Assembly (NCBI RefSeq): GCF_900102915.1
Contig: NZ_FNGG01000004.1
Span: forward strand, 1 to 64,000
Origin: Salinimicrobium catena
GTDB taxonomy: Bacteria > Bacteroidota > Bacteroidia > Flavobacteriales > Flavobacteriaceae
Length of the DNA: 64,000 bases
Direction: 5' to 3'
Shown piece by piece: positions 1 through 64,000 of this stretch. The notes under the pieces are model-generated. The model did no database searches. It had not been told where the DNA came from and worked only from the letters and a program-made list of their open reading frames with translations. The stretch's first letter is position 1. Every line of letters begins with the position of its first letter. The position numbers were made by a program, and so were the translations under genes.

Positions 1-98
1 ACAACTGAGAACTCACAACTGAGAACTCACAACTGAGAACTCACAACTGAGAACTCACAACTGAGAACTCACAACTGAGAACTCACAACTGAGAATCC
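1..98. repeat. 14-bp tandem repeat built of two heptamers
   Basis: Six perfect copies of ACAACTGAGAACTC (1-84) are followed by one degenerate copy (85-98). The 14-mer is itself two related heptamers, so the array belongs to the period-7 family seen throughout the window. The array runs off the left edge, so its true length is unknown. The stop codon of the adjacent glycosyltransferase (83-85, minus strand) lies inside the array. Perfect copies suggest recent expansion and possible variability between strains. Confidence 0.95.
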
Positions 99-1108
99 AA
101 AACCTTCCTCCACTCCTCCCGGACGATCTTCCAATCGAAACTTTCTACCTTCTCACGAGCTGCCTGTGCGATCTCAGCTGCTTTCTCCTGATCTTCCAAT
201 AGCTCTTCCAAGGCAAGCAGCATATCATCGGCGTTTTGTTGCGGCACCAGGTAGCCATCTTTCATGTGGTCAATGAGATAAGGCATACCACCCACATCTG
301 TAGAGATCACCGGAAGGCCCAGGGCCATGGCTTCGATCACACTGATGGGGGTATTGTCAACATCGGTGGAATTAATAAAGAAATCATAGTTTACTGAAAG
401 AGCAGCCCATTCCTTCTTTTTCATTTTTCCGGGAAAACTTATCGGGAGCTCCTTTTCTTTTGCATACACCATGCATTTTCTAAGGGAACCGTCCTTTTCA
501 GGACCAACCATACAGAGTTCCGCATCAGGATATTTCTTCAGGAGCTTTTCATATACCTTCACCGTGAGCATAGGATTGTACCGCTCCTGGAAACGGCGTA
601 CCCAAAGCAGTTTTGGAGCGAACTCCGTCCGCTTTTTATAGGGGTAATCCTCAAGAATTATGGAATTTGGAACGATCTTTACATTCTCTATACCTGCTTC
701 TTTAAAGGCCCTGAATAAGAATTGGGAGGGAGCAATATTCACCAGGGCTTTCCCAAAGAGTTCCCTGCTAAGGTCTTTAGAATTCCTAAGGCGGTGTGGC
801 AGATTTCCCCCGTGTAAAATAGGAATATAAGGCAGGTTCAATTTTTGACACAGCTTTCCGGTGCTATAGGCATAGTAGAAGTTCTGGGCTCCATAGGTAT
901 CGATCAAAACAAGGTCGGTGGTTTTACGGTTGCGCCAGATGAGCTTAAGCATATCGGTGAGGCGCAGGATCTTGTTGTCTTTTGCCGATGCAGTTTTTAC
1001 ATCATAGCCCTCCTGCTTCAACACCTCGCTAAAAAAAGAAATATAGGTAGCGGTGAAGGTGGGATTCGTAAGATTGTTACCTATATAGAGTATTCTTTTT
1101 TTCATCAA
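83..1108 (-). CDS. Glycosyltransferase family 4 (GT-B)
   Basis: A 341-residue protein with the GT-B layout. The N-terminal Rossmann half begins RILYIGNNLTNPTFTATYIS. The C-terminal nucleotide-sugar half has LLWVRRFQERYNP near residue 167 and NTPISVIEAMALGLPVIS near 250-270, the family's E-x7-E type donor site. It should transfer a sugar from a nucleotide donor to a lipid-linked glycan at the cytoplasmic face; donor and acceptor cannot be read from sequence. Its start overlaps the end of the upstream polymerase/ligase gene by 32 bases, so the two are probably co-translated. The last residues and stop are supplied by the 14-bp repeat array. Confidence 0.9.
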   Translation of the reverse strand: MMKKRILYIGNNLTNPTFTATYISFFSEVLKQEGYDVKTASAKDNKILRLTDMLKLIWRNRKTTDLVLIDTYGAQNFYYAYSTGKLCQKLNLPYIPILHGGNLPHRLRNSKDLSRELFGKALVNIAPSQFLFRAFKEAGIENVKIVPNSIILEDYPYKKRTEFAPKLLWVRRFQERYNPMLTVKVYEKLLKKYPDAELCMVGPEKDGSLRKCMVYAKEKELPISFPGKMKKKEWAALSVNYDFFINSTDVDNTPISVIEAMALGLPVISTDVGGMPYLIDHMKDGYLVPQQNADDMLLALEELLEDQEKAAEIAQAAREKVESFDWKIVREEWRKVLDSQL

Positions 1109-2459
1109 CTATGTATAAAAGCGCCAGTCCGTAAACAAAGGCCGGCAGGGCGATCCTCATGGCCGAATGGTTAATGGTAAGGAACCAAAAGGCAAGGAAA
1201 GCGAGAAAATAGTAATTATTTTTGAACTTGGTCCAGAAAACTATGGGAACAAATATAAGAATTAGGACGGCTACCACTCCTAAAATGCCATGTTCTGATA
1301 ATAATCGGCTGATTTCATTGTGTGTGTTGATCTCAATTCCTAAATTTTCCTCGCGGTATTCCCGACCTTTTCCTACACCTATCCCTACGATAGGATGCTC
1401 ATAAAACCCTTGTAACTCTGTTACCACCAATTCCACCCTACCTGTAGTAATATCCTTTTTTAAATTTCCGGCCGCATCCCGACCTTCATATCTATTTTCT
1501 AATAACCCAAACGTTTGAAGTGATGAAAAACTCCAAATACCTATCATTGTAAATAAAAGAACAAAAAGCTTGAACCTTATTTTCACTTGCTCCTGTATAT
1601 CCTGTTTATAATAGAAAAGCATAATAAAAGCTACCATACAGATTACAGCGGTTATTACACCTCCCCTAGAAAAGGTAATTAGAGCTCTGTATCCCATCAT
1701 ACCTAACAGTATAAAGTCTATTAAATTGATAGTCTTATTTTTCACAGTAAAAAGACGAGTCACAAGCAGAAAAGCACCCAACCCAAAAACTGTAGAGATC
1801 TGGTTTGGCCCATAACCACCGGTTGCGGCATAATTTCCCGACAAACTAATGATACCTTCGTGTAACGATGGAGTATACAAGTACAAGTAAAGCATTTGTG
1901 AAAGCAATGGCAACAACAACATCAGGATCACCTTTTGGAAATGACTTTTTTTGATTTTTTTATAGTAACAATAAAGTGCGGCGATTCCTAAAGTCACAGG
2001 ACCTGTAAGATTAAAAGCAACAAGTCTTCTAAAATCTGCTTCATAGCTTACTGTTACAGATGCCACAACAATACCAGGAATTAGAATTAATAAATAGGTC
2101 CAAAAAGGAACTGTTCGTGAAGAAGTTCCTTTGAAGAACATTCCAACTAATAAGAAAAGAATAACCCCATATTTTCCAGTTTCATAAAATAAAAGTGCTC
2201 CTGTCATCCGCCAATAAACCTCAGCCCCCGCAATATAGGCCGCGGCCATAAGGGCTTCATTGTTACGGTTCTCGTTCTGGATGGTAATGAACAGGAAGTA
2301 GCCAAATATTCCAAGGAAGTAAAAAAAGGAAATACCCTCATACAGGTAGATCGCGAAGGCGATCCCAAAATGCAGCAACAGCAGCCGCACATACTCGATC
2401 TTCCCCAGTTTTTCCAGGAGAGCTCTTTGTCGGCTAATATTTATACTTGCGGCATTCAC
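1077..2459 (-). CDS. O-antigen polymerase/ligase-like membrane protein (Wzy/WaaL family)
   Basis: A 460-residue protein with about ten hydrophobic segments. A large loop contains HPIVGIGVGKGREY followed by HNEISRLLSEHGILG (about residues 345-390), the typical O-antigen ligase domain signature. Wzy enzymes polymerise undecaprenyl-linked repeat units in the periplasm and WaaL enzymes ligate finished glycan to an acceptor; the two cannot be told apart from sequence. The start codon is GTG. It sits between two GT4 genes on the same strand. No Wzx flippase is visible in the window, so a ligase role beside the ABC exporter at 29-31 kb is also possible. Confidence 0.85.
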   Translation of the reverse strand: MNAASINISRQRALLEKLGKIEYVRLLLLHFGIAFAIYLYEGISFFYFLGIFGYFLFITIQNENRNNEALMAAAYIAGAEVYWRMTGALLFYETGKYGVILFLLVGMFFKGTSSRTVPFWTYLLILIPGIVVASVTVSYEADFRRLVAFNLTGPVTLGIAALYCYYKKIKKSHFQKVILMLLLPLLSQMLYLYLYTPSLHEGIISLSGNYAATGGYGPNQISTVFGLGAFLLVTRLFTVKNKTINLIDFILLGMMGYRALITFSRGGVITAVICMVAFIMLFYYKQDIQEQVKIRFKLFVLLFTMIGIWSFSSLQTFGLLENRYEGRDAAGNLKKDITTGRVELVVTELQGFYEHPIVGIGVGKGREYREENLGIEINTHNEISRLLSEHGILGVVAVLILIFVPIVFWTKFKNNYYFLAFLAFWFLTINHSAMRIALPAFVYGLALLYIVDEKKNTLYR

Positions 2460-2481
2460 AGGTTACAATATTAAGCAAAAC

Positions 2482-3564
2482 TTATTGTTCGCTATTCTCC
2501 AAAAGGATTTCAGAAAAAAAGCCGATCACCTCCGGGAGCACCCCCTCCCGGGAATATTGCTCCATTACTGTCTTTTTCAGTCGGGCACTGTCATGCAGGC
2601 GTTTTTCTGAATCCTGCATATAGGATCGTATGGCAGTTGCCAGGGCTTCGGGATCACCGGGGGGCACCAGGACTGCGTCTTCCCCAACCACCTTCGGGAT
2701 CTCTCCCACCCGGGTGGCTACCACAGGTAATCCTGCCCTCGCATATTCCAGCAGTGCCACCGGAAGGCCTTCCGAGGCTGATGACAGTACTCCCAGATCA
2801 GCTTGTCTCAACAGATCTGCAACATCCTCCTGCTCCCCGTAAACGAACACCTTTGGTCGTAGCTCGTTTTCTTGGATGAAGTGCTCGATGCTTTTTGAAT
2901 AGGAGTCTTCTAATACCTTTCCTACCAGGTGGAGGCTAAGATGCTTATTATCTTTGAGTAAGGTCTCAAAAGCCCGTAACAAATTCAGGTGATCCTTCTG
3001 GGGTCGAAAGTTGGCCACACAGATGATCCGAAAATCATCAGCCTCTCCCTTGAGTTCTAAACGAGAAACAATTGCCTCCTCAGGAAGGAAATTCCTGAAA
3101 TATCTTACCTGCTTCACCTGCAATTCCTGCAGAACCCAATTCCGTAGGTCTGAATTGACGGTTATCACCCCGTCAAATAAGGAAGAAAAACTTCTTAGCA
3201 GCCCGGCTTTCCTCTGTTTCAGGTCCTTCCCGTAATGATCGTGCCATACCACCTTTATCCCGGGTAGCGATAGTTTCAACATAACTGCCAGGAACCAGGA
3301 AGTACCGTGTGCCTGCACAAGACCGATCCTATTCTGTTTCACGAACTTTCTAAGCTTCCAAAGAGCTGGCAGATCTAAAGAATGCTTTCTGTTCAGATAA
3401 AGATAACCTACGTCACCCGACAATCTTTTCTTCAACAGTCCCTCTTTTCGGGTACAGCACAAAAAAGAACCATCGATCTCTTTCGCAAGGGCATTGGCGT
3501 AAGATACGGCCATTTGCTCGGCGCCACCGGATCGTAAGGTGTCGATTAGCTGTAATACTCGCAT
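2482..3564 (-). CDS. Glycosyltransferase family 4
   Basis: The likely start is the ATG at 3564 (MRVLQLIDTLRSGGAEQMA, the usual GT4 opening). A GTG 36 bases upstream would add twelve polar residues. The 360-residue product has the glycine-rich GGAEQMA loop near the N-terminus, IICVANFRPQKDH in the linker to the second Rossmann domain, and GVLSSASEGLPVALLEYARAG near the C-terminus with the donor-binding glutamates. It is a cytosolic sugar transferase for the surface glycan; linkage unknown. A heptamer repeat block lies just upstream (3611-3638), separating it from the S23 gene. Confidence 0.9.
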   Translation of the reverse strand: MRVLQLIDTLRSGGAEQMAVSYANALAKEIDGSFLCCTRKEGLLKKRLSGDVGYLYLNRKHSLDLPALWKLRKFVKQNRIGLVQAHGTSWFLAVMLKLSLPGIKVVWHDHYGKDLKQRKAGLLRSFSSLFDGVITVNSDLRNWVLQELQVKQVRYFRNFLPEEAIVSRLELKGEADDFRIICVANFRPQKDHLNLLRAFETLLKDNKHLSLHLVGKVLEDSYSKSIEHFIQENELRPKVFVYGEQEDVADLLRQADLGVLSSASEGLPVALLEYARAGLPVVATRVGEIPKVVGEDAVLVPPGDPEALATAIRSYMQDSEKRLHDSARLKKTVMEQYSREGVLPEVIGFFSEILLENSEQ

Positions 3565-3610
3565 ATTGCTTTGCGGGGAAGCTTCTTTTTTTCTACTCAC
3601 GTAGGTTTTG

Positions 3611-3638
3611 TTTACCGTTCAATGTTTAACGTTCAAAG
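3611..3638. repeat. Degenerate heptamer block (GTTCAAT class)
   Basis: Four consecutive 7-mers: TTTACCG, TTCAATG, TTTAACG, TTCAAAG. The same words occur in inverted orientation on the other side of the S23 gene (4087-4114). Confidence 0.8.
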
Positions 3639-3656
3639 GAGCTTTCTAGTTTCAGA

Positions 3657-4061
3657 CTATTGCCCTTGATCCTTTTTAAATTTTGAGCCTTTAAGGTTAG
3701 ATCTATTTAAAAAAGCAATAAATGCCGTGATCTTGGCTATTTCCCTTTCACATTTGCTCGCCAGCCTTTGAAACTCATCTTCTGAGATCAGATTTTTATC
3801 TCTAGCTCGATAAAGTTGCGACTTTAATTCGGTACAGGACCCACGTGAGAAGCTGAGAAAATTGCGGAACTCCAGGTTTCCACCTCTACCAAAGCCTTCT
3901 GCTATATTATCCATGATAGAACCGGAACTTCTGTCCATTTGATTCATAAGAGAATATCTTTTACCCAGTGGTGTAGATTCAAAAAGCTCCTCCAGATCGC
4001 TACATATCTCCCTTGCCAGGACCCAAACCTCCAGATCCTCGAATTTCTCAACCTTACTCAT
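3657..4061 (-). CDS. Four-helix-bundle protein (S23 / 23S rRNA intervening-sequence family)
   Basis: A 134-residue protein with the family hallmarks EKFEDLEVWVLAREI at the N-terminus and SSGSIMDNIAEGFGRG followed by EFRNFLSFSRGSCTEL in the middle. The family forms pentameric four-helix bundles, was first described from insertions in 23S rRNA genes, and is related to the Avd protein of diversity-generating retroelements; its cellular role is unknown. A clear paralogue lies at 47,817. Both paralogues are flanked by inverted heptamer blocks, and both interrupt same-strand polysaccharide genes, which suggests that gene and repeats arrived together. No reverse transcriptase or rRNA is nearby. Confidence 0.88.
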   Translation of the reverse strand: MSKVEKFEDLEVWVLAREICSDLEELFESTPLGKRYSLMNQMDRSSGSIMDNIAEGFGRGGNLEFRNFLSFSRGSCTELKSQLYRARDKNLISEDEFQRLASKCEREIAKITAFIAFLNRSNLKGSKFKKDQGQ

Positions 4062-4086
4062 AATTTTAATATTGGTTCAAAAGCAC

Positions 4087-4114
4087 CTTGAACATTGAAC
4101 GTTAAACGATGAAC
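4087..4114. repeat. Degenerate heptamer block (GTTCAAT class, inverted)
   Basis: Four 7-mers: CTTGAAC, ATTGAAC, GTTAAAC, GATGAAC. The reverse complement reads GTTCATC, GTTTAAC, GTTCAAT, GTTCAAG, matching the block at 3611-3638. The stop codon of the GT4 gene (4102-4104) lies within it, so the last residues of that protein (FIV) come from the repeat. Confidence 0.8.
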
Positions 4115-5427
4115 CTTTTCCCAAGAACTTCCTTTATCCCCCCCTCAAACCTTTCCAGGGTATACTGCTGACTCCATTTTTTAGCTTCATCAGACATTCT
4201 TTTCATTTCCTCCTGGTCACTTAACAAGCTCAGAATTTTCAGAACATTCTCTCCTTTATCCATTGTACATTCTCCTGTCCTGCCTTGAATCCTGAATTTT
4301 GAATTCTGAATGTCTGCCCTCTGTCCTCTGACTACTTCCTTTTCTTCCCCCGTCACTAGAGAAAAGCCTGTTCTCGATACATTCTTCAAACCTGCTGCTG
4401 CAGGCTCTGAAGAATACTCGAACTGACAGATTTTCTGAAGAAATGGGTCCGATAACAATATTCCCCTGCTCCCGTAATCAAGCATCCACGGCACGCAACT
4501 CACAGGAGTGGCAATGGGAATACATCCATAGAACATACCTTCTGCAATGGCTTTTGGCCAGCCTTCAGACCGGGAAGGGAGAATTACAAAATGTGCTTTT
4601 TGATAGGCTATTTTCAAATCCTGCAAAGGCCTGCTGCCATGAAAGATCACCTGCTCACCCAGACCGTGTTCTTTGCAGTAATTTTCCAGGCGGTCCCACT
4701 CGGGCCCGTCTCCGTAGACCTCCAGGCGGGCCCCGATCTCCTCATCTGTGCCTGCTGTATGTATGGCTTCCACCAGCTTCACGGCCTCCAGTGGCTGTTT
4801 TCCCGGTACAAGATTCCCTACAAAAAGAAAGGTCAGCGGACCTGAAAAACGTTTTTCTTCAACTTCCGGGATCTCTTTTTCAGAAAAGGATGCCGTAAAG
4901 AACGGCACCACATTTTTAGATCCCTTGTCCCATTCCCCGTAGACCAGTGCTTGCATATTCCGGGTTAAAAAAGGGTTTTTCAGGATCCACTTTTGCAACC
5001 TGTAGGTCCATGGCTGTTTAGCCGCCGGATCCCAGTTTCCCGCGTATTTAGCAGTCTTGGATTTCTTCGGAAAAAAGATCTGGCAGATGCAGGCAATAAG
5101 GCCAATGTTTCCCGGGCAGCGTAGATGCAGATGATCCGCCCGATGCATGGCGGCAAGAGTTCTGGCAAAGATCACCGGGAACTTCAGAATTGCTACCAGA
5201 GCGTTTTTAGGGCTAAGCAGATCAAAAGCGGGAATAGAGGTAAAGATTAGACGGTCATGCCGATAAGCTTCGGCATTGAATCTCAGTTCTTTTCTAAGTG
5301 GAGCAACGACCTCAACTTCCTTTACCAATTGCAACCACAAATTCATTTCCTTTATGTAGGGGGCATAGGCGAAATAGGAGCTGCCTTTCGGTACATGTTC
5401 TACATGAGTAAAAATCACGAATCTCAT
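4102..5427 (-). CDS. Glycosyltransferase family 4 with an in-frame repeat-derived insertion
   Basis: A 441-residue GT4-like enzyme, about 65 residues longer than most relatives. GT-B features are LTFLFVGNLVPGKQPLEAV and the donor site VILPSRSEGWPKAIAEGM. After ILLSDPFLQK the sequence diverges into a low-complexity stretch, then resumes a normal C-terminal helix at NVLKILSLLSDQEE. Part of the extra stretch (about 26 residues, including VVRGQRADIQNSK) is encoded by heptamer repeats at 4259-4335 that resemble the intergenic blocks. The frame is intact. The insert lies in a surface region before the C-terminal helix, so activity may be retained. It overlaps the upstream methyltransferase by 4 bases. 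Confidence 0.85.
   Translation of the reverse strand: MRFVIFTHVEHVPKGSSYFAYAPYIKEMNLWLQLVKEVEVVAPLRKELRFNAEAYRHDRLIFTSIPAFDLLSPKNALVAILKFPVIFARTLAAMHRADHLHLRCPGNIGLIACICQIFFPKKSKTAKYAGNWDPAAKQPWTYRLQKWILKNPFLTRNMQALVYGEWDKGSKNVVPFFTASFSEKEIPEVEEKRFSGPLTFLFVGNLVPGKQPLEAVKLVEAIHTAGTDEEIGARLEVYGDGPEWDRLENYCKEHGLGEQVIFHGSRPLQDLKIAYQKAHFVILPSRSEGWPKAIAEGMFYGCIPIATPVSCVPWMLDYGSRGILLSDPFLQKICQFEYSSEPAAAGLKNVSRTGFSLVTGEEKEVVRGQRADIQNSKFRIQGRTGECTMDKGENVLKILSLLSDQEEMKRMSDEAKKWSQQYTLERFEGGIKEVLGKRFIV
4259..4335. repeat. Heptamer block inside a coding region
   Basis: Eleven consecutive 7-mers fill this 77-base stretch, with the core GAATCCT, GAATTTT, GAATTCT, GAATGTC and then TGCCCTC, TGTCCTC, TGACTAC. 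The second motif is the reverse complement of the CAGAGGA class seen at 40,350, 44,864 and 54,764. It is translated within the GT4 gene at 4102-5427. Confidence 0.8.
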
Positions 5428-6236
5428 GAAAGAGATTTTTTTTGCAAGAATAAACTCAGGTGCATGCAGCGGAACATATACTCATCAGATTCTGCAGATT
5501 TTTCCCAATCTTCCCGGTGCCAGCTTTTGGCTCTATCCAGTTTTTTTTCCTCAGATACCGGCAGGACATTCAGAAGGAAAGTCCATTTGGTTTTTCCCAA
5601 AACCGCCCTCCGTTCCTTGATCTGAAATGCTTTTTCAAATTGGTAATATGTTTTTCTGGAAAACGGCCACTCCCAATCCTTGTCACTTTGGAAAGGACGG
5701 TAAACAGAACGAATGGTTTTTATAGGAAGGCTGGTCTCTAAGGGATCATGACTAACGATCATACCACCCGGTTTCAACTTTTCATTTAATCGCTGGATAA
5801 GTTCTTGCACATCTCTGAAGTGATGCAATACGCCATATGCGTAAATAAGATCAAAATCCTTTTCGGTAAATTCCTCCGAAAGAAAATCCATCACCTCGGC
5901 TCTTGCACCCTCCACATTTTTGAGACGTCTGCTTAAGTGCTCTATGCCCTTTCCGCTGAGATCAATGCCCAAATAACTTTTTGAATTTTCTGCCAGGTAC
6001 ATACTCAGGCTGTTACCCATATAACATCCCAGATCCAGTACTTTTTTATTTGAAAGATTCCCAAACCAGGTTTTATGGAGGTCATAAATATCCCTTTCAA
6101 CGCCGATCCCTTTTTTGATTCGGTTCAGTAGCCCGTTCCTGAAATAGGACCAGATACGGGTAGGCAGGTTCTTGTTCTTCCTGTTATAGAATTCCTCCTG
6201 GCGTTTATTGATGGCTATCCTTTCTTCAGGCTTCAT
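5424..6236 (-). CDS. Class I SAM-dependent methyltransferase
   Basis: A 270-residue methyltransferase starting at MKPEERIAINKR (6236). An in-frame start at 6284 would overlap the upstream gene by 59 bases and adds no conserved residues. Motif I is KVLDLGCYMGNSLSMYLA, the acidic strand-2 residue is in YLGIDLSGKG, and FDLIYAYGVLHHFRD is the strand-4 motif; together they mark a Methyltransf_11/25-type Rossmann fold. It probably methylates a sugar or glycan intermediate in the cytosol. It overlaps the downstream GT4 gene by 4 bases and the upstream GT2 gene by 11, so translational coupling is likely. Confidence 0.87.
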   Translation of the reverse strand: MKPEERIAINKRQEEFYNRKNKNLPTRIWSYFRNGLLNRIKKGIGVERDIYDLHKTWFGNLSNKKVLDLGCYMGNSLSMYLAENSKSYLGIDLSGKGIEHLSRRLKNVEGARAEVMDFLSEEFTEKDFDLIYAYGVLHHFRDVQELIQRLNEKLKPGGMIVSHDPLETSLPIKTIRSVYRPFQSDKDWEWPFSRKTYYQFEKAFQIKERRAVLGKTKWTFLLNVLPVSEEKKLDRAKSWHREDWEKSAESDEYMFRCMHLSLFLQKKSLS

Positions 6237-7215
6237 GTGAGGGTTTGTTAAAAATGAGACTCCACCAACCCGCGATCCTGCCAAGGCTTTCGGTAAAGGC
6301 TGCTTTCCTTTCCCTGGTGGTAAAGATATTTCCCATCCGCACCAAAGTTAGCAATAATGCAATGGCATTCCACTTCAGCCTGACCTTTAGTCCGGGGGAG
6401 GGATATTTGACCCGCCATACATACCAGCCGTTCCTGATCACCATTTTTCCATAATTATAGCGATTAGGCCTTCCCAACTCCTCGTGATAATGGTATAATT
6501 GAGCTGCAGTATTCAGATACAGCTGCCCGAACTCGGAAGCCCGTAAGCAAAAATCCATATCCTCATATAAGCCATAGCCTTCAAAATATGAGGAAAATTT
6601 TATTTTTTCAAAAAGTTCCTTTCGGTAAGAAGCCACGCCCCCCATAAAAAATTCCACCGGATAGGTCTTTCCTGTAGGAGGATAAAAACCTGTGGAAAAC
6701 CCATTGGAAAAAGCGGGCATAATTCCCGGGGGCTGATCGCTCAGCAAGCCGAATTTCTTTCGAAGTACATTTCTGCTTCCCAGTTTCCTTGAAAAGCCTT
6801 CGATCCCGAATTCATCATAAAATGGTTCTCGTTTTTCCCATTTCACATCACTTAGTATATACCCGGCGACGCCTATTGCATCCGAATGGATATCGTAAGT
6901 AGCAATAAGCTGCTCAAAATAGACCTTTTTAAGAACGGTATCGTCATCCAGGAAACAAATGACCTCAGAGTCTGGAGAGACTTTTGAAATCCCGAAATTT
7001 CGCTGTCGGGTCAATCCGCGATCTTTCTCCTCTACCTGGAAATATTTTAAATTTTCAAACAGGTTCTGTTCCAGCATTTTTTTGGTCAGATCATCAGGGG
7101 AACCATCTACAACCAGGATCTCACTGGGAGCCAAAGTTTGCTCCTCCACCGACCTCAACAGCTTCAGCAGCGGTTCCGGCCTTTTATAGGTGCAGATTAT
7201 CAGACTGAAATTCAT
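6226..7215 (-). CDS. Glycosyltransferase family 2
   Basis: A 329-residue GT-A enzyme. The N-terminus FSLIICTYKRPEPLLKLLRS is the donor-binding strand. VICFLDDDTVLKK near residue 90 carries the metal-binding DxD. YEDMDFCLRASEFGQL near 220-235 is the acceptor-side acidic motif, and a C-terminal amphipathic region may hold the enzyme at the membrane. It transfers a sugar to the growing lipid-linked chain; specificity unknown. Its ATG shares one base with the stop of the asparagine-synthase-like gene (TGATG), so the two are coupled. Confidence 0.92.
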   Translation of the reverse strand: MNFSLIICTYKRPEPLLKLLRSVEEQTLAPSEILVVDGSPDDLTKKMLEQNLFENLKYFQVEEKDRGLTRQRNFGISKVSPDSEVICFLDDDTVLKKVYFEQLIATYDIHSDAIGVAGYILSDVKWEKREPFYDEFGIEGFSRKLGSRNVLRKKFGLLSDQPPGIMPAFSNGFSTGFYPPTGKTYPVEFFMGGVASYRKELFEKIKFSSYFEGYGLYEDMDFCLRASEFGQLYLNTAAQLYHYHEELGRPNRYNYGKMVIRNGWYVWRVKYPSPGLKVRLKWNAIALLLTLVRMGNIFTTRERKAAFTESLGRIAGWWSLIFNKPSHEA

Positions 7216-9092
7216 CAGGTATTTTCCCCGGTTTTAAGGGTTTGCAGTGTTTCCTTTCTACCCGTTTTTATCAGATCTATTTCAGTGTTCAGACTCGAAA
7301 CATTAATGATGTTCCAGTTGGCGAACGGCCATTGCTTCAGTTCTTTTCTTTGAACGGCCTGCTGAAAGAGGTTTTGATAAATAGCTGTGCCCAGGTGATT
7401 TCGTTTAAAGTATCCCTTGAGGTGTTCCTCCATTTGAGGCACCCTGTAGACCATCGCCCAGTTTATAGAAGGAAACCACCGGTAGCGTCTGCTGATGTCT
7501 TTTGTATTCATCAATCGTTTGATAAAATACTGGTCCATGAAAGAGCGAAATCCCCACATCCCGAACTTTACCAGGTCAGGAAAGGTTTGAGGGATCAAGG
7601 GCGCCTGGTTGGTAGGGACCTTATAGAATTTCTTGAGGTCGTTATTCTCTTTGAACAGCCTTTTGATAAACCTGTAATTCAATCTTTGGTTAGGGTGTAT
7701 GCTACTGCTCATTCGCAGCATTTGAAGGGACATGGCAGGGGAATAAGCATCGAATTTAGCATTTGCCGTCAGTAACTGTTTGGAAAGCCGCATCCGGGTA
7801 TAGGTGTACCAGGAAAACATTTCGTCATATAGCTCGGCATAAGGTAGTTCATGAGCCTCTATTCGCAAGAATATCTCATCCAGGTCATTTTTCAGGGCCT
7901 CTGTCAGTTCAGCCTGATCTAGCTTAAGGTCGAACTTTGAAAGATTCTTTTCGTGATAGTAGATCTTAAACCTTCTGAACACCGCCTGCTTCCAGGATCC
8001 GAAATTTTCAGAAGTGGCCGGCGTAAACCGGTAATCTTTATCTAAGATATAGTGTTTGATAAAATTCTTCTTCCTGAATTCTTTTGAAGAAAATGCAGAG
8101 ATCTTTCTCGCGGGCAGGGCCTCGCACAGCTCCCCCAGGATCAAAGGCTCTTTTTTTTTATTATTAACCGATTCTGTTATTTCCAGCCAGGAACACAGTT
8201 CCAAACCTTCCGTTTCAAAAGTGTATTTTCTGAGTAACCCGGAAGATGGAAAATAAAGTTCGGGTTTATAGCAGGAAACAAAATCAGCTTTTTTCAGGTT
8301 TGCTAACCTGGCTGCTATGCGGGATTCATAATTTTGAGGATTTCCGAAGGTATAACAGGTTAGTTTTTTATGTTGGGGAATGGCCCCAAAAGCGATCCTG
8401 CTGTCCATTCCCCCGCTTAGTGCCATATTTGCTTTTTCAGAAGCATTAAGACAATATTCCACTTCCTTTTTGAAAGCTTTCCAGTATTCTTCGGGAGTTG
8501 GGTCCTCTTCAGAAATATTCTTAAAAAGCCTATTGTCGTATTGCACAGAAATTAACTCCCCTTCAAATGTATACCGCCTGCATTCCCCCGGCAATAACCT
8601 CTTGCATCCCTCCAGGATCGTTCGGGACCCTATATTTGAATATTCGCGACCAAGAGTTCGTTGGACGATACCGGCTTTATCAAATTCCAGATCTCGAAAA
8701 ATTCCTGCCAGGATCACACTGTTGGTAATAAGAAAATCTTCCCCGGTTTGAACATAGTAAAGCGGGTATAAATTAACATGATCTGTACAAATGCTGATCT
8801 GCTCAGATCTTTCGTCAATCAGTAAGGCAGAAAAGGACCCTGTAATATTTTCGGGCAAGGGCCAGTCTCCTTTCAGGGCATCCAGAACCCCTTTTAGTTG
8901 TCCTTCCCTGTCATTAACGGGCTGATCCAGATCCCGCATATAGCCGTCGTTTAAAAGATAGCACCCATTGGTCTTTTCCGGAAGTTGGCCATTCTCAAGA
9001 TACAGGTGCAAAGAATTTATACTGTGAAATTCCCCTCCTTCCTGTAACTTACCTGGATCTATTAATTCCTTATTGCTTAGAACGAACTTCAT
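7215..9092 (-). CDS. Asparagine-synthase-like amidotransferase lacking the glutaminase cysteine
   Basis: A 625-residue protein with an N-terminal class-II amidotransferase-like domain (about 1-200) and a C-terminal synthetase domain with the PP-loop ANMALSGGMDSRIAFGA near residue 225. True AsnB enzymes begin Met-Cys with Cys as nucleophile; this one begins MKFVLSNKELI, so it probably cannot hydrolyse glutamine. Such paralogues occur in polysaccharide and peptide clusters and may amidate uronic acids or form other amides through an acyl-adenylate. It contrasts with the complete AsnB at 46,071. It overlaps the upstream GT2 gene by 4 bases. Substrate is not deducible. Confidence 0.85.
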   Translation of the reverse strand: MKFVLSNKELIDPGKLQEGGEFHSINSLHLYLENGQLPEKTNGCYLLNDGYMRDLDQPVNDREGQLKGVLDALKGDWPLPENITGSFSALLIDERSEQISICTDHVNLYPLYYVQTGEDFLITNSVILAGIFRDLEFDKAGIVQRTLGREYSNIGSRTILEGCKRLLPGECRRYTFEGELISVQYDNRLFKNISEEDPTPEEYWKAFKKEVEYCLNASEKANMALSGGMDSRIAFGAIPQHKKLTCYTFGNPQNYESRIAARLANLKKADFVSCYKPELYFPSSGLLRKYTFETEGLELCSWLEITESVNNKKKEPLILGELCEALPARKISAFSSKEFRKKNFIKHYILDKDYRFTPATSENFGSWKQAVFRRFKIYYHEKNLSKFDLKLDQAELTEALKNDLDEIFLRIEAHELPYAELYDEMFSWYTYTRMRLSKQLLTANAKFDAYSPAMSLQMLRMSSSIHPNQRLNYRFIKRLFKENNDLKKFYKVPTNQAPLIPQTFPDLVKFGMWGFRSFMDQYFIKRLMNTKDISRRYRWFPSINWAMVYRVPQMEEHLKGYFKRNHLGTAIYQNLFQQAVQRKELKQWPFANWNIINVSSLNTEIDLIKTGRKETLQTLKTGENT

Positions 9093-10648
9093 ACGTTTAC
9101 CGGCCTTCTCTTATTTTCTTCAAGGTGTTTTGACCATTTTTCACTTTCCTGCCAGCGTCTTCTCATAGTTTTGATATAAGTGAGGGGATTTTTGATCTCC
9201 TGTTTTAGGTAATACCTTAAGAACAGCTCCACTTTAAATCCCAGTAACTGCTCCCTGGAATAATATTTTTTCGCGTAGGCCATTAAGGTAGGAGAAGGTT
9301 TTGGTTCAACAGAACCTTTTTCCCAGGGCTTTTTTTCCTTATTCCTGAATCCACCCACCGGCGCCTTCAAATGTGTGAACTCCAGCCCCGGATGATAGAT
9401 GATATCGCAGCCTTTTTTCCTTAATTGCATTCCATAATCCACATCTTCCCCATACCCATTTTCAAAAACTGCAGAAAACCTGGTGTTCCCCGCATACCTG
9501 CTGTTTACTAAACAGGTTCCGGCACCAAAACTCCCCCACTGTTTGATCTTATGAAAAATGGTTTTTTGCCCCGGTTGCTTACAGTTGATATTGAGACAGT
9601 CAACTCCTAGTCTTTTTAATTCTGCAAGACTCTCTTTAAGTAAGCCGGGAGGAATCCTTATGTCATCATCTGCAAAAAAGACCCAGGCTGAAGTGACTTC
9701 ATTTAATGCCAGATTACGGGCATTACAGGCTCCTGCAAAATGTATAAAATGGTGAACGATCTCGAACGGATAGTTTTCTTGTAAATCTTTTAATTCTGAG
9801 CTTGAATCAGGATCCGGATTTTGTTCTACCACTATCACTCTCTTCGGAAGATGGGACTGGGCTTTTAGATCGTTTAACACCTGCTTTAAATGCTCAGGCC
9901 TTCCCAAAGTTGGAATTACCACATCCACCGAATTATTTTCCTGATCCTTATTTTTACCGGAAATCACCTCACCTGTTAAAAGTTGGAAATTCTTTCCAAA
10001 ATATCGGGCATTAAAAAAACACATAATAAAACTGCCAAGGGGAAGTTTGGATTCGTATCTCCATAGACAGAAGATCAGGATAAACACCCACTGCCATTTA
10101 TAATGCTGCCAGACAAATCGAAATAATTCAGTGAAACCGGCAGTAATATTCAGTTTTTCTTCCTTGTGTTGATCGAGCAACAGCCGGGGTTCTGAGTAAC
10201 AAAACAACCCGTTCTGCTGTCCCAGCTTCGCGATGGAATTCAGATTGTACCCAAGATCATTATTTATTCTGACCACAGATTCAAAAACGAGTAATGTCTT
10301 ACCCTTTACCCCCCCAATATCAGTACTCATTCGCCAGGTAGGATAGGTCACCTTGTAATCCGGGTTAACGAAAGGCCACTGGTCGACATAGCCAAGCCTT
10401 TCAGGCAAATACTGGTTCTTTATGGGAAAAGAACACATGATGAGATCTTGATGAAAAATTTCACCTAGAGCTGAAAGATTAAGCCTGTTCTCAAATGCTT
10501 CCTCACACCACAGGATAAGTTCTTCCGGGTATTTCTTTGCAAGACGTATTATTTCAGAATTCAGATCTTTCCCCACCGTAGCGATCTCCTCCTCATTCTG
10601 AAGAATTCGAATTACTCTTTCCGCGTTTTCATGGACAAGCAGAATCAT
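9089..10648 (-). CDS. Two-part protein with a C-terminal GT2 glycosyltransferase domain
   Basis: A 519-residue protein. Residues from about 240 onward form a GT-A domain: VDVVIPTLGRPEHLKQVLND, the metal site WVFFADDDIRIPP, and FENGYGEDVDYGMQLRKKG as the acidic acceptor motif. The first 235 residues have no motif I recognise. They contain LILWCEEAF and an aromatic-rich stretch (WQHYKWQWVFILIF) that could anchor the protein to the membrane. The domain architecture is longer than a normal GT2. It overlaps its neighbours on both sides by 4 bases within the minus-strand chain. Confidence 0.85.
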   Translation of the reverse strand: MILLVHENAERVIRILQNEEEIATVGKDLNSEIIRLAKKYPEELILWCEEAFENRLNLSALGEIFHQDLIMCSFPIKNQYLPERLGYVDQWPFVNPDYKVTYPTWRMSTDIGGVKGKTLLVFESVVRINNDLGYNLNSIAKLGQQNGLFCYSEPRLLLDQHKEEKLNITAGFTELFRFVWQHYKWQWVFILIFCLWRYESKLPLGSFIMCFFNARYFGKNFQLLTGEVISGKNKDQENNSVDVVIPTLGRPEHLKQVLNDLKAQSHLPKRVIVVEQNPDPDSSSELKDLQENYPFEIVHHFIHFAGACNARNLALNEVTSAWVFFADDDIRIPPGLLKESLAELKRLGVDCLNINCKQPGQKTIFHKIKQWGSFGAGTCLVNSRYAGNTRFSAVFENGYGEDVDYGMQLRKKGCDIIYHPGLEFTHLKAPVGGFRNKEKKPWEKGSVEPKPSPTLMAYAKKYYSREQLLGFKVELFLRYYLKQEIKNPLTYIKTMRRRWQESEKWSKHLEENKRRPVNV

Positions 10649-11673
10649 GAACAGGTTGAAATTTTGTTACTTACCTGATCCAGAATACCCGTTACTTTCT
10701 TTCCGGGATGAAGATGACGGGTGTAATATTCCATGTTAATCTTCTGAAGCTTTTTCCGAAGATCCTCGTTCTTGACAAGTTCACTTGCCAACTCTACACA
10801 TTCTTCTGGATTTTTATAAGTAAGGTAATTTTTTCCTTCTTCGAATCCCGGAATTTCATACTGATCTACAGGCGTGGTCAAAATGGCCAGCCCATTGGCA
10901 ACATATTCCCCTACCTTTGCCCCTACACTACTCTCAAGACCTGGGGTCGCAATCCCTATGGTAGAAATTCTCATATTCTGAAGGTATATTTTTCTATGAA
11001 AATCTTTCATTGGAAGGCTAAGATCAGGACATTTTTTTTGTGAAAACTCATCCCTTCGAAAGCCTCCGGTAAAATTTTGACCGAATTTTTCCTTTAATAA
11101 TCTATTGATCTGAATCCGCTCATCATTTAAAATCTTTCTTTTTTCTCTTTTCCATTGGGGATGATTCAAACCTTCATCCCATAATCTCGATCGAAATATA
11201 ATTTGTTTTCCTTCTGCCGGATCCGACTCCATATATTCTAATTCATTCACAGAGATCCCATCCTTCAGATCAAGCAGCGCCGCAACACTTTTCCAGTACT
11301 TCAGTGAATATTTAAAAAATGAAAGATCTTTCAAGAACAGGTATTTCAGGCTTGGGCTTCTGAAATATACAGGGTAATACAAGCCATAGGGAATTAATTT
11401 CTCTGATCTCTGAAAGTCGGACTTCAGCAACATCCTTTTCGCATAAAGATCAGCTTCCTCATAAACTACCGGCTTAATGTCACTGCTATCTGCGAGGTCA
11501 AAGAATACTTTTGCTCCGTTTACTTCCACCAGGAAAATATTTTCCGGATACCTCCCAAGATCAAGCTTATATTTCAGGCGGATCTCATTTTTACTATTCA
11601 GAAATTCCAATCCTGCCAGTAACTGGCTGAAATGATGAAGAGTCGAATTTATGTGTACTACAACTTTATGCAT
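10645..11673 (-). CDS. Putative GT-B glycosyltransferase, divergent
   Basis: A 342-residue protein. The C-terminal half resembles a GT4/Glyco_trans_1_2 domain: ISTIGIATPGLESSVGAKVG followed by EYVANGLAILTTPV and a closing region with DLRKKLQKINMEYY. The N-terminal half (VVVHINSTLHHFSQLLAGLE) is weakly conserved but begins with a Rossmann-like strand. The usual E-x7-E signature is degenerate, so an inactive or unusual transferase cannot be excluded. It overlaps the downstream GT2 gene by 4 bases and lies 7 bases after the NeuB-type synthase, placing it in the nonulosonate part of the chain. Confidence 0.7.
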   Translation of the reverse strand: MHKVVVHINSTLHHFSQLLAGLEFLNSKNEIRLKYKLDLGRYPENIFLVEVNGAKVFFDLADSSDIKPVVYEEADLYAKRMLLKSDFQRSEKLIPYGLYYPVYFRSPSLKYLFLKDLSFFKYSLKYWKSVAALLDLKDGISVNELEYMESDPAEGKQIIFRSRLWDEGLNHPQWKREKRKILNDERIQINRLLKEKFGQNFTGGFRRDEFSQKKCPDLSLPMKDFHRKIYLQNMRISTIGIATPGLESSVGAKVGEYVANGLAILTTPVDQYEIPGFEEGKNYLTYKNPEECVELASELVKNEDLRKKLQKINMEYYTRHLHPGKKVTGILDQVSNKISTCS

Positions 11674-11680
11674 ATGGAAT

Positions 11681-12679
11681 TTACTCCAGGTCTGAACTTT
11701 GTAAAAAGTCCCATTTTTTCAGATCCTTTTTCAGTCTTCTGCCCAGTATCTTTTCAAATTCGGAAGCGTCCACTCCATGACCTTTTGGTTTTTTAGCTTC
11801 GAGGTTCTCGAATGTCAATATATGCCCTTCTGCCAGATCTTTATTTACCGCCAGGGATTTTTCAAAAATATTCTTTAGTTCCCTGAATGAAGAATTATCA
11901 CTTTTATCGATCGGATTTTTAAAAGCAGTTTCCAGATCGCGAACGGCTGTCACCAACTGAGTGATCTCATCCATTTCGAGAGAAGAGGAAGCATCGGGTC
12001 CCGGACTGTCGCGATCGAAGACCGCATGAAATTCCAGGATCTCAGCTCCCAGCGCGGTCGCCGCTATGCAGGTTTCTATTTTCGCGGAATGATCTGAATA
12101 CCCCACCTTCACCCCGTATCGCTCTTTTAATTCAGGGATCACGTTCAAACCGTAATTCTCCGGCTGGGTGGGATAGGCCGTGGTACACTGGAGAATCGAA
12201 AATTCCACTTTTTTTGATCTTAAAAAATATACAGAGGCATCCAGCTCTTCAAAAGAACTCATCCCCGAGGACAGGATGACCGGTTTGCCGGTACGGGTGA
12301 TCTTTTCCAGGAGCAGGAAATTATTCACCTCTCCCGACCCAATTTTATATCGCTTCACTCCTACCCTCTCTAAAAGATCTACCGCTGCATTGCTGAAGGG
12401 GGAAGCCATGAATTCTATTCCTTTTTCTTCACACCTCGCTTTAAGTTGTACCCATTCCTCCAAACTAAATTCCATGTGTTTCCAGTAATCGAACCGGGTT
12501 TTATAACGATCAGAAAACTTTATCCGGAAAGGTTCATAAATGCTGCTTTCCGCATCGGCTATATGCACCTGGAATTTAACCGCATCCACTCCTGTTTCAG
12601 ATAGGGCATCAATATATGATAAAGCCTTTTCAAAGGAGCCTTCGTGGGCTTGAGCAATTTCAGCTATGATGAAAGACAT
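11681..12679 (-). CDS. neuB: NeuB-family nonulosonic acid synthase (sialic/legionaminic acid synthase)
   Basis: A 332-residue TIM-barrel synthase condensing phosphoenolpyruvate with a 6-carbon N-acyl amino sugar (ManNAc-like) to give a 9-carbon keto acid. Visible motifs are FIIAEIAQAHEGS, DAVKFQVHIADAES, PVILSSGMSSFEEL, ILQCTTAYPT and VGYSDHS. The C-terminal region EGHILTFENLEAKKPKGHGV is the antifreeze-like SAF domain that caps the active site. The partners NeuC (40,739) and NeuA (45,132) lie about 28 kb away on the other strand. No LegB/LegC or PseB/PseC enzymes were seen, so a Neu5Ac-like product is the simplest reading, but unproven. Confidence 0.9.
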   Translation of the reverse strand: MSFIIAEIAQAHEGSFEKALSYIDALSETGVDAVKFQVHIADAESSIYEPFRIKFSDRYKTRFDYWKHMEFSLEEWVQLKARCEEKGIEFMASPFSNAAVDLLERVGVKRYKIGSGEVNNFLLLEKITRTGKPVILSSGMSSFEELDASVYFLRSKKVEFSILQCTTAYPTQPENYGLNVIPELKERYGVKVGYSDHSAKIETCIAATALGAEILEFHAVFDRDSPGPDASSSLEMDEITQLVTAVRDLETAFKNPIDKSDNSSFRELKNIFEKSLAVNKDLAEGHILTFENLEAKKPKGHGVDASEFEKILGRRLKKDLKKWDFLQSSDLE

Positions 12680-12710
12680 GAGTTATTTATTTTTAAAATT
12701 GAAACAGCCT

Positions 12711-13334
12711 TCATCTCATCAGGAGGTATTTTAGCTTTGTCTTAACCTTTTCTTTTCTTCTCCACAGATCTTGTTTCAGGTTTGGTTCTGAAAAAATGAT
12801 TTTTATTCCTCCCTGCCAGTTGTCTGAAGGAAATGGACTGTACTCAGGATTTTTTTTTGTGCTTATACAATGGACATACTTATGTTTTGGAAACAGGTTT
12901 CGCAACTTTTGCTCCTGCGGCATTCTATCCCCTTCTATGGAGATAATCCCCCTTTTATTGAGCAGCTTTTTGACTACCTCAAGTTCCCGATCCTTGCCGT
13001 CAATTATGATCAGATCAAATTTTCCTCTTTCAGGAACCTCTGCAAGAGACGAAAAAATTTTGAGTCGCTCATTCTTATTACCGAGATTCCCAGGAAGCGC
13101 CTGCAGGCAAAATTCGTTGGCCTCAGTTCCAGTATAATCCAGATCAGGATTTAGGTCCAACAAAGTCCCCGCTATACTTCCGATGCCCAAGCCAACTTCC
13201 AAAACTTTCCCCGGCCGAAAATATTCGATTAATTCCTGCAGTTTGATCACAGCATATTCGCTGGCCATATGCTGATTACCCTCAGCTGAGGAGAATCTTT
13301 GATAGCATTTCGAAATGGCTGCTTTAGTGGACAT
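12711..13334 (-). CDS. Class I SAM-dependent methyltransferase (small)
   Basis: A 207-residue Rossmann protein. GKVLEVGLGIGSIAGTLLD is motif I, YTGTEANEFC carries the acidic ribose-binding position, and KFDLIIIDGKDRELE is the strand-4 motif. The DG of IIIDGKD resembles O-methyltransferases of the Methyltransf_24 type. It lies 31 bases upstream of neuB in the same chain, so a role in decorating the nonulosonate or a neighbouring sugar is plausible. Its substrate is unknown. Confidence 0.8.
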   Translation of the reverse strand: MSTKAAISKCYQRFSSAEGNQHMASEYAVIKLQELIEYFRPGKVLEVGLGIGSIAGTLLDLNPDLDYTGTEANEFCLQALPGNLGNKNERLKIFSSLAEVPERGKFDLIIIDGKDRELEVVKKLLNKRGIISIEGDRMPQEQKLRNLFPKHKYVHCISTKKNPEYSPFPSDNWQGGIKIIFSEPNLKQDLWRRKEKVKTKLKYLLMR

Positions 13335-13342
13335 ATTTAGAA

Positions 13343-14422
13343 TTAAAGTTGAATGCGAAATTGAATCGATTTCAGATCTTCAGAGATCTGCAGGGAGTAA
13401 TTGTGGTCCCTGTAACAAAACAGGATCTGCTTTAACAACATGTCGTTGACCTCCTTCATCGAGATGTATGGCTGGGATTGCCTGCCCAGTATTTTCTTGA
13501 CTTTGTGCTTGAGGGAACCAAAATAAGCATCTTCCACAAAATCAACTTTTATAACCTCTCCTTTGCACGAGGGAAGTTCTTCCCGCAGGAAATGTTCCAT
13601 TTGAGCTAAGATATTCGGGATCCTGAAGCAAAGTGTAGGTTTTTTTAATAGTTCCCTTTCCTGTTTCGGGATAATCTCCCCCATCCCCGTCTGCCTTTTG
13701 GGTTTAATAATCTTCCTTTCCCTGTTTCTTAGAAAATGTCGCTGATTGAGTCTCGTAATATTCTTTACCCGTGGATTCCCCGTGAGCAGTTCATCCTCAG
13801 ATCCTGAAAAGCTCTGATGCCAGTTGTGATAGAAAAAGGCTGCTGTACTTTCCTCCCTTTGGTAACCTGCGATTTCCAGGCGAGCAAAAAGATCTTCATC
13901 CTCAGCGCCGTAAAAGTGAAAGAATTCATCCAGACCGTTCACCTCCAGCAAGGCCTTCCTGGGTGCCAATACCATGCCGTTAACTTTTCCATGCCTGGCT
14001 GGATGCAATTCTTCAAACCGGTAAGTGTGAGATAACTTCTTAGATTCCTTCTGCCCTAAATATCCCAGTTGAAAAAGAAAAAATTTTCGGGGATTCGCCA
14101 GCTTTCCGAACAGCTTAATCGACTCCGGATGAAATATCAGGTCCACATCAGCAATGAAGACCGATGCACGGGAAGCTTTATTTATGCCATAGTTAAGCGC
14201 CCTGCTCTTGTTCCACAACAAACCGGAAACTTCCAAAGGAAAGAACCGGGCAAAGTCATAAGCTGCCAGTAATTCCCGGTAGTTATCCACCAAAATATTG
14301 CCGCTGCCGTAATCCACAAAAACTACTTCAAAGTCAGTCGAGCTTTGCCGTCTTAGGGACTCCAAAGAATTTCGAATACGTTTTACATCCCGATCACGAT
14401 TGGCGTAAATAATAGAAACCAT
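13343..14422 (-). CDS. Glycosyltransferase family 2 with a C-terminal extension
   Basis: A 359-residue protein. The N-terminal GT-A core has VSIIYANRDRDVKRIRNSLE, the metal site ASVFIADVDLIFHP, and GLDEFFHFYGAEDEDLFARL, which resembles the C-terminal galactosyltransferase-type motif (Glyco_transf_7C). The last 110 residues are charged and unmatched. The start directly abuts the stop of the PP-loop gene. Sugar specificity cannot be stated. Confidence 0.87.
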   Translation of the reverse strand: MVSIIYANRDRDVKRIRNSLESLRRQSSTDFEVVFVDYGSGNILVDNYRELLAAYDFARFFPLEVSGLLWNKSRALNYGINKASRASVFIADVDLIFHPESIKLFGKLANPRKFFLFQLGYLGQKESKKLSHTYRFEELHPARHGKVNGMVLAPRKALLEVNGLDEFFHFYGAEDEDLFARLEIAGYQREESTAAFFYHNWHQSFSGSEDELLTGNPRVKNITRLNQRHFLRNRERKIIKPKRQTGMGEIIPKQERELLKKPTLCFRIPNILAQMEHFLREELPSCKGEVIKVDFVEDAYFGSLKHKVKKILGRQSQPYISMKEVNDMLLKQILFCYRDHNYSLQISEDLKSIQFRIQL

Positions 14423-15604
14423 TTAGTCTTTATTTGGATTCTTTTTAATTACTTTTCTAATCCTCTTTTTAAGCTTTTTATATTTGTAACTGGAATAATA
14501 TCCATAATGTATCAGGGAAATTTTCCTTTTCTTCAATAATAACCGCAACAGATCCTTATTGAAAATATTTTCCTTCTTAGTTCCCAGGACCTTACCGATA
14601 TACCGATTTTTATTGTTTTGATAAATGTCCAAATCAAATACATTTTTATATAAATGCAGCTTACCTAAAAGTTCCAGTGTTAAAGCAGTTCTCATACACT
14701 TATCACATGTAGAGCAGTTCTTACTGTTAAATTCATCCCTGAGATTGGTGCAGACATCTAAAAAATCATAGGTTTCAGGAAACTGACTTATAAAACTAGT
14801 TTTATCGATCCGGGTCCAGTATATATCACTGGAAAAGAAATTAATCGACTCTGTAGATAACATACTTAGGTTCAACAGATCGTAATATGAAGTATCTACA
14901 GAGTTAAGATTGAATTGGTCCAGGGGAAAAGAAGAAGCATAATAATAATTCTTAAATAACTTCTGAAGGTTAAGTATGCAGGAAGCACTTCTATAAGTAT
15001 TGGTTTTCTGAAAATTTAATTTTAGAATTTCAGATAGGTTTGAATCAATACTGATAACTTTTTTACCTGCTTTTTCGGCGAATGTATTTACTGATCTCAA
15101 TCTCTTCTGGTAAACCTTTCTCGCCTTTTCACCACCAAAATCTCCGTGAGAGCCAACATTGAAAAAAGTAAGATACTTAATATCGAAAGGAGAATGCTCT
15201 CCGCTATGGGAAAAGTAGGTTGCGAAGGAATCCACCCCACAGGAAAAGCCAGTTCCAGCAGTACTTCCAAGATTCATATCTTCATGATTTAGACTGTCTG
15301 CAATAATTTTAATTTCTTTAAATTCATTGTTAGCAAGACATAGGGCTTTTATCAGATAATGATTAATTGTATATAATAATCGTGCAGATACTGGCCCGTT
15401 CAACTTAATATCATTCCCGGTCTTTAATCCCAGAAACAAAAGCCCCACGAGGGAAGCATCAAGGGACTCAGTAACCAGATAATCTTCAAATTTACTTGAA
15501 AACCTGTACCATAGAATATTGTGCTCCCCTTCAACCTGAAATCTGGTCGAAAGAAGAACCTCCTTGCCATCCTTTTGCAATTCCGGCTTCTCTATTATTA
15601 TCAT
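14423..15604 (-). CDS. PP-loop ATPase of QueC-like superfamily, unknown substrate
   Basis: A 393-residue protein of no firmly named family. A PP-loop TGFSCGVDSFATYF near residue 120 fits the SGGVDS signature of adenine-nucleotide alpha-hydrolase enzymes that adenylate a carboxyl or carbonyl. NCSTCDKCMRTALTLE near 295 is a cysteine cluster like the zinc site of QueC. The N-terminal 110 residues are beta-rich and the C-terminus is strongly basic (KKLKKRIRKVIKKN). It lacks the N-terminal CxxC of WbpG/PseA amidotransferases. In context it may amidate or otherwise activate a carboxylated sugar. It overlaps the upstream GT4 gene by 4 bases. Confidence 0.6.
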   Translation of the reverse strand: MIIIEKPELQKDGKEVLLSTRFQVEGEHNILWYRFSSKFEDYLVTESLDASLVGLLFLGLKTGNDIKLNGPVSARLLYTINHYLIKALCLANNEFKEIKIIADSLNHEDMNLGSTAGTGFSCGVDSFATYFSHSGEHSPFDIKYLTFFNVGSHGDFGGEKARKVYQKRLRSVNTFAEKAGKKVISIDSNLSEILKLNFQKTNTYRSASCILNLQKLFKNYYYASSFPLDQFNLNSVDTSYYDLLNLSMLSTESINFFSSDIYWTRIDKTSFISQFPETYDFLDVCTNLRDEFNSKNCSTCDKCMRTALTLELLGKLHLYKNVFDLDIYQNNKNRYIGKVLGTKKENIFNKDLLRLLLKKRKISLIHYGYYSSYKYKKLKKRIRKVIKKNPNKD

Positions 15605-16746
15605 AATTCTTTTTCAATCTGGTTGTATTTCTCTAGAACCTTTTTCCTGATAAATCCTCTTTCCAACGCAGGTTTAATTGTTTCAAGATTATAGCGAATT
15701 GCTTGTTCCATATTTCGCCTGTTCTGTAAGGCCTCTAAAATATGATTTTTGATTTCTTCAGGGTCCTCTGGATTTTCTATTAAACAACCATTTTTCTCTT
15801 GATTGATCAATTCTGCTGTGGCCCCACCGGGATTTGACTGTATGGGAAAGGCACCCATAATAACTGCTTCCAGCAAGGTATTTGGCATACCGTCAGACAA
15901 ACTGTTTCCAATGTACATAAGACTTTGCCCCATTAATTCTAACACCTCCGCTCTTGGAATTCTCCCTTTGACCTTTAGGTTCTCCCAGGACCGAAACTCA
16001 GATTTGGCCAGAAATTTCTTTACCTCTTCCCCGGCTCCAAAGATGACCATGTTATACTTCTTTAATTCTTTTTGCAACCCCATCAATGCCTGTAAAACAG
16101 TTATACACCTTCCGTGTTTCCCCTGGTAACCCTTTATTAAAATAGTCTTGCGTTCAGCCGTCTGCTTTATTAATGAATCTGTCTCCTTAAGGTCAAATCC
16201 TCCGCCACCAGGGAAAACACCCAAGAACTTTCCCCGGAATCCAAGACCTTCAGCGATTTGATAGTCCCGGTGACAATCGGTAAACATATAATCCAAGCCA
16301 GGTAGGATCTGTTTCATCTTTTCAGATTCTTCCTTTTTATCCTGATAATAGTACAGATCACTACCCCAGGAGGAGTAAATCCATTTGATCTGCGGGTTTC
16401 TTTTCATCACTTCATAGATAGGAAAACAGGATAAGTGCATCACGAAGGAATGCACCACATCGGGGTTTATTTCTGCGAGTTTTTGCTCAAAAACCTTCTC
16501 CAGGTCCCTTTCATTAATATGATTTATTACAACATTAAGACCGGGCAGCTTGTTTTTAACAAAGTACCTTCCGGGATAATCCGTTTTATATCTCCAGCCC
16601 GTGATCTGCTGAACGAAATCAATTTTTTTTACCCTGGTTTTGGAATCAAAGACATCCAGCCAGTAAACCTCATGACCTGAATACTTCAACTGCTCGGTCC
16701 AGTTAAAAAAATGAGGGGCGAATATGGAGACCATCAGGATCTTCAA
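15601..16746 (-). CDS. Glycosyltransferase family 4
   Basis: A 381-residue GT-B enzyme. It opens MKILMVSIFAPHFFNWTEQL. IYSSWGSDLYYYQ near residue 125 is the N-domain loop, TILIKGYQGKHGR opens the second domain, and MYIGNSLSDGMPNTLLEAVI is the donor site with two glutamates. It overlaps both neighbours by 4 bases in the minus-strand chain. It probably adds one sugar of the repeat unit; linkage unknown. Confidence 0.9.
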   Translation of the reverse strand: MKILMVSIFAPHFFNWTEQLKYSGHEVYWLDVFDSKTRVKKIDFVQQITGWRYKTDYPGRYFVKNKLPGLNVVINHINERDLEKVFEQKLAEINPDVVHSFVMHLSCFPIYEVMKRNPQIKWIYSSWGSDLYYYQDKKEESEKMKQILPGLDYMFTDCHRDYQIAEGLGFRGKFLGVFPGGGGFDLKETDSLIKQTAERKTILIKGYQGKHGRCITVLQALMGLQKELKKYNMVIFGAGEEVKKFLAKSEFRSWENLKVKGRIPRAEVLELMGQSLMYIGNSLSDGMPNTLLEAVIMGAFPIQSNPGGATAELINQEKNGCLIENPEDPEEIKNHILEALQNRRNMEQAIRYNLETIKPALERGFIRKKVLEKYNQIEKEL

Positions 16747-17993
16747 CTATGCTCCAGTTTTAAAACTTCTTGTAAATATTCTTCTGACATATATCGTTGT
16801 AGATCCGGTCTATTGAGCACAAAAGTGTTTGGGGATTTTTTCCATTTGGAGTAAAGATTTTCAATTAAACCCGAAATTTTTTCCTCCTCATCTATTTCTG
16901 CCCAATACGGATAATTATAACCTAATAATCGTCTCGCCTCACTTTTGGCAGGACCCAGCAACAGGATCGGCTTTTCAGCTCCCACACAGTGAGGAAATTT
17001 TCCAGGGAGGAAAGGACTGATATCGGCTTTAGCTTCGAGAATAATATTGACAGCTGCAGCTTGCTGCATTTGGTACACCTGCTTGAAACTGATGTAACTC
17101 CTGCTGGAATATACATTCTCATTTTCTCTTGCAATTTTTTCCACGCGTTTATTGTGTCCACCCAAAAAAAGCAATTTTGCCACTCCCTTCGCTCCCGGGT
17201 TTTTCTTTAGAAATTCCTCAAAAGCTTTTACTAATCCCTTTGGATTTCTTGCTCCCAGCAAATTTCCTGCATGAAGAAGATTGAAATGAGCAGGGTTAAA
17301 ATATTCAGGAAAATTTATTTCCTTTTCCGGGACAGGATCGATCTGATGGGGAATGATTATACCGGTCTTTGAAAAATTGGGGTAAAAGCGGGTCATCCAT
17401 TCTTTCAGTAACAAACTAGGAAAGGCACTGAATTCTGCCCTTTCGGAAATTTGTTTTACAAAATTTTCTTTTTTAGCATAGCCGGGCTCATACCAGGTAA
17501 AAGGTTTTGGATAATGGTGCATAGGATACGGATCATGCATATAAGCTATCCATTTGTGATGCCACTCAGGGATCTTCAACAAGGCGTGGTGAGGTCTGAA
17601 TCGGCCTCCCTGGCTTAGGGTAAGAATAAGGTCCGGATTAAACTCTTTACTTGATCGTAAAGTATCTAATATGCTATTACGGTCGTTAAAAAGGGTAAAG
17701 GAAAAACCAAATCTCTCTTCCAGAGGTTTGTGAAGATCCACGTTCAGTTTATGCCTCAATTGCCGCTCCAATCTGCTCAGAAAAAACATCAGACTTTTCC
17801 GGTTTTCCCGTATAGCGATACATCTTATCCCTTCTAAATGAATATCCTTTTGGCTATAATGATAAACCACCAGCTCATAACCCGCTCGTTGAAGATTTTT
17901 TATAAGTGCCACTCTTCCTTTGGCTCCACTGCTATCATCCACATTAATGGATTCCACAACAACTAATACTTTTTTGGGAACGCTCCGGCTCAA
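16743..17993 (-). CDS. Putative GT-B glycosyltransferase
   Basis: A 416-residue protein, first gene of the block 17,993 to 83. It starts with TTG (SRSVPKKVLVVVESINVDD). The C-terminal half has FNLLHAGNLLGARNPKGLV, AKLLFLGGHNKR, and a donor-site-like region ending PHCVGAEKPILLLGPAKS, in place of the usual ExFG. This suggests a GT4-like enzyme of a divergent subgroup. The opening VVVESINVDDSSGAKGRV resembles family members that act on amino sugars, but this is weak. The 168-base gap upstream should hold the promoter for the chain; I could not identify it with confidence. Confidence 0.78.
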   Translation of the reverse strand: MSRSVPKKVLVVVESINVDDSSGAKGRVALIKNLQRAGYELVVYHYSQKDIHLEGIRCIAIRENRKSLMFFLSRLERQLRHKLNVDLHKPLEERFGFSFTLFNDRNSILDTLRSSKEFNPDLILTLSQGGRFRPHHALLKIPEWHHKWIAYMHDPYPMHHYPKPFTWYEPGYAKKENFVKQISERAEFSAFPSLLLKEWMTRFYPNFSKTGIIIPHQIDPVPEKEINFPEYFNPAHFNLLHAGNLLGARNPKGLVKAFEEFLKKNPGAKGVAKLLFLGGHNKRVEKIARENENVYSSRSYISFKQVYQMQQAAAVNIILEAKADISPFLPGKFPHCVGAEKPILLLGPAKSEARRLLGYNYPYWAEIDEEEKISGLIENLYSKWKKSPNTFVLNRPDLQRYMSEEYLQEVLKLEHS

Positions 17994-18134
17994 TTGGCTT
18001 TGATGATTTGTTTCATGACGAAAATAGAAATTAAAAACGGTTTTTCAATTGGCGACCAGCAATGAGCAGAGGCTAATCTGAATTTAACAATAACCAGTTA
18101 TCGGTTTGCCAGATGCTACTTGTCGAAAAAACTG

Positions 18135-18142
18135 TAGCTTTG
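18135..18142 (+). promoter_or_regulatory. Bacteroidota -7 promoter element
   Basis: TAGCTTTG matches TAnnTTTG exactly, 19 bases before the epimerase ATG. A TTTG lies at 18105-18108, spaced somewhat wider than usual for a -33 element. Confidence 0.55.
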
Positions 18143-18161
18143 TTCATATCTCACTATTTAA

Positions 18162-19247
18162 ATGAAAATAGATCTCATTGCGGGAGCCCGGCCCAACTTC
18201 GTTAAAATAGCCGCCCTTATTCATGCCAACCTGGAAATGGGAGAGCCTGTTAATTTTCGGCTCATCCACACCGGGCAACATTATGATGAGGGTCTTAGCG
18301 GCAGTTTTTTCCGGCAGCTCGAAATACCTGCACCTGATATCAACCTGCACAGCGGCAGCGGGACTCAGGCTGAACAAACTGCTTCCCTTTTGATTAGTTA
18401 TGAGAAGGTCCTACTCAAAGAGAAACCTGATCTATGTCTTGTAGTTGGCGATGTTACTTCCAGTATGGCTTGTGCGATTACAGCTAAAAAAATGCAGATA
18501 AAGGTGGCGCATGTGGAAGCCGGTATTCGTTCCTATGACTGGTGCATGCCGGAAGAAGTGAACCGTGTCCTGATCGACAGTATAGCCGACTATTTTTTTA
18601 CTACCACTCTTCAAGCATCCAAACAACTTTTGACAACTGGAAAAAATGAAACTCAGATCCATTTCGTAGGGAACACTATGATCGATACCTTATTGAGATT
18701 TCTTCCAAAATTTAAAAAACCTACGATTTGGGAGGAGTTGAAACTTCAGAAAAAGAACTATCTGATACTTACCCTTCACCGACCTGGGAATGTAGATGAA
18801 AAAGTGCGATTAAAAAATGCCCTTACTCAGATAACAGGCAACTCTCGAGGACTTCCCGTCATTTTTCCGGCACACCCCCGGACCGCTTTAGTCTTGAAAA
18901 AATTGAACGTTTCTGCTAACAACCTCCACATTATTCCTCCTTTAAGTTACCTGGAGTTCAATTATCTGGTTCAGCAGTCCAAAGCTGTACTTACAGATTC
19001 AGGAGGAATTACAGAAGAAACAACTGTTATGGGTATCCCCTGCATCACTCTCAGGGAAAATACAGAAAGACCTGAGACAATTGAGCTCGGAACTAATGAA
19101 TTAATAGGTACAAACCCCGCTGCGATTGGCCCCACCTTAGACAGGCTATTTCAGAAACAATGGAAAAAAGGCAGAATCCCTGAATTATGGGACGGTAAAG
19201 CTTCAATTAGAATTTTAGAAATCATCTCTAATCTCAAAAACGCCTAA
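18162..19247 (+). CDS. wecB: UDP-N-acetylglucosamine 2-epimerase (non-hydrolysing)
   Basis: A 361-residue GT-B-fold epimerase interconverting UDP-GlcNAc and UDP-ManNAc. Signatures are LIAGARPNFVKIAALIHA at the start, RLIHTGQHYDEGLSGSFF, VVGDVTSSMACAI, VAHVEAGIRSYDWCMPEEVN and VLTDSGGITEETTVMGIPC. It is the only plus-strand gene between the two large minus-strand blocks and has its own promoter. It overlaps the end of the opposing GT2 gene by 14 bases. The usual partner, UDP-ManNAc dehydrogenase, is not in the window. Confidence 0.93.
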   Translation: MKIDLIAGARPNFVKIAALIHANLEMGEPVNFRLIHTGQHYDEGLSGSFFRQLEIPAPDINLHSGSGTQAEQTASLLISYEKVLLKEKPDLCLVVGDVTSSMACAITAKKMQIKVAHVEAGIRSYDWCMPEEVNRVLIDSIADYFFTTTLQASKQLLTTGKNETQIHFVGNTMIDTLLRFLPKFKKPTIWEELKLQKKNYLILTLHRPGNVDEKVRLKNALTQITGNSRGLPVIFPAHPRTALVLKKLNVSANNLHIIPPLSYLEFNYLVQQSKAVLTDSGGITEETTVMGIPCITLRENTERPETIELGTNELIGTNPAAIGPTLDRLFQKQWKKGRIPELWDGKASIRILEIISNLKNA

Positions 19248-20178
19248 GGCTACCTTTTAACTTCAAGAACGGCCTCACAATAGGGTACAACCTATACCCC
19301 CATATATACTTCATCTTTTTAAAACATCCTGAGTTCGCTTGCCGAAGTGTATAATCAATTATGGATAAATCTTTTAGGAAAAATCCTGTCTGCAGAAAAT
19401 ATTTCACCAGGGATGGAGACAAGAGATCCTTCTGTTTTAAATGGTCTATGACCAGCTTGACTGCTTTTATTTTAGACCTCCTCCTTACCGGATCCTGATT
19501 CCAAAACTCATATGTAGTAGAGTTAGCATGTTTCCTTCCAAAAAAAAGTATGTTCTCAATAGAAACTCCTTCTAGTCCCTGAGCCAAAAGCCTTGGATAA
19601 TATTCCCATTCATCCCCATATACGATATTCTCGTTAAATCGCTGATCACCTATAGATGACCTTCGCCAGATCACATTACAGGTATTAAAAGGCAGTTCGT
19701 TTTTTAACAGTTTCTCAATAGCGGTTTGATCAATTTTTTTAACCGCCGAAACCTCCTGCCTCAAAAACTTGTATTCAAAATTTCCTTTAAAAGTGGCTCG
19801 TGAAAACCTGCAAAAATCAACATCATAAGTTTTCAGAAGATTTAAAGAAACTTCGAGATACTTCGGATGGGCTATATCATCACTATCAAACCAATGAATA
19901 TACTCGCCTTTTGATTTTGCCAAACCATAATTCCTACAGGAATTTGCTCCTTTTTTCCTACTGGGAGGTCTTTTATAGAATTTAAACCTACTGTCTTTTG
20001 CAGTATACTCTTTAACTAATTCAACAGTATTATCTGTAGAGTGGTCATCTACAATTATACATTGCCAATAAGGAAATGATTGACTCACAATTGAGTCCAA
20101 ACTTTCACATATTAAATGAGCCCTGTTGAATACAGGCATTATAATGGAAAAAGCAGGATCATGTATGGAGTAAGTCAT
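19234..20178 (-). CDS. Glycosyltransferase family 2
   Basis: A 314-residue GT-A enzyme. FSIIMPVFNRAHLICESLDS, the acidic loop CIIVDDHSTDNTVELV, and EYIHWFDSDDIAHP with its metal-binding DSDD are canonical. NIVYGDEWEYYPRLL near residue 190 is the acceptor-side motif. It is the last gene of the minus-strand block that starts at 34,033. Similarity to the upstream GT2 (20,175) suggests a tandem duplication. It overlaps that gene by 4 bases and overlaps the plus-strand epimerase at its 3' end. Confidence 0.92.
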   Translation of the reverse strand: MTYSIHDPAFSIIMPVFNRAHLICESLDSIVSQSFPYWQCIIVDDHSTDNTVELVKEYTAKDSRFKFYKRPPSRKKGANSCRNYGLAKSKGEYIHWFDSDDIAHPKYLEVSLNLLKTYDVDFCRFSRATFKGNFEYKFLRQEVSAVKKIDQTAIEKLLKNELPFNTCNVIWRRSSIGDQRFNENIVYGDEWEYYPRLLAQGLEGVSIENILFFGRKHANSTTYEFWNQDPVRRRSKIKAVKLVIDHLKQKDLLSPSLVKYFLQTGFFLKDLSIIDYTLRQANSGCFKKMKYIWGYRLYPIVRPFLKLKGSLRRF

Positions 20179-21143
20179 TTTTCGAAACTGAATCTTCCCC
20201 TTCTCAGGTTCTTGGTTAATCTCAATAAATTTCTACTGACTGCAAAACGAACAATCATTCTATAAATATTCAGTTTTAGATCTGAAGGTTCTTCTTCTGG
20301 GATTGAACCAAAAAATTCCTTGTTTTGTTCAATTAATTTCGCATCTCCCCTGTATTTAATAAAGATTCGGCGTTTTGCCTCCTGCACAAAATTCAGATCC
20401 AAAATTTCAAATCTGCTCTCCAGATTCTTCTCAATCCTTGTCCAGCTATTAATTAACCTCGTGAATTGTTCGCGATCAATATTGCTTGTGGATTCAGAAG
20501 AATCTCTTCTATAAAGGACAAAACCTTCTCCGGAAAAATAAACCTTGTTTATGTGACAAAATATTCGAGAAATAAACTCTCCATCCTGATTAATTTCTAA
20601 TCCTTCCAACCACAAACCAGCTTTATCAATCAATGTTCTCTTCATTAAATATGCATGGATTGGAAAATATCCTTGTGAATAAGTTAAAGTATTCAAAAAT
20701 TCGGGAGGAGATTGAAAATTCTTATAGGACTGTAAGTTTTCAAAAATGAATGATTTACCAGTTTCTAATATTTTTCCCCATTTACAAGTCGCCAAAGATC
20801 CATCATGGGAATCCAAAAGATCTACCTGCGCTTTTATTTTTTTTGATGAGATCAGATCATCAGAATCAAGCCACTGAATATATTTACCTCTACTCAAATC
20901 GAACCCAAAATTCCTGCAGGAGTTTGCTCCTTTAGGTTTCATAGCTGGCCTGAAGTAATATTTTATTCTTTTATCGCGTTGGGTATAAAAATCCATAAGC
21001 TCTACTGTCCTGTCTGTCGAGCCATCGTCTATTACAAGGCATTCCCAATCTTCTATCTCTTGTAACAGAACAGAGTCCAAAGTTTCACCCAACAGATGAG
21101 AGCGGTTAAAGGTGGGAATTATTATGGAAACTAAAGGCTTCAA
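20175..21143 (-). CDS. Glycosyltransferase family 2
   Basis: A 322-residue GT-A enzyme with VSIIIPTFNRSHLLGETLDS, CLVIDDGSTDRTVELMD, and the metal site YIQWLDSDDLISSKK. NQDGEFISRIFCHINKVYF near residue 195 is the acceptor motif. It begins with TTG and is followed by the GT2 at 19,234 with a 4-base overlap. The shared phrase KGANSCRNFGF (KGANSCRNYGL in the neighbour) supports their being paralogues. Confidence 0.92.
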   Translation of the reverse strand: MKPLVSIIIPTFNRSHLLGETLDSVLLQEIEDWECLVIDDGSTDRTVELMDFYTQRDKRIKYYFRPAMKPKGANSCRNFGFDLSRGKYIQWLDSDDLISSKKIKAQVDLLDSHDGSLATCKWGKILETGKSFIFENLQSYKNFQSPPEFLNTLTYSQGYFPIHAYLMKRTLIDKAGLWLEGLEINQDGEFISRIFCHINKVYFSGEGFVLYRRDSSESTSNIDREQFTRLINSWTRIEKNLESRFEILDLNFVQEAKRRIFIKYRGDAKLIEQNKEFFGSIPEEEPSDLKLNIYRMIVRFAVSRNLLRLTKNLRRGRFSFEK

Positions 21144-21177
21144 TAGTTATGGTAGTTACAGAGTGGGAAAAGGCTCG

Positions 21178-22017
21178 CTACTGAACAATATCTTTTTTAA
21201 GCAACTTACCTGTGGGTGGAAATAAAAGAAAATCAGTTTCTGTAAATTGATCACCAGAATGAAACTTTTTTACCTGCACCAAATTTCGAACACTTTCGTT
21301 CGTTTTATTTATTAGGTATATGTCGTAATTCAATTTAATGATCATCTGTTCGAGCTCCCGTTGTCGATTTTTTTTCTTCAAGTTATTCCCTGGAGCAAGG
21401 ACCTCCAACAGGATGAAGGGATGTTCTCTCAGTATAATATTTTTAAAAGACTTCATCACTTCTAATTCCGAGCCCTCCACATCTATTTTAATAATTGAGA
21501 CAAAACTTAAATCATATTGCTTTGCAATTGTTTCCAGATTTAAAACAGGTACCAGCATCTTTTCTTTAACCGGCCTATGACTGAATCCGTCGATCATACT
21601 TGCGCTACTATCCAGTGGGCCACTGTACATGTTAAGTTCTACCAAGGCATTTGAATTGGAAATTCCTACCGGTATAATAGAAGCTTCCCGAAATTCATTA
21701 ATCTTGATTAGCTGATGCAGGTAAGACACACAATCTGGATTGGGTTCGAAACCCAAATACTCCATGGAAGTCACAGCTCTTACTTTAAGTAATGTCTGGC
21801 CCACATTAGCCCCAACGTCTATAAAAACCCCAGAATCAAGGAAAAGATAATTTTTTAATAAATCGATCATCCATAATTCGCTCATCTTTTGATTAAAAAA
21901 TTCTCCAGTACTAAACCGGGGTAAATAAAAATGCCTATTGTTTAGCACAAGAGATTGCGGTTGCAAATATTTTCTTTTAAAAATACCCTTTAAAAAGGAA
22001 ATGAATTTTTTGTTCAT
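21178..22017 (-). CDS. FkbM-family methyltransferase
   Basis: A 279-residue methyltransferase. SGVFIDVGANVGQTLLKVRA is motif I, EYLGFEPNPDCVSYLHQL positions the adenosine ribose, and VSIIKIDVEGSELEVMKSF is the diagnostic FkbM strand-4 motif. FkbM enzymes are SAM-dependent O-methyltransferases common in polysaccharide clusters, where they methylate sugar hydroxyls. A second FkbM gene lies at 28,057. Confidence 0.9.
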   Translation of the reverse strand: MNKKFISFLKGIFKRKYLQPQSLVLNNRHFYLPRFSTGEFFNQKMSELWMIDLLKNYLFLDSGVFIDVGANVGQTLLKVRAVTSMEYLGFEPNPDCVSYLHQLIKINEFREASIIPVGISNSNALVELNMYSGPLDSSASMIDGFSHRPVKEKMLVPVLNLETIAKQYDLSFVSIIKIDVEGSELEVMKSFKNIILREHPFILLEVLAPGNNLKKKNRQRELEQMIIKLNYDIYLINKTNESVRNLVQVKKFHSGDQFTETDFLLFPPTGKLLKKDIVQ

Positions 22018-22021
22018 TTGA

Positions 22022-22945
22022 TTAGGCTCTTCTCCTTCTTTCTAAAAAATTAAGTATAACCCTTCTGTTGAATTTAATAACCTGAACAAAGGCTTTCTCT
22101 TTCAGATATATCCATACCATCTTTGTAAAGAATTTAAAATCGATTCGGCCTTCATCATAGATAAACCTCTCGAAGTAATGTAGTAAATCCAATCGTTGTG
22201 ATTGATCAAAACTCTTCAGGTATTTAAAAATGATCAATTCGAGATAGGCTACCTTAGCTTCAAGTTTGAAACTTTGACCAAATGATTGTCTTGAAATATT
22301 CTCATTTGACATAGTAACGTAGGCTATGGCATCATTAATACAATAAATATTTCCAAAGTTTGAGAAATCAAGCCAGGCAAAATTATCAGCTCCCCATCCC
22401 AGAGGGAAATTCCTGAAACCTTTCTTTTGGTAAGCTGACCTTTTAAAGATATGTTCTGAAAGGGAAGCTCTTGTAGCTTTTTGAATGAATTTCCTGTGGA
22501 AAAAATCTGTTGACTTTTCAATCTCTGGGTGTGTAAAGATCTGAGAAAGCTTGCCGGTTTCTGAGAAAAAAATTTGACTCGCAAACCGCACTACTTTTAT
22601 TTGTCGTTTTTCTACTTCCAATAAGTGATCATAAAAACTTTGGACATAATTTTCACTTAAAAAATCATCATCTCCAAGGACCATTAACCAATCTTCTTCT
22701 CCTGTAAGAGCTATACATCGATCCCATTGAGCTGTAAGAGAACTCTTCCCGACATTTTTTTCAAATCTGGTATATTCAATATTTATTTGGTCTTTAAATT
22801 TCCGGATGAGACAAGAAGGATCTTCCGGAGACGCATCATTTCCGATATATACCTTGAATTTTTTATTAGTTTGCCGGGCAAGGGAAACTAATGTTTTTTC
22901 AAAATGACCTATTTTAAAATAGGGAATTACAATGGCTAATCTCAC
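22022..22945 (-). CDS. Glycosyltransferase family 2
   Basis: The likely start is GTG at 22945, whose last two bases are the first two of the upstream stop (GTGA). A longer reading to 23020 would run 79 bases into the neighbour and adds no conserved residues. The 307-residue product begins VRLAIVIPYFKIGHFEKTLV and has VYIGNDASPEDP and WLMVLGDDDFLSENYV as its metal site. The C-terminus is basic and aromatic. It is a GT-A transferase with unknown sugar. The 4-base overlap indicates translational coupling. Confidence 0.87.
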   Translation of the reverse strand: MRLAIVIPYFKIGHFEKTLVSLARQTNKKFKVYIGNDASPEDPSCLIRKFKDQINIEYTRFEKNVGKSSLTAQWDRCIALTGEEDWLMVLGDDDFLSENYVQSFYDHLLEVEKRQIKVVRFASQIFFSETGKLSQIFTHPEIEKSTDFFHRKFIQKATRASLSEHIFKRSAYQKKGFRNFPLGWGADNFAWLDFSNFGNIYCINDAIAYVTMSNENISRQSFGQSFKLEAKVAYLELIIFKYLKSFDQSQRLDLLHYFERFIYDEGRIDFKFFTKMVWIYLKEKAFVQVIKFNRRVILNFLERRRRA

Positions 22946-23784
22946 CTGGCAACAAACATCTTTAAAATTCTCCAATGAGTTTTGGTAGAAGGTCTTAATT
23001 TCAAAATTTGACCCCACCAATAAAAAGCTTTTCTTCTCAGACCAAATCTAAGCAGGTGATGAATGCATTTTACTCCATTGTCAATTTCAAGTTTTTTGAA
23101 TAAAGAAGAGTTTACCTCCCCAACTAGATGTGGTCCACAGTTATACAATTCATGTAATTTTATAGAAGACCTTATCCAGGATTCATCCAATTTTCCTGGA
23201 GACAAATGTTCCAGTAAAATCTGCTTTGTTACTACTATTCTTTTTTCTTTTTGGAAATGCTCAAAAGATATATTCAGATCATAATTATGGTATCCCTTTA
23301 TTTTTGTGTTAAACCGAATAAAATCATTTTTCTTCATCGCCATAAAAACACCATCAATGGCCACCACATCAGTTTCCTTCTCTTCATTAAAACCTGTAAA
23401 TCTTCTTTTCTTCGCTTGATCTTTGTGTTGAATGATATTGATAGCCTTAAAAGCTTCTGGACAATCCCACCAGGCTGAAGGCATTTTGGTTTTGATCTTA
23501 GTACCTGCAATCCCCATCAATCCAATATTTTCATCAGCAAAAATCTTCAAAAGAATTTCTCCCCATCTGGCAGTATGAAATATCACATCCTCATGAACAA
23601 AAAGAAGGTTAGAAAAAGTGGCCCTGTCAATGCCCATATTATATGCCGTGGTAATATTGTAGTTGTTCGTTTCATTATTAATCCTGATCATTTCATATTG
23701 AATGTCTCCTATGGTAAGAGCGATATTTTCACTCAAAGCAGAATAAGCTTCCTTATCAACAGAACAGACAATTACTGACAGCAT
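22942..23784 (-). CDS. GT2-like glycosyltransferase (StrF/Glyco_tranf_2_5 type)
   Basis: A 280-residue protein. It opens MLSVIVCSVDKEAYSALSEN. ITTAYNMGIDRATFSNLLFV is followed by HEDVIFHTARWGEILL, whose HED replaces the usual DxD, and VVAIDGVFMAMKK follows. This pattern matches the small StrF-like branch of GT-A proteins often found in glycan clusters. Function is inferred from fold and position. Its start overlaps the upstream GT4 stop by 13 bases. Confidence 0.78.
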   Translation of the reverse strand: MLSVIVCSVDKEAYSALSENIALTIGDIQYEMIRINNETNNYNITTAYNMGIDRATFSNLLFVHEDVIFHTARWGEILLKIFADENIGLMGIAGTKIKTKMPSAWWDCPEAFKAINIIQHKDQAKKRRFTGFNEEKETDVVAIDGVFMAMKKNDFIRFNTKIKGYHNYDLNISFEHFQKEKRIVVTKQILLEHLSPGKLDESWIRSSIKLHELYNCGPHLVGEVNSSLFKKLEIDNGVKCIHHLLRFGLRRKAFYWWGQILKLRPSTKTHWRILKMFVAR

Positions 23785-24908
23785 TCTACAGAATTTGAGT
23801 GCTCTCCTTCACAAAGAAACTTATAAATTTCAGGAGCGAGATTTTCAACAGTAAAAGAGGAAAAAAGTTGTTTTGCCCGTTCACCGTCTGCATTTAATTT
23901 CTGCCTGTCATTATAGTAGTCCACGACCTTCTCAGCCATTTTCTCTATGTTCAGGTATGGCACCACTGCCCCTCCTCCCTTAGTTAATATTTCAGCTGTA
24001 CCCGTAGCTTTTTCAAAACATATTATTGGTTTCCCCATCATACCTAACTCAATGCAGACCAAGGGAAAAGGATCTTCCCTTGAGGTCAATAGAAAAATAT
24101 CAAAATGAGAAAATTCTTCTTGGGGATCTGCCTTTTCTCCTGAAAAATTGAATATTCCTTTAAGCCCCGCCTTCTCTATTTCGGCTTCATACATCAATCT
24201 TTGCGCAGGTTTTATTTTTCCAACCCATATGAACTTGATCTGAAGTCCCGGGTATTTTCTTTTAACGTATGCGGCCACCTGAATGAAAAGGTCAGTACCT
24301 TTCCTCCATTCTCCCGTGCCACTCCCCCCCACTACAAAGGAGGAAGATTTTTTCATGTTGGCAGGAGACATCTTTTTCGAAAATTCATAGATTATGCGAA
24401 CCTTCTCACTCGGAATATTGTAATTACTAATTAAATTGTCTCTCACAAGTTCTGAAACGGCAATAAAACCGTCTACCCCAGAAACATATACCTTAAAATC
24501 AGGAAGATTCGTCTTAATGACTGTTTTTAGTTCATGTACGTGGACCACTAAGCGAGAATTGCGGTTTAACGACTTCAATTTAAAAGCTACAGGTAAAGAA
24601 ACAATCGTATTTGCATAAATAAGATCAAAAGATTTGGCTGACAACAATTTGATGGTATCTCTTCCTGCTTTTTTCCCTTTCTTTTGAAATATACGATCCA
24701 TAAGAGTGGGAGCAGCTTCAGGGCCGGACAACTGATAATAGCTGTCAGCAACAGCCTCGAAGTCTGTCCTTAGAGGACCCTCCCTGAGTGACAGAACCGA
24801 TATTATACACTCCGAATTCCGTTGTTTTAACCATTGCAAAAACTGTAAGAGAACAAAAGGGGCTCCAGTTCTGCTTTCCTCATGATTTATAAAAAGTAGA
24901 TTCTTCAA
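23772..24908 (-). CDS. Glycosyltransferase family 4
   Basis: A 378-residue GT-B enzyme, TTG start (KNLLFINHEESRTGAPFVLL). RLVVHVHELKTVIKTN is the N-domain loop, SSFVVGGSGTGEWRKGTDLF opens the nucleotide-binding domain, and IFLLTSREDPFPLVCIELGM carries the ED-P-F-P-E donor motif. GT4 proteins with this opening occur in many bacterial glycan clusters. Sugar unknown. Confidence 0.92.
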   Translation of the reverse strand: MKNLLFINHEESRTGAPFVLLQFLQWLKQRNSECIISVLSLREGPLRTDFEAVADSYYQLSGPEAAPTLMDRIFQKKGKKAGRDTIKLLSAKSFDLIYANTIVSLPVAFKLKSLNRNSRLVVHVHELKTVIKTNLPDFKVYVSGVDGFIAVSELVRDNLISNYNIPSEKVRIIYEFSKKMSPANMKKSSSFVVGGSGTGEWRKGTDLFIQVAAYVKRKYPGLQIKFIWVGKIKPAQRLMYEAEIEKAGLKGIFNFSGEKADPQEEFSHFDIFLLTSREDPFPLVCIELGMMGKPIICFEKATGTAEILTKGGGAVVPYLNIEKMAEKVVDYYNDRQKLNADGERAKQLFSSFTVENLAPEIYKFLCEGEHSNSVECCQ

Positions 24909-24956
24909 TTCTTAATATTTATTGGCTCTTTTGACCGGGGATTGTTTTATCGCCAA

Positions 24957-25847
24957 TTAAATTTTTTTAAGGATCCGAAAGGAAAGTTTGCCCAACCAAT
25001 TCTTCTTGATGTTTTGAAGAAATCGAAAGGTTCGGGAATTTTCATAATCATTTATCTTCCGTTGCAGCCTTTTTAGTTCAATGTTTCTCTCCTGCATTTC
25101 TTTGAAGCTATAGTAAATATATTCTTTTTCAGATGCTATCTTTTTTATATGGGGAATTGCTTTACGCAGGTTCTCATCCATGAAAGAAAAATTTCCTGTC
25201 ATACTATCGCCATGCCTTCTGTAGAGTGCTAATGGCAGATCAATAAATGAAACAGATGGATTGGACTTTAATAAATGTAGCCACATAATCCAGTCTTCAA
25301 AAGCTTTTAGATCTTCGGGAAACCGAAATTGGTCAAAAAGCCGAATGTCGAAAAGTCCGCAGTGGATGGGTATGCTCAAAACAGGCCATTTTACCAAAAG
25401 ATCCTGGTAATTAAAATACTCTTGGGCTAATGTGCAATAGGGATCTGAAGTCTCTTCTTTGGTTTTGGAAAATATGCGGAAATTGGATATCGCTATAGAA
25501 CTACCTTCTTTACCTGGCCCAGAAACAAGTGCAATAGCTGTTTCCAATTTCTTCGGGAAAATAATATCATCCGAATCCAAAAATTGGATAAAACTACCTT
25601 TAGCCCTATCCAACCCGTAATTCCTCGCACTGGAAAGCCCACCATTCCTTTTAAAAAAATATTTAAAGCGTTGGTCTCTTTCGCTCCACCTTTTTCCAAC
25701 CTGTTTTGTTTCATCTGTGCTGCCGTCATCGACTATTATACATTCCCAATTCTTGTAAGTTTGCTGAATGACTGATTTCAGTGCATCATCTAAAAACGAC
25801 GCCTGGTTGAAACAGGGCACTATGACAGACACTTTTTCAGCTTTCAT
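24957..25847 (-). CDS. Glycosyltransferase family 2
   Basis: A 296-residue GT-A enzyme. VSVIVPCFNQASFLDDALKS, CIIVDDGSTDETKQVGKR, and SFIQFLDSDDIIFPKKLE (metal site) are visible, with FEDWIMWLHLLKSNP near residue 185 as acceptor motif. The C-terminal 60 residues form a charged helix ending with a basic amphipathic stretch that may associate with the membrane. It overlaps the upstream GT2 by 4 bases and is a likely paralogue of it. Confidence 0.92.
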   Translation of the reverse strand: MKAEKVSVIVPCFNQASFLDDALKSVIQQTYKNWECIIVDDGSTDETKQVGKRWSERDQRFKYFFKRNGGLSSARNYGLDRAKGSFIQFLDSDDIIFPKKLETAIALVSGPGKEGSSIAISNFRIFSKTKEETSDPYCTLAQEYFNYQDLLVKWPVLSIPIHCGLFDIRLFDQFRFPEDLKAFEDWIMWLHLLKSNPSVSFIDLPLALYRRHGDSMTGNFSFMDENLRKAIPHIKKIASEKEYIYYSFKEMQERNIELKRLQRKINDYENSRTFRFLQNIKKNWLGKLSFRILKKI

Positions 25848-26800
25848 TCTACTAAGCTTTTTTCTATACTTTTTTTTGCCTTGTTAGAAAAAGGTCCAAA
25901 CTTGGAGAAAAACAAATAGGTCATCACCATTTTCATAAATTCGGATGGAAATAACACTCTATTACTAGAAGAAATTAAGAGTAATTTCAAATTCACTCCT
26001 CTCCTGTTAAAGAACGAATGGTTAATAAAATAATCCTTAAGATATCCTCTAAGCAGACGCTTATATCCAAACTTGTTACTTTCCGTTAACATCTGAGCCA
26101 CACTGGGAATGAAAAGGATTAAGGAACTCAAATAGGCTTGCGCAAATTCTTTTTTATCTTTTTTTTCAAGAGCATATCGAAAAACACTATCTGGGAGCAT
26201 ACGGTTCATTACTAAATACTTTACTTTTGGCCTTAACATTGCCCTTATATGGATTTCCGGATCATTAAGTCTGGGTAACAGGGGGTCAAAGCCGCTTAAT
26301 GATTTAACAAATTCTGTTTTCCAGAAAGTGCACATGGTTTGCCAGTGAATTTGGTAGGAAAGAAAATCACTGAGATACGATTTTCTTTTCGGAATTTCGA
26401 GGGGTTCCCTCTGACCATTTTTGTGCTCCAAAAGCATGGGGAAAATCCAGAAATCATGATCAGGATGAGAATTAGCGATCCTCATCCTCGAGGCTAGACA
26501 GAAATCGAGTAACAGATCATCTGAATCTAAAAATATGCAGAAATCACCTTTGGCTTGGTTTAATCCAATGTTCCGGCAGTGAGAAGCCCCTTTTGGCAGA
26601 GTTGTTCTTTTCAGGTATTTATACCGATTGTCTTTTTTAATATAATCTTGAATTACCTTTTCACTCTGGTCTGTACTACCGTCATCTACGATAATACATT
26701 CCCAATTGACAAAATGTTGGCTTTTCACCGAATCAAGAACGTCATTTAACAAATGAGCACGATTGAAGTTAGGGATTATTATTGAAATTAGAGCTGCCAA
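25844..26800 (-). CDS. Glycosyltransferase family 2
   Basis: A 318-residue GT-A enzyme with TTG start. ISIIIPNFNRAHLLNDVLDS, CIIVDDGSTDQSEKVIQD and FCIFLDSDDLLLDFCLAS give the canonical nucleotide and metal sites. LPRLNDPEIHIRAMLRP is the acceptor-side motif. The phrase PKGASHCRNIGLNQAKGDF is shared with the 19-21 kb GT2 genes, so at least four GT2 genes of this block look like one expanded subfamily. Confidence 0.92.
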   Translation of the reverse strand: MAALISIIIPNFNRAHLLNDVLDSVKSQHFVNWECIIVDDGSTDQSEKVIQDYIKKDNRYKYLKRTTLPKGASHCRNIGLNQAKGDFCIFLDSDDLLLDFCLASRMRIANSHPDHDFWIFPMLLEHKNGQREPLEIPKRKSYLSDFLSYQIHWQTMCTFWKTEFVKSLSGFDPLLPRLNDPEIHIRAMLRPKVKYLVMNRMLPDSVFRYALEKKDKKEFAQAYLSSLILFIPSVAQMLTESNKFGYKRLLRGYLKDYFINHSFFNRRGVNLKLLLISSSNRVLFPSEFMKMVMTYLFFSKFGPFSNKAKKSIEKSLVE

Positions 26801-26810
26801 TTATATCATG

Positions 26811-28031
26811 TTATAACAAATCACAGTAAATACTTTCCAATCTTTCTCCCAGTAAGGATGAATTATAATTATCAACCACAAAGTTTCTACCGTTTGCACC
26901 TATCTGCCTTTTTATAGAAGGATTCTTCACCAGAAACTCGATTTTATCTGCAAAACCCTTTAAATCGTTTTCCTTAATCACGAAACCTGTTTCTCCATCC
27001 ATTATACCATATTTCATCCCTCCAACGTCTGAGATCAAGACCGGAAGCTCCATGGCCTGAGCTTCCTGAATGACCAACCCTTGCGTCTCTGCACGTCTAT
27101 CTTTATCATATATTCCAGGTAAAAGAAATATATCTGATTCGTTCATTATCTGAACAATGCGTTCCTGAGGCAATGCTCCCAATAGGTTCACCTGACCTCC
27201 AAGGTCGTGTTTATCAATAAGAACTAAAAGACTTTCCTTCATTTCACCGTCTCCTGCAATCTTTAATTGGACATTCTTATATCCTCTACCGCACAAAATA
27301 TTCAAAATTTCTACCGCCAAATGAGGACCTTTTAATTCTATAAGTCGACCAACAAAGAGAATATTAAAATGACCATCTCCAGATGTGCTTTCTTTTCTTC
27401 TAAAAAGGTCTGTATCCAATCCCATAGGGAGTACTTCGATTTCTTTTCTCCTGGTCATCCTTTTCAACAAATCCCGGGCGTAAGGAGTGTTCACTGTCAT
27501 TAAATCCACCTCCTGAAAAAGTTTGAGATATTTTCTTTCCAATTGTGGAAGAAGAGCAGGATTAAGGTCATAACCATGAAAAGTTGTAACAAATCTTGAA
27601 CGGGAAAAGAACCCCAAGGATAACAAATCTGCCATATAAACTCCAGTAAAACCAAAATGAGCATGGATTATATCGAAACTCTGATCTTCCAAAATCCAAC
27701 TGTGCTTACGGAAAAAGTTAAAATCAAAGGATTTTGACTGATAAGAAAACAATTTAATTTTTTTAAAAAATCGTTTGAAATTGATGCATTCATGATTTCT
27801 AATTAAACAGCCCAAAAGCTCTAAATGTTTATTGCTCTTAGAAATAGTTTTAAAAGAAGTTATTTTCAACAAATTGTAACAAATAACCTTACTGTGGAGC
27901 AGAGGAGCATCAATTTCTTCTAAAGCGAACACCTTTACTTCGTGTCCTTTGTCTATCAGATCTGCAATTTGGTTTATAATAAAGGTCTGGCTAATTACCG
28001 GAAATTCACCTACTACAAAAGCAATTTTCAT
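26811..28031 (-). CDS. Glycosyltransferase family 4
   Basis: The preferred start is ATG at 28031 (MKIAFVVGEFPVISQTFIIN, the common GT4 opening for colanic-acid-type WcaL-like enzymes); a TTG 15 bases upstream gives the longest frame. The 406-residue product has HAHFGFTGVYMADLL, FHGYDLNPALLPQ, FNILFVGRLIELKGPHLAVE and the donor site ADLIFLLPG-like SDIFLLPGIYDKDRRAETQG with LVIQEAQAMELP. The insertion RRAETQG before the second glutamate is characteristic of this branch. It should add a hexose to a lipid-linked acceptor. Confidence 0.92.
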   Translation of the reverse strand: MKIAFVVGEFPVISQTFIINQIADLIDKGHEVKVFALEEIDAPLLHSKVICYNLLKITSFKTISKSNKHLELLGCLIRNHECINFKRFFKKIKLFSYQSKSFDFNFFRKHSWILEDQSFDIIHAHFGFTGVYMADLLSLGFFSRSRFVTTFHGYDLNPALLPQLERKYLKLFQEVDLMTVNTPYARDLLKRMTRRKEIEVLPMGLDTDLFRRKESTSGDGHFNILFVGRLIELKGPHLAVEILNILCGRGYKNVQLKIAGDGEMKESLLVLIDKHDLGGQVNLLGALPQERIVQIMNESDIFLLPGIYDKDRRAETQGLVIQEAQAMELPVLISDVGGMKYGIMDGETGFVIKENDLKGFADKIEFLVKNPSIKRQIGANGRNFVVDNYNSSLLGERLESIYCDLL

Positions 28032-28056
28032 ACTTCTTTTTCGCAAAATGTTGGAA

Positions 28057-28986
28057 TCAGGCTCTTAATTCTTTTTTATAAAAAAGCTTCTTAGAAACCT
28101 TTTTGTAATGATATTCTTGAAAACAATACAAATTATCGTGATTTGGTAAATCTTCTAATCCTTTTACTTTAATTAACGGCGTTAAACTATCCTTTCCGTT
28201 TTTTTGCTTATAGATATCATATCGAAACTTCTCTTTGAGAATGTAATAGAGCATATCTGCATTATAATCGCTTTTAACTTCTCTGCTAAACTCTATGCAG
28301 ATTATCGGTTTCTTAGGAGTCGTAAAATATTGCATCGATCCTTTCAACATAGGAATTTCAGATCCTTCTATATCAACTTTAAGAAAATCAATATTTTCAA
28401 TATCGAAATTCTTAATAAAATTGTCAAGTTTTTCCTTTTTCACTTCTTTCCCAGCAGTTTTGGAATTTTTTATGAGAGATGCCGCTCCACGGTTTATGTG
28501 TAAATTTTCAAATATAAATCCTACACCATCATCATCACTTAAGGCAGAGTTGATGGGTATAACATTTTTTACATTGTTATGCTTAAGATTTTCCAATAAG
28601 AGATCATACGTTGATACCAGTGGCTCAAATGCAAAAACTTTTCCGTTCCTACCAGTTAATCTACTGGCATGAATAGCTGTTAGCCCTATATTTGCTCCTA
28701 CATCAAATACGACATCGTTTCGATTGATTATATGATTAAAGCACCATAAGGTACCTTCTTCGTAAACACCGAATTCATAAATTTTTCTTTCAATTCCTTT
28801 GTCAGTCAAAGGATTTATTTTAAAAATATATCCATGTTTAGTCTTAACTGTCAAGTCATCGGCGAAATCTGGGATTAATTTTTTCAAAATTTTTTTAACC
28901 ACTCTTTTGCCTCTGAACTGTTTCTTTTTAAGGAGTGCTTCAAATTTTCTTATTGAATATAAATTCCACAAAATTTTATTCCTCAT
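28057..28986 (-). CDS. FkbM-family methyltransferase
   Basis: A 309-residue FkbM methyltransferase. NDVVFDVGANIGLTAIHASR is motif I, KVFAFEPLVSTYDLLLEN the ribose site, and IDFLKVDIEGSEIPMLKGS the strand-4 hallmark. The first 45 residues are basic and variable. It is the second FkbM in this block and sits directly downstream of the Wzt gene, suggesting a role in methylating the exported glycan, possibly as a chain-end cap, though this is inference. Confidence 0.9.
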   Translation of the reverse strand: MRNKILWNLYSIRKFEALLKKKQFRGKRVVKKILKKLIPDFADDLTVKTKHGYIFKINPLTDKGIERKIYEFGVYEEGTLWCFNHIINRNDVVFDVGANIGLTAIHASRLTGRNGKVFAFEPLVSTYDLLLENLKHNNVKNVIPINSALSDDDGVGFIFENLHINRGAASLIKNSKTAGKEVKKEKLDNFIKNFDIENIDFLKVDIEGSEIPMLKGSMQYFTTPKKPIICIEFSREVKSDYNADMLYYILKEKFRYDIYKQKNGKDSLTPLIKVKGLEDLPNHDNLYCFQEYHYKKVSKKLFYKKELRA

Positions 28987-29022
28987 TCTCTATAATCTCT
29001 GACAACCAGTTAAATATTATGT

Positions 29023-30249
29023 TCATTTGTTAATCTCTCCATTGATGCTTTCATATTCGGAATTCAAAAGAAAAGATGGCCATAGGTCTGTCTCGTGTAA
29101 AATTTGAAATACAAGAACATTGTTTATCCTTAAAAGGGGAGCCTCTATTCTTCCTTGAGATACATATAAGTTTAAGTAATAAAAACCTTTCGATAATTGT
29201 ATTTCTTTATGTTTTAAGATAAATTCAATTCTATTATTTCTTATTTCAATTTGAGTGTTTTCTTGGTTTTCTTCTAAAAGTGCAACGGGGCGCTGTTCCT
29301 TATCAAAAATAAATATGCTGAATTTTGGAATTTCATTAAGGTTGATATTTTTAAATATGAAATGAATTTTAAATTCATCCCTCCATTTCAGCTGAGGTAT
29401 ATTTCGTTCGTAGCCCTCCACGTTGAGTAATTCCACTTTTTCAAGTTGTATGCTCTCATCATCAAATAAAACATTAGAATTATCACTACTAAAACTGGAA
29501 TAATATAAATCTATAGCCTTTGAAACATTAGTTCCCTGAAAAATGGCTTCCCCTTGGTTGAGAAGTAAAATTTGATTACATATTCTGGAAACCATTGGCA
29601 TACTATGGGAGACAAAAAGGATCGCTGTATTAGGTAAAATTCTATCTATGGTTTTAATACATTTTAAAGCAAAACCTAAATCACCCACTGCCAACACTTC
29701 ATCAATAATTAGCACGTCCGGTTCCATCTGAGCGGCTACAGCAAAACCCAGCCGCACCTTCATCCCGCTGCTATAGTTCTGCACAGGCATATCTATAAAT
29801 TCCCGTATCTCGGCAAAATCAATGATCTCCTCCAGTTTCTTATTGATCTCTTGCCTGCTAAAGCCCAAAACCGCCCCATTGTTATAGATATTTTCCCTGC
29901 CGGTTAGGATAGGATTAAAGCCGGCCCCCAATTCAATGAGTGCTCCAACCTTGCCCTTAATAGTAACCTTCCCCGCGTCAGGTTTGATAAGCCCGTTTAG
30001 GATCTTCAGTAAAGTGGATTTTCCGGCTCCGTTGTGACCGATCAACCCCAGGCACTCTCCCCGGCGAAGTTCAAAAGATACATCCTTTACCGCCCAGAAC
30101 TCCTTTTCCCGTAACAAACGTTCTGATGTGTTACCTCGAAAATTTGAAAAAAGATCCTTCAATCCATACCATAAACTTAATTTCAAATCCTTACAGAACT
30201 TTTTGGAAAGCCCTTCAACCTTTACCAAGACTTCCTTTTCTTCCTTCAT
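29023..30249 (-). CDS. wzt: ABC transporter ATPase for polysaccharide export (Wzt-like)
   Basis: A 408-residue ATPase. GLIGHNGAGKSTLLKILNGL (Walker A), VQNYSSGMKVRLGFAVAAQ (signature) and DVLIIDEVLAVGDLGFALKC (Walker B and D-loop) lie in the first 240 residues. The remaining 165 residues form a beta-rich domain as in Wzt proteins that bind the capped end of O-polysaccharide. ATG at 30249 is preferred; an in-frame TTG lies 6 bases upstream. It overlaps the permease gene and so is coupled with it. The C-terminal domain suggests chain-end recognition. Confidence 0.93.
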   Translation of the reverse strand: MKEEKEVLVKVEGLSKKFCKDLKLSLWYGLKDLFSNFRGNTSERLLREKEFWAVKDVSFELRRGECLGLIGHNGAGKSTLLKILNGLIKPDAGKVTIKGKVGALIELGAGFNPILTGRENIYNNGAVLGFSRQEINKKLEEIIDFAEIREFIDMPVQNYSSGMKVRLGFAVAAQMEPDVLIIDEVLAVGDLGFALKCIKTIDRILPNTAILFVSHSMPMVSRICNQILLLNQGEAIFQGTNVSKAIDLYYSSFSSDNSNVLFDDESIQLEKVELLNVEGYERNIPQLKWRDEFKIHFIFKNINLNEIPKFSIFIFDKEQRPVALLEENQENTQIEIRNNRIEFILKHKEIQLSKGFYYLNLYVSQGRIEAPLLRINNVLVFQILHETDLWPSFLLNSEYESINGEINK

Positions 30250-30251
30250 AA

Positions 30252-31094
30252 TCAAGCGCTTCGTTCTACTATTATGGGAATTGAGATCCTGTAAGATAAC
30301 AGGGCTACTACAAAAAGTGGCACAGTCAGAGCCAGGATAATCAAATAATACGTTAAATACTCAGGACTGGCACCGGTGATCAGGTCCCTACTGGTTAATA
30401 TAATGGGTGTAAATGGGTTGATCTCCATGATCGTTCGCATGATTCCCTGTTCCGGCACCGAATAGACCACAGGAGTGATATACATTAAAAAACTGAAACC
30501 CATACCAATTATTTTTGAGACATCATTGTATAGCATCCCAATTGGCGTAAGGAATAATCCTATAGTCACCCCAAATAAAACCGCTCCTAAAATTACAATA
30601 GGAAGTAAAAGTAGACTCCAGTGGAAACCTATACCAAAGAGGAAAACAAAAGCCACCAACAAAAGGATCTTGATGGATGAATTGAAGAGGAGTTTATATA
30701 TCCCTGAGACGATCAGCGCCTCCTTAGGAAAGTTGATCTTGCTAAGAAGCCCCCGTGCTGATTTCGTACTTCCCGATGGGGAATTAATTGCTTCTGTAAT
30801 TATAGACCATAAGAGAGTCCCTGTAAAGGCATATACAGGATAGGGTATCCCTGTCTCAGTGATTTTAATTGTTCCTGATAGATTTAAAAATACCCACACC
30901 GCTGCAGTGGCAAGAGGGGTAAGGAAAGCCCATATGATCCCAAGATAGGACTGCCGGTACTGAGCTTTGATATCCCGCTCCGCAAGTTGTCGAGCGAGAA
31001 AACGGGAATTATAGATGTCTCTGAAACTTTCTTTAAAAAGTTTTCCCGGCCTAACATTGCTTTCTTTCTGATATATGCGCGTCTCTAAAGCCAA
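30252..31094 (-). CDS. wzm: ABC-2 polysaccharide export permease (Wzm-like)
   Basis: A 280-residue inner-membrane protein with six hydrophobic segments. The N-terminal cytoplasmic part contains LAERDIKAQYRQSYLGIIWA, the coupling-helix signature of ABC-2 exporters, followed by LTPLATAAVWVFLNLSG. MGFSFLMYITPVVYSVPEQ and INPFTPIILTSRDLITG are the usual C-terminal motifs. The TTG start gives a plausible N-terminus. With Wzt it would export lipid-linked polysaccharide across the inner membrane. Confidence 0.93.
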   Translation of the reverse strand: MALETRIYQKESNVRPGKLFKESFRDIYNSRFLARQLAERDIKAQYRQSYLGIIWAFLTPLATAAVWVFLNLSGTIKITETGIPYPVYAFTGTLLWSIITEAINSPSGSTKSARGLLSKINFPKEALIVSGIYKLLFNSSIKILLLVAFVFLFGIGFHWSLLLLPIVILGAVLFGVTIGLFLTPIGMLYNDVSKIIGMGFSFLMYITPVVYSVPEQGIMRTIMEINPFTPIILTSRDLITGASPEYLTYYLIILALTVPLFVVALLSYRISIPIIVERSA

Positions 31095-31111
31095 TTTCTT
31101 TTAGGTTTTTG

Positions 31112-32251
31112 CTAAACAATAATTTCGCGACAGTCAGCAACTTTAAATTCTTCACGAAGAACTTTCCTGAATTCATTTGCAGCATTTTTTTTATCCATCC
31201 TTAAAAACTGCTCTGTCTCTTTCAGAGTTATAGAACTAATACCATTTTCCATTATACTCTCCATCTTTTCTACTAGCTCCCTGGTTGAAAACTCAGAGGT
31301 AACCTGTCGTAATTTATCGGGAACAGCTTCGAGGACCCCACCACAGGGAAAGCTTATTACCGGGATATTAAAAGAGGCTGCTTCCATTGCCGAAAGAGAA
31401 AAAGACTCGCTAAAAGACGTAAGGAGGTAACCATTTAATATATTCAAATATTCAAAATAATCGTCCTCACGTTTTTCAATAAACTGAACTTTTTCCTGAA
31501 GTCCTTTTTTCTTTACACTTTTTATTAAGTACTCTTCATAAATATCATTCCCTCTTGTTCCAATCCACAAAAATTTCACATTTTCAAACCTTTGGAGTAA
31601 AATTTCTGCAGCTGCTATGAACATCGCCGGATTTTTATTTAAGGTTAAGGCTCCGGACATTCCCCAAACAAAGTCTTTTTCTCCGAAACCTAATTCCTTT
31701 CTAATTGACCTCTGGGCTAGAGGTAAAGAAAACTTCTCAAAGTTTACAGCCGGATACAAAACTTTGATCTTTTCTTGCCTTCCCAGTAAATTCAAATATT
31801 GCTTTACATGATTAGAAGAACAGAAAACAAGATCTGCTTCTGCTAGTATCTTATTGAATTTCTGAGAATCTATTCCGGACAACATCTGCTCTGTTTCATG
31901 AACGTATAAAATAACTTTCGTTCCTCCTGAGCGAAACAGATCAAAATATTTAAAAGACAAGAATGTATTTAAAATAATGTAATCAAACTTTTTATTACCA
32001 AGACGCTTCTCAAAGTCCGTCGTTGGATTTAAGGCCTTCTTCAATTTGCCGATAAAACTCTTTCTTTTTGATCTTTTTCCAGAATGATAAACTTTAATCT
32101 TATCCGATACATCCTGTTTCAGATCAGGGTCTAATTGAGGAGTATAAATACTAATGTCAAAAACTTGATTTAAACCTTCACAAAGGTTGAACAGGGCAAT
32201 TTCTGAACCCGATCTTCCGAAAAATGGAGTAATTGCTAAAATGCTTTCCAT
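31112..32251 (-). CDS. Glycosyltransferase family 4
   Basis: A 379-residue GT-B enzyme. It opens ILAITPFFGRSGSEIALFNL, with the SGSE loop. DFVWGMSGALTLNKNPAMFI starts the second domain and GYLLTSFSESFSLSAMEAAS provides the donor-site glutamates. It shares one base with the stop of the upstream gene (TAATG). Sugar unknown. Confidence 0.9.
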   Translation of the reverse strand: MESILAITPFFGRSGSEIALFNLCEGLNQVFDISIYTPQLDPDLKQDVSDKIKVYHSGKRSKRKSFIGKLKKALNPTTDFEKRLGNKKFDYIILNTFLSFKYFDLFRSGGTKVILYVHETEQMLSGIDSQKFNKILAEADLVFCSSNHVKQYLNLLGRQEKIKVLYPAVNFEKFSLPLAQRSIRKELGFGEKDFVWGMSGALTLNKNPAMFIAAAEILLQRFENVKFLWIGTRGNDIYEEYLIKSVKKKGLQEKVQFIEKREDDYFEYLNILNGYLLTSFSESFSLSAMEAASFNIPVISFPCGGVLEAVPDKLRQVTSEFSTRELVEKMESIMENGISSITLKETEQFLRMDKKNAANEFRKVLREEFKVADCREIIV

Positions 32252-33087
32252 TATAAGTTGAAAAAGGGGCAGGTTCTAATTAGATTCATTTGCACCTTTT
32301 GTAAGGTAGGTAAATGTGGAAGGGAACGATCATTACTAAAAGAACGACTCATCAAGTCCTCTGTAAAATCAAATGGTTTGTACAACCTAATTCCAACAGA
32401 CATGAAATAGTCATTAAATTTTATATCATCCCCGTCGAGGCGCTCTGAAAACTGTACCCAAATTGCCTTTATTCCGTAAGCATGTGCAACAATAAGTCCA
32501 TGAAGCGAGGAAGAAAAAACTATTTTTGAAGTAGCGATCTTATCAATAATTAATTCCACATCGGTAACTTTTAAATCCAGGATCTCGTAACCCTTTTGAT
32601 CCTTAAACTTTTTCTTTACATCACCATAATCCATATAATGTGGAATTATGGTGATAATATCCCTTTGTTTTTTTTTAGGCGCAGGATAAACCATTGGACA
32701 TAGTAGGGCGGGATCACCCCAAATCGGCTCCATTTTTTCCCCACTAGCCAATACTCTACTATAGGAAATTGGTCCTCTAACTGCCAAAAAGTTAGACGGC
32801 TTAATTCTACTGTGAGAATTTATCACTCCCGCCCCCCAAACGATACAGTTTTTGTGAGCTTGTTCAAGTATACTCCCAATTACGAAGAAAATCTTAGTTT
32901 TTTTTAGAGTTTTTTTTGAATTCCATTCCACTCCTTTTCCAGAAATCTTCTTCACCAGCCAGGGTACCAGTGCATCCCCAAAATTCTCCCAATCCTTCCC
33001 CGCTATGTATTTATTGGAAGACCAAAATACCTTAATTGACTTTTCCTCGTTTCTCTTTTGAAAAATATATTTATACAGTCTCTTCAA
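32251..33087 (-). CDS. Polysaccharide pyruvyl transferase family protein
   Basis: A 278-residue GT-B-like enzyme of the CsaB/ExoV pyruvyltransferase family, which adds a pyruvate ketal from phosphoenolpyruvate. NFGDALVPWLVKKISGKGVE matches the family start, IVWGAGVINSHSRIKPSNFL and FLAVRGPISYSRVLASGEK the middle, PIWGDPALLCPM follows, and FSSSLHGLIVAHAYGIKAIW is the C-terminal signature. A related gene lies at 35,995 with a repeat-modified N-terminus. Confidence 0.9.
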   Translation of the reverse strand: MKRLYKYIFQKRNEEKSIKVFWSSNKYIAGKDWENFGDALVPWLVKKISGKGVEWNSKKTLKKTKIFFVIGSILEQAHKNCIVWGAGVINSHSRIKPSNFLAVRGPISYSRVLASGEKMEPIWGDPALLCPMVYPAPKKKQRDIITIIPHYMDYGDVKKKFKDQKGYEILDLKVTDVELIIDKIATSKIVFSSSLHGLIVAHAYGIKAIWVQFSERLDGDDIKFNDYFMSVGIRLYKPFDFTEDLMSRSFSNDRSLPHLPTLQKVQMNLIRTCPFFNL

Positions 33088-33097
33088 ATATCTATGT

Positions 33098-34033
33098 TTA
33101 TAATAAAAAAAGGCTTCTTTTCAATGAATAAAGGTAAGATTTGAAAGGTCCAAGAGAATTAGATTTTTTCATAGCCTTCTGAAGCAAAGTAAAGGAATCC
33201 TGAAATTTTTTTTCTTTGTTGTAACTTGCCATTAATCCAAGTGTTCTTTTCTGAATTTCTTGCTCCACTATCTCTCTTCTATTATAGAATAAAGTATCTT
33301 CCTTGATCCTTTCAAGAATAGCGATAATTACTTCACCCATTTTGCTTTTACTTTTTCGCAAAGCTGTAGAGGTTCCATAATCCTTTCTGTAAACTGCTGT
33401 GATCTCATCCATGAATTTTATTTTCCCTCCCTCTTTAAGAATCCACAAGTAGGTAGGCCAATCTCCAAAGGGAAGATCTTTCATCCAGCCTTTCATGTTT
33501 TTGGAAAGAGGAATTTTCTGGAACATTGCCGTTACAGAAGTAATATAATTCCCTTTTAGCAGATCTTCAAAAGAAGATATTTCCCGCAGTTTAGAGACAT
33601 CTCTAACATCTGCCTTTCCCGAGGGATAAATATTTCGGTTATTGGTAAAAACAATTTTAAATTCTGGGTTATCCTCTAAAAACTCGACTTGCTTCTGAAG
33701 TTTAAGAGGATCTATCCAATAATCGTCACCATCACATATTGCAACATATTTTCCGGTGCATGCTTCATAAGTTTTCACATAGTTAGCCCCTATACCCAAG
33801 TTGTTTTCATTCAGGAGAAGTTTTATATTGCTCGGATATTTTCGCTCATAAAGTTTACAAATCTCACGAGTGCCATCCGTACTGAAATCATCTCCAATAA
33901 CCAATTGTAAAGTGAAATCGGTCTGCTGCATCAGCACTCCCTCAATCGCTTGTGCCACGTATTGCTCTTGATTATAGGTAAGCATAAATACGCTGACCAT
34001 TGGTTGCATATTTTCTTTCTGTTGAGCTTTCAT
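33098..34033 (-). CDS. Glycosyltransferase family 2
   Basis: A 311-residue GT-A enzyme, first gene of the minus-strand block ending at 19,234. VSVFMLTYNQEQYVAQAIEG, LVIGDDFSTDGTREICKLY and YVAICDGDDYWIDPLKLQKQ (metal site) are canonical; DLPFGDWPTYLWILK is the acceptor motif. A perfect -7 element on the minus strand lies 35 bases upstream of the ATG, so this is probably the operon's start. Confidence 0.92.
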   Translation of the reverse strand: MKAQQKENMQPMVSVFMLTYNQEQYVAQAIEGVLMQQTDFTLQLVIGDDFSTDGTREICKLYERKYPSNIKLLLNENNLGIGANYVKTYEACTGKYVAICDGDDYWIDPLKLQKQVEFLEDNPEFKIVFTNNRNIYPSGKADVRDVSKLREISSFEDLLKGNYITSVTAMFQKIPLSKNMKGWMKDLPFGDWPTYLWILKEGGKIKFMDEITAVYRKDYGTSTALRKSKSKMGEVIIAILERIKEDTLFYNRREIVEQEIQKRTLGLMASYNKEKKFQDSFTLLQKAMKKSNSLGPFKSYLYSLKRSLFLL

Positions 34034-34067
34034 AGAGGCAATTTAATAAACCAGAAACGAGGACATT

Positions 34068-34075
34068 CAAAGATA
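34068..34075 (-). promoter_or_regulatory. Bacteroidota -7 promoter element for the 34-19 kb block
   Basis: On the minus strand the bases read TATCTTTG, an exact TAnnTTTG, 35 bases before the GT2 start codon. I see no good -33 element at normal spacing. Confidence 0.5.
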
Positions 34076-34126
34076 AAAGAGGAAAAATGTTTTTAAGTAA
34101 CTATTTTTATCTCCAAACAGGCGGAA

Positions 34127-34918
34127 ATGGAATTAAAAGATTCAATCATCATACATGGGCCGGGAAAAAGCGGCACTACACTGCTGAACGATATCCTTGC
34201 TCTTCATCCCGACCTCTATTGGATCTCAACTTATTTAAACCGTTATCCTGATCTGCCTATTCTATCTGTTTTGAACAACCTCCAGGCGACTCGAATAGTT
34301 GAAAAGTACTCCAGAGATAAAAAAAAATTTCCCCGACCGGCCGAAGCATTTAATTTCTATTCTCATTACATACCTGATTTTCGTCTAAATAAGTCTTCTT
34401 TTGATCCCAAAGAGATCAAAAGTCTCCAACAGGCTTTACACAGAATTGGAAACTTTCAAAAAGGAGGGAGACTGATCACCAAGATCACCGGTCCATCCAG
34501 AGCTGATTTCCTGGAGCAGGTTTTTGAGAATCCTTACGTCATCTGGATAGACAGAGAACCAAAGTCCATTATCACCTCTTATTTCAAGTACAAATGGCGT
34601 TACAAAGACCGGGAGGAGCAATTTGCTGCTAAACCGAAAAAAGAACTTATCAAAGAATACACTGAATACTATAACTGGATCAATAAAGAAAAGGAGAGGC
34701 TTAGACACTTCCGGTTTAAAAAAGTTTCTTACGAAGCTTTTGTTGAGGATCCTACGGGTTTTTTCGAGGATCTGTGCCTGTTTCTCGATCTTGACTATTC
34801 ACCTTCCTTTCAAAAAACGGTTTTGAGCTGGAATATTCGGAAAAACACTAATGAGCAATACAAGAAATTCTTCAATGAAGAAGAACTGGAGTATTTAAAT
34901 GATCTGCTAACTCTTTAG
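34127..34918 (+). CDS. Sulfotransferase family protein
   Basis: A 263-residue protein. IIIHGPGKSGTTLLNDILAL is the PAPS-binding P-loop (5'-phosphosulfate loop) and YVIWIDREPKSIITSYFKYK the 3'-phosphate-binding helix. EAFVEDPTGFFEDLCLFLDL is the usual family C-terminal region. It would sulfate a glycan hydroxyl using PAPS. It is divergent from the 34-19 kb block and overlaps the convergent methyltransferase by 12 bases. A second sulfotransferase lies at 38,396. Confidence 0.88.
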   Translation: MELKDSIIIHGPGKSGTTLLNDILALHPDLYWISTYLNRYPDLPILSVLNNLQATRIVEKYSRDKKKFPRPAEAFNFYSHYIPDFRLNKSSFDPKEIKSLQQALHRIGNFQKGGRLITKITGPSRADFLEQVFENPYVIWIDREPKSIITSYFKYKWRYKDREEQFAAKPKKELIKEYTEYYNWINKEKERLRHFRFKKVSYEAFVEDPTGFFEDLCLFLDLDYSPSFQKTVLSWNIRKNTNEQYKKFFNEEELEYLNDLLTL

Positions 34919-35758
34919 ATTATCCAAAGGCCTTCGATAAGCTATCAATTGGCTTCGAGTGAAAGGCCGATTAATAAAGTCGGGGAAATCTATTTCTTTC
35001 TCTAATGCCCATTTTTTAAAACGATTCCTTTTTTCTCCCCATTTAAAAATTTTACTGAACCTTTCGAGGGTTCCCACAGGTAGTACCTTCACGTCTTGGA
35101 AAATTTCTTTTCCTACGGTCTCGAAATGTCTGGAGCTTAGGGAACGCTCTGGATGCGGATCTGCTTCCTTCCATTTCCTGAAAGCCTTTTTATCGAATTT
35201 TGAAGGCCTCTTACCAACCGGAACATGCCATCTTATTTTATCTAATAGCATCGAGTTCACCGCAGGTTCAAAAAAACGGGCTTCTCCATCCGGCTTTAGC
35301 AGCCTTGCCGTTTCTTTTAAAAATTGTCTTTCAACCGGCAAAGTAAGATGGTGTAAAAAAGCTTTTCCCACCACAAAATCAAAACTGGCCGAAGGAAGAT
35401 CATTCTTCAGAAAATCTCCTTCCACGAAGACAATTGGGTATCTGAAATTAAAATTTTCATTGAGCCTTTTAACAATCTCCCTGCTGGAAAAAGCAATATC
35501 ATTGGCGTAGACCTCAGCTCCCAGGGCCGCCATCACCGCTGCGTTGATGCAATTGCCGCAACCCATTTCCAGTACTTTCTTGCCTTTCAGCTTTTCACGA
35601 AAATTACCCTGATACAAAGCGAACCAGCTGGTTTCGGTAGTAGTGGCCGAATCCAGGAATTCATCCAGGTGATTGATCCAGTACAGAATGTTCTTTATGT
35701 CATAATTGGCATAAAGTTTCTCATAATGGTCTTTATTCTTTTCCTGGTTATTTTTCAT
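34907..35758 (-). CDS. Class I SAM-dependent methyltransferase
   Basis: A 283-residue methyltransferase. GKKVLEMGCGNCINAAVMAA is motif I, AEVYANDIAFSSREIVKRL the acidic site, and ASFDFVVGKAFLHHLTLPVE the strand-4 motif with HHL. The C-terminal 90 residues are basic. It converges with the sulfotransferase with overlapping 3' ends. A heptamer block begins within its start codon (35758) and runs upstream, so repeat DNA forms its leader. Confidence 0.87.
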   Translation of the reverse strand: MKNNQEKNKDHYEKLYANYDIKNILYWINHLDEFLDSATTTETSWFALYQGNFREKLKGKKVLEMGCGNCINAAVMAALGAEVYANDIAFSSREIVKRLNENFNFRYPIVFVEGDFLKNDLPSASFDFVVGKAFLHHLTLPVERQFLKETARLLKPDGEARFFEPAVNSMLLDKIRWHVPVGKRPSKFDKKAFRKWKEADPHPERSLSSRHFETVGKEIFQDVKVLPVGTLERFSKIFKWGEKRNRFKKWALEKEIDFPDFINRPFTRSQLIAYRRPLDNLKS

Positions 35759-35799
35759 TGACTGTTAGCAATTGGCCTTTAGCTGTTGGCTTCTTGTCC
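35758..35799. repeat. Degenerate heptamer block (TTAGCTG/TTGGCTT class)
   Basis: Six 7-mers: TTGACTG, TTAGCAA, TTGGCCT, TTAGCTG, TTGGCTT, CTTGTCC, abutting the methyltransferase start codon. Between this block and 35839 I see no gene. Confidence 0.8.
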
Positions 35800-35838
35800 T
35801 AAGTAGCGCCACTTGTCTCCGTAGCTAAGGGAAGGAGG

Positions 35839-35880
35839 TTTGGATATTGGAATTTGGAATTTGGTCTTTGGTTTTTAATT
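35839..35880. repeat. Degenerate heptamer block (TTTGGAA class)
   Basis: Six 7-mers: TTTGGAT, ATTGGAA, TTTGGAA, TTTGGTC, TTTGGTT, TTTAATT. The same class is at 55928-55983 and, inverted, at 54799-54826. The rest of the gap to 35994 holds no recognisable feature. Confidence 0.85.
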
Positions 35881-35994
35881 ACGGCTTCGCCGCTGCCGGT
35901 CCCATTATGGACGGCACGGCTGTTGGTCAAATATATATAGTTTCAGGGGGTTTTCTTAAAAATTTTGTGTCTTTCATCGAGAAAACACACACTT

Positions 35995-36888
35995 TCATCC
36001 TCTAGGAGGAAACGGACAGCTTTTTAACAAACTATGCTGCAACAGCTTAAGGTTTTCGGCCTTAGGGGAAGCCGGAAATCGTTCGGTCAATTTAATAAAT
36101 TCTTCAGTAGAAAAAGCACGGTTAAGAAATTCCGGTTCATAAACCGGAAGCCCTACCGACTCCAGGTAATCTGCGAATTTGACCCCGTCCCCAAAGAGCT
36201 TGTCTGAAAATTCTACCCATACCGAAGGGATCCCATAAGCATGGGAAACGATCAGGCCATGCAGGGAGGAAGAGATCGTGTTCTCACACTCCAGGATTTG
36301 CAGGGTCACCGCCTCCACATCCAGGGTCATCATGTCGATCACCCTTATTTCCTTATTATCTTTATAGGTTTCGGAAACTTCTTTAAAATCATGATAGTGC
36401 GGAATGATCCCGACCTTATATTTCTTCTCTACCTGCGGATCGTAATAAAGCGGCAGCAACAAGGCGGGGTCGCCATAGACTTCAGGACAATCATAGCCTA
36501 ATCTGAGCAGGAACTCCCGTGTTCTCGGGCCGCGGACTGCACGAAATTCGGCCGGGGCGACCTGTTGTTTCCGATCAATGATCCCGCTCCCCCACACGAT
36601 ACTGTCTTCGGTAGCGTGGTGAATGATGCTCCCAATCGCCAGGTAATTCCTCTTATTTAGTTTATACCAGGGCTGCTTCTTGGGATGGACCCACTTCACC
36701 AGTCTGCCAGAGACCTTTTCCACCAGGTATTTGGAAAGCAGGTCGCCGTAATTCTCTTTGTCCTTGAAAATGAATTTGCGTTCGCTCCAGTAGAACAACG
36801 GGATCGTTTTTCCGTTTTCCGTTTTCTGTTTACCGTAATTCAGTTGTGGATTGCGGGTTCCGGGGTGTCGGTTTTTAGTCTGGGCCAT
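35995..36888 (-). CDS. Polysaccharide pyruvyl transferase with repeat-encoded N-terminus
   Basis: The likely start is ATG at 36888 (MAQTKNRHPG); the open frame extends to 37017 but through another repeat block and into the divergent gene's promoter. The 297-residue product begins with about 27 residues encoded by heptamers (including TRNPQLNYGKQKTENGKT), then the family core: YWSERKFIFKDKENYGDLLS, LAIGSIIHHATEDSIVWGSG, FRAVRGPRTREFLLRLG, VYGDPALLLPL and ISSSLHGLIVSHAYGIPSVW. Compared with its paralogue at 32,251, the native first 15-20 residues appear replaced by repeat sequence. Confidence 0.83.
   Translation of the reverse strand: MAQTKNRHPGTRNPQLNYGKQKTENGKTIPLFYWSERKFIFKDKENYGDLLSKYLVEKVSGRLVKWVHPKKQPWYKLNKRNYLAIGSIIHHATEDSIVWGSGIIDRKQQVAPAEFRAVRGPRTREFLLRLGYDCPEVYGDPALLLPLYYDPQVEKKYKVGIIPHYHDFKEVSETYKDNKEIRVIDMMTLDVEAVTLQILECENTISSSLHGLIVSHAYGIPSVWVEFSDKLFGDGVKFADYLESVGLPVYEPEFLNRAFSTEEFIKLTERFPASPKAENLKLLQHSLLKSCPFPPRG
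36805..36881. repeat. Heptamer block inside a coding region
   Basis: Eleven 7-mers, 77 bases: CGTTTTT, CCGTTTT, CCGTTTT, CTGTTTA, CCGTAAT, TCAGTTG, TGGATTG, CGGGTTC, CGGGGTG, TCGGTTT, TTAGTCT. Translated as the N-terminus of the pyruvyl transferase. The last words are looser than the first five. Confidence 0.75.
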
Positions 36889-36950
36889 AATTGAAGTAAT
36901 CGATTGGTCTGATCCTGTAAAATTTGAACCGGAATTTAAATCTTTGGAGC

Positions 36951-36992
36951 AAAGTACAACAGAAAACTGAGAACAGTAAACAGAAAACGGTT
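36951..36992. repeat. Degenerate heptamer block (GTAAACA/GAAAACT class)
   Basis: Six 7-mers: AAAGTAC, AACAGAA, AACTGAG, AACAGTA, AACAGAA, AACGGTT. It lies between the divergent pyruvyl transferase and glycosyltransferase genes. Confidence 0.8.
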
Positions 36993-36998
36993 TTTCCA

Positions 36999-37006
36999 TA
37001 TATTTG
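36999..37006 (+). promoter_or_regulatory. Bacteroidota -7 promoter element
   Basis: TATATTTG, an exact TAnnTTTG, 20 bases before the ATG at 37026. It directly follows the heptamer block. Confidence 0.55.
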
Positions 37007-37025
37007 ATCCCACCCATCTATTTCA

Positions 37026-38423
37026 ATGGAAAAAATCAAAAAGAAAAAGATCCTTATCCTCCTCCCCGACGGTGTTGGATTGCGCAATTTCGCCTTTACC
37101 TCTTTCGTGGAGATCGGGGAGAAAATGGGTTGGGAAGTGATCTTCTGGAATCACACTCCCTTCGATCTGACCGAGATAGGATATTCAGAAATAAAGCTTG
37201 AGGGAAAACCTCGGGCAAAGACCGACCTGCTGAAGCGGGCGAAGATCGAAGCGGAACTGGATCATTTCAGCGAACAATTCAAGGATCAGGTATACCAGAC
37301 CTATAAATTCCCGCCTTCTAACAAAGGACTGAAAAAAAAGGTGAAAAATATCCTGGTTTCTAATCTGGTCAAAACCCACAGGGGGGAATCCGGCCTGCGG
37401 GAGTTGAGGGACAAGATGAGAAAGTCCGAAAGAAAAGGCGATCTCTACAGGCATTGCAAGTCTGTGCTGGATGAGGAAAAACCCGACCTGGTCTTTTGCA
37501 CCAATCAGCGGCCGGTAACGGCTATCGCGCCATTGACCGCGGCAGCAGACCTGGGCATTCCCACAGCCACCTTTATCTTTTCCTGGGACAACCTGCCCAA
37601 GGCCACCATGGTAGTGGAAACCGATCATTACTTTGTGTGGAGCGAATATATGAAGCAGGAGCTGCTCACCTATTACCCTTTCATTTCACCCGCACAGATC
37701 CATATCACCGGGAGTCCGCAGTTCGAGCCGCATTTTGATGAGAGCCTTAGAAGATCGCGGGAAGAATTCTTCCGGGAACACGATCTGGACCCCAACAAAG
37801 AATACCTGTGTTTTAGCGGGGATGACGTGACCACCTGCCCCGATGATCAGCATTACCTGGCAGATATAGCTGAAGCAGTGCAGGGGCTGAATAGGAAGGG
37901 GCATAACCTGGGGATCCTCTTCAGAAGGTGCCCGGTTGATCTTTCTTCTCGTTACGAAGAGGTATTAAGTAAGTACAATAACCTCATCATACCCGTAGTC
38001 CCAAAATGGAAAAAAGCGGGGAAAAACTGGAACAGCGTCCTGCCCACTAAAGAAGATCTGGAACTGCAGGTAAATACCCTTCTGCACACCAAAGCTGTGA
38101 TTAACCTGGCCTCTTCAATGGTCTTTGATTATGCTGTTTTTGAAAAGCCCTGCCTGTACCTGAACTATGAAGTGGACAACAAAGAAGATGAAAATTGGAG
38201 TCCTGAAAAGGTGTATAATTTTGTACATTTTAGAAGCATGCCTTCGCAGGACGCTGTGGTCTGGCTGGATTCTAGAGAGGAGATCACAAAGAAACTCAAG
38301 GTGTTGTTGAACGGTTCATCAGAAATTGTCAAGAAAGCGCAGCAGTGGTTTGAAATAATTAATCAACATCCTCCACAAGAGGCTTCGAAAAAAATATGGA
38401 AGGAGATAGAGAACATAATATAA
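37026..38423 (+). CDS. Putative GT-B glycosyltransferase, family not recognised
   Basis: A 465-residue protein. It opens with a Rossmann strand (KKILILLPDGVGLRNFAFTS), followed by a charged helical region to about residue 130. PTATFIFSWDNLPKATMVVE is a nucleotide-sugar-type loop, and HYFVWSEYMKQELLTYYP with IHITGSPQFEPHFD matches the interdomain region of GT-B enzymes of capsule and teichoic acid types. LLHTKAVINLASSMVFDYAV resembles their C-terminal donor site. It begins a plus-strand group of three overlapping genes. Role in the glycan is inferred. Confidence 0.65.
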   Translation: MEKIKKKKILILLPDGVGLRNFAFTSFVEIGEKMGWEVIFWNHTPFDLTEIGYSEIKLEGKPRAKTDLLKRAKIEAELDHFSEQFKDQVYQTYKFPPSNKGLKKKVKNILVSNLVKTHRGESGLRELRDKMRKSERKGDLYRHCKSVLDEEKPDLVFCTNQRPVTAIAPLTAAADLGIPTATFIFSWDNLPKATMVVETDHYFVWSEYMKQELLTYYPFISPAQIHITGSPQFEPHFDESLRRSREEFFREHDLDPNKEYLCFSGDDVTTCPDDQHYLADIAEAVQGLNRKGHNLGILFRRCPVDLSSRYEEVLSKYNNLIIPVVPKWKKAGKNWNSVLPTKEDLELQVNTLLHTKAVINLASSMVFDYAVFEKPCLYLNYEVDNKEDENWSPEKVYNFVHFRSMPSQDAVVWLDSREEITKKLKVLLNGSSEIVKKAQQWFEIINQHPPQEASKKIWKEIENII

Positions 38424-39223
38424 AAACTGTAGATCAAGAGATCATTTTTTTTAATTCCTATCTACCCAGAACAGGTCATAATTTCGCTGCAGAAGTAATA
38501 AAAATTTTTAGCGAGCATGAAGTGCTTGCCCATAACCGGAGTGAAACAAGGATCTCTACAATATTAGATTCTTATTACGAGATCAGGGCGCGGAATTTCT
38601 ATGAATCGGACAGAAAATTCCTGGACACTCTTTTCATTAATGACCTTCGAAAAAAAATTCTTGATCAGTCACCAAGGAAGTATATTATGATCAAGGACAC
38701 TTCCTTTAAAGGTGTAGAGCTGATGCCGGAAATTTTTCCGGATGACCTGCATTTTATCCTCATCAGAGATCCAAAAAGCGTATTTCTCTCACTACTAAAG
38801 GGAATGAATTTGAAAAAGCGATCTTTGAGAAATAAGGTAAAGCGATTTGGTATTCCGGCAGGTCTGTACCCTTATTTTTACAGTAAAAAGATCAGCTCTC
38901 AAGTCCTAAAGAAATTTCCGGATCTACGTGCACATACGATCATAAGGTATGAAGACCTCGTAAGGAAAGACGAAAAGACCCTGTTGTTATTAAAAGAAAA
39001 GTTTGCCACTAAGAAGAACCTGGAACAGATCAAAAAAGAAATTGATGATATTCAGGTGATAAACACTTCTTTTTTTGAAGAAACGGGAGCAAAAAACATT
39101 TGGGACAGAAAACCGAAAACTTCAACTTTTAACCCTTTAAAGCGAAAAAAATTCAGTTTCACAATTGTAAAGGCGGTTGAATTGGGGAGCAGGGAATTAC
39201 GCAGAAAACTGAACTACATTTAA
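38396..39223 (+). CDS. Sulfotransferase family protein
   Basis: A 275-residue protein. FFNSYLPRTGHNFAAEVIKI is a P-loop variant (PRTGHNF in place of PKSGTTL), and LHFILIRDPKSVFLSLLKGM is the 3'-phosphate site of sulfotransferases. TIIRYEDLVRKDEKTLLLLK fits the family. The start overlaps the upstream gene by 28 bases, suggesting coupling. The unusual P-loop may change donor handling, but the rest is typical. It would sulfate a glycan with PAPS. Confidence 0.8.
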   Translation: MEGDREHNIKTVDQEIIFFNSYLPRTGHNFAAEVIKIFSEHEVLAHNRSETRISTILDSYYEIRARNFYESDRKFLDTLFINDLRKKILDQSPRKYIMIKDTSFKGVELMPEIFPDDLHFILIRDPKSVFLSLLKGMNLKKRSLRNKVKRFGIPAGLYPYFYSKKISSQVLKKFPDLRAHTIIRYEDLVRKDEKTLLLLKEKFATKKNLEQIKKEIDDIQVINTSFFEETGAKNIWDRKPKTSTFNPLKRKKFSFTIVKAVELGSRELRRKLNYI

Positions 39224-39224
39224 T

Positions 39225-40385
39225 ATGCATCTTGCCTTTCTCACATCTGAATACCCTCACCCCCGCACCGGACCGGCCGCGGGCATAGGTACCAGCATTA
39301 AGAACATGGCCGAAGCCATGGCGGAAAAAGATATTCGGATCTCTGTTTTTATCTACGGGCAACATGAGAATGACATTTTCACGGAGGGCGGCATAAAGTT
39401 CCACCTCATCAGACAACAAAAATTCAGGTTCCTGGGCTGGTACCTGCACCGGAAATTCCTTCAGAACTACCTCAACAAATACATAGCCGTGGATTGCATC
39501 GATGCTCTTGAAGCCCCCGACTGGACCGGGATCACCGCCTTCATGAGCCTGAGGTGCCCCCTGGTGATCAGGATGAACGGCAGCGACACCTACTTTTGTC
39601 ACCTGGAGAAAAGGCCTCAAAAGAAGAAGAATTTCTGGTTCGAGAAAATGGCCCTTCACGGGGCAGAACATTTATTGTCAGTAAGCCGGTTCACCGCGGA
39701 AGAAACAAAGAGGCTGTTCGGAGTAAGGCGGGAGATAAACATAATACCAAATTCGATAGATGCAAAAACTTTTCAATCCAAAACCCAGGAGTATACTCCA
39801 AACAGGATCCTGTACTTTGGAAGCATCATCCGCAAAAAAGGCGTCCTGGAGCTGCCCGGCATCTTCCAGGAGGTGCTTAAGAAGGCGCCGGAGGCAGAAC
39901 TTGTGCTGGTCGGGAAAGACGTGAAGGACAGGAACACAGGAAGGTCCACAAAAGAGCTGATGGAGAAGGAATTCTCTCCTGAAGCCCTGAAAAGAGTAAA
40001 ATGGAGGGGCCCCATGCCTTACGATCGGGTGCTGAAGGAGATCGCCCAAGCCCATGTAGTGGTTCTCCCCTCCTTCGCCGAAGCCCTGCCCATGACTTGG
40101 ATAGAGGCTATGGCCATGGAAAAAGCCCTGGTCACTTCAGATATAGGCTGGGCAAAAGAAGTGATGATCGACGGAGAAACAGGTTTTACTGTAGACCCCA
40201 AAGAGCATGAGCAATATGCTGCAAAGATCCTCCGGTTGCTAAAAGATCCAAGCCTGACAAAGAAGATGGGAAAGGCCGCGAGGGAAAGGGTTTTGGAGAA
40301 GTTCTCCACCGAGGTGGTGGTGGAGAAGAACATCACGTTCTATGAAGGAGTGGTCAGTGGGCAGAGGACAGAGGATGGTATTTGA
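39225..40385 (+). CDS. Glycosyltransferase family 4
   Basis: A 386-residue GT-B enzyme. It opens HLAFLTSEYPHPRTGPAAGI, then LVIRMNGSDTYFCHLEKRPQ, NRILYFGSIIRKKGVLELPG and VVLPSFAEALPMTWIEAMAM with donor glutamates, followed by VTSDIGWAKEVMIDGETGF. It follows the sulfotransferase by one base. The final residues (about VSGQRTEDGI) are encoded by the heptamer block at 40,350-40,419, so the natural C-terminus may have been replaced by read-through into repeat DNA. Confidence 0.92.
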   Translation: MHLAFLTSEYPHPRTGPAAGIGTSIKNMAEAMAEKDIRISVFIYGQHENDIFTEGGIKFHLIRQQKFRFLGWYLHRKFLQNYLNKYIAVDCIDALEAPDWTGITAFMSLRCPLVIRMNGSDTYFCHLEKRPQKKKNFWFEKMALHGAEHLLSVSRFTAEETKRLFGVRREINIIPNSIDAKTFQSKTQEYTPNRILYFGSIIRKKGVLELPGIFQEVLKKAPEAELVLVGKDVKDRNTGRSTKELMEKEFSPEALKRVKWRGPMPYDRVLKEIAQAHVVVLPSFAEALPMTWIEAMAMEKALVTSDIGWAKEVMIDGETGFTVDPKEHEQYAAKILRLLKDPSLTKKMGKAARERVLEKFSTEVVVEKNITFYEGVVSGQRTEDGI

Positions 40386-40419
40386 TTTGTTTGTGATTTG
40401 TGGTTTGTGGTTTGTGGTG
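40350..40419. repeat. Degenerate heptamer block (CAGAGGA then TTTGTGG classes)
   Basis: Ten 7-mers: GTGGTCA, GTGGGCA, GAGGACA, GAGGATG, GTATTTG, ATTTGTT, TGTGATT, TGTGGTT, TGTGGTT, TGTGGTG. It straddles the GT4 stop codon. The 353-base gap to 40738 otherwise holds two TTGCGAG-family elements and a promoter. Confidence 0.85.
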
Positions 40420-40432
40420 CTAATTCGCGGGT

Positions 40433-40545
40433 CGTCATTGCGAGACGGCCGGAGGCCGGCGTGGCAATCTGTTGTGATTTTCTCTGAACATGATTGTGAC
40501 TATGCTACATGAGATTGCTTCGGTCGTGCCTCCCTCGCAAAGACG
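40433..40545. repeat. TTGCGAG-family intergenic element, copy 1
   Basis: A 113-bp element. It begins CGTCATTGCGAG and ends CTCGCAAAGACG, with inner words GGCAATCTGTTGTGATTTTC and GAGATTGCTTCGGTCGTGCC that pair imperfectly. It belongs to a widespread bacterial family of imperfect palindromes. Confidence 0.85.
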
Positions 40546-40558
40546 GTTTCATATGAGG

Positions 40559-40668
40559 CTTTGAGCGAATCCGCAGGACGAGCGTGGCAATCTGCCGTGG
40601 CTTACTCTGCACATGATCGTGACTATGCTACATGAGATTGCTTCGGTCGTTCCTCCCTCGCAAAGACG
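40559..40668. repeat. TTGCGAG-family intergenic element, copy 2
   Basis: Second copy, about 110 bp, with a degraded left end (CTTTGAGCG) and intact right end CTCGCAAAGACG. A further right-end fragment (CCTCACAAAGACG) is at 40693-40705. Confidence 0.8.
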
Positions 40669-40714
40669 GTTCCATTGAAAAAGAAGACCAGTCCTCACAA
40701 AGACGTTCCACAAT

Positions 40715-40735
40715 GACATTTTTATTACTTTAGCT
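40715..40735 (+). promoter_or_regulatory. Promoter-like segment upstream of neuC, shared with two other genes
   Basis: A 21-base segment with TACTTTAG, one mismatch from TAnnTTTG. The same sequence with one change is at 43051-43071 and a variant at 45031-45055. It ends 3 bases before the ATG, so a nearly leaderless transcript is possible. Confidence 0.55.
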
Positions 40736-40738
40736 ACC

Positions 40739-41896
40739 ATGAACAAACGAAAGATCTGCGTCGTGGTTACGGCCCGTCCATCCTACAGCAGGATCAAAAC
40801 GGCTTTGACCGCAATCCATAATCATCCTCAGCTGGAACTGCAGCTGGTCATCGCGGGCTCTGCCCTGCTCGACCGCTACGGAAACGCGGTGGATTTTATT
40901 GAAAAAGACGGTTTTCCCATTGCGGCAAAGGTTTTCATGGTGCTGGAGGGAGAGAATCCAACCACCATGGCAAAGACGACCGGACTGGGTGTGATGGAAC
41001 TCACCAATGTATTCTATAATCTCAAGCCTGACGCGGTGATCACCATTGCCGATCGATTTGAGACGATCGCCACTTCTATCGCTGCGGCTTACCAGAACAT
41101 TCCCCTGGTGCATGTACAGGGAGGGGAGGTAACCGGCAGCATAGATGAAAAGGTACGGCATTCAAACACCAAACTCGCCGATCTGCACCTGGTAGCTTCG
41201 GAAGACGCGCGGGAACGGGTGATCAAACTCGGGGAAGATCCCGAAAAGGTGCTCAACACCGGCTGTCCCTCCATTGATCTGGCAAAAACCATCGCGGAGA
41301 GTCCGAACCTGGATTTTGATCCGGTCGAAAAGTATGGCGGCGTGGGTGCCGATCTCGACTGGAAAAACGGATACATCGTGGTCATGCAGCATCCCGTAAC
41401 CACGGAATACAAAGAATCCAAAAAACACGTTACCGAGACCTTAAAGGCTATTAAAGCTCTTGGATATCCAACCTTCTGGTTTTGGCCGAACGTGGACGCG
41501 GGATCTGACGGAACCTCAAATGCCATTAGAACATTTCGCGAGCTTGAAAAACCCCAGAACATTCACTTTTTTAAGAACATGGACCCCCTGGATTTTTTAA
41601 AACTGTTGAAGAACGCAAAGGCCCTGGTCGGGAATTCCAGCGCCGGCCTTCGGGAGTGCGCCTACCTTGGCATCCCCGTGGTGAACATCGGCAACCGGCA
41701 GCACCGTAGATGTCGGGCAGATAATGTCACCGATGTAGGTTACCATGAACAGGAGATCCTGGAAGCGACCCAAAATGCCATTAACCGGGAGCATTTTCCG
41801 GTCTCGCACTTATACGGCAACGGGAATTCCGGAAAAAGGATCGCAGAGATCCTGGCAAGCGTGGAGTTGACATTCAGTAAATATATTACTTACTAA
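40739..41896 (+). CDS. neuC: UDP-N-acetylglucosamine 2-epimerase, hydrolysing (NeuC/LegG-type)
   Basis: A 385-residue GT-B-fold epimerase of the hydrolysing class, which releases a ManNAc-type sugar for NeuB. Visible motifs are KICVVVTARPSYSRIKTALT, NLKPDAVITIADRFETIATS, PLVHVQGGEVTGSIDEKVRH, HSNTKLADLHLVASEDARER and LVGNSSAGLRECAYLGIPVV. The GGEVTGSIDE motif separates it from WecB (18,162). Its substrate could be UDP-GlcNAc (NeuC) or UDP-diNAc-bacillosamine (LegG); no Leg-specific genes were seen here. Confidence 0.9.
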   Translation: MNKRKICVVVTARPSYSRIKTALTAIHNHPQLELQLVIAGSALLDRYGNAVDFIEKDGFPIAAKVFMVLEGENPTTMAKTTGLGVMELTNVFYNLKPDAVITIADRFETIATSIAAAYQNIPLVHVQGGEVTGSIDEKVRHSNTKLADLHLVASEDARERVIKLGEDPEKVLNTGCPSIDLAKTIAESPNLDFDPVEKYGGVGADLDWKNGYIVVMQHPVTTEYKESKKHVTETLKAIKALGYPTFWFWPNVDAGSDGTSNAIRTFRELEKPQNIHFFKNMDPLDFLKLLKNAKALVGNSSAGLRECAYLGIPVVNIGNRQHRRCRADNVTDVGYHEQEILEATQNAINREHFPVSHLYGNGNSGKRIAEILASVELTFSKYITY

Positions 41897-41926
41897 TAGA
41901 GGGCAAGGCGACAAACAAGCGCGGAA

Positions 41927-42038
41927 CGTCTTTGCGAGGCTGGGAACCCAGCCGTGGCAATCTGCCGTGGCTTACACTGAACATAATCGTGACATTGCGA
42001 CTTGAGATTGCTTCGGTCGTACCTCCCTCGCAAAGACG
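41927..42038. repeat. TTGCGAG-family intergenic element, copy 3
   Basis: About 112 bp from CGTCTTTGCGAG to CTCGCAAAGACG, between neuC and the GIY-YIG gene. Confidence 0.85.
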
Positions 42039-42056
42039 CTTATATATGTTATTCCC

Positions 42057-42356
42057 TTATTGAAAAAAGAACAACCAATCAGCTGCCAGATCATGCCACT
42101 CCGGGTTTAAACTGGCAATTAGCTTTTCCTTAGCCTTGCGACTGCCGGCCTTTATTTTTTTCTCATACTCTATAGCTTGTGAAATGTTGGGGAATTCCTG
42201 ATAATAAACAAGTTGATCACAGTTATATCGCGCTGTAAATCCTTTGTAGGCCTTTATTTTGTGTTGATATATTCTTTTAATGAGGTTTGAAGTCACACCG
42301 ATATATAGTACCGTGTGATTTTTATTAGTGAGAATATAGACATAGGAAAAGTGCAT
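42057..42356 (-). CDS. Small GIY-YIG nuclease-domain protein
   Basis: A 99-residue single-domain protein; ATG at 42356 is preferred over a TTG 6 bases upstream. FSYVYILTNKNHTVLYIGVT supplies the GIY-YIG strands (YVY and YIG), NLIKRIYQHK contains the conserved Arg, and the C-terminal region has the catalytic Glu in ISQAIEYEKKIKAGSRKAKE. Such stand-alone proteins are common in Bacteroidota; their role is unknown. It sits between a solitary TTGCGAG element and the 128-bp tandem array, on the opposite strand from neighbouring genes, which raises the question of a link with repeat spread. Confidence 0.88.
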   Translation of the reverse strand: MHFSYVYILTNKNHTVLYIGVTSNLIKRIYQHKIKAYKGFTARYNCDQLVYYQEFPNISQAIEYEKKIKAGSRKAKEKLIASLNPEWHDLAADWLFFFQ

Positions 42357-42418
42357 CTTCAAATTTACTTGATTACTACTACTAACTTATTAAAAGAAGT
42401 TAAATTCTAGTATTGCAG

Positions 42419-42971
42419 GTGAGATTGCTTCGGTAGTACCTCCCTAGGAAAAACGTCTTACAATGCGGATCGTCTTTGCGAGAACGCCAGAGGCGGGTGA
42501 AGCAATCTTCCATGGTTGACTCCAATTATGTTTGGGACTGTGCGACATGAGATTGCTTCGGTCGTACCTCCCTCGCAAAGACGTCTTACAATGCGGATCG
42601 TCTTTGCGAATACACCGCAGGCGGGTGAAGCAATTTGCCGTGGTTGACTCCAATTATGATTGTGACTGTACGACTTGAGAATGCTTCGGTCGTACCTCCC
42701 TCGCAAAGACATCTTACAATGCGGATCGTCTTGGCGAATACACCGCAGGCGGGTGAAGCAATTTGCCGTGGTTGACTCCAATTATGTTTGGGACTGTACG
42801 ACTTGAGATTGCTTCGGTCGTACCTCCCTCGCAAAGACGTCTTACAATGCGGATCGTCTTTGCGAGCACGCTGCAAGCGGGCGAAGCAATCTGCCGTGGT
42901 TTACTGCAATTATGTATGATCGTGACTGTGCGACGTGAGATTGCTTCGGTCGTGCCTCCCTCGCAAAGACG
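42419..42971. repeat. 128-bp tandem array of TTGCGAG-family elements
   Basis: Four full units start at 42471, 42599, 42727 and 42855, exactly 128 apart. Each is a 113-base palindromic element (CGTCTTTGCGAG to CTCGCAAAGACG, with occasional changes) followed by a 15-base spacer TCTTACAATGCGGAT. A right half plus spacer (42419-42470) precedes them. A left/right fragment with CTCGCAATGACG-like end is at 43008-43042. Short open frames on both strands here are repeats, not genes. No other gene lies between 42357 and 43106. Confidence 0.92.
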
Positions 42972-43050
42972 TATCATAGAAATAGTGACTTTGGCAACTT
43001 ATAAAATGTGAGGCAGGTTTAGGCTTTGCCTCGCAATGACGTTCGCCAAG

Positions 43051-43071
43051 GACATTTTTACTACTTTAGCT
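43051..43071 (+). promoter_or_regulatory. Promoter-like segment upstream of the deacetylase
   Basis: Identical to 40715-40735 except one base. It contains TACTTTAG. It directly follows the end of a TTGCGAG fragment and is followed by a heptamer leader. Confidence 0.55.
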
Positions 43072-43106
43072 CAAACAGTAAACGGTAAACTGCAAACAGA
43101 ACCAGA
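43072..43106. repeat. Heptamer block forming the 5' leader of the deacetylase
   Basis: Five 7-mers end exactly at the ATG: CAAACAG, TAAACGG, TAAACTG, CAAACAG, AACCAGA. Same class as 36951-36992. Confidence 0.8.
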
Positions 43107-44090
43107 ATGCTCATCATCTCCAACTACCATTACATCCGCGACGATTTTAGCGCAAGGTATCCGAGCGTTTTCGGGCTTACCCCTGCACAATTCCGGAAGC
43201 AGCTGGAGGAGCTTTCCAGGCATGGAGAATTCATCTCTCTTGAGAAATTACTGGAGTTTCAGCATAGACCGCTGGACAGGAATTACATACTCATCTCTTT
43301 TGATGACGGCCTCAAAGAACAGTATGAGCTGGCAAAACCCATTCTGGATGAGATGGGGGTACCGGCGGCGTTCTTTATAAATACTTCCAATTTTAAAGAG
43401 AAAATCGTGTCGCTGGTGCACAAGATCCATTTATTGCGATCTGAGATATCTTCTCACGAAATCCTTTCAGAACTGCAGAAAAAAGGAACAGCGCCTCTTT
43501 CGGAAAAGGAAAAAACGCTGGCAATTACCCACTACAATTATGATGAGGCGGAAACGGCCCTTTTGAAATACCTGCTTAATTTCAAGATGGTCCTGCCAGA
43601 GCAACAGGCTTTCATCGATCCGTTATTTGAGCAGATCTTTGACGAGCACCAGGTGAATTCAGCCTTATACATGGACAAAGAAATGCTGCAGGCCCTGCAC
43701 GGTCAGGGATATCTTGGCTCGCACTCCCATCGGCACCTTCCGCTTGGACAGGTAGATCCTGAAGTACTTCAGGAAGAACTGAAAAATACCCAGGATTTCT
43801 TCCGCAGTAACTTCGGAAAACCTTCCGCAGCCATCAGCTATCCTTACGGCTCATTTGAGGCGAGTACGGGTATTTCCGAAGCAATAGAAAAAGCCGAATT
43901 CAGCCTTGGCTTTACTATGGAGAGGGCTGCCAATAAAGACCTGCAGGAAGATTCCCTGCTCCTCTCCCGTTTTGACTGCAATGACCTGCCGGGGGGCAAA
44001 AATGACCTTTTTAAAGGACAGCATATTTTTAAAAACCCTGAGCTAAGAAAATGGCACAAGAATGAAAGTAGTATTCCTCACAAGCGATAG
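43107..44090 (+). CDS. Polysaccharide deacetylase (NodB-homology, CE4 family)
   Basis: A 327-residue CE4-type enzyme. YILISFDDGLKEQYELAKPI is the TFDDG-like metal and base motif near residue 66, GVPAAFFINTSNFKE follows, and GSHSHRHLPLGQVDPEVLQE is the H-S-x2-H motif near 210. It probably de-N-acetylates an amino sugar; no signal peptide is seen, so it may act in the cytosol on a nucleotide sugar or lipid intermediate. The last 29 bases overlap the formyltransferase, suggesting deacetylation followed by N-formylation of the same sugar. Confidence 0.87.
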   Translation: MLIISNYHYIRDDFSARYPSVFGLTPAQFRKQLEELSRHGEFISLEKLLEFQHRPLDRNYILISFDDGLKEQYELAKPILDEMGVPAAFFINTSNFKEKIVSLVHKIHLLRSEISSHEILSELQKKGTAPLSEKEKTLAITHYNYDEAETALLKYLLNFKMVLPEQQAFIDPLFEQIFDEHQVNSALYMDKEMLQALHGQGYLGSHSHRHLPLGQVDPEVLQEELKNTQDFFRSNFGKPSAAISYPYGSFEASTGISEAIEKAEFSLGFTMERAANKDLQEDSLLLSRFDCNDLPGGKNDLFKGQHIFKNPELRKWHKNESSIPHKR

Positions 44091-44850
44091 TCTGCGGCAC
44101 AAATACATTGCGGCCTCCATTGCACAGGAAATGGAGCTGGGCCTCATCATTAGTGAAAAAAAGTCACCAAAGATCCAGGATACCGCTGCCTATGGAAAAA
44201 AGGACGCCGAATTCCTGGCAGAACATTTTCAACAGAGAGCAAAAACCGAAGAAGAACTTTTTGGAACCTATACAGATTTCCCCCCCGAGGTGCCACGGAT
44301 CGACCTGCCCCACGGGAACATAAATTCTGAAGAAGTTTTCGAGATCATCACTAAAACCAATCCCGATCTGATCCTGCTTTTTGGCACTTCCATAATTAAA
44401 GATCCTTTGCTGGGAGCGTACCAGGGAAAGATCATCAACCTGCACCTGGGCCTCTCTCCTTACTACAGAGGGTCGGCCACCAACCTCTACCCCTATCTCT
44501 TTGACGAACCTGAATGCATCGGAGCCACCATTCACCTGGCTACGGAAAAGGTGGATGAGGGAGGGATCCTGTACCAGCTGAGACCAGATATTGAAGAAGG
44601 AGATTCCATGCACATGACAGGAAACAAGGTGATCCTGAAGGCCGGAAAAATACTTCCTACAGTAATGCAGGATTATTTTGAAGGAAAATTAATACCCGTT
44701 CCCCAAACAGGCCACGGCCGACTTTGCCGGAATAAAGATGTGACTCCGTACGTGCTGCGGCAGATCTACAAGAATTTTGAAGAAGGGATGATCGGGAGGT
44801 ATTTGAAGAACAAGGGGAAGAGGGATGCTAAACGACCAATTGTTGAGTAA
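44062..44850 (+). CDS. Formyltransferase-family protein (sugar N-formyltransferase candidate)
   Basis: A 262-residue protein with a Formyl_trans_N fold. KIINLHLGLSPYYRGSATNL includes the catalytic Asn and His, and GATIHLATEKVDEGGILYQL contains the catalytic Asp. There is no C-terminal tRNA-binding domain, so it is not a methionyl-tRNA formyltransferase. In this setting it probably transfers a formyl group from N10-formyl-THF to a sugar amine, perhaps the amine exposed by the upstream deacetylase. The start overlaps that gene. Confidence 0.83.
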   Translation: MKVVFLTSDSLRHKYIAASIAQEMELGLIISEKKSPKIQDTAAYGKKDAEFLAEHFQQRAKTEEELFGTYTDFPPEVPRIDLPHGNINSEEVFEIITKTNPDLILLFGTSIIKDPLLGAYQGKIINLHLGLSPYYRGSATNLYPYLFDEPECIGATIHLATEKVDEGGILYQLRPDIEEGDSMHMTGNKVILKAGKILPTVMQDYFEGKLIPVPQTGHGRLCRNKDVTPYVLRQIYKNFEEGMIGRYLKNKGKRDAKRPIVE

Positions 44851-44863
44851 GTGAGATGATTTT

Positions 44864-44905
44864 CAGTGGTCAGTGAGCAGAGGACAGAGGAAAGAGGACA
44901 ATTGT
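44864..44905. repeat. Degenerate heptamer block (CAGAGGA class)
   Basis: Six 7-mers: CAGTGGT, CAGTGAG, CAGAGGA, CAGAGGA, AAGAGGA, CAATTGT. Confidence 0.85.
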
Positions 44906-44912
44906 AAAGGAA

Positions 44913-45024
44913 CGTCATTGCGAGGCAGAGCCGAAGCAATCTGTCGTAGCTTTGCTTTAAACAAGTTAAGAAGTAAGCTACAACAGATTGCCACGCTCGT
45001 CCTGCGGCCTCACTCGCAATGACG
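44913..45024. repeat. TTGCGAG-family intergenic element, palindromic copy
   Basis: A 112-bp element from CGTCATTGCGAGG to CTCGCAATGACG. Its arms pair well: GAAGCAATCTGTCGTAGCT on the left and AGCTACAACAGATTGCCACG on the right are near inverse copies around a short AT-rich centre. Confidence 0.88.
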
Positions 45025-45030
45025 GTCATC

Positions 45031-45055
45031 GACCGCATTTTTTACTACCTTAGCC
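45031..45055 (+). promoter_or_regulatory. Promoter-like segment upstream of neuA
   Basis: Contains TACCTTAG; a variant of 40715-40735 and 43051-43071. It follows the palindromic element by 6 bases. Confidence 0.5.
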
Positions 45056-45090
45056 TACCCACCCTCCTATGCTTAAGATTCGGCGGGCGG

Positions 45091-45131
45091 GCAACCGACA
45101 ACTGATAACGGAAAACTCACAACTGACGACC
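45091..45131. repeat. Degenerate heptamer block before neuA
   Basis: GCAACCG, ACAACTG, ATAACGG, AAAACTC, ACAACTG, ACGACCA up to the ATG. Same class as 1-98. Confidence 0.8.
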
Positions 45132-45839
45132 ATGAAAATCCTAGGACTCATACCCGCTCGTGGGGGCAGCAAAGGCATACCCGGTAAGAACATTAAGCCT
45201 CTAAGAGGAAAGCCGCTGTTGCAGTACACCATTGAAGCGGCGAAAAGATCTAATTTGCTTTCCCGCATCGTGCTGAGTTCAGACGATGAGGAGATCATGG
45301 CGACCGCCAGAAAATTAGGATTGGAAGCCCCTTTTCAAAGACCGGCAAACCTGGCGGGTGACAGCAGCAGCAGCCTGGAAGTTGTAAAGCACGCGCTGCG
45401 ATTCTTTCTTGAAAATGGAGAGAAATTCGATGCGGTCTGCCTGTTGCAACCCACCAGTCCGCTAAGGAGAGAGAGGCTCATAGATGAAGCTATTGAGAAG
45501 TTCAGCAGTGGAAATTTTGATTCCCTGGTGACGGTGCGTGAAGTACCTGATGATTATAATCCGCACTGGATTTTTGAAGAGAAGAACGGCGGTCTGAAGA
45601 TCGCTACAGGAGAGACCGAGATCATTACCCGCCGGCAGGACCTCCCAAAAGCCTACCACCGTGACGGCGCCATCTACCTTACCAAGACAGAAGTGCTGTT
45701 GGAACAGGATTCGCTCTATGGAAAAAATATCGGGTTTGTCGACACGACGGGAGATCCTTACGTAAACATCGATACACCCCGGGATTGGGAAGAAGCGGAG
45801 CGAATTTTGTCAATTAACAATCAACAATTAGCAGATTAA
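45132..45839 (+). CDS. neuA: Acylneuraminate cytidylyltransferase (NeuA-type)
   Basis: A 235-residue nucleotidyltransferase that activates a nonulosonic acid with CTP. The start is ATG at 45132 (MKILGLIPARGGSKGIPGKN); upstream in-frame codons are repeat DNA. Motifs include IPARGGSKGIPGKNIKPLRG (CTP binding), VCLLQPTSPLRRERLIDEAI and AYHRDGAIYLTKTEVLLEQD, with FVDTTGDPYVNIDTPRDWEE at the C-terminus. The last residues (INNQQLAD) are encoded by a heptamer block. It should make the CMP-sugar used by a sialyltransferase-like enzyme not identified in this window. Confidence 0.92.
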   Translation: MKILGLIPARGGSKGIPGKNIKPLRGKPLLQYTIEAAKRSNLLSRIVLSSDDEEIMATARKLGLEAPFQRPANLAGDSSSSLEVVKHALRFFLENGEKFDAVCLLQPTSPLRRERLIDEAIEKFSSGNFDSLVTVREVPDDYNPHWIFEEKNGGLKIATGETEIITRRQDLPKAYHRDGAIYLTKTEVLLEQDSLYGKNIGFVDTTGDPYVNIDTPRDWEEAERILSINNQQLAD

Positions 45840-45881
45840 ATTGTTTGTAGTTTATGGTTTGTGGTTTGTAGCTTGTCGTCG
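45805..45881. repeat. Heptamer block (CAATTAA then TTTGTGG classes)
   Basis: Eleven 7-mers: TTTTGTC, AATTAAC, AATCAAC, AATTAGC, AGATTAA, ATTGTTT, GTAGTTT, ATGGTTT, GTGGTTT, GTAGCTT, GTCGTCG. It contains the neuA stop codon. Confidence 0.85.
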
Positions 45882-46065
45882 AAATTGAAGTGAAATCTCC
45901 GTAAAATTTTAGGCTGTTTGAGCGAACAAAATTCTTCTAACGCGCACCTAGATTTCCCGCGAGTTCCTAAAATTTAGGAGTTGAACGAAAATTTCAGGCA
46001 TGTTTTCGTAAGCCTAGACTTTTTTGGTTCTTTTTTGGGCGATGCAAAAAAGAACAGATACATTT
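45882..46065. repeat. Flavobacterial intergenic element ending in a perfect hairpin
   Basis: Carries two short A/T palindromes (including CCTAAAATTTAGG) and, at 46027-46055, an 11-bp perfect stem GTTCTTTTTTG / CAAAAAAGAAC with a 7-base loop. From memory, similar sequences recur between genes of Flavobacteriaceae. It lies immediately before asnB and may form its leader. No gene is seen in it. Confidence 0.55.
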
Positions 46066-46070
46066 ACCAT

Positions 46071-47780
46071 ATGTGCGGAATAGCAGGTATAATTGGACCA
46101 AATGCAAGCGAAGAAGACCTGGACAAAATGCTTCAGGTCCAAAAACATCGTGGACCCGATCACATGGGAGCCTATGTTGATGTAGGCTTCGCAACTATTG
46201 GCCATAACCGCCTATCGATCATAGACCTTTCAGCAGCAGCGAATGAACCTTTTAATGATAATTCCGGAAGGTATTTCCTGACCTTTAATGGAGAGATCTA
46301 CAATTATAAGGAACTAAGAAAGGAGCTAAAGGATTCCTATGACTTCCGAACCGCTTCAGACACCGAAGTACTTTTGGCCGCTTATATTAAATGGGGCAAA
46401 GCCTGCCTGGATAAATTCAACGGCATGTTCGCCTTCGCTATCTGGGATTCTGAAGACAAAAAGCTTTTTGCAGCCAGAGATCGCTTTGGAGTGAAGCCTT
46501 TTTACTATACCCTACAAAAAGGTCATTTCTATTTCAGCAGTGAGATCAAAGCCCTGCAGGCGGCTACGGAAAGCAAGACTCCTAACCAAAAAGTATGGGC
46601 AAATTATTTCACCTGGGGTTCCTACGGAATGCCTTCAGAAACTTTCTTTTACGAAATACTACAATTGCCGGGAGGTCATTTTCTTGAACTTTCTGAGGGA
46701 AATCTGAATATCCAAAGATGGTATGACTTTGAGACCAGGGTCATGGACAACCAAAAACAATTGACTTTTGAGGAAGCAAAAGAGGCTTATCTCGAGCTCC
46801 TCAAAGACAGCATTAAACTCCGGTTTCGAGCTGATGTTCCGGTAGGATTTAACCTGAGTGGCGGGGTGGACAGTTCCCTCCTGCTCGCACTGGTCAACCT
46901 GTTCGAGGAGAAGAAAAGAATTCAGGCGTACACCTTTTACACCGGAGACTCACGATATGACGAACTTCGCTGGGTGGAACAGATGATCGCCACTACCGAA
47001 AATCCGCTGAAAAAGAACTATTTTTCAGCTTCTGAAGTTCGCGATACCGCTAAAAAAATTGCCAGACTCCAGGATGAGCCTTTCGGCGGAATTCCGACGC
47101 TGGCCTATTCAAGGATCTTTCGGCAGGCACACCAGGACGGAGTGAAAGTTCTGCTTGACGGACAGGGAATGGACGAACAATGGGCCGGCTATGATTATTA
47201 TCAAACTGAAAATGCGGGAACCATTCAGGGCACGGGCCAAAAAAATCCTTTTCGGCCCAACGTTCTGGCTCCGGAATTTGCCGCTTTGGCAGAAAAACCC
47301 GAATACCCGGCACCATTTGACAACCGGCTGCAGAATCTGCAGTACCGCGATCTTTTTTACACCAAGATCCCAAGGGCGCTGCGGTTCAACGATCGGGTCT
47401 CCATGGTCCACAGCACCGAACTTAGAGAACCGTTTCTCGATCACCGCCTGGTGGAATTCGCTTTTTCACAACCTGCAGAATATAAGATAAAGAACGGCAC
47501 CGGTAAATATCTGCTGCGGGAGTTGCTCAAACCGATGGTTCCAAAAGACATCTCTTATGCCCCAAAACGGCCGTTACAAACTCCACAGCGAGAATGGCTG
47601 GCAGAAGAACTTCGGCCTTTGGTGGAATCAAGCCTTGAAAATCTTAAAAACTCTTCTTTTTCAGAATGGTTTGATTTTCCAAAACTTGAAAAGGAATGGA
47701 AGAAGTATTTAGACGGAGACCGGGAAAGCAGTTTTCATGTGTGGCAGTGGGTGAACCTATCATTTCTCAGCGAGAAATGA
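46071..47780 (+). CDS. asnB: Asparagine synthase, glutamine-hydrolysing
   Basis: The start at 46071 puts Cys at position 2 (MCGIAGIIGPNASEEDLDKM), the nucleophile of class-II amidotransferases; the frame is open 90 bases further upstream but that part is repeat DNA. The 569-residue product has HRGPDHMGAYVDVGFATIGH, FAARDRFGVKPFYY and the synthetase PP-loop GFNLSGGVDSSLLLALVN near residue 260. It converts aspartate and glutamine to asparagine, or amidates a glycan carboxyl, given its position at the end of the nonulosonate genes. The last 30 coding bases form half of a perfect inverted repeat. Confidence 0.92.
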   Translation: MCGIAGIIGPNASEEDLDKMLQVQKHRGPDHMGAYVDVGFATIGHNRLSIIDLSAAANEPFNDNSGRYFLTFNGEIYNYKELRKELKDSYDFRTASDTEVLLAAYIKWGKACLDKFNGMFAFAIWDSEDKKLFAARDRFGVKPFYYTLQKGHFYFSSEIKALQAATESKTPNQKVWANYFTWGSYGMPSETFFYEILQLPGGHFLELSEGNLNIQRWYDFETRVMDNQKQLTFEEAKEAYLELLKDSIKLRFRADVPVGFNLSGGVDSSLLLALVNLFEEKKRIQAYTFYTGDSRYDELRWVEQMIATTENPLKKNYFSASEVRDTAKKIARLQDEPFGGIPTLAYSRIFRQAHQDGVKVLLDGQGMDEQWAGYDYYQTENAGTIQGTGQKNPFRPNVLAPEFAALAEKPEYPAPFDNRLQNLQYRDLFYTKIPRALRFNDRVSMVHSTELREPFLDHRLVEFAFSQPAEYKIKNGTGKYLLRELLKPMVPKDISYAPKRPLQTPQREWLAEELRPLVESSLENLKNSSFSEWFDFPKLEKEWKKYLDGDRESSFHVWQWVNLSFLSEK

Positions 47781-47789
47781 TAGGTTCAC
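47751..47789. repeat. Perfect 18-bp inverted repeat across the asnB stop codon
   Basis: GTGAACCTATCATTTCTC, a 3-base loop AGC, and its exact reverse complement. The left arm is asnB coding sequence; the stop codon is in the right arm. It could act as a transcript terminator or stabiliser, but no T-run follows directly, so it is not a canonical terminator. Confidence 0.9.
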
Positions 47790-47818
47790 TGTTCGTAGTT
47801 CGTTGTTTTTTGTTCTTT
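47784..47818. repeat. Degenerate heptamer block (GTTCGTT class)
   Basis: Five 7-mers: GTTCACT, GTTCGTA, GTTCGTT, GTTTTTT, GTTCTTT. It begins inside the right arm of the inverted repeat and touches the stop codon of the S23 gene. Confidence 0.8.
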
Positions 47819-48263
47819 AATCTCTCTTAAATTTAATCCCTTTAAGATCTGATTTTCTAAGGTATGCCATAAAAGCTCCTATACGATTATCAGCTTCTAT
47901 ACAGTGGGAAGAAACCTCATGAAATTGTTCTTCAGAGATCAACTTTTTATCCAGAGCCCGATACAACTGGGATTTGAATTCAGTTGCGGAGCCCTTTGAA
48001 TAACTGAGAAAATTGATAAATTCCTGATTCCCTCCTCTACCATACCCTTCAGCTATATTATCCATTATAGAACCGGAACTTTTTTCCATCTGATTTCTTA
48101 GAACGTAGTTTTTTCCTAAATCAGTTTCCTGAAAGAGAATTTCAACCTTTTGACAAATTATACGGGCTAATTTCCACACTTCAAGATCTTCAAACTTCTC
48201 TATTTTCCCTATATCTCGATTTTTCAACAACAAACCACAAACAACAAACAAAAAACTACTCAA
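47817..48263 (-). CDS. Four-helix-bundle protein (S23 family), N-terminus extended into repeat
   Basis: Paralogue of 3657-4061: IEKFEDLEVWKLARIICQKV, SSGSIMDNIAEGYGRGGNQE and EFKSQLYRALDKKLISEEQF are nearly the same. The open frame begins with TTG at 48263 and its first 15 residues are encoded by heptamers. No ATG exists before the conserved core, so the true start is a TTG in or after the repeat (48233, 48230 or 48227), or the gene has lost its start. It lies directly downstream of the kinase gene. Confidence 0.8.
   Translation of the reverse strand: MSSFLFVVCGLLLKNRDIGKIEKFEDLEVWKLARIICQKVEILFQETDLGKNYVLRNQMEKSSGSIMDNIAEGYGRGGNQEFINFLSYSKGSATEFKSQLYRALDKKLISEEQFHEVSSHCIEADNRIGAFMAYLRKSDLKGIKFKRD
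48225..48259. repeat. Degenerate heptamer block (AAACAAC class)
   Basis: Five 7-mers: CAACAAC, AAACCAC, AAACAAC, AAACAAA, AAACTAC. The reverse complement is GTTGTTT/GTGGTTT, so it is inverted relative to 47784-47818 across the S23 gene. Confidence 0.8.
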
Positions 48264-50724
48264 AATTCCTCATCCATTCCCGCCATTTCTTTTTGAGTCG
48301 GCTGGTGGTTGGGTTTTGCTCATGGTAAGCCTTACCATACTGGCCATAGCCATAGCCATAGCCATAACCGTAGCCATAACCATAGCCGTAACCATATTTG
48401 GCGCTGTGTACAAAGTGATTAAGCACGAAGCTGATGTTCTTGACCTCGCCCTTGTTGTACTTCTCGTTGATCACTTCAAGCATTCCGCGCTTGGTGTAAT
48501 CCTGACGAATGAGGTACAGGGTGGCATCCGCATATTTGATGAGGTTGAGGGCATCTGCAACTACTCCTACCGGCGGAGTATCCAGAATGATGTAATCGTA
48601 TCGCTCTCTTAATTCCTCCATCATCGCGTCCATTTGTTCGGTCATCAACAATTCGGAAGGGTTTGGAGGAATAGGTCCCGAAGTGATCACATCCAGGTGC
48701 GGGATCATACTGGGCTGGATGATACTGTCAAGGGTTTCCTGACCAATAAGGTAATTTACGATCCCATGGTCGTTATTGATCTTGAAATCATCAAAGATCT
48801 TCGGTTTTCTAAGGTCGGTTCCGATCAATACGGTTTTCTTTTCACTCAAGGCGAAAATGGTCGCCAGGTTCATGGAGCAGAAGGTCTTCCCTTCCCCCGA
48901 AACCGAGGAAGTTACAAGTAATGTTTTGGACCCGGTCACCCCAGCCTTTTTATACATGAATTGAAGGCTCGATCTCAGCCCCCTGAAGCTTTCAGCAATG
49001 GCCGATTTAGGTTTCGTAAATACAGCAAGATTCGTATTCAAACGGCTCTTCCCTATCATTCCAAGAATAGGAATAGGTGAAAGTCTTGTCACCTCCTGGG
49101 CGTTATGCACGTTGGTGTTTAGAAAGACCAGTAAAAATACGAAGGTGAGCGGGATCATTCCGCCGACCATTAAGGCCATCACATAGTTCAACTGAGTATT
49201 GGGTCCTATCTGTCCGCCGCCGGTATCCTTGGCGGTATCGATCACCATTACATCGCTTACGTTCGCCGCCTTGATAAGTCCGGCTTCACTCCTTTTTTCA
49301 AGGAAGAGGTTATAGGTCTTCTCGCTAAGTGAATATTTACGCTGGATCTTGAGCAGGTCCTGTTCTTCCTGCGGAAGTTTCCTGATCTCGGCTTCGGCAT
49401 TGGCGATATCCTGATTGATGTCCCTCAGCTCCTGCCTCAGCAGCCTCTGGGAAGAATCCATGTTCTCCAGCAAAACTGCCTTAACGGCATTGATCTGCCG
49501 GTCGATATTGTCAAATACCGGGGAGTTCTCCTGAAGGGAATACTGGTATTTACGTCTTTCTTCGGCCAGGGAAAGGATACGCCCTACCCCGCTCACGATG
49601 CTACCTTCATTGATACCCGCCACAGAAGGGGCCGGCACATCAGAATAATCCTGCCGGGTCTGCAAATAGTCCTGCAGGGTCTGGTAATAAGCTAACTGCC
49701 TATTGATCTCTTCCTTCCGCATATCAAGGGAGGTAAGTTTGCTGTTCAGCTTGCTGGTTTCCGCGGAAAGGTCAATAATGGCATTCTTATTCCTGAAGTT
49801 ATTCAGCTCATCTTCCACGTTCTGCAGCTCCATGGATTTAACTGCAAGACTGCTGTCAATAAAACGGATGGTCTTGGTAGCGAAAAGGTTCTTGCGCTCC
49901 AGCATATTCTCGCTCAAAACCCGAACGGTACCATTTAGATAATCTACGATCTCCGGTTTATTGTTACCCGTAAGCGATAAGTTAAGTACTGAGGATCCCT
50001 GGGCCTGCGGACTCACCGCAATTCCCTTGAACCTGCCCACCGTGCCGTCAAAATGGTTGAACCGCACATAAAATGGTTTGCCTATTGCAGGAGCCACCTC
50101 GGTAGGCACAAGCCTTCCGCTAAAGAACGGCAGATCGATATGCTCATTAATCTGATATTCCTTCTTAAATTCCCCCGGCTCTACCACAACCGAAGAATAA
50201 TCCTTGGTACGATAATTAAAGACAGAAGCCGTGTTTCCCGAGAAATTGGTTTTCAGGGTGAAAGTTTCCGGGTCTGAAAATGTGATCGTAAAGGTATTTC
50301 CCTGCGCCTGATAGGCAGTGCTGTCTGCGACCAACTTAAAAGGAGTGAATCCATAGGCATTGACCCTTTGGTACTCCCCGTCCTGCTGATAGGAAATATA
50401 ATACTGAAGCCGCTCTACCACCTCCTCGTTATGAGAACGCGATTTCAAAATGGTAATGGCCGTATTTACCTTGTCTGAAGTACCTCCCCAGTTAAAGGTG
50501 AGGCTGGTATTACTGGTAAAAAAGGGGTTCTGATCGTCTTTAATGCTGATGGAATTGCCCAGCCTGTAAACCGGCAGCTTCCTCACATTATTATAATAAG
50601 CCACGGCAAGGCTGATCCCGATGGACACCAGGATAAGCTGCCAGTAACTAAATATCTTAAGCACAAAACCTTTAAAATCAAAGGTGGAGCCTACGTCGGA
50701 TATGTGATCATCTTCATTTGCCAT
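48256..50724 (-). CDS. wzc: Wzc-like polysaccharide co-polymerase and tyrosine autokinase
   Basis: An 822-residue inner-membrane protein. A first membrane segment at about 28-48, a long periplasmic region with a coiled coil, and a second segment near 512-535 (YVMALMVGGMIPLTFVFLLV) are followed by a BY-kinase: VTSSVSGEGKTFCSMNLA (Walker A), VLIGTDLRKPKIFDD (Walker A') and YDYIILDTPPVGVVADALNL (Walker B). A Tyr-Gly repeat tail near 785-805 gives many tyrosines for autophosphorylation. It controls chain length and export with the Wza-like protein 3 bases upstream. Confidence 0.93.
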   Translation of the reverse strand: MANEDDHISDVGSTFDFKGFVLKIFSYWQLILVSIGISLAVAYYNNVRKLPVYRLGNSISIKDDQNPFFTSNTSLTFNWGGTSDKVNTAITILKSRSHNEEVVERLQYYISYQQDGEYQRVNAYGFTPFKLVADSTAYQAQGNTFTITFSDPETFTLKTNFSGNTASVFNYRTKDYSSVVVEPGEFKKEYQINEHIDLPFFSGRLVPTEVAPAIGKPFYVRFNHFDGTVGRFKGIAVSPQAQGSSVLNLSLTGNNKPEIVDYLNGTVRVLSENMLERKNLFATKTIRFIDSSLAVKSMELQNVEDELNNFRNKNAIIDLSAETSKLNSKLTSLDMRKEEINRQLAYYQTLQDYLQTRQDYSDVPAPSVAGINEGSIVSGVGRILSLAEERRKYQYSLQENSPVFDNIDRQINAVKAVLLENMDSSQRLLRQELRDINQDIANAEAEIRKLPQEEQDLLKIQRKYSLSEKTYNLFLEKRSEAGLIKAANVSDVMVIDTAKDTGGGQIGPNTQLNYVMALMVGGMIPLTFVFLLVFLNTNVHNAQEVTRLSPIPILGMIGKSRLNTNLAVFTKPKSAIAESFRGLRSSLQFMYKKAGVTGSKTLLVTSSVSGEGKTFCSMNLATIFALSEKKTVLIGTDLRKPKIFDDFKINNDHGIVNYLIGQETLDSIIQPSMIPHLDVITSGPIPPNPSELLMTEQMDAMMEELRERYDYIILDTPPVGVVADALNLIKYADATLYLIRQDYTKRGMLEVINEKYNKGEVKNISFVLNHFVHSAKYGYGYGYGYGYGYGYGYGQYGKAYHEQNPTTSRLKKKWREWMRNFE
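48344..48396. repeat. Hexamer tandem repeat encoding the Tyr-Gly tail
   Basis: CCATAG / CCATAA / CCGTAG type hexamers, about nine in a row, encode alternating Tyr and Gly. A change of copy number keeps the frame and would alter the number of phosphorylatable tyrosines. Confidence 0.85.
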
Positions 50725-50727
50725 ACA

Positions 50728-51516
50728 TCATCGGGTAAATAACAAGATACTTGACGTTAAAATAGCCAATACACTGGCTACCGTCCTAAAAACCTCCAGC
50801 CCAGTTGTGCCCAACCCAATGGTCTTCTGCGGAAGCGGGTTCACAATGATCAGGTCATTAGGCTGAATATAATAATAAGGGGAGCGCATGGCATCCATGC
50901 TGGTAAGGTCAATATGATGCCTTTTTTCGCCGCCCGGGTATTGCCGCACTATGATGACATCTGTACGGTCACCAAATTCGTTGATGTCCCCGGCGTTGGC
51001 AATGGCTTCCATGATGGTCACCTGTTCCTTATAGATCACCTGACTGCCCGAACCTATTTCTCCAATTGTCGTATAACGTATCCCGGCCAGCTTGACGGTG
51101 ACGAATATGTTTGCTTCTTCTTTAAAATATTTTTCTAAAAGGGCTTTTTCTATCTTTTCCCTTACCTCATCCACCGTGTAGCCCAGCACGTTCACTTCTC
51201 CCAGGGTAGGAACCCGTATATTGCCGTGTTCATCAACTAAAAACCCGTCCCAGTACATGCGTTCCTCCCCGGTAGCATTGGAGTTTCCTTCGCCTATAGG
51301 GTTGAACATGCCCACCAGCTCCTGGTCCATCGCCTTTACCCTTATGCTGAGAAGATCATTGGTCTGAATGCGGTAAGGCTTCTGAATCCTTTCTACAGCG
51401 ATGATGCTGTCAACAGCAGTCTCGTCCTCCTGCAGGTATTTCAGCCTCTTTGTTGGCACACAAGAGGAGACGAAAAGTAAAACACTAAGAATACCAATTA
51501 TTTGCCTAACGCTCAT
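50728..51516 (-). CDS. wza: Wza-like polysaccharide export lipoprotein
   Basis: A 262-residue outer-membrane export protein. The signal sequence ends in a lipobox with Cys at residue 19 (LLFVSSCVPTKRLKYLQ). RIQTNDLLSIRVKAMDQELV is the Poly_export domain, RVPTLGEVNVLGYTVDEVRE and FVTVKLAGIRYTTIGEIGSG give the SLBB region. Unlike E. coli Wza, the C-terminal helix (VASVLAILTSSILLF) is hydrophobic enough to span a membrane. It leads the wzc operon. A -7 element lies 22 bases upstream. Confidence 0.93.
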   Translation of the reverse strand: MSVRQIIGILSVLLFVSSCVPTKRLKYLQEDETAVDSIIAVERIQKPYRIQTNDLLSIRVKAMDQELVGMFNPIGEGNSNATGEERMYWDGFLVDEHGNIRVPTLGEVNVLGYTVDEVREKIEKALLEKYFKEEANIFVTVKLAGIRYTTIGEIGSGSQVIYKEQVTIMEAIANAGDINEFGDRTDVIIVRQYPGGEKRHHIDLTSMDAMRSPYYYIQPNDLIIVNPLPQKTIGLGTTGLEVFRTVASVLAILTSSILLFTR

Positions 51517-51537
51517 TCGGGACTGATAAGGTTAAGA

Positions 51538-51545
51538 CAAATATA
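51538..51545 (-). promoter_or_regulatory. Bacteroidota -7 promoter element for wza-wzc
   Basis: TATATTTG on the minus strand, an exact TAnnTTTG, 22 bases before the wza ATG. No clear -33 element. Confidence 0.55.
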
Positions 51546-51623
51546 ATCTTTGAAGCCTAATAATAAAATATTTCGTTAAATACTTTGACTCGAGCCGCAA
51601 GCTGCAGTGCTTGCTCTATCTGT

Positions 51624-51672
51624 TGAATTTAATTGTTCACTGATAATTGTTAATTGCTAATTGACCATCGAT
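51624..51672. repeat. Degenerate heptamer block (AATTGTT class)
   Basis: Seven 7-mers: TGAATTT, AATTGTT, CACTGAT, AATTGTT, AATTGCT, AATTGAC, CATCGAT. It supplies TTG triplets at 7-base spacing upstream of the ABC-F promoter. Confidence 0.82.
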
Positions 51673-51685
51673 TTAGCTACTTTTG
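51653..51685 (+). promoter_or_regulatory. Promoter of the ABC-F gene
   Basis: ATTG at 51653-51656, a gap of 21, then TACTTTTG at 51678-51685, an exact TAnnTTTG. The -33 half lies inside the heptamer block. It precedes the GTG start at 51700 by 14 bases. Confidence 0.6.
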
Positions 51686-51699
51686 CAAAAAACAACTGT

Positions 51700-53565
51700 G
51701 TGAATTACTTATCTGTAGAAAATATAGCCAAGGCGTACGGGGAAAGGGAATTGTTCTCAAAGCTTTCCTTCGGGATCAATGAAGGACAAAAAGTGGGTTT
51801 TGTGGCCAAGAACGGAACCGGAAAGACCTCGCTTTTGAACATACTGTCTGGAGCCGATACTCCCGATGAAGGCCGGGTAGTTTACCGCAAAGACATTACA
51901 ACCGCCTTCCTTCCGCAGGAGCCCAACCTCGACCCTAACCTCACTGTAGAGCAGACCATATTCGCTTCTGAAAATGAGATCCTGAAGGTTATCGAGCGCT
52001 ATGAAAAAGCTCTTGAAAATCCGGAAGACACCGAAGCTTATCAGAAAGCTTTCGAGCAGATGGAAGCGCACCAGGCGTGGGATTTTGAAACTACCTATAA
52101 GCAGATCCTTTTCAAACTGAAGCTGGAAGACCTGCACGCAAAGGTGGGCGGATTAAGCGGCGGACAAAAGAAAAGGCTGGCTTTGGCCGCCATGATCCTC
52201 AACAAGCCCGACCTTATCATCATGGATGAGCCCACCAACCACCTGGACCTGGACATGATAGAGTGGCTGGAAGAATTCTTCAGAAAGGAGAATTTCACCA
52301 TCTTTATGGTCACCCATGACAGGTATTTCCTGGAGCGGGTGTGCAATGAGATCGTGGAGCTGGAAGATGGGCAGCTGTACACCTATAAAGGCAATTACTC
52401 CTATTACCTGGATAAAAAAGAAGACCGCATAGCCCTGGAGCAGACAAATACAGATAAGGCGAAGCAGCTTTTCAAAAAAGAACTGGAATGGATGCGCCGG
52501 CAGCCAAAAGCCCGTACCACAAAATCCAAATCCCGGATTGATGATTTCCACGACATCAAAGAAAGAGCTTCCAAAAGAAGAAAGGACCACCAGGTGCAGC
52601 TGGAGATCAACATGGAGCGACTGGGGAACAAGATCATTGAGCTGCATAACATCTCCAAGAGCTATGGCAACAAAGAACTGCTGCACAAGTTCAATTATAA
52701 CTTTCAGCCGGGAGACCGACTTGGAATCATCGGGAAGAACGGAACCGGAAAATCCACTTTTCTGAACATCCTTACCGGGGCGGTGCGGCCCGACTCCGGA
52801 AAGATCGTGATCGGAGAGACCATCAAATTTGGATACTATACTCAACGAGGTATAGAAGTCAAAGAGGGTCAGAAGGTGATCGACGTGATAAGGGAGTTCG
52901 GCGATTACATTCCACTGAAAAAGGGGCGGCAGATATCTGCCCAACAATTGCTGGAGCGCTTTCTTTTTGACAGGAAGAAGCAGTATGATTATGTAGAAAA
53001 ACTGAGCGGGGGTGAAAGAAAAAGGCTGTACCTGTGTACCGTGCTGATCCAGAACCCGAATTTCCTGATCCTGGATGAGCCTACCAACGACCTTGACATC
53101 GTGACCCTGAACGTGCTGGAGAATTTCCTGCTCGACTTTCCCGGCTGCCTTATAGTCGTTTCCCACGACCGGTATTTCATGGACAAGATCGTGAATCACC
53201 TGTTCGTATTCAAGGGCGATGCGGAGATCGAAGATTTCCCCGGAAATTACACAGATTACCGGGAGTACGAATCCAGCAAAGAACCTGAGCCGGCAGAAAA
53301 ACCTGAAGCGTCTACCGAGAAAAAGGAATGGAAAAAAGAAAAGACCTCCACCGGCCTTAGCTACAATGAGCAGAAGGAATACCAGAAGCTGGAGCGGGAG
53401 ATCCACAACCTGGAAAAGAAAAAGGAAGAGTTCCAGCAAAAATTCCTGCAGGAGCTGAGTCCCGATGAGATCGCGAAAGCTTCAATGGAATTGAAAAAAA
53501 TTGAAGACGAAATAGAAGAAAAGACCGAAAGGTGGTTTGAACTGGGAGATAAGATGGAAGGATAA
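51700..53565 (+). CDS. ABC-F family ATPase (Uup/EttA-like)
   Basis: A 621-residue soluble protein with two ABC domains and no membrane segment. The start is GTG at 51700 (VNYLSVENIAKAYGERELFS), since the -7 element ends just before. The first domain has VAKNGTGKTSLLNILSG and LSGGQKKRLALAAMIL; the second has GIIGKNGTGKSTFLNILTGA and LSGGERKRLYLCTVLIQNP. A linker with KARTTKSKSRIDDF and a C-terminal coiled coil (about 550-621) fit Uup-type proteins, which act at the ribosome or in DNA handling. Monocistronic; ends at a hairpin with a T-run. Confidence 0.92.
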   Translation: MNYLSVENIAKAYGERELFSKLSFGINEGQKVGFVAKNGTGKTSLLNILSGADTPDEGRVVYRKDITTAFLPQEPNLDPNLTVEQTIFASENEILKVIERYEKALENPEDTEAYQKAFEQMEAHQAWDFETTYKQILFKLKLEDLHAKVGGLSGGQKKRLALAAMILNKPDLIIMDEPTNHLDLDMIEWLEEFFRKENFTIFMVTHDRYFLERVCNEIVELEDGQLYTYKGNYSYYLDKKEDRIALEQTNTDKAKQLFKKELEWMRRQPKARTTKSKSRIDDFHDIKERASKRRKDHQVQLEINMERLGNKIIELHNISKSYGNKELLHKFNYNFQPGDRLGIIGKNGTGKSTFLNILTGAVRPDSGKIVIGETIKFGYYTQRGIEVKEGQKVIDVIREFGDYIPLKKGRQISAQQLLERFLFDRKKQYDYVEKLSGGERKRLYLCTVLIQNPNFLILDEPTNDLDIVTLNVLENFLLDFPGCLIVVSHDRYFMDKIVNHLFVFKGDAEIEDFPGNYTDYREYESSKEPEPAEKPEASTEKKEWKKEKTSTGLSYNEQKEYQKLEREIHNLEKKKEEFQQKFLQELSPDEIAKASMELKKIEDEIEEKTERWFELGDKMEG

Positions 53566-53570
53566 CTTAC

Positions 53571-53610
53571 AACCCTTTCAGGGTTCGGCACCCTGAAAGG
53601 GTTATTTTTT
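53571..53610. repeat. REP-type hairpin left of the transposase, possible terminator
   Basis: A perfect 14-bp stem (AACCCTTTCAGGGT / ACCCTGAAAGGGTT) with 5-base loop TCGGC, then ATTTTTTT. It matches the hairpin at 54224-54254. With its T-run it could also terminate the ABC-F transcript. Confidence 0.9.
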
Positions 53611-53636
53611 TATAACGTTTTTACAGAGGAAATAGA

Positions 53637-54248
53637 ATGAAAATCGACAATTTAGCTCCCGGAAATTACTATCATATTTATAATCGGGGAAATAACGGTT
53701 CTACCATTTTCTTTGAAAAGGAAAATTATTCCTATTTCTTGCGCCTTTACGATAAATACATTCAACCGGTTTCCCACACTTATGCATGGTGTCTTCTAAA
53801 AAATCATTTTCATTTCCTCCTGTACTTAAAAGAAAAAGAAGAGATCAACCTTTCTGATCTTTCCTATTCCACAAAAAAACAAGTCACTAAAGCAGATCCT
53901 TCCCGCCAATTCTCTCATTTTTTTAATGCTTATACCCAGGCGATAAATAAGAAGTACGGCAGAACTGGAAGTCTTTTGGAGAAACCATTTGAAAGAAAAA
54001 GAATTGACTCTGAAGACTACTTGAGAAAGCTTATTTTCTATATTCATAATAATCCTGTCCATCATGGCCTTACCACCAACATGGAATCCTATCCCTGGTC
54101 ATCTTACACCTCATTGCTTTCTTCACAGCCCACCACTTTGAAACGTGATGAGGTAATAAGCTGGTTTGATTCAGCTGAAAATTTCAGAGCTTTCCACAAA
54201 AAAGAATACTTTAAAAACGAAGAACCCTTTCAGGGTTTGGAACCCTGA
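53637..54248 (+). CDS. REP-associated tyrosine transposase (RAYT, Y1_Tnp)
   Basis: A 203-residue HUH transposase. The HUH metal site is NHFHFLLYLK (His57, His59), and the tyrosine helix SEDYLRKLIFYIHNNPVHHG lies near 125-143. N-terminal YYHIYNRGNNGSTIFFEKEN is typical of the family. RAYTs bind and nick REP hairpins; here two nearly identical hairpins bracket the gene, and its stop codon lies in the right one. The gene is intact, so the unit may be active. No insertion-sequence ends other than these hairpins are visible. Confidence 0.92.
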   Translation: MKIDNLAPGNYYHIYNRGNNGSTIFFEKENYSYFLRLYDKYIQPVSHTYAWCLLKNHFHFLLYLKEKEEINLSDLSYSTKKQVTKADPSRQFSHFFNAYTQAINKKYGRTGSLLEKPFERKRIDSEDYLRKLIFYIHNNPVHHGLTTNMESYPWSSYTSLLSSQPTTLKRDEVISWFDSAENFRAFHKKEYFKNEEPFQGLEP

Positions 54249-54254
54249 AAGGGT
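54224..54254. repeat. REP-type hairpin right of the transposase
   Basis: A perfect 13-bp stem (ACCCTTTCAGGGT / ACCCTGAAAGGGT) with loop TTGGA. It is the same stem as 53571-53603 with a changed loop. The transposase stop codon (54246-54248) is in the right arm. Confidence 0.92.
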
Positions 54255-54268
54255 CAGATCAAAGAACG

Positions 54269-55141
54269 ATGTATATTTTTATTTCCTACATAAAGTTCCT
54301 CCTCCGCTCCACCAATCAGCATGGGGTGCATTCGCCATTCGTGTACAGCCTTGTGACGAAATGCTTATATGATCACGAGAAATATCCTTCTTATCAGAAG
54401 ATCAAGAAGCATCGCAAGTCATTAATGAAAGACAAAAGAAGCATCCGCGTAAACGATTTTGGCGCCGGTAGCAGGGTGTTCAAATCAGATGAACGAAAGA
54501 TTTCAGAAATAGCAAAAAATGTCGGGATCACACCAAAACGAGCTCGGCTGCTCAACCGCCTGGTGAACTATCTGAATGTAAAAAATGCCTTGGAACTGGG
54601 AACTTCTGTGGGACTGGGAAGCGCCGCCATGGCTGCAGATAATAAGGTGAAGGTGTTCACTATTGAAGGCTGCCCGGAAACATCAAAGATCGCTGCGGAA
54701 AAATTCAGGGAGTTCGGTTTGAATAACATTGAACTGAAAGTGGGGAAATTTATGGAAGTTTTAGAGGACAAAGGTCAGTGGACAGAGGACACGGAGAAAA
54801 ATTCCAAATTCCAAATTCCAAATTCAAAATCTGTTTCCTTTAACCCAAAACAACCGACAACTGACAACTCACAACCGACAACAACCCACTACGACCTCAT
54901 CTACATCGACGGCAATCACCGCAAAGAGGCCACGCTAAGTTATTTTGAACTTTTGCTTTCAAACGTGCACAATGACAGCGTCATGATCTTCGACGATATC
55001 CACTGGTCGCAGGAAATGGAGGAAGCCTGGGAAACGATCAAAGAACACCCGGCTGTAAAGGTCACCATAGACACCTTCTTCTGGGGATTTGTCTTCTTCC
55101 GAAGAGAACAGGAAAAAGAACATTTCGTCATCCGGGTCTGA
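54269..55141 (+). CDS. SAM-dependent methyltransferase with an in-frame heptamer insertion
   Basis: A 290-residue O-methyltransferase-like protein. The N-terminal part includes TNQHGVHSPFVYSLVTKC. VKNALELGTSVGLGSAAMAA is motif I, KVFTIEGCPETSKIAAEKF the acidic site, and YDLIYIDGNHRKEATLSYF the strand-4 motif with the catalytic-site Asp. Between VLED and YDLIYID lie about 40 residues absent from normal relatives, including KNSKFQIPNSKS and QPTTDNSQPTTT, encoded by heptamer repeats at 54764-54889. The frame is intact. The insert precedes the strand-4 motif, which might affect folding. Target unknown. Confidence 0.85.
   Translation: MYIFISYIKFLLRSTNQHGVHSPFVYSLVTKCLYDHEKYPSYQKIKKHRKSLMKDKRSIRVNDFGAGSRVFKSDERKISEIAKNVGITPKRARLLNRLVNYLNVKNALELGTSVGLGSAAMAADNKVKVFTIEGCPETSKIAAEKFREFGLNNIELKVGKFMEVLEDKGQWTEDTEKNSKFQIPNSKSVSFNPKQPTTDNSQPTTTHYDLIYIDGNHRKEATLSYFELLLSNVHNDSVMIFDDIHWSQEMEEAWETIKEHPAVKVTIDTFFWGFVFFRREQEKEHFVIRV
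54764..54889. repeat. Heptamer block of 126 bases inside a methyltransferase gene
   Basis: Eighteen 7-mers. The first group is GAGGACA, AAGGTCA, GTGGACA, GAGGACA; then AAATTCC three times and AAATTCA; then CGACAAC, TGACAAC, TCACAAC, CGACAAC. Each group matches a class seen in intergenic blocks elsewhere in the window. Its length, 126, is a multiple of both 7 and 3. Confidence 0.87.
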
Positions 55142-55154
55142 AGAGAGAAATTTC

Positions 55155-55912
55155 GGCCACGAATGCACGGATTTCTTTTTTAAAATTCTGAAGGTCTTGA
55201 TTCTTGACTCCAGATTCTTTTTTCTTTGAAAGACATACACTGTATTTGAAAAGCTTTGGCCACGAATTCACGAATATATTTTTGAAATAGTCGGACCTAC
55301 AAAACAGAACCTTGGTTGATACTGAAATGTCACACTGAGCCAGCGACCGGAGGGAGCGGCGGTCGAAGTGCTTAGGTGCGCATATCATCATTCTTCCTGT
55401 ATATGATCCATTCCTGAACTGCATCGGCGGGAAAATATTAGGATTTAATATTTTTGGCCACGAATGCACGAATATATTTTTGAAATAGTCGGTCGTACAA
55501 AACAGAACCTTGGTTGATACTGAAAAGTCACACTACCCAGCGACCAGAGGGAGCGGCGGTCGAAGTGCTTAGGCGCACATATCATCATTCTTCTTGCATA
55601 TGATCCATTCCTGAACTGCATCGGCGGGAGAATGTTAGGGTTTAATATTTTTGGCCACGAATGCACGAATTTCTTTTTTAAAATCCTGAAGGTCTTGATT
55701 CTTGACTCCAGATTATTTTTTCTTTGAAAGACACACACTGTATTTGAAAAGCTTTGGCCACGAATTCACGAATATATTTTTGAAATAGTCGGACCTACAA
55801 AACAGAACCTTGGTTGATACTGAAAAGTCACACTGAGCCAGCGACCGGAGGGAGCGACGGTCGAAGTGCTTAGGTAGTTTTTGGCCACGAATGCACGAAT
55901 ATATTAGCCCCG
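55155..55912. repeat. Composite A-B-B-A-B repeat (GGCCACGAATGCACGAAT family)
   Basis: Units begin with GGCCACGAAT[GT]CACG at 55155 (A, 103 bp), 55258 (B, 198), 55456 (B, 197), 55653 (A, 103), 55756 (B, truncated to 127) and 55883 (30-bp stub). The A units are near-identical; each B unit ends with GAGCCAGCGACC-type sequence and GGTCGAAGTGCTTAGG. Short open frames on the minus strand here are repeats of one another and not genes. The gap 55142-56125 holds no gene. Confidence 0.9.
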
Positions 55913-55927
55913 GCTCTCGATCCTGAA

Positions 55928-55983
55928 ATTGGAATTTGGAATTTGGTACTTGGAATTTGGAAGTTGGTGCTTGGAATTTGACC
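55928..55983. repeat. Degenerate heptamer block (TTTGGAA class)
   Basis: Eight 7-mers: ATTGGAA, TTTGGAA, TTTGGTA, CTTGGAA, TTTGGAA, GTTGGTG, CTTGGAA, TTTGACC. Confidence 0.87.
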
Positions 55984-56041
55984 CTCCTTCGCAAATGCTC
56001 CGGCGGGTATATGCTTGAAATTCCCACTCATAATTCTTTTT

Positions 56042-56076
56042 CTGATAATTGATAATTGTCCATTGTTAATTGCATT
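56042..56076. repeat. Degenerate heptamer block (AATTGTT class)
   Basis: Five 7-mers: CTGATAA, TTGATAA, TTGTCCA, TTGTTAA, TTGCATT, upstream of the LolD-like gene. Confidence 0.82.
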
Positions 56077-56125
56077 GTAACATTATCCCTTACCTTGCGT
56101 CTTACCTTCAGAATCTATTCAGCAT

Positions 56126-56830
56126 ATGAGCAGCGTTATTAGGATACGGCAGATCACCCGCGATTTTTACCTGGGACAGGAAGTGGTAAAAGTTTTAAAA
56201 GGAATCGATCTGGATATTGAAAAAGGGGAATATGTAGCCTTTATGGGCCCTTCAGGCTCGGGAAAATCTACTTTAATGAACATCCTGGGTTGTTTGGATA
56301 CCCCCACCTCCGGACAATACATCCTCAACGGCAACGACGTGAGCAAGATGAGCGATAATGAACTGGCCGAGATCAGGAACAAGGAGATCGGTTTTGTTTT
56401 CCAGACCTTTAACCTGCTGCCGCGCACCACAGCATTGGACAATGTGGCGCTGCCCATGATCTACGCCGGGGCTACCAAGGCCGAGCGCAAGGAACGGGCA
56501 GAAAAAGTACTTTCAGACGTGGGCCTGGCAGACCGCATGGACCATAAGCCCAATCAGCTTTCAGGAGGGCAACGCCAAAGAGTGGCTGTAGGTCGGGCGC
56601 TGGTCAATAAACCCTCTATCATCCTGGCTGATGAGCCTACCGGAAACCTGGACTCCAAAACTTCGGTAGAGATCATGAATCTTTTTGACGAAATCCACGC
56701 CGCCGGAAACACGGTGATCCTGGTCACACACGAGGAAGATATCGCCATGCACGCCCGCCGCATCATCAGGCTGCGCGACGGGATGGTAGAAAGCGACGAA
56801 AGAAAGGAAGTGGAGATCGGCAGCCGTTAG
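56126..56830 (+). CDS. ABC transporter ATPase, MacB/LolD/FtsE type
   Basis: A 234-residue single ABC domain. [20 protein letters not shown] is Walker [21 protein letters not shown] the signature, and [20 protein letters not shown] Walker [21 protein letters not shown] is characteristic of the MacB/LolD branch, which works with a permease not encoded beside it. It would power export or lipoprotein release at the inner membrane. A TTACCTTGCG sequence at 56088-56097 is a possible -7 element with a mismatch. Confidence 0.92.
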
Positions 56831-56881
56831 AGCCAAAATCTGAAATTCCCTAACTTCGCATTATCATAAAATCACATCTAA

Positions 56882-57046
56882 ATGTCTTTTTTCGACAACG
56901 ACCTGCTGCTGTACATCGTGATCATCGTGATCTTCCTGGGATTTTTCCTTTGGAACAAGCGGCAGACCAAAAAGAACAGGCAGGAGCAAAAAGACAGGAA
57001 CTTCAGAAAACGCTACCACGAAAAGAAGAAGCGCAGAAACCGCTAA
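56882..57046 (+). CDS. Small single-span membrane protein
   Basis: A 54-residue protein, MSFFDNDLLLYIVIIVIFLG followed by FFLWNKRQTKKNRQEQKDRN and a very basic tail (KRYHEKKKRRNR). One membrane segment spans about residues 8-24, with a positively charged cytoplasmic end. The frame is preceded by an AT-rich leader ending ATCTAAATG. Function not known. A protein of similar design follows at 57,127. Confidence 0.75.
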   Translation: MSFFDNDLLLYIVIIVIFLGFFLWNKRQTKKNRQEQKDRNFRKRYHEKKKRRNR

Positions 57047-57097
57047 ATTTACGTTAACTTCTTGCCTCCTACAATAGGAAGGAAAAAACTTTTTTGC

Positions 57098-57105
57098 TAT
57101 CTTTA
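57098..57105 (+). promoter_or_regulatory. Possible -7 promoter element
   Basis: TATCTTTA, one mismatch from TAnnTTTG, 21 bases before the ATG at 57127. The same octamer precedes the 62,506 gene. Confidence 0.4.
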
Positions 57106-57126
57106 GAAGAGTCAAAATCACTGGCA

Positions 57127-57303
57127 ATGAACGAGTTCCTCACAAACGAGATCTTCCTTTACCTCGCACTGGCGTGTGTAGCGGTAAGCTTTTTCCTGTG
57201 GCTTAGAAGCCGAAAAAGAAGAAAGAAGGAACTTGAAAGAAGGCGGTCGATTAGTCAGCGATTTCTTCAGAAAATGAAAAAAGAAAAACAGCGTATCGTC
57301 TAA
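57127..57303 (+). CDS. Small single-span membrane protein
   Basis: A 58-residue protein starting MNEFLTNEIFLYLALACVAV, then SFFLWLRSRKRRKKELERRR and a basic C-terminus (ending KQRIV). One membrane segment at about 8-26. The layout (short acidic N-terminus, one span, basic tail) is the same as the gene 80 bases upstream, although sequence identity is low. Function not known. Confidence 0.75.
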   Translation: MNEFLTNEIFLYLALACVAVSFFLWLRSRKRRKKELERRRSISQRFLQKMKKEKQRIV

Positions 57304-57385
57304 GGTCAAAGGATCTTCAATTCCCGCATCTTACTTCAGAAACAACAGGAGAGTCCGCTCCTCTTTTCCCTAGCTGATATTTTCT

Positions 57386-57393
57386 TACCTTAG
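57386..57393 (+). promoter_or_regulatory. Possible -7 promoter element
   Basis: TACCTTAG, the same octamer as at the neuA promoter, 20 bases before the ATG at 57414. Confidence 0.4.
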
Positions 57394-57413
57394 ATTCCTT
57401 TAAAAAAAGGACC

Positions 57414-57989
57414 ATGAAAATATACACCAAGACAGGAGATAAAGGTACGACTGCCCTTTTTGGCGGTACCAGGGTACCCAAACACCATATTCGCATAGAA
57501 AGTTACGGCACCATTGACGAGCTCAACTCTCATTTGGGAATGTTACGAGACCAGGAAGTGGATGAGCACAGCCATGAGCTCATCCTCAAGATACAGGAGC
57601 GGCTGTTCACCATTGGTTCCATCCTGGCCACAGATCCTGCAAAGGCTACTTTAAAAAGCGGAAAACAAAGGCTGGAGATCCCGCGGATCGCTGCTGGAGA
57701 TATCGAGCTACTGGAACAGGAAATGGACAAAATGAATGAAGAGCTGCCGCCCATGACACATTTTGTGCTTCCCGGCGGTCACCAAACCGTGTCAGTTTGT
57801 CACATCGCACGCTGTGTCTGCCGTAGGGCAGAGCGTTTGGCCAGTGCCTTACATGACCTGGAGCCCTTTGAAAAGGAAGTTTTGCAGTATCTGAACCGCC
57901 TTAGTGACTACCTCTTTGTGCTGGCACGAAAGTTGTCTCATGATTTGCAAGCTGAAGAGATCCAATGGATCCCGAAGAAAGGATCTTAG
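57414..57989 (+). CDS. Cob(I)alamin adenosyltransferase, PduO type
   Basis: A 191-residue ATP:corrinoid adenosyltransferase. The N-terminus MKIYTKTGDKGTTALFGGTR is the ATP-binding motif, followed by RIESYGTIDELNSHLGMLRD, and the C-terminal VCHIARCVCRRAERLASALH contains the conserved Arg and Glu residues. LNRLSDYLFVLARKLSHDLQ closes the five-helix bundle. It makes adenosylcobalamin from cob(I)alamin and ATP. No cobalamin biosynthesis genes are nearby, fitting a salvage role. Confidence 0.95.
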   Translation: MKIYTKTGDKGTTALFGGTRVPKHHIRIESYGTIDELNSHLGMLRDQEVDEHSHELILKIQERLFTIGSILATDPAKATLKSGKQRLEIPRIAAGDIELLEQEMDKMNEELPPMTHFVLPGGHQTVSVCHIARCVCRRAERLASALHDLEPFEKEVLQYLNRLSDYLFVLARKLSHDLQAEEIQWIPKKGS

Positions 57990-58089
57990 AAAATACCTGC
58001 CAAAAAACCTTTTAAAACTTCAAATTTTCAAGGATTTATAGTTTCAGAAAACGTTCTTTTAAATTATTGATAAATAATAGATTTTTTTC

Positions 58090-58119
58090 TTGACTATCTC
58101 GTCAAAAAAATTATTTTTG
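58090..58119 (+). promoter_or_regulatory. Promoter of the DUF2795 gene
   Basis: TTG at 58090-58092, a 19-base gap, then TATTTTTG at 58112-58119, an exact TAnnTTTG, 24 bases before the ATG. This is the best-formed promoter in the window. Confidence 0.7.
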
Positions 58120-58143
58120 CAAAAAACAAAAACCGATTAACCG

Positions 58144-58365
58144 ATGTATTGGACATTAGAATTAGCATCCTACCTGAGCGATGCGCCATGGCCCGCAACA
58201 AAAGATGAGTTAATTGATTACGCCATCAGGACGGGCGCTCCATTGGAGGTTGTTGAAAACCTGCAGGCCATTGAGGATGAAGGAGATTCCTATGATTCGA
58301 TCGAGGAGATCTGGCCAGATTATCCCACCGATGAGGATTACCTCTGGAATGAAGATGAATATTAA
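58144..58365 (+). CDS. DUF2795 family small protein
   Basis: A 73-residue protein, strongly acidic. MYWTLELASYLSDAPWPATK followed by DELIDYAIRTGAPLEVVENL matches DUF2795, a small domain predicted to be helical. The C-terminal region (EEIWPDYPTDEDYLWNEDEY) is acidic and aromatic. It has its own promoter and terminator. Conserved in flavobacteria, function unknown. Confidence 0.88.
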   Translation: MYWTLELASYLSDAPWPATKDELIDYAIRTGAPLEVVENLQAIEDEGDSYDSIEEIWPDYPTDEDYLWNEDEY

Positions 58366-58393
58366 AAGCATTACACGATAAATAGAAGAAAAA

Positions 58394-58419
58394 AGTCTCA
58401 GAATTGAGGCTTTTTTTTT
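58394..58419 (+). terminator. Rho-independent terminator after DUF2795 gene
   Basis: A 7-bp stem AGTCTCA / TGAGGCT (one G-U pair) with loop GAAT followed by nine T. It also lies just before the secA promoter. Confidence 0.75.
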
Positions 58420-58430
58420 ATGTACATTTG
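58404..58430 (+). promoter_or_regulatory. Promoter of secA
   Basis: TACATTTG at 58423-58430 is an exact TAnnTTTG, 22 bases before the ATG at 58453. A TTG at 58404-58406 lies 16 bases upstream, within the terminator, so the -33 element is uncertain. Confidence 0.55.
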
Positions 58431-58452
58431 ACATATTAAAACAATAAAAACT

Positions 58453-61400
58453 ATGAGTTTTTTAAATTCAGTATTGAAAGTTTTTGTTGGCGACAAGTCC
58501 AAAAAGGACATTAAGGAGATCCAGCCTATCGTTGACAAGATAAAGGAGCTGGAAAAGGAGTTTGAATCCCTATCTTTAGATGAGCTCCGCGCCAGAACCA
58601 CAACTTTCAAAAATAAGATACAGGAGGCCCTGAAAGAAGTGAATGAACAGATAGAAAGCCTCAATGCCGAAGCAGACGCCTCTGAAGACATTACCCGTAA
58701 AGAAGATATCTACGCCGAAATAGACAGCCTTAAAGACAGGGCTTACGAGATCTCTGAAGACGTACTAAACGAAATACTTCCGGAAGCTTTTGCTAACCTT
58801 AAAGAAACAGCCAAGCGCTTTGCCAATAACGAGCAGCTGAAGGTAACGGCATCATCTTACGACCGTGAACTTTCCGCAGAAAAAGATTACGTGAACCTTG
58901 ACGGAGACCATGCCGTATGGAACAACTCCTGGGACGCAGCCGGGAAACCAGTGACCTGGGATATGGTGCACTATGACGTGCAGCTTATTGGAGGTGTTGC
59001 CATGCACCAGGGAAAGATCGCAGAGATGCAAACCGGGGAAGGTAAAACCCTTGTGGCCACTTTACCCATGTACCTCAACGCCCTTACCGGAAACGGGGTG
59101 CACCTGGTAACGGTGAACGACTACCTGGCAAAAAGGGACAGCGCCTGGATGGCACCTCTTTTTGAGTTCCATGGGCTTAGCGTGGACTGTATCGACTACC
59201 ACAGACCAAACTCTGCAGCCCGAAGAAAAGCATATAATGCAGACATCACCTACGGAACCAACAACGAATTTGGTTTTGATTACCTGCGTGACAACATGTC
59301 CCACTCGCCCGATGACCTGGTACAGCGGCCGCACAATTTTGCGATCGTGGATGAGGTGGATTCGGTGTTGATCGATGACGCGCGTACGCCGTTGATCATT
59401 TCAGGCCCGATCCCAAAAGGAGATGTGCACGAATTCGATCAATTAAAGCCGGCTGTAGCCAACGTGGTAGAAGCTCAGCGAAAATATCTTACCGGAGTAC
59501 TGGCCGAAGCCAAGAAACTAATAGCTGCCGGAGACAACAAAGAAGGTGGGTTCCAATTGCTGCGTGTTTACCGCGGACTTCCGAAAAATAAAGCTCTGAT
59601 CAAATTTTTGAGTGAGGAAGGAATTAAGGCCCTGCTTCAAAAAACAGAGAATTATTACATGCAGGACAACAACCGTGAAATGCCTAAGGTTGATGCCGAA
59701 CTGTATTTTACCATAGATGAAAAGACCAACCAGATAGATCTTACCGATAAGGGGATCGACTATCTCTCCGGAAAAGATGAACCCGATTTCTTCGTGATGC
59801 CCGAAATTGGAATGGAGATCGCCAAGATCGAGAAAGAAGGTCTTTCCAAAGAAGAAGAAGCAGAGAAAAAAGAGGAGCTTTTCCGTGATTACAGCGTGAA
59901 GAGCGAACGAATTCACACCCTAAGACAGCTCCTAAAAGCTTACACCCTTTTTGAAAAGGACACTGAGTATGTGGTGATGGACAATAAGGTGAAAATCGTT
60001 GATGAACAGACAGGGCGTATCATGGAAGGCCGCCGATATTCTGACGGGCTGCACCAGGCTATTGAAGCCAAGGAGAGCGTGAAGATCGAGGATGCCACGC
60101 AAACCTTCGCTACGGTAACCCTGCAGAACTACTTCAGGATGTACAGCAAGCTATCGGGTATGACCGGTACTGCTGTGACCGAAGCCGGCGAATTCTGGGA
60201 GATCTACAAACTCGATGTGGTGGAAATTCCTACCAACCGTCCTATCGCCAGAAAAGACAAAGAAGATCTCGTTTTCAAGACCAAACGGGAAAAATATAAC
60301 GCGGTCATCGATCACGTGACCGAACTTTCCAAAGCCGGAAGACCGGTCCTTATTGGTACCACTTCCGTGGAAATTTCAGAATTGCTCAGCCGAATGCTGA
60401 AACTGCGCAATGTGCCTCACAACGTTCTGAACGCGAAACTTCATAAGAAGGAGGCCGATATCGTTGCCGAAGCCGGTAAAGGAGGAATCGTGACCATTGC
60501 CACCAACATGGCGGGTCGTGGTACAGATATTAAATTAAGCCCCGAAGTTAAAGAAGCCGGCGGACTGGCTATTATAGGTACAGAGCGACATGACTCGAGA
60601 CGGGTTGACCGACAGTTAAGAGGTCGTGCCGGACGTCAGGGAGATCCAGGATCTTCTCAGTTCTACGTGTCGCTTGAAGATAACCTGATGCGTTTGTTCG
60701 GGTCTGAAAAGATCGCCAAACTTATGGACCGTATGGGGCTTGAAGAAGGCGAGGTGATCCAGCACTCCATGATCTCAAAGTCAATTGAGCGGGCCCAGAA
60801 AAAAGTGGAAGAGAACAACTTTGGGGTACGTAAGCGTCTGCTGGAGTATGATGATGTGATGAACGCCCAGCGTGAGGTGGTGTACAAACGCCGTTACCAT
60901 GCCCTTTTTGGGGATAGGTTGAGAGTGGACATCGCCAACATGATCTATGATACTTCGGAAAATATCGCCGAGACCAATAAGCTAGCGAACGATTATAAGA
61001 ACTTTGAATTCGAACTGATCCGTTATTTCTCCATGAGCTCCCCTATTTCTGCGGAAGAGTTCGAGAAAATGGATTTCCAGAAGATCGCAGCTATTATCTA
61101 CAAGGCCGCTTACGAGCATTACCAGGCCAAGATGAAGAGCAGTGCCGATGCCGCTTATCCCGTGATCAAACAGGTTTGGGAAGACAAAGGCAATAATTTT
61201 GAGCGTATCTCTGTTCCGTTCACAGATGGAGTAAAAACTCTTTCGGTAGTTACTAACCTGGAGAAAGCTTATGAGTCTGAAGGTAAGCAGCTGATCACCG
61301 ATTTTGAAAAAAACATAAGTTTAGCCATTATTGACGATGCGTGGAAAACACATCTTCGCAAGATGGATGAATTAAAACAAAGTGTACAGCTAGCCGTGCA

Positions 61401-61806
61401 CGAGCAGAAAGATCCGTTACTTATCTACAAGTTCGAAGCCTTTGAACTGTTCAAGGTAATGCTGGACCAGGTGAACAAGGATGTGATCTCCTTCCTTTTC
61501 AAAGGAGAACTTCCGGCGCCGAGTCCGAGCCAGATCCATGAGGCGCGTCAGCAAAAACGCGAAAAAGTGGAGACCAGCAAAGAAGAGATCCCAAATATGG
61601 ATGAACGTGCCGCGCAAAGCCGGGCTGCCGGAAACACCCAGCGCCGTCCGCAGGTTACCGAGACCATCACGCGCGAACGTCCAAAAATTGGAAGGAATGA
61701 TAAGGTTACCATCAAGAACGTGATGACCGGAGAGAACAAAAGCATGAAATTCAAACAAGCCATACCGTTGCTTGATAAGGGAGACTGGGTGCTTGTTGAT
61801 GAATAG
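58453..61806 (+). CDS. secA: Protein translocase ATPase SecA
   Basis: A 1117-residue SecA, longer than the E. coli protein (901) as usual in Bacteroidota. [20 protein letters not shown] is Walker [21 protein letters not shown] Walker [21 protein letters not shown] and [20 protein letters not shown] are the second ATPase lobe. A lineage insertion occupies about residues 340-460, and the C-terminus ends GDWVLVDE without the zinc-binding CxC motif of proteobacterial SecA. It drives Sec-dependent secretion at the inner membrane. It is monocistronic between a promoter and a clear terminator. Confidence 0.97.
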
Positions 61807-61827
61807 AACCTGAAATATTTTAAATGG

Positions 61828-61860
61828 AAACCCCGAAGTTTGAGCTTCGGGGTTTTATTT
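61828..61860 (+). terminator. Rho-independent terminator after secA
   Basis: An 11-bp stem AAACCCCGAAG / CTTCGGGGTTT with a 6-base loop TTTGAG, followed by TATTT. Confidence 0.85.
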
Positions 61861-61927
61861 TTGAGGAATTTTCAGCATACGGTAAAGTTTTTTCCTAATT
61901 TTATAGAACCCTGCCAAATTTAAACCA

Positions 61928-62416
61928 ATGGAAAAACGTTCTATCGAGATCAAATGGAGCATTCTCTTTACCCTCGCCATGCTTCTGTGGATGTACGCTG
62001 AAAGATTGTTCGGTCTTCACGATGAATGGATCGAAAAACACGCTTTTTACTCCGGATTTTTCGCCATAGTGGCTATCGCCATTTACCTTTTCGCGCTATA
62101 TGACAAAAGAAAGAACTATTACAATGGCTTTATGGACTGGAGAGAAGGCTTTATTTCGGGCCTTTTCATTACCTTGTTCGTGGTCATTCTCTCTCCTCTC
62201 ACACAGTATATCATCAGCAGGTTTATTTCTCCGGAATTTTTTCCGAACATCATTCGCTACTCGGTCGAAACCGGTGAAATGACCCGTGACCAGGCTCAGG
62301 ATTACTTTAGCCTGAAAAATTATATTATCACCAGCGCGGTATTTGCCGTGATCTCCGGGGTGATCACCTCTGCCATCGCAGCTTTATTGATGCGAAAAAG
62401 AAAAAAAAGAGCCTGA
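61928..62416 (+). CDS. DUF4199 family membrane protein
   Basis: A 162-residue protein with four hydrophobic segments: about 12-26 (ILFTLAMLLWMYAERLF), 38-58 (AFYSGFFAIVAIAIYLFALY), 72-95 (GFISGLFITLFVVILSPLTQ) and 132-155 (TSAVFAVISGVITSAIAALL). The positively charged tail (MRKRKKRA) is cytoplasmic by the inside-positive rule. YYNGFMDWREGFISG between segments two and three is a DUF4199 hallmark. Found mainly in Bacteroidota; function unknown. Confidence 0.88.
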   Translation: MEKRSIEIKWSILFTLAMLLWMYAERLFGLHDEWIEKHAFYSGFFAIVAIAIYLFALYDKRKNYYNGFMDWREGFISGLFITLFVVILSPLTQYIISRFISPEFFPNIIRYSVETGEMTRDQAQDYFSLKNYIITSAVFAVISGVITSAIAALLMRKRKKRA

Positions 62417-62445
62417 TCTGCAGAAGCTGCTGATTTAACAGGCCT

Positions 62446-62479
62446 TTTGCATAAAAAGACTTGCAACTCCTTATCTTTA
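62446..62479 (+). promoter_or_regulatory. Possible promoter of the iron-transport-like gene
   Basis: TTTG at 62446-62449, a 22-base gap, then TATCTTTA at 62472-62479 (one mismatch from TAnnTTTG). The ATG follows 26 bases later. Confidence 0.5.
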
Positions 62480-62505
62480 GTAGAGAAACCAACAAAATCT
62501 CGATC

Positions 62506-63036
62506 ATGAAGATAGAAGACAATGAAAGAAAGACAGAACTGGCAGAACAACAGGGAAAAGCTTTTTCTGAAGCGTTGGACTATATGAAGAACATGGATAA
62601 CCATGCGGAAAAGTCGGTTGAAGACTACATCATTAGCCTGGCTTCTGAAGAGGCAGAAGGAACATACCGGCTCAAGAACGGGAAGCTGGAATGGCAGGTG
62701 CCGGATAAAAATTTCAATACCCATCTTGAGATCGTGGTGCGCGATAAAAAAGACAAGCGCTTCATTCCGGGATTAAAGATAAAAGCGAAAATTTATAATG
62801 ATAAGGACGAACTGGTGGTGGAAAAAGATTGTCCGTTCCTGTGGCATCCATTTTTGTACCATTACGGAGCCATGTTCGAGATCCCGGAAGAGGGAAAATA
62901 TACTGTGGAAGTGAGTTTCCCGGCACCCGAATTTCACCGGCACGATGAGATCAAGGGAAAGAGATACGAAAAAGGGGTACAGGTAAAGATCCCTATTGAA
63001 ATGGAAACCGGGAGAGAACCCCACGGCCCCGAATAG
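62506..63036 (+). CDS. Iron-transport-like (P19/Tp34-type) protein without a signal peptide
   Basis: A 176-residue protein starting at MKIEDNERKTELAEQQGKAF; upstream in-frame codons overlap the promoter. After a helical, charged N-terminus, the part from about residue 60 (KNGKLEWQVPDKNFNTHLEI, then FLWHPFLYHYGAMFEIPEEG and FHRHDEIKGKRYEKG) resembles the beta-sandwich of periplasmic iron/copper-binding P19-type proteins, with histidines that could bind metal. No signal peptide is present, so it would be cytosolic. The VIT1-type transporter lies 27 bases downstream, suggesting a shared metal-handling role. Confidence 0.6.
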   Translation: MKIEDNERKTELAEQQGKAFSEALDYMKNMDNHAEKSVEDYIISLASEEAEGTYRLKNGKLEWQVPDKNFNTHLEIVVRDKKDKRFIPGLKIKAKIYNDKDELVVEKDCPFLWHPFLYHYGAMFEIPEEGKYTVEVSFPAPEFHRHDEIKGKRYEKGVQVKIPIEMETGREPHGPE

Positions 63037-63063
63037 AACAACAACAACCAACTACCGTTTATA

Positions 63064-63792
63064 ATGAAGGAAGCCCAACTTCATTCCCGGGAAAAGATCC
63101 TCTTCTTTAATAAAGAATACATCGCCGAATTCGTTTACGGCGGGATCGATGGTGCCATCACCACATTCGCGGTGGTAGCCGGTGCCGAAGGGGCCAGCCT
63201 GGGAATTTCGGTAGTGATCATTTTAGGGATCGCGAATCTCATTGCCGACGGATTTTCCATGTCTGTCGGTAATTTCTTTTCCACCAAGGCAGAGAGGGAT
63301 TCCTTTGAAAAACATCGGCAGGTAGAATACTGGGAGATCGAAAACCTGAGGGAGCGGGAAGTCGAGGAGATCAGGGAGATCTATGCAGCTAAAGGCTTTA
63401 AAGGAGAGCTCCTGGAACAAGTGGTGGATGTGATCACGGCCGATAAGGAAGTGTGGGTAGATACCATGATGAAAGAAGAACTCGAAATGGTCAAAGGTGA
63501 TAAAACTCCTTACAAGACAGCAGGGGCAACTTTTATCAGTTTCATCCTGGTAGGCTCTGTTCCCCTGCTTTCCTACTTTTTCGCCGGAGAAGATCTTTCT
63601 GTCAAAGACCCCCAACTTTTTCTATACTCCTGTATTCTCACCGGGGTGGCCCTGGCTATTGTGGGTAGCTTAAAAAGTATTGTTAACGAAAAGAACATTA
63701 TTTGGGGTATTTTGGAAACTACACTTTTAGGCGGTCTTGCCGCCTTCCTCGCTTATTTCGTGGGCGATCTTCTTGAAAATCTCTTTCTCTGA
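63064..63792 (+). CDS. VIT1/CCC1 family transporter
   Basis: A 242-residue membrane protein. YGGIDGAITTFAVVAGAEGA is the diagnostic first helix, and LIADGFSMSVGNFFSTKAER the second with metal-site residues. A long charged cytoplasmic stretch (about 85-145, rich in Glu, e.g. REREVEEIREIYAA) may be the metal-binding domain, then three further membrane segments follow. The family moves Fe2+ or Mn2+. It is cotranscribed with the iron-transport-like gene by spacing. Confidence 0.92.
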   Translation: MKEAQLHSREKILFFNKEYIAEFVYGGIDGAITTFAVVAGAEGASLGISVVIILGIANLIADGFSMSVGNFFSTKAERDSFEKHRQVEYWEIENLREREVEEIREIYAAKGFKGELLEQVVDVITADKEVWVDTMMKEELEMVKGDKTPYKTAGATFISFILVGSVPLLSYFFAGEDLSVKDPQLFLYSCILTGVALAIVGSLKSIVNEKNIIWGILETTLLGGLAAFLAYFVGDLLENLFL

Positions 63793-63958
63793 AAGCTGCA
63801 GCAGGTAAGAATTTTCCATATAATTTAATTCTTAATTTTTTCTGACTATTCTTAAAAATACCTGAATATATTATTAAAAATCAGGGTTTTAACAATTGAT
63901 TAGCAATACAATTCCTTCCTCCGTTCTTATATTGCCATACAATTTAAAAAGGTATCAT

Positions 63959-64000
63959 ATGGAAGATCGTTACTCTAAATTTAAGAAGTTAAACTGGCTC
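63959..64000 (+). CDS. Start of a further gene, cut by the window edge
   Basis: ATG at 63959 gives the first 14 residues MEDRYSKFKKLNWL, then the window ends. The 166-base leader is AT-rich. Too little is present for a family call. Confidence 0.4.
   Translation, partial: MEDRYSKFKKLNWL

Follow-up and report, generated by a model that had tools for sequence, protein, structure and literature searches.

Results

Heptanucleotide arrays in the analyzed window

The window, by which we mean the whole stretch of 64,000 nucleotides analyzed here from one end of contig NZ_FNGG01000004.1 of Salinimicrobium catena, contains a polysaccharide operon and a repeat-rich region, and in parts of it similar 7-bp words are arranged head to tail. 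Using a cut-off of at least 15 matches of 21 at lag 7 and filtering out simple microsatellites, we listed 20 blocks together with their flanking ORFs, compared with 0, 1, 0, 0, 0, 0, 1, 0, 1, and 3 blocks in ten first-order Markov sequences. At a stricter threshold (at least 16/21), 16 blocks were detected at lag 7, nine at lag 14, three at lag 21, and two at lag 28, while each remaining lag from 3 to 30 that is not a multiple of 7 gave 0-2 blocks. Tandem Repeats Finder assigned mostly period 7 and its multiples to the same places, and the window has no Rfam matches at gathering scores, which rules out one RNA family or another period as the source of the blocks. The original prediction of a period-7 family was thus confirmed, as was its claim that the named word classes recur on both strands, which is seen in the block list and in the word counts.

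At the extreme end of the contig, a perfect 14-mer made of two heptads (ACAACTG/AGAACTC) is repeated 6.8 times (positions 1-95; no strand is assigned to the arrays). It is followed by a GAACATT/GAACGTT/AAACGAT array (4081-4117) and by a block joining TGAATTC-type and CTCTGTC-type heptads (4282-4340). No lag-7 blocks were found at the 15/21 cut-off from 4340 to 35835, which leaves the polysaccharide operon mostly array-free, and the block-dense part of the window is 35.8-56.1 kb; weaker runs (14/21) occur elsewhere, e.g., at 11125 and 62771. The dense part begins with a TTTGGAA-class array flanked by two minus-strand genes (35835-35881). Two arrays lie within the pyruvyl-transferase-like ORF 35995-37017 (minus strand), one of the CGTTTTC class in its 5' part (36801-36839) and one of the GTAAACA/AAAACTG class near its start (36956-36990). 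Glycosyltransferase ORF 39225-40385 has, at its 3' end, joined CAGAGGA and GTTTGTG classes (40346-40425, comprising 40346-40379 and 40383-40425). Further downstream, a GTAAACA-class array (43070-43102) ends 4 bases ahead of the ATG of ORF 43107-44090, and a CAGTGGT/CAGAGGA-class array (44862-44905) begins 11 bases past the stop of ORF 44062-44850. ORF 45069-45839 has a CAACTGA-class array at its start (45088-45127), and its end is spanned by joined CAATTAA and GTTTGTA classes (45806-45880, comprising 45806-45834 and 45839-45880). The asparagine-synthase-like ORF 45981-47780 is followed, 3 bases past its stop, by a GTTCGTT-class array (47784-47825), and a CACAAAC-class array (48222-48262), G/T-rich on the minus strand, overlaps the stop of the minus-strand ORF 48256-50724 by 7 bases. 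Upstream of the ABC-F ATPase ORF 51661-53565 is a TTAATTG-class array (51629-51672); the tool-called start of this ORF falls inside the array, and the true start is therefore probably later. An AATTTGG-class array (55919-55975) separates a 197-bp tandem repeat from an ABC transporter gene, and the final block, of the TAATTGT class (56039-56073), lies 52 bases ahead of ORF 56126-56830. No block at 15/21 was seen past 56073, in agreement with the claimed absence of blocks after 56076.

A composite block is located inside a conserved methyltransferase gene (54269-55141, plus strand). The frame of this gene continues across a heptad cassette at 54763-54886 (blocks 54763-54835 and 54842-54886) with the class order AGAGGAC, AAATTCC, ACAACCG/ACAACTG. 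The same site carries an in-frame cassette in all 10 parsed loci of 11, the parsing having looked for open frames.

Distribution in the genome and the genus

The arrays are not peculiar to the window. Four other contigs of the same genome contain 11 blocks in 400 kb, 2 in 320 kb, 10 in 17.6 kb, and 5 in 40 kb, and none were found in the 20 kb of the same contig adjoining the window; by a simple ORF rule, 30 blocks in this contig survey were non-coding and 14 coding. In the non-coding intervals of nine genus segments we detected 134 blocks versus 0-4 in 20 dinucleotide shuffles, as expected under the original prediction once composition is controlled; together with the Markov sequences, this rules out chance or composition as the source of the blocks. 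In the genus, the arrays reach 58 blocks in 200 kb. Period 8 is detectable too, with 12 non-coding blocks in genome G004. A 7-base head-to-tail unit beyond chance and a non-coding bias identify the arrays as heptanucleotide short tandem repeats of the STRR/LSSR kind. Since G004 is too close to its sister G007, it was left out of the 62-word vocabulary, border-distance, and G/C polarity counts given below; it was included in the shuffle comparison, the 69-word set, the tally of 326 arrays by border, and the flank comparison of 258 loci.

Array words form a recurring vocabulary

The original prediction held that spacing rather than sequence is conserved, which is half right: the 7-base spacing is strict, but the words recur as well. 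Among 110 array tokens from four species, 62 distinct words were found versus 98.7 expected, with 117 identical-word pairs versus 13.4 expected (no more than 40 in any of 1000 draws). A GGG/CCC run is lacking in 57 of the 62 words and present in five (9/110 tokens). TAATCCC, the complement of the telomere-like word TTAGGGA, ranks first in word counts that include both G004 and G007, and fourth without G004. CAACTGA is present, and TAACTGA in tandem is absent from both word sets (69 and 62 words). Mismatches are unevenly distributed over the seven columns in 26 of 89 arrays tested (p < 0.05). Words are shared with other genera in 16 of 57 tokens versus 5.0 expected; seven of the 16 are CAAATTC, beyond which the sharing is weak, and the comparison is biased because the four 100-kb stretches were chosen from genomes and places found via CAAATTC. 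Of the 258 array loci in five species, 152 share the array only, 61 share neither array nor flanks, and only 45 share at least 25 flanking bases with another locus, and spread via copying of larger segments was rejected on this ground.

Position and strand polarity at gene borders

Arrays lie closer to ORF borders than they would if placed at random within their own intergenic regions (mean 106 versus 133 bp, n = 168, p = 2e-5). This supports the originally predicted concentration at gene starts and ends. Of 326 arrays, 208 lie near neither kind of border; 85 are found at stops and 30 at starts, with another 3 at both. In some cases the array breaks off a few bases ahead of an ATG, and its sense strand is A/C-rich.

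Within 30 bp of gene 3' ends, the strand pointing outward from the gene has more G than C in 49 arrays and less in 9, versus 310 and 379 array-free 3' ends (Fisher test, p = 4e-9). At gene starts, the outward-G bias of 9 to 3 in arrays is no different by G-C skew from that at array-free starts (545 to 326); the sense strand before starts is A/C-rich, with a mean G+T minus A+C skew of -0.254 in 30 arrays versus -0.020 in controls. The border effect concerns G versus C, not T versus A. By G+T skew, the polarity is 15/4 in the S. catena genome, 12/3 in G005, 9/5 in G007, 14/4 in G004, and 6/4 in four other genera, and it is absent in G010 (4 versus 5). G/T and A/C arrays stand in converging order 14 times versus 7, which is not significant (p = 0.19). 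Neither array end is more regular than the other (15 versus 18, with 41 ties), and this comparison thus gave no signal of growth at the outward end.

Length change and persistence between relatives

Between the sister species G007 and G004, clean whole-unit length differences of 7 (G007 position 145792), 7 (164058), 14 (133904), and 84 bp (G007 150790 versus G004 158118) were found. The variation in block length looked for between close relatives was thus observed at individual loci, but 36 non-coding array-overlapping intervals of differing length showed no excess of multiples of 7 (7 versus 5.1 expected). At four sites compared among congeners (29 of 30 fetched loci were read), a block near the gene 3' end occurs in 3 of 4, 5 of 6, 5 of 11, and 5 of 8 loci; both the number of copies and their letters have changed. 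Different sites have different words, and so do sister species at one site. The methyltransferase cassette differs between G004 and G007 mostly via substitutions, as judged by eye, and array change is not fast.

An IS3-family element inserted at array edges

HTH_Tnp_1 and rve domains in its two ORFs, together with terminal repeats and a 3-4 bp target duplication, assign an inserted element found at array edges to the IS3 family. The duplication was recognized by eye in seven of the 10 copies from the genus and was not clear in the other three. In 7 of the 10 copies, the 80 bp to the left of the element contain a lag-7 run (at least 15/21), versus 0/10 for each of lags 5, 6, 8, 9, and 10. In seven other genera, such a run lies left of 10 of 19 terminal-repeat matches, versus 1, 0, 2, and 1 for lags 5, 6, 8, and 9.

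Discussion

Origin of the arrays

The explanation toward which we lean is that the arrays are heptanucleotide short tandem repeats that are copied in 7-base steps in a strand-polar manner and then decay, with no dedicated enzyme needed for the gain and loss of units. It draws on the observed period, non-coding bias, whole-unit differences between some sister loci, persistence of sites with drift of their words, and polarity at 3' ends. An array would arise outside coding sequence, frequently where a gene begins or ends, and would grow or shrink by whole 7-base units copied off a neighbouring unit, the growth step presumably being slipped-strand synthesis or repair synthesis with a preference for one strand. 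Point mutations would then erode the units while the phase is kept, leaving runs of similar but non-identical words. Such arrays would probably have no common regulatory role. At least one gene tolerates an array within it, and the arrays serve as landing sites for the IS3-family element and perhaps also for a palindrome of REP-like type. Plain slippage leaves the recurring vocabulary, the polarity, and the choice of 7 over 6, 8, or 9 unexplained.

Among the alternatives, we regard as possible though doubtful that the arrays are scars of double-strand-break end joining sealed by Ku. An intergenic break would be trimmed to the gene edge, the 3' end would be extended by self-templated 7-base copying, and Ku-dependent joining would follow; the extended strand would be the outward, G-richer one, and two extended ends would yield converging arrays. 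The 3'-end polarity, the A/C-rich sense strand before starts, and the proximity to ORF borders fit this scheme, as do the converging pairs described in Xanthomonas and the same polarity reported there (Rehm et al. 2015, PMC4692102, in the part available to us); however, our converging order is not significant, pairs are few in Nostoc, and the arrays give no hint of growing from one end. A Ku match (PF02735) is present in 10/10 near-complete genus genomes. With one word, CAAATTC, as a stand-in for array content, tandem copies occur in 14/32 Ku-positive versus 24/215 Ku-negative genomes (247 including S. catena; p = 2.8e-5, uncorrected for genome size and phylogeny). Within the family, any copy occurs in 9/11 versus 4/16 (p = 0.006) and at least two copies in 8/11 versus 1/16 (p = 0.0006); in genus g2 the corresponding counts are 7/7 versus 1/7 (p = 0.005) and 6/7 versus 1/7 (p = 0.03). 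Outside the family, however, the association is weak (5/21 versus 20/199, p = 0.07), and four array-rich genomes with 47, 15, 7, and 5 copies gave no Ku match. Ku is also reported to accompany larger genomes (PMC7719229, consulted in part), and six of seven Ku-positive versus two of seven Ku-negative g2 genomes are at least 4.8 Mb. The control word, CAAATTC read backwards and itself a heptad, is rarer (44 copies in 15 genomes versus 167 in 37, excluding S. catena), and is likewise associated with Ku (6/32 versus 9/215, p = 0.006). Somewhat less probable still is a broader version, in which the arrays of several phyla would be one phenomenon, namely strand-polar self-templated 7-base copying at broken ends beside genes, followed by end joining with the G-richer 3' strand outward; lineages with Ku would accumulate arrays, which would later become transposon landing strips and seeds of protein segments.

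We consider it unlikely that the arrays are regulatory elements, either binding sites or unstructured leaders, whose RNA or DNA would be recognized in a 7-base register by some protein; the readers proposed are S1, Csp, or Csr proteins (MacGregor 2015, PMC4679880, in the part consulted). The arrays stopping just before an ATG, A/C-rich in sense, and the uneven mismatch columns are consistent with such a role, but duplication of variant units, which the perfect 14-mer array exemplifies, also produces uneven columns. Moreover, nearly two-thirds of the arrays are at neither border, the words change from site to site and also, at one site, from one sister species to the other, and one array is inside a coding region.

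It is very improbable that heptads are added by a telomerase- or reverse-transcriptase-type enzyme dedicated to this task: the G-richer outward strand at 3' ends and telomere-like words such as TTAGGGA would suit it, but each genome has many words, neither array end is the more regular, and no RVT_1 match was found in S. catena or in G004, G005, and G007, the three array-richest of four congeners sampled. Although 6 of 12 genus genomes have an RVT_1 match, the suggested reverse transcriptase motor is not supported; an RVT_1-type enzyme is largely refuted, and an enzyme of another family is possible. Equally improbable is generation of the arrays by the IS3-family element, to which the lag-7 runs beside it might point, and which is largely refuted by empty sites, as some congeners have the array without the element at each of four compared sites, and three genomes (G005, G007, and G011) have arrays and no match to the terminal-repeat pattern.

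Comparison with known systems and implications

Heptanucleotide arrays have been published for cyanobacteria, Xanthomonas, Beggiatoaceae, and five Bacteroidetes. According to the parts of these sources available to us, the suggestion that such repeats are undescribed in Bacteroidota does not hold, as TAACTGA and "other heptamer direct repeats" were reported in five Bacteroidetes including Gramella forsetii (MacGregor 2015, PMC4679880), the latter in Gramella and Aequorivita, with larger heptamer assemblages in Elizabethkingia. Like the TAACTGA repeats, our arrays have a 7-base unit, are mostly intergenic, lie near starts and stops, and are missing in relatives with the same neighbourhood. The TAACTGA repeats are, however, one word located mostly just before starts in the main species, whereas here there are many words, not including TAACTGA, stops outnumber starts, and most arrays are near neither.

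In the available part of the account of G4 heptamers (Rehm et al. 2015, PMC4692102), the heptamers GGGAATC (Xanthomonas) and GGGGA(C/T)T (Nostoc) have their G-richer strand as the coding strand downstream and the non-coding strand upstream of ORFs. Our downstream polarity is alike, while upstream our arrays resemble controls by G-C skew but differ from them by G+T versus A+C. The G4 heptamers are one quadruplex-capable G-rich word family with a G-tract of at least three per unit, unlike most of the 62 words here; neither insertion sequences bordering the arrays nor a conserved cassette within a gene, both seen here, appear in that part of the account. As cited in PMC4692102, PMC4679880, and PMC4060949, Mrazek et al. 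(2007) found heptanucleotides to be the commonest long unit in most genomes and proposed polymerase-footprint slippage; their survey counted repeated units in a row, a rule that would often miss the degenerate arrays described here. Phase-variation contingency repeats, in which a change of length turns a frame or promoter on or off, are a further comparison; the methyltransferase cassette is in frame in all 10 parsed loci, the parsing having looked for open frames. Borg-element tandem repeats, as far as the consulted part of PMC9879509 describes them, resemble the methyltransferase cassette in lying within genes with the frame kept, there in disordered protein regions, but Borgs are archaeal and extrachromosomal, and no family link is claimed. 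We found no published description of a recurring many-word vocabulary at unrelated loci, of outward G>C polarity at 3' ends in mostly GGG/CCC-free words, of IS3-family insertions at array edges, of an in-frame heptad cassette within a methyltransferase, or of an association of one array word with Ku.

The bacterial heptanucleotide excess has been reported since 2007 without a settled cause or role, to judge from the literature consulted in part. The methyltransferase cassette shows that non-coding repeats are able to sit in a conserved gene with the frame kept, and the strand rule at 3' ends resembles one reported from unrelated phyla. The strand rule, the mobile elements received by the arrays, and the association with Ku make array origin testable, and a genus that combines a high block density, this strand rule, sister species, and a candidate repair gene variable within a genus opens the cause to genome statistics and gene deletion.

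Period-7 arrays in the window, the genus, and the phylum

In the lag-7 scan, which uses 21 comparisons and calls a block at 16 or more equal bases, 16 blocks were detected in the window (C9:1-64000 of the 3.26-Mb, 26-contig genome), and Tandem Repeats Finder gave results in agreement with the scan. The multiples lag 14, lag 21, and lag 28 yielded 9, 3, and 2 blocks, respectively, and every remaining lag from 3 to 30 yielded 0-2 blocks each. A looser cut of 15 or more gave 20 blocks, which were tabulated with their flanking ORFs. The last of these ends at 56,073, in line with the original observation that none was seen after 56,076, although weaker runs (14/21) do occur past this point, for example at 62,771. 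No block was found at the looser cut between 4,340 and 35,835, and an Rfam search of the window at gathering scores returned zero matches.

In 861,577 bases of the S. catena genome, a sample that covers roughly one quarter of it and contains the window, we identified 30 non-coding and 14 'coding' blocks of period 7, as well as 22 non-coding and 8 'coding' blocks of period 14; other periods from 4 to 42 gave at most 4 non-coding blocks each. The blocks are clustered, with densities per non-coding kb of 2.54 in the window and 1.74 in contig C11, and lower values in C5 (40 kb, 0.75), C24 (400 kb, 0.31), and C14 (320 kb, 0.04); the 20 kb of C9 past the window contain no period-7 blocks. Among four sampled congeners, the numbers per 200 kb were 58 and 40 in the sister species G004 and G007, 34 in G005, and 14 in G010, and a second 200-kb sample contained only 8 blocks in G007 and only 9 in G004. 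Nine genus segments contain 134 non-coding blocks vs 0-4 in 20 dinucleotide-preserving shuffles. The excess is also present across the phylum, though weaker and patchy, since non-coding DNA of 80 SecA loci (1.58 Mb; the closest SecA to that of S. catena among the loci kept being from Salegentibacter salinarum, 87 percent) contains 42 period-7 blocks vs at most 18 for any period other than 7 and its multiples.

Period 8 is also seen in non-coding DNA (12 blocks in G004 and 4 in G007), and one insertion-sequence flank (L286) contains (GCACCAAA)x3; because of these, the copying step may be 7 and occasionally 8.

Other repeats and features of the window

Units of roughly 123-128 bp that share the core TGAGATTGCTTCGGTCGTACCTCCCTCGCAAAGACG are tandemly repeated in the window (42420-42972 and 40482-40715), which also contains a 197-bp tandem repeat of about two copies ahead of a heptad array (55255-55682) and an imperfect 6/12-base GCCATA repeat (48343-48396) within ORF 48256-50724, which is matched by AAA_31 and GNVR. 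A gene for a 23S rRNA intervening-sequence-type protein (PF05635) lies at 3657-4061, close to the polysaccharide genes; 19 bases past its upper end there is an array. Directly after the array upstream of an ABC-F gene lies TACTTTTG (around 51678-51685), preceded by TTG units at 7-base steps; it is similar to the Bacteroidetes -7 promoter element (consensus TAnnTTTG).

Word vocabulary and length changes

Word usage was analyzed in S. catena, G010, G005, and G007, with G004 omitted as too close to G007. The 110 tokens of exactly repeated words represent 62 kinds, vs 98.7 kinds in random draws of intergenic heptamers, and form 117 identical-word pairs vs 13.4 expected (maximum of 40 in 1000 draws). 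The top words, printed as one of their rotations, are CAAATTC (9), CAATACT (8), CAAACCA (5), and TAATCCC (5); TAACTGA is absent from the 62 kinds. Of 247 genomes sampled across the phylum, 38 contain repeated CAAATTC (S. catena has 17 copies, G130 has 47, and G185 has 18), and doubled AGTGGTC was found in 8/9 congeners vs 3/22 other genomes searched. Words recur mostly without copied flanks, because 152 of 258 array loci from five species match another locus within the array only; 45 also match over at least 25 flanking bases, and 61 do neither.

G007 and G004 share a mean identity of 88 percent over 45 aligned blocks (highest 95). Clean differences in array length between them measure 7, 7, 14, and 84 bases. 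Many other array sites carry overlapping multiple changes, and among the 36 intervals that overlap arrays, length differences divisible by 7 show no excess (7 vs 5.1 expected). At some shared sites the words differ, as at G007 62589 vs G004 58024.

A heptad cassette within a methyltransferase gene

The block at 54,763-54,886 lies inside a methyltransferase gene (54269-55141), within the stretch matched by Methyltransf_24, where the protein reads NSKFQIPNSK and QPTTDNSQPTT. Of the 11 genus loci (S. catena included), ten were parsed, and all ten carry a heptad cassette at this site and an open frame, as returned by a script that sought open frames; the eleventh, in G008, has an open frame of 261 codons. 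In G006, which is 75 percent complete, the locus was unmatched. By eye, the ten cassettes use the same few word classes in similar order and unequal numbers, the shortest being in G001 and the longest in G011, and in five of them (G004, G005, G007, G010, and G011) a GGCGCGGATTTGCAATCCGTGCC-type palindrome lies between word classes.

This REP-like palindrome is often found beside or inside arrays (G004, G005, G007, and G010 segments; L318-L327). In genus segments, 16/23 copies have an array no more than 60 bp away, vs 8.6 percent of random non-coding positions. Several copies are orthologous or tandem, so fewer independent events are represented than 16/23 suggests.

Polarity at gene borders

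Strand polarity was assessed in 168 fully intergenic arrays, G004 being omitted. Among arrays at most 30 bp from a gene 3' end, G exceeds C on the outward strand in 49 and is exceeded in 9, vs 310 and 379, respectively, at array-free 3' ends (Fisher p 4e-9). At gene starts the G vs C comparison (9 to 3) shows nothing, because array-free starts share the bias (545 to 326); by G+T vs A+C, start arrays (n=30) do differ from controls, with a mean of -0.254 vs -0.020. By G+T skew, the rule holds in S. catena, G005, G007, and G004 and fails in G010; in four other genera it holds weakly. In a set of 326 arrays that also covers G004, gene stops account for 85 and gene starts for 30; 3 arrays are at both, and the remaining 208 are near neither. 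The 168 arrays of the polarity set are nearer to ORF borders than under random placement (106 bp vs 133 bp). Polarity has already been reported for G4 heptamers (Rehm et al., PMC4692102), but quadruplex formation is an unlikely cause here, because most words lack a GGG tract (a GGG or CCC run occurs in 5/62 kinds).

An IS3-family element at array edges

A 1313-bp IS3-family element with HTH_Tnp_1 and rve domains was found by its terminal repeat in 10 copies in 4/12 genus genomes (L259-L268; the S. catena copy is at C24:879825). The 80 bp to its left contain a lag-7 run in 7/10 copies, with zero at lags 5, 6, 8, 9, and 10, and its right flank does so in 3/10. Seven other genera yielded 19 hits to the terminal repeat (L269-L287), ten with a left-side lag-7 run and nine without. 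The element is largely ruled out as the maker of arrays by four compared sites, at each of which some congeners carry the array without the element; since the element also sits at the downstream edge of the array, the arrays are older than the insertions and serve as targets. On the right, the element ends in GTTCA in G004 and G009 and in GTTTA in G010. Where the target duplication is clear (seven genus copies), TCA precedes it in four; judged from these sequences, the element may prefer targets resembling its own end.

Candidate genes and mechanism

A reverse transcriptase domain (RVT_1) was matched in 6/12 genus genomes, including G010, and had zero matches in S. catena, G004, G005, and G007. 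The end-joining protein Ku (PF02735), the second and last family tried, was examined because polarity pointed to extended broken ends, in 24 chosen genomes first and then in all 247 (S. catena included); it is present in 10/10 near-complete genus genomes. The most interesting rival explanation is an end-joining version of copying, at broken ends and with Ku. It is consistent with CAAATTC being commoner in genomes with Ku (14/32) than without (24/215; p 2.8e-5, a statistic that ignores phylogeny), with at least two copies in 8/11 vs 1/16 within the family and any copy in 7/7 vs 1/7 within the genus g2; outside the family the proportions are 5/21 vs 20/199 (p 0.07). However, G130, G256, G057, and G081 are array-rich and have no Ku match, CAAATTC alone is a poor proxy for array content, and larger genome size accompanies Ku, both according to PMC7719229 and by the sizes of the genomes used here.

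Heptanucleotide arrays and their excess are already known, such arrays having been reported in some Bacteroidetes (PMC4679880). Among the open-access papers that our literature searches brought up, we found no multi-word array system of such density in Bacteroidota, no polarity for non-G4 heptad words, no in-gene heptad cassette, and neither insertion sequences at array edges nor a link between arrays and Ku. For the arrays described here, the length of the step, clean whole-unit changes in some cases, and persistence are observed, and we infer both a copying process and its strand choice. In the reading that we adopt, arrays would be copied unit by unit in 7-base steps, by slippage that probably takes place during repair synthesis, and the resulting arrays would then decay by point changes.
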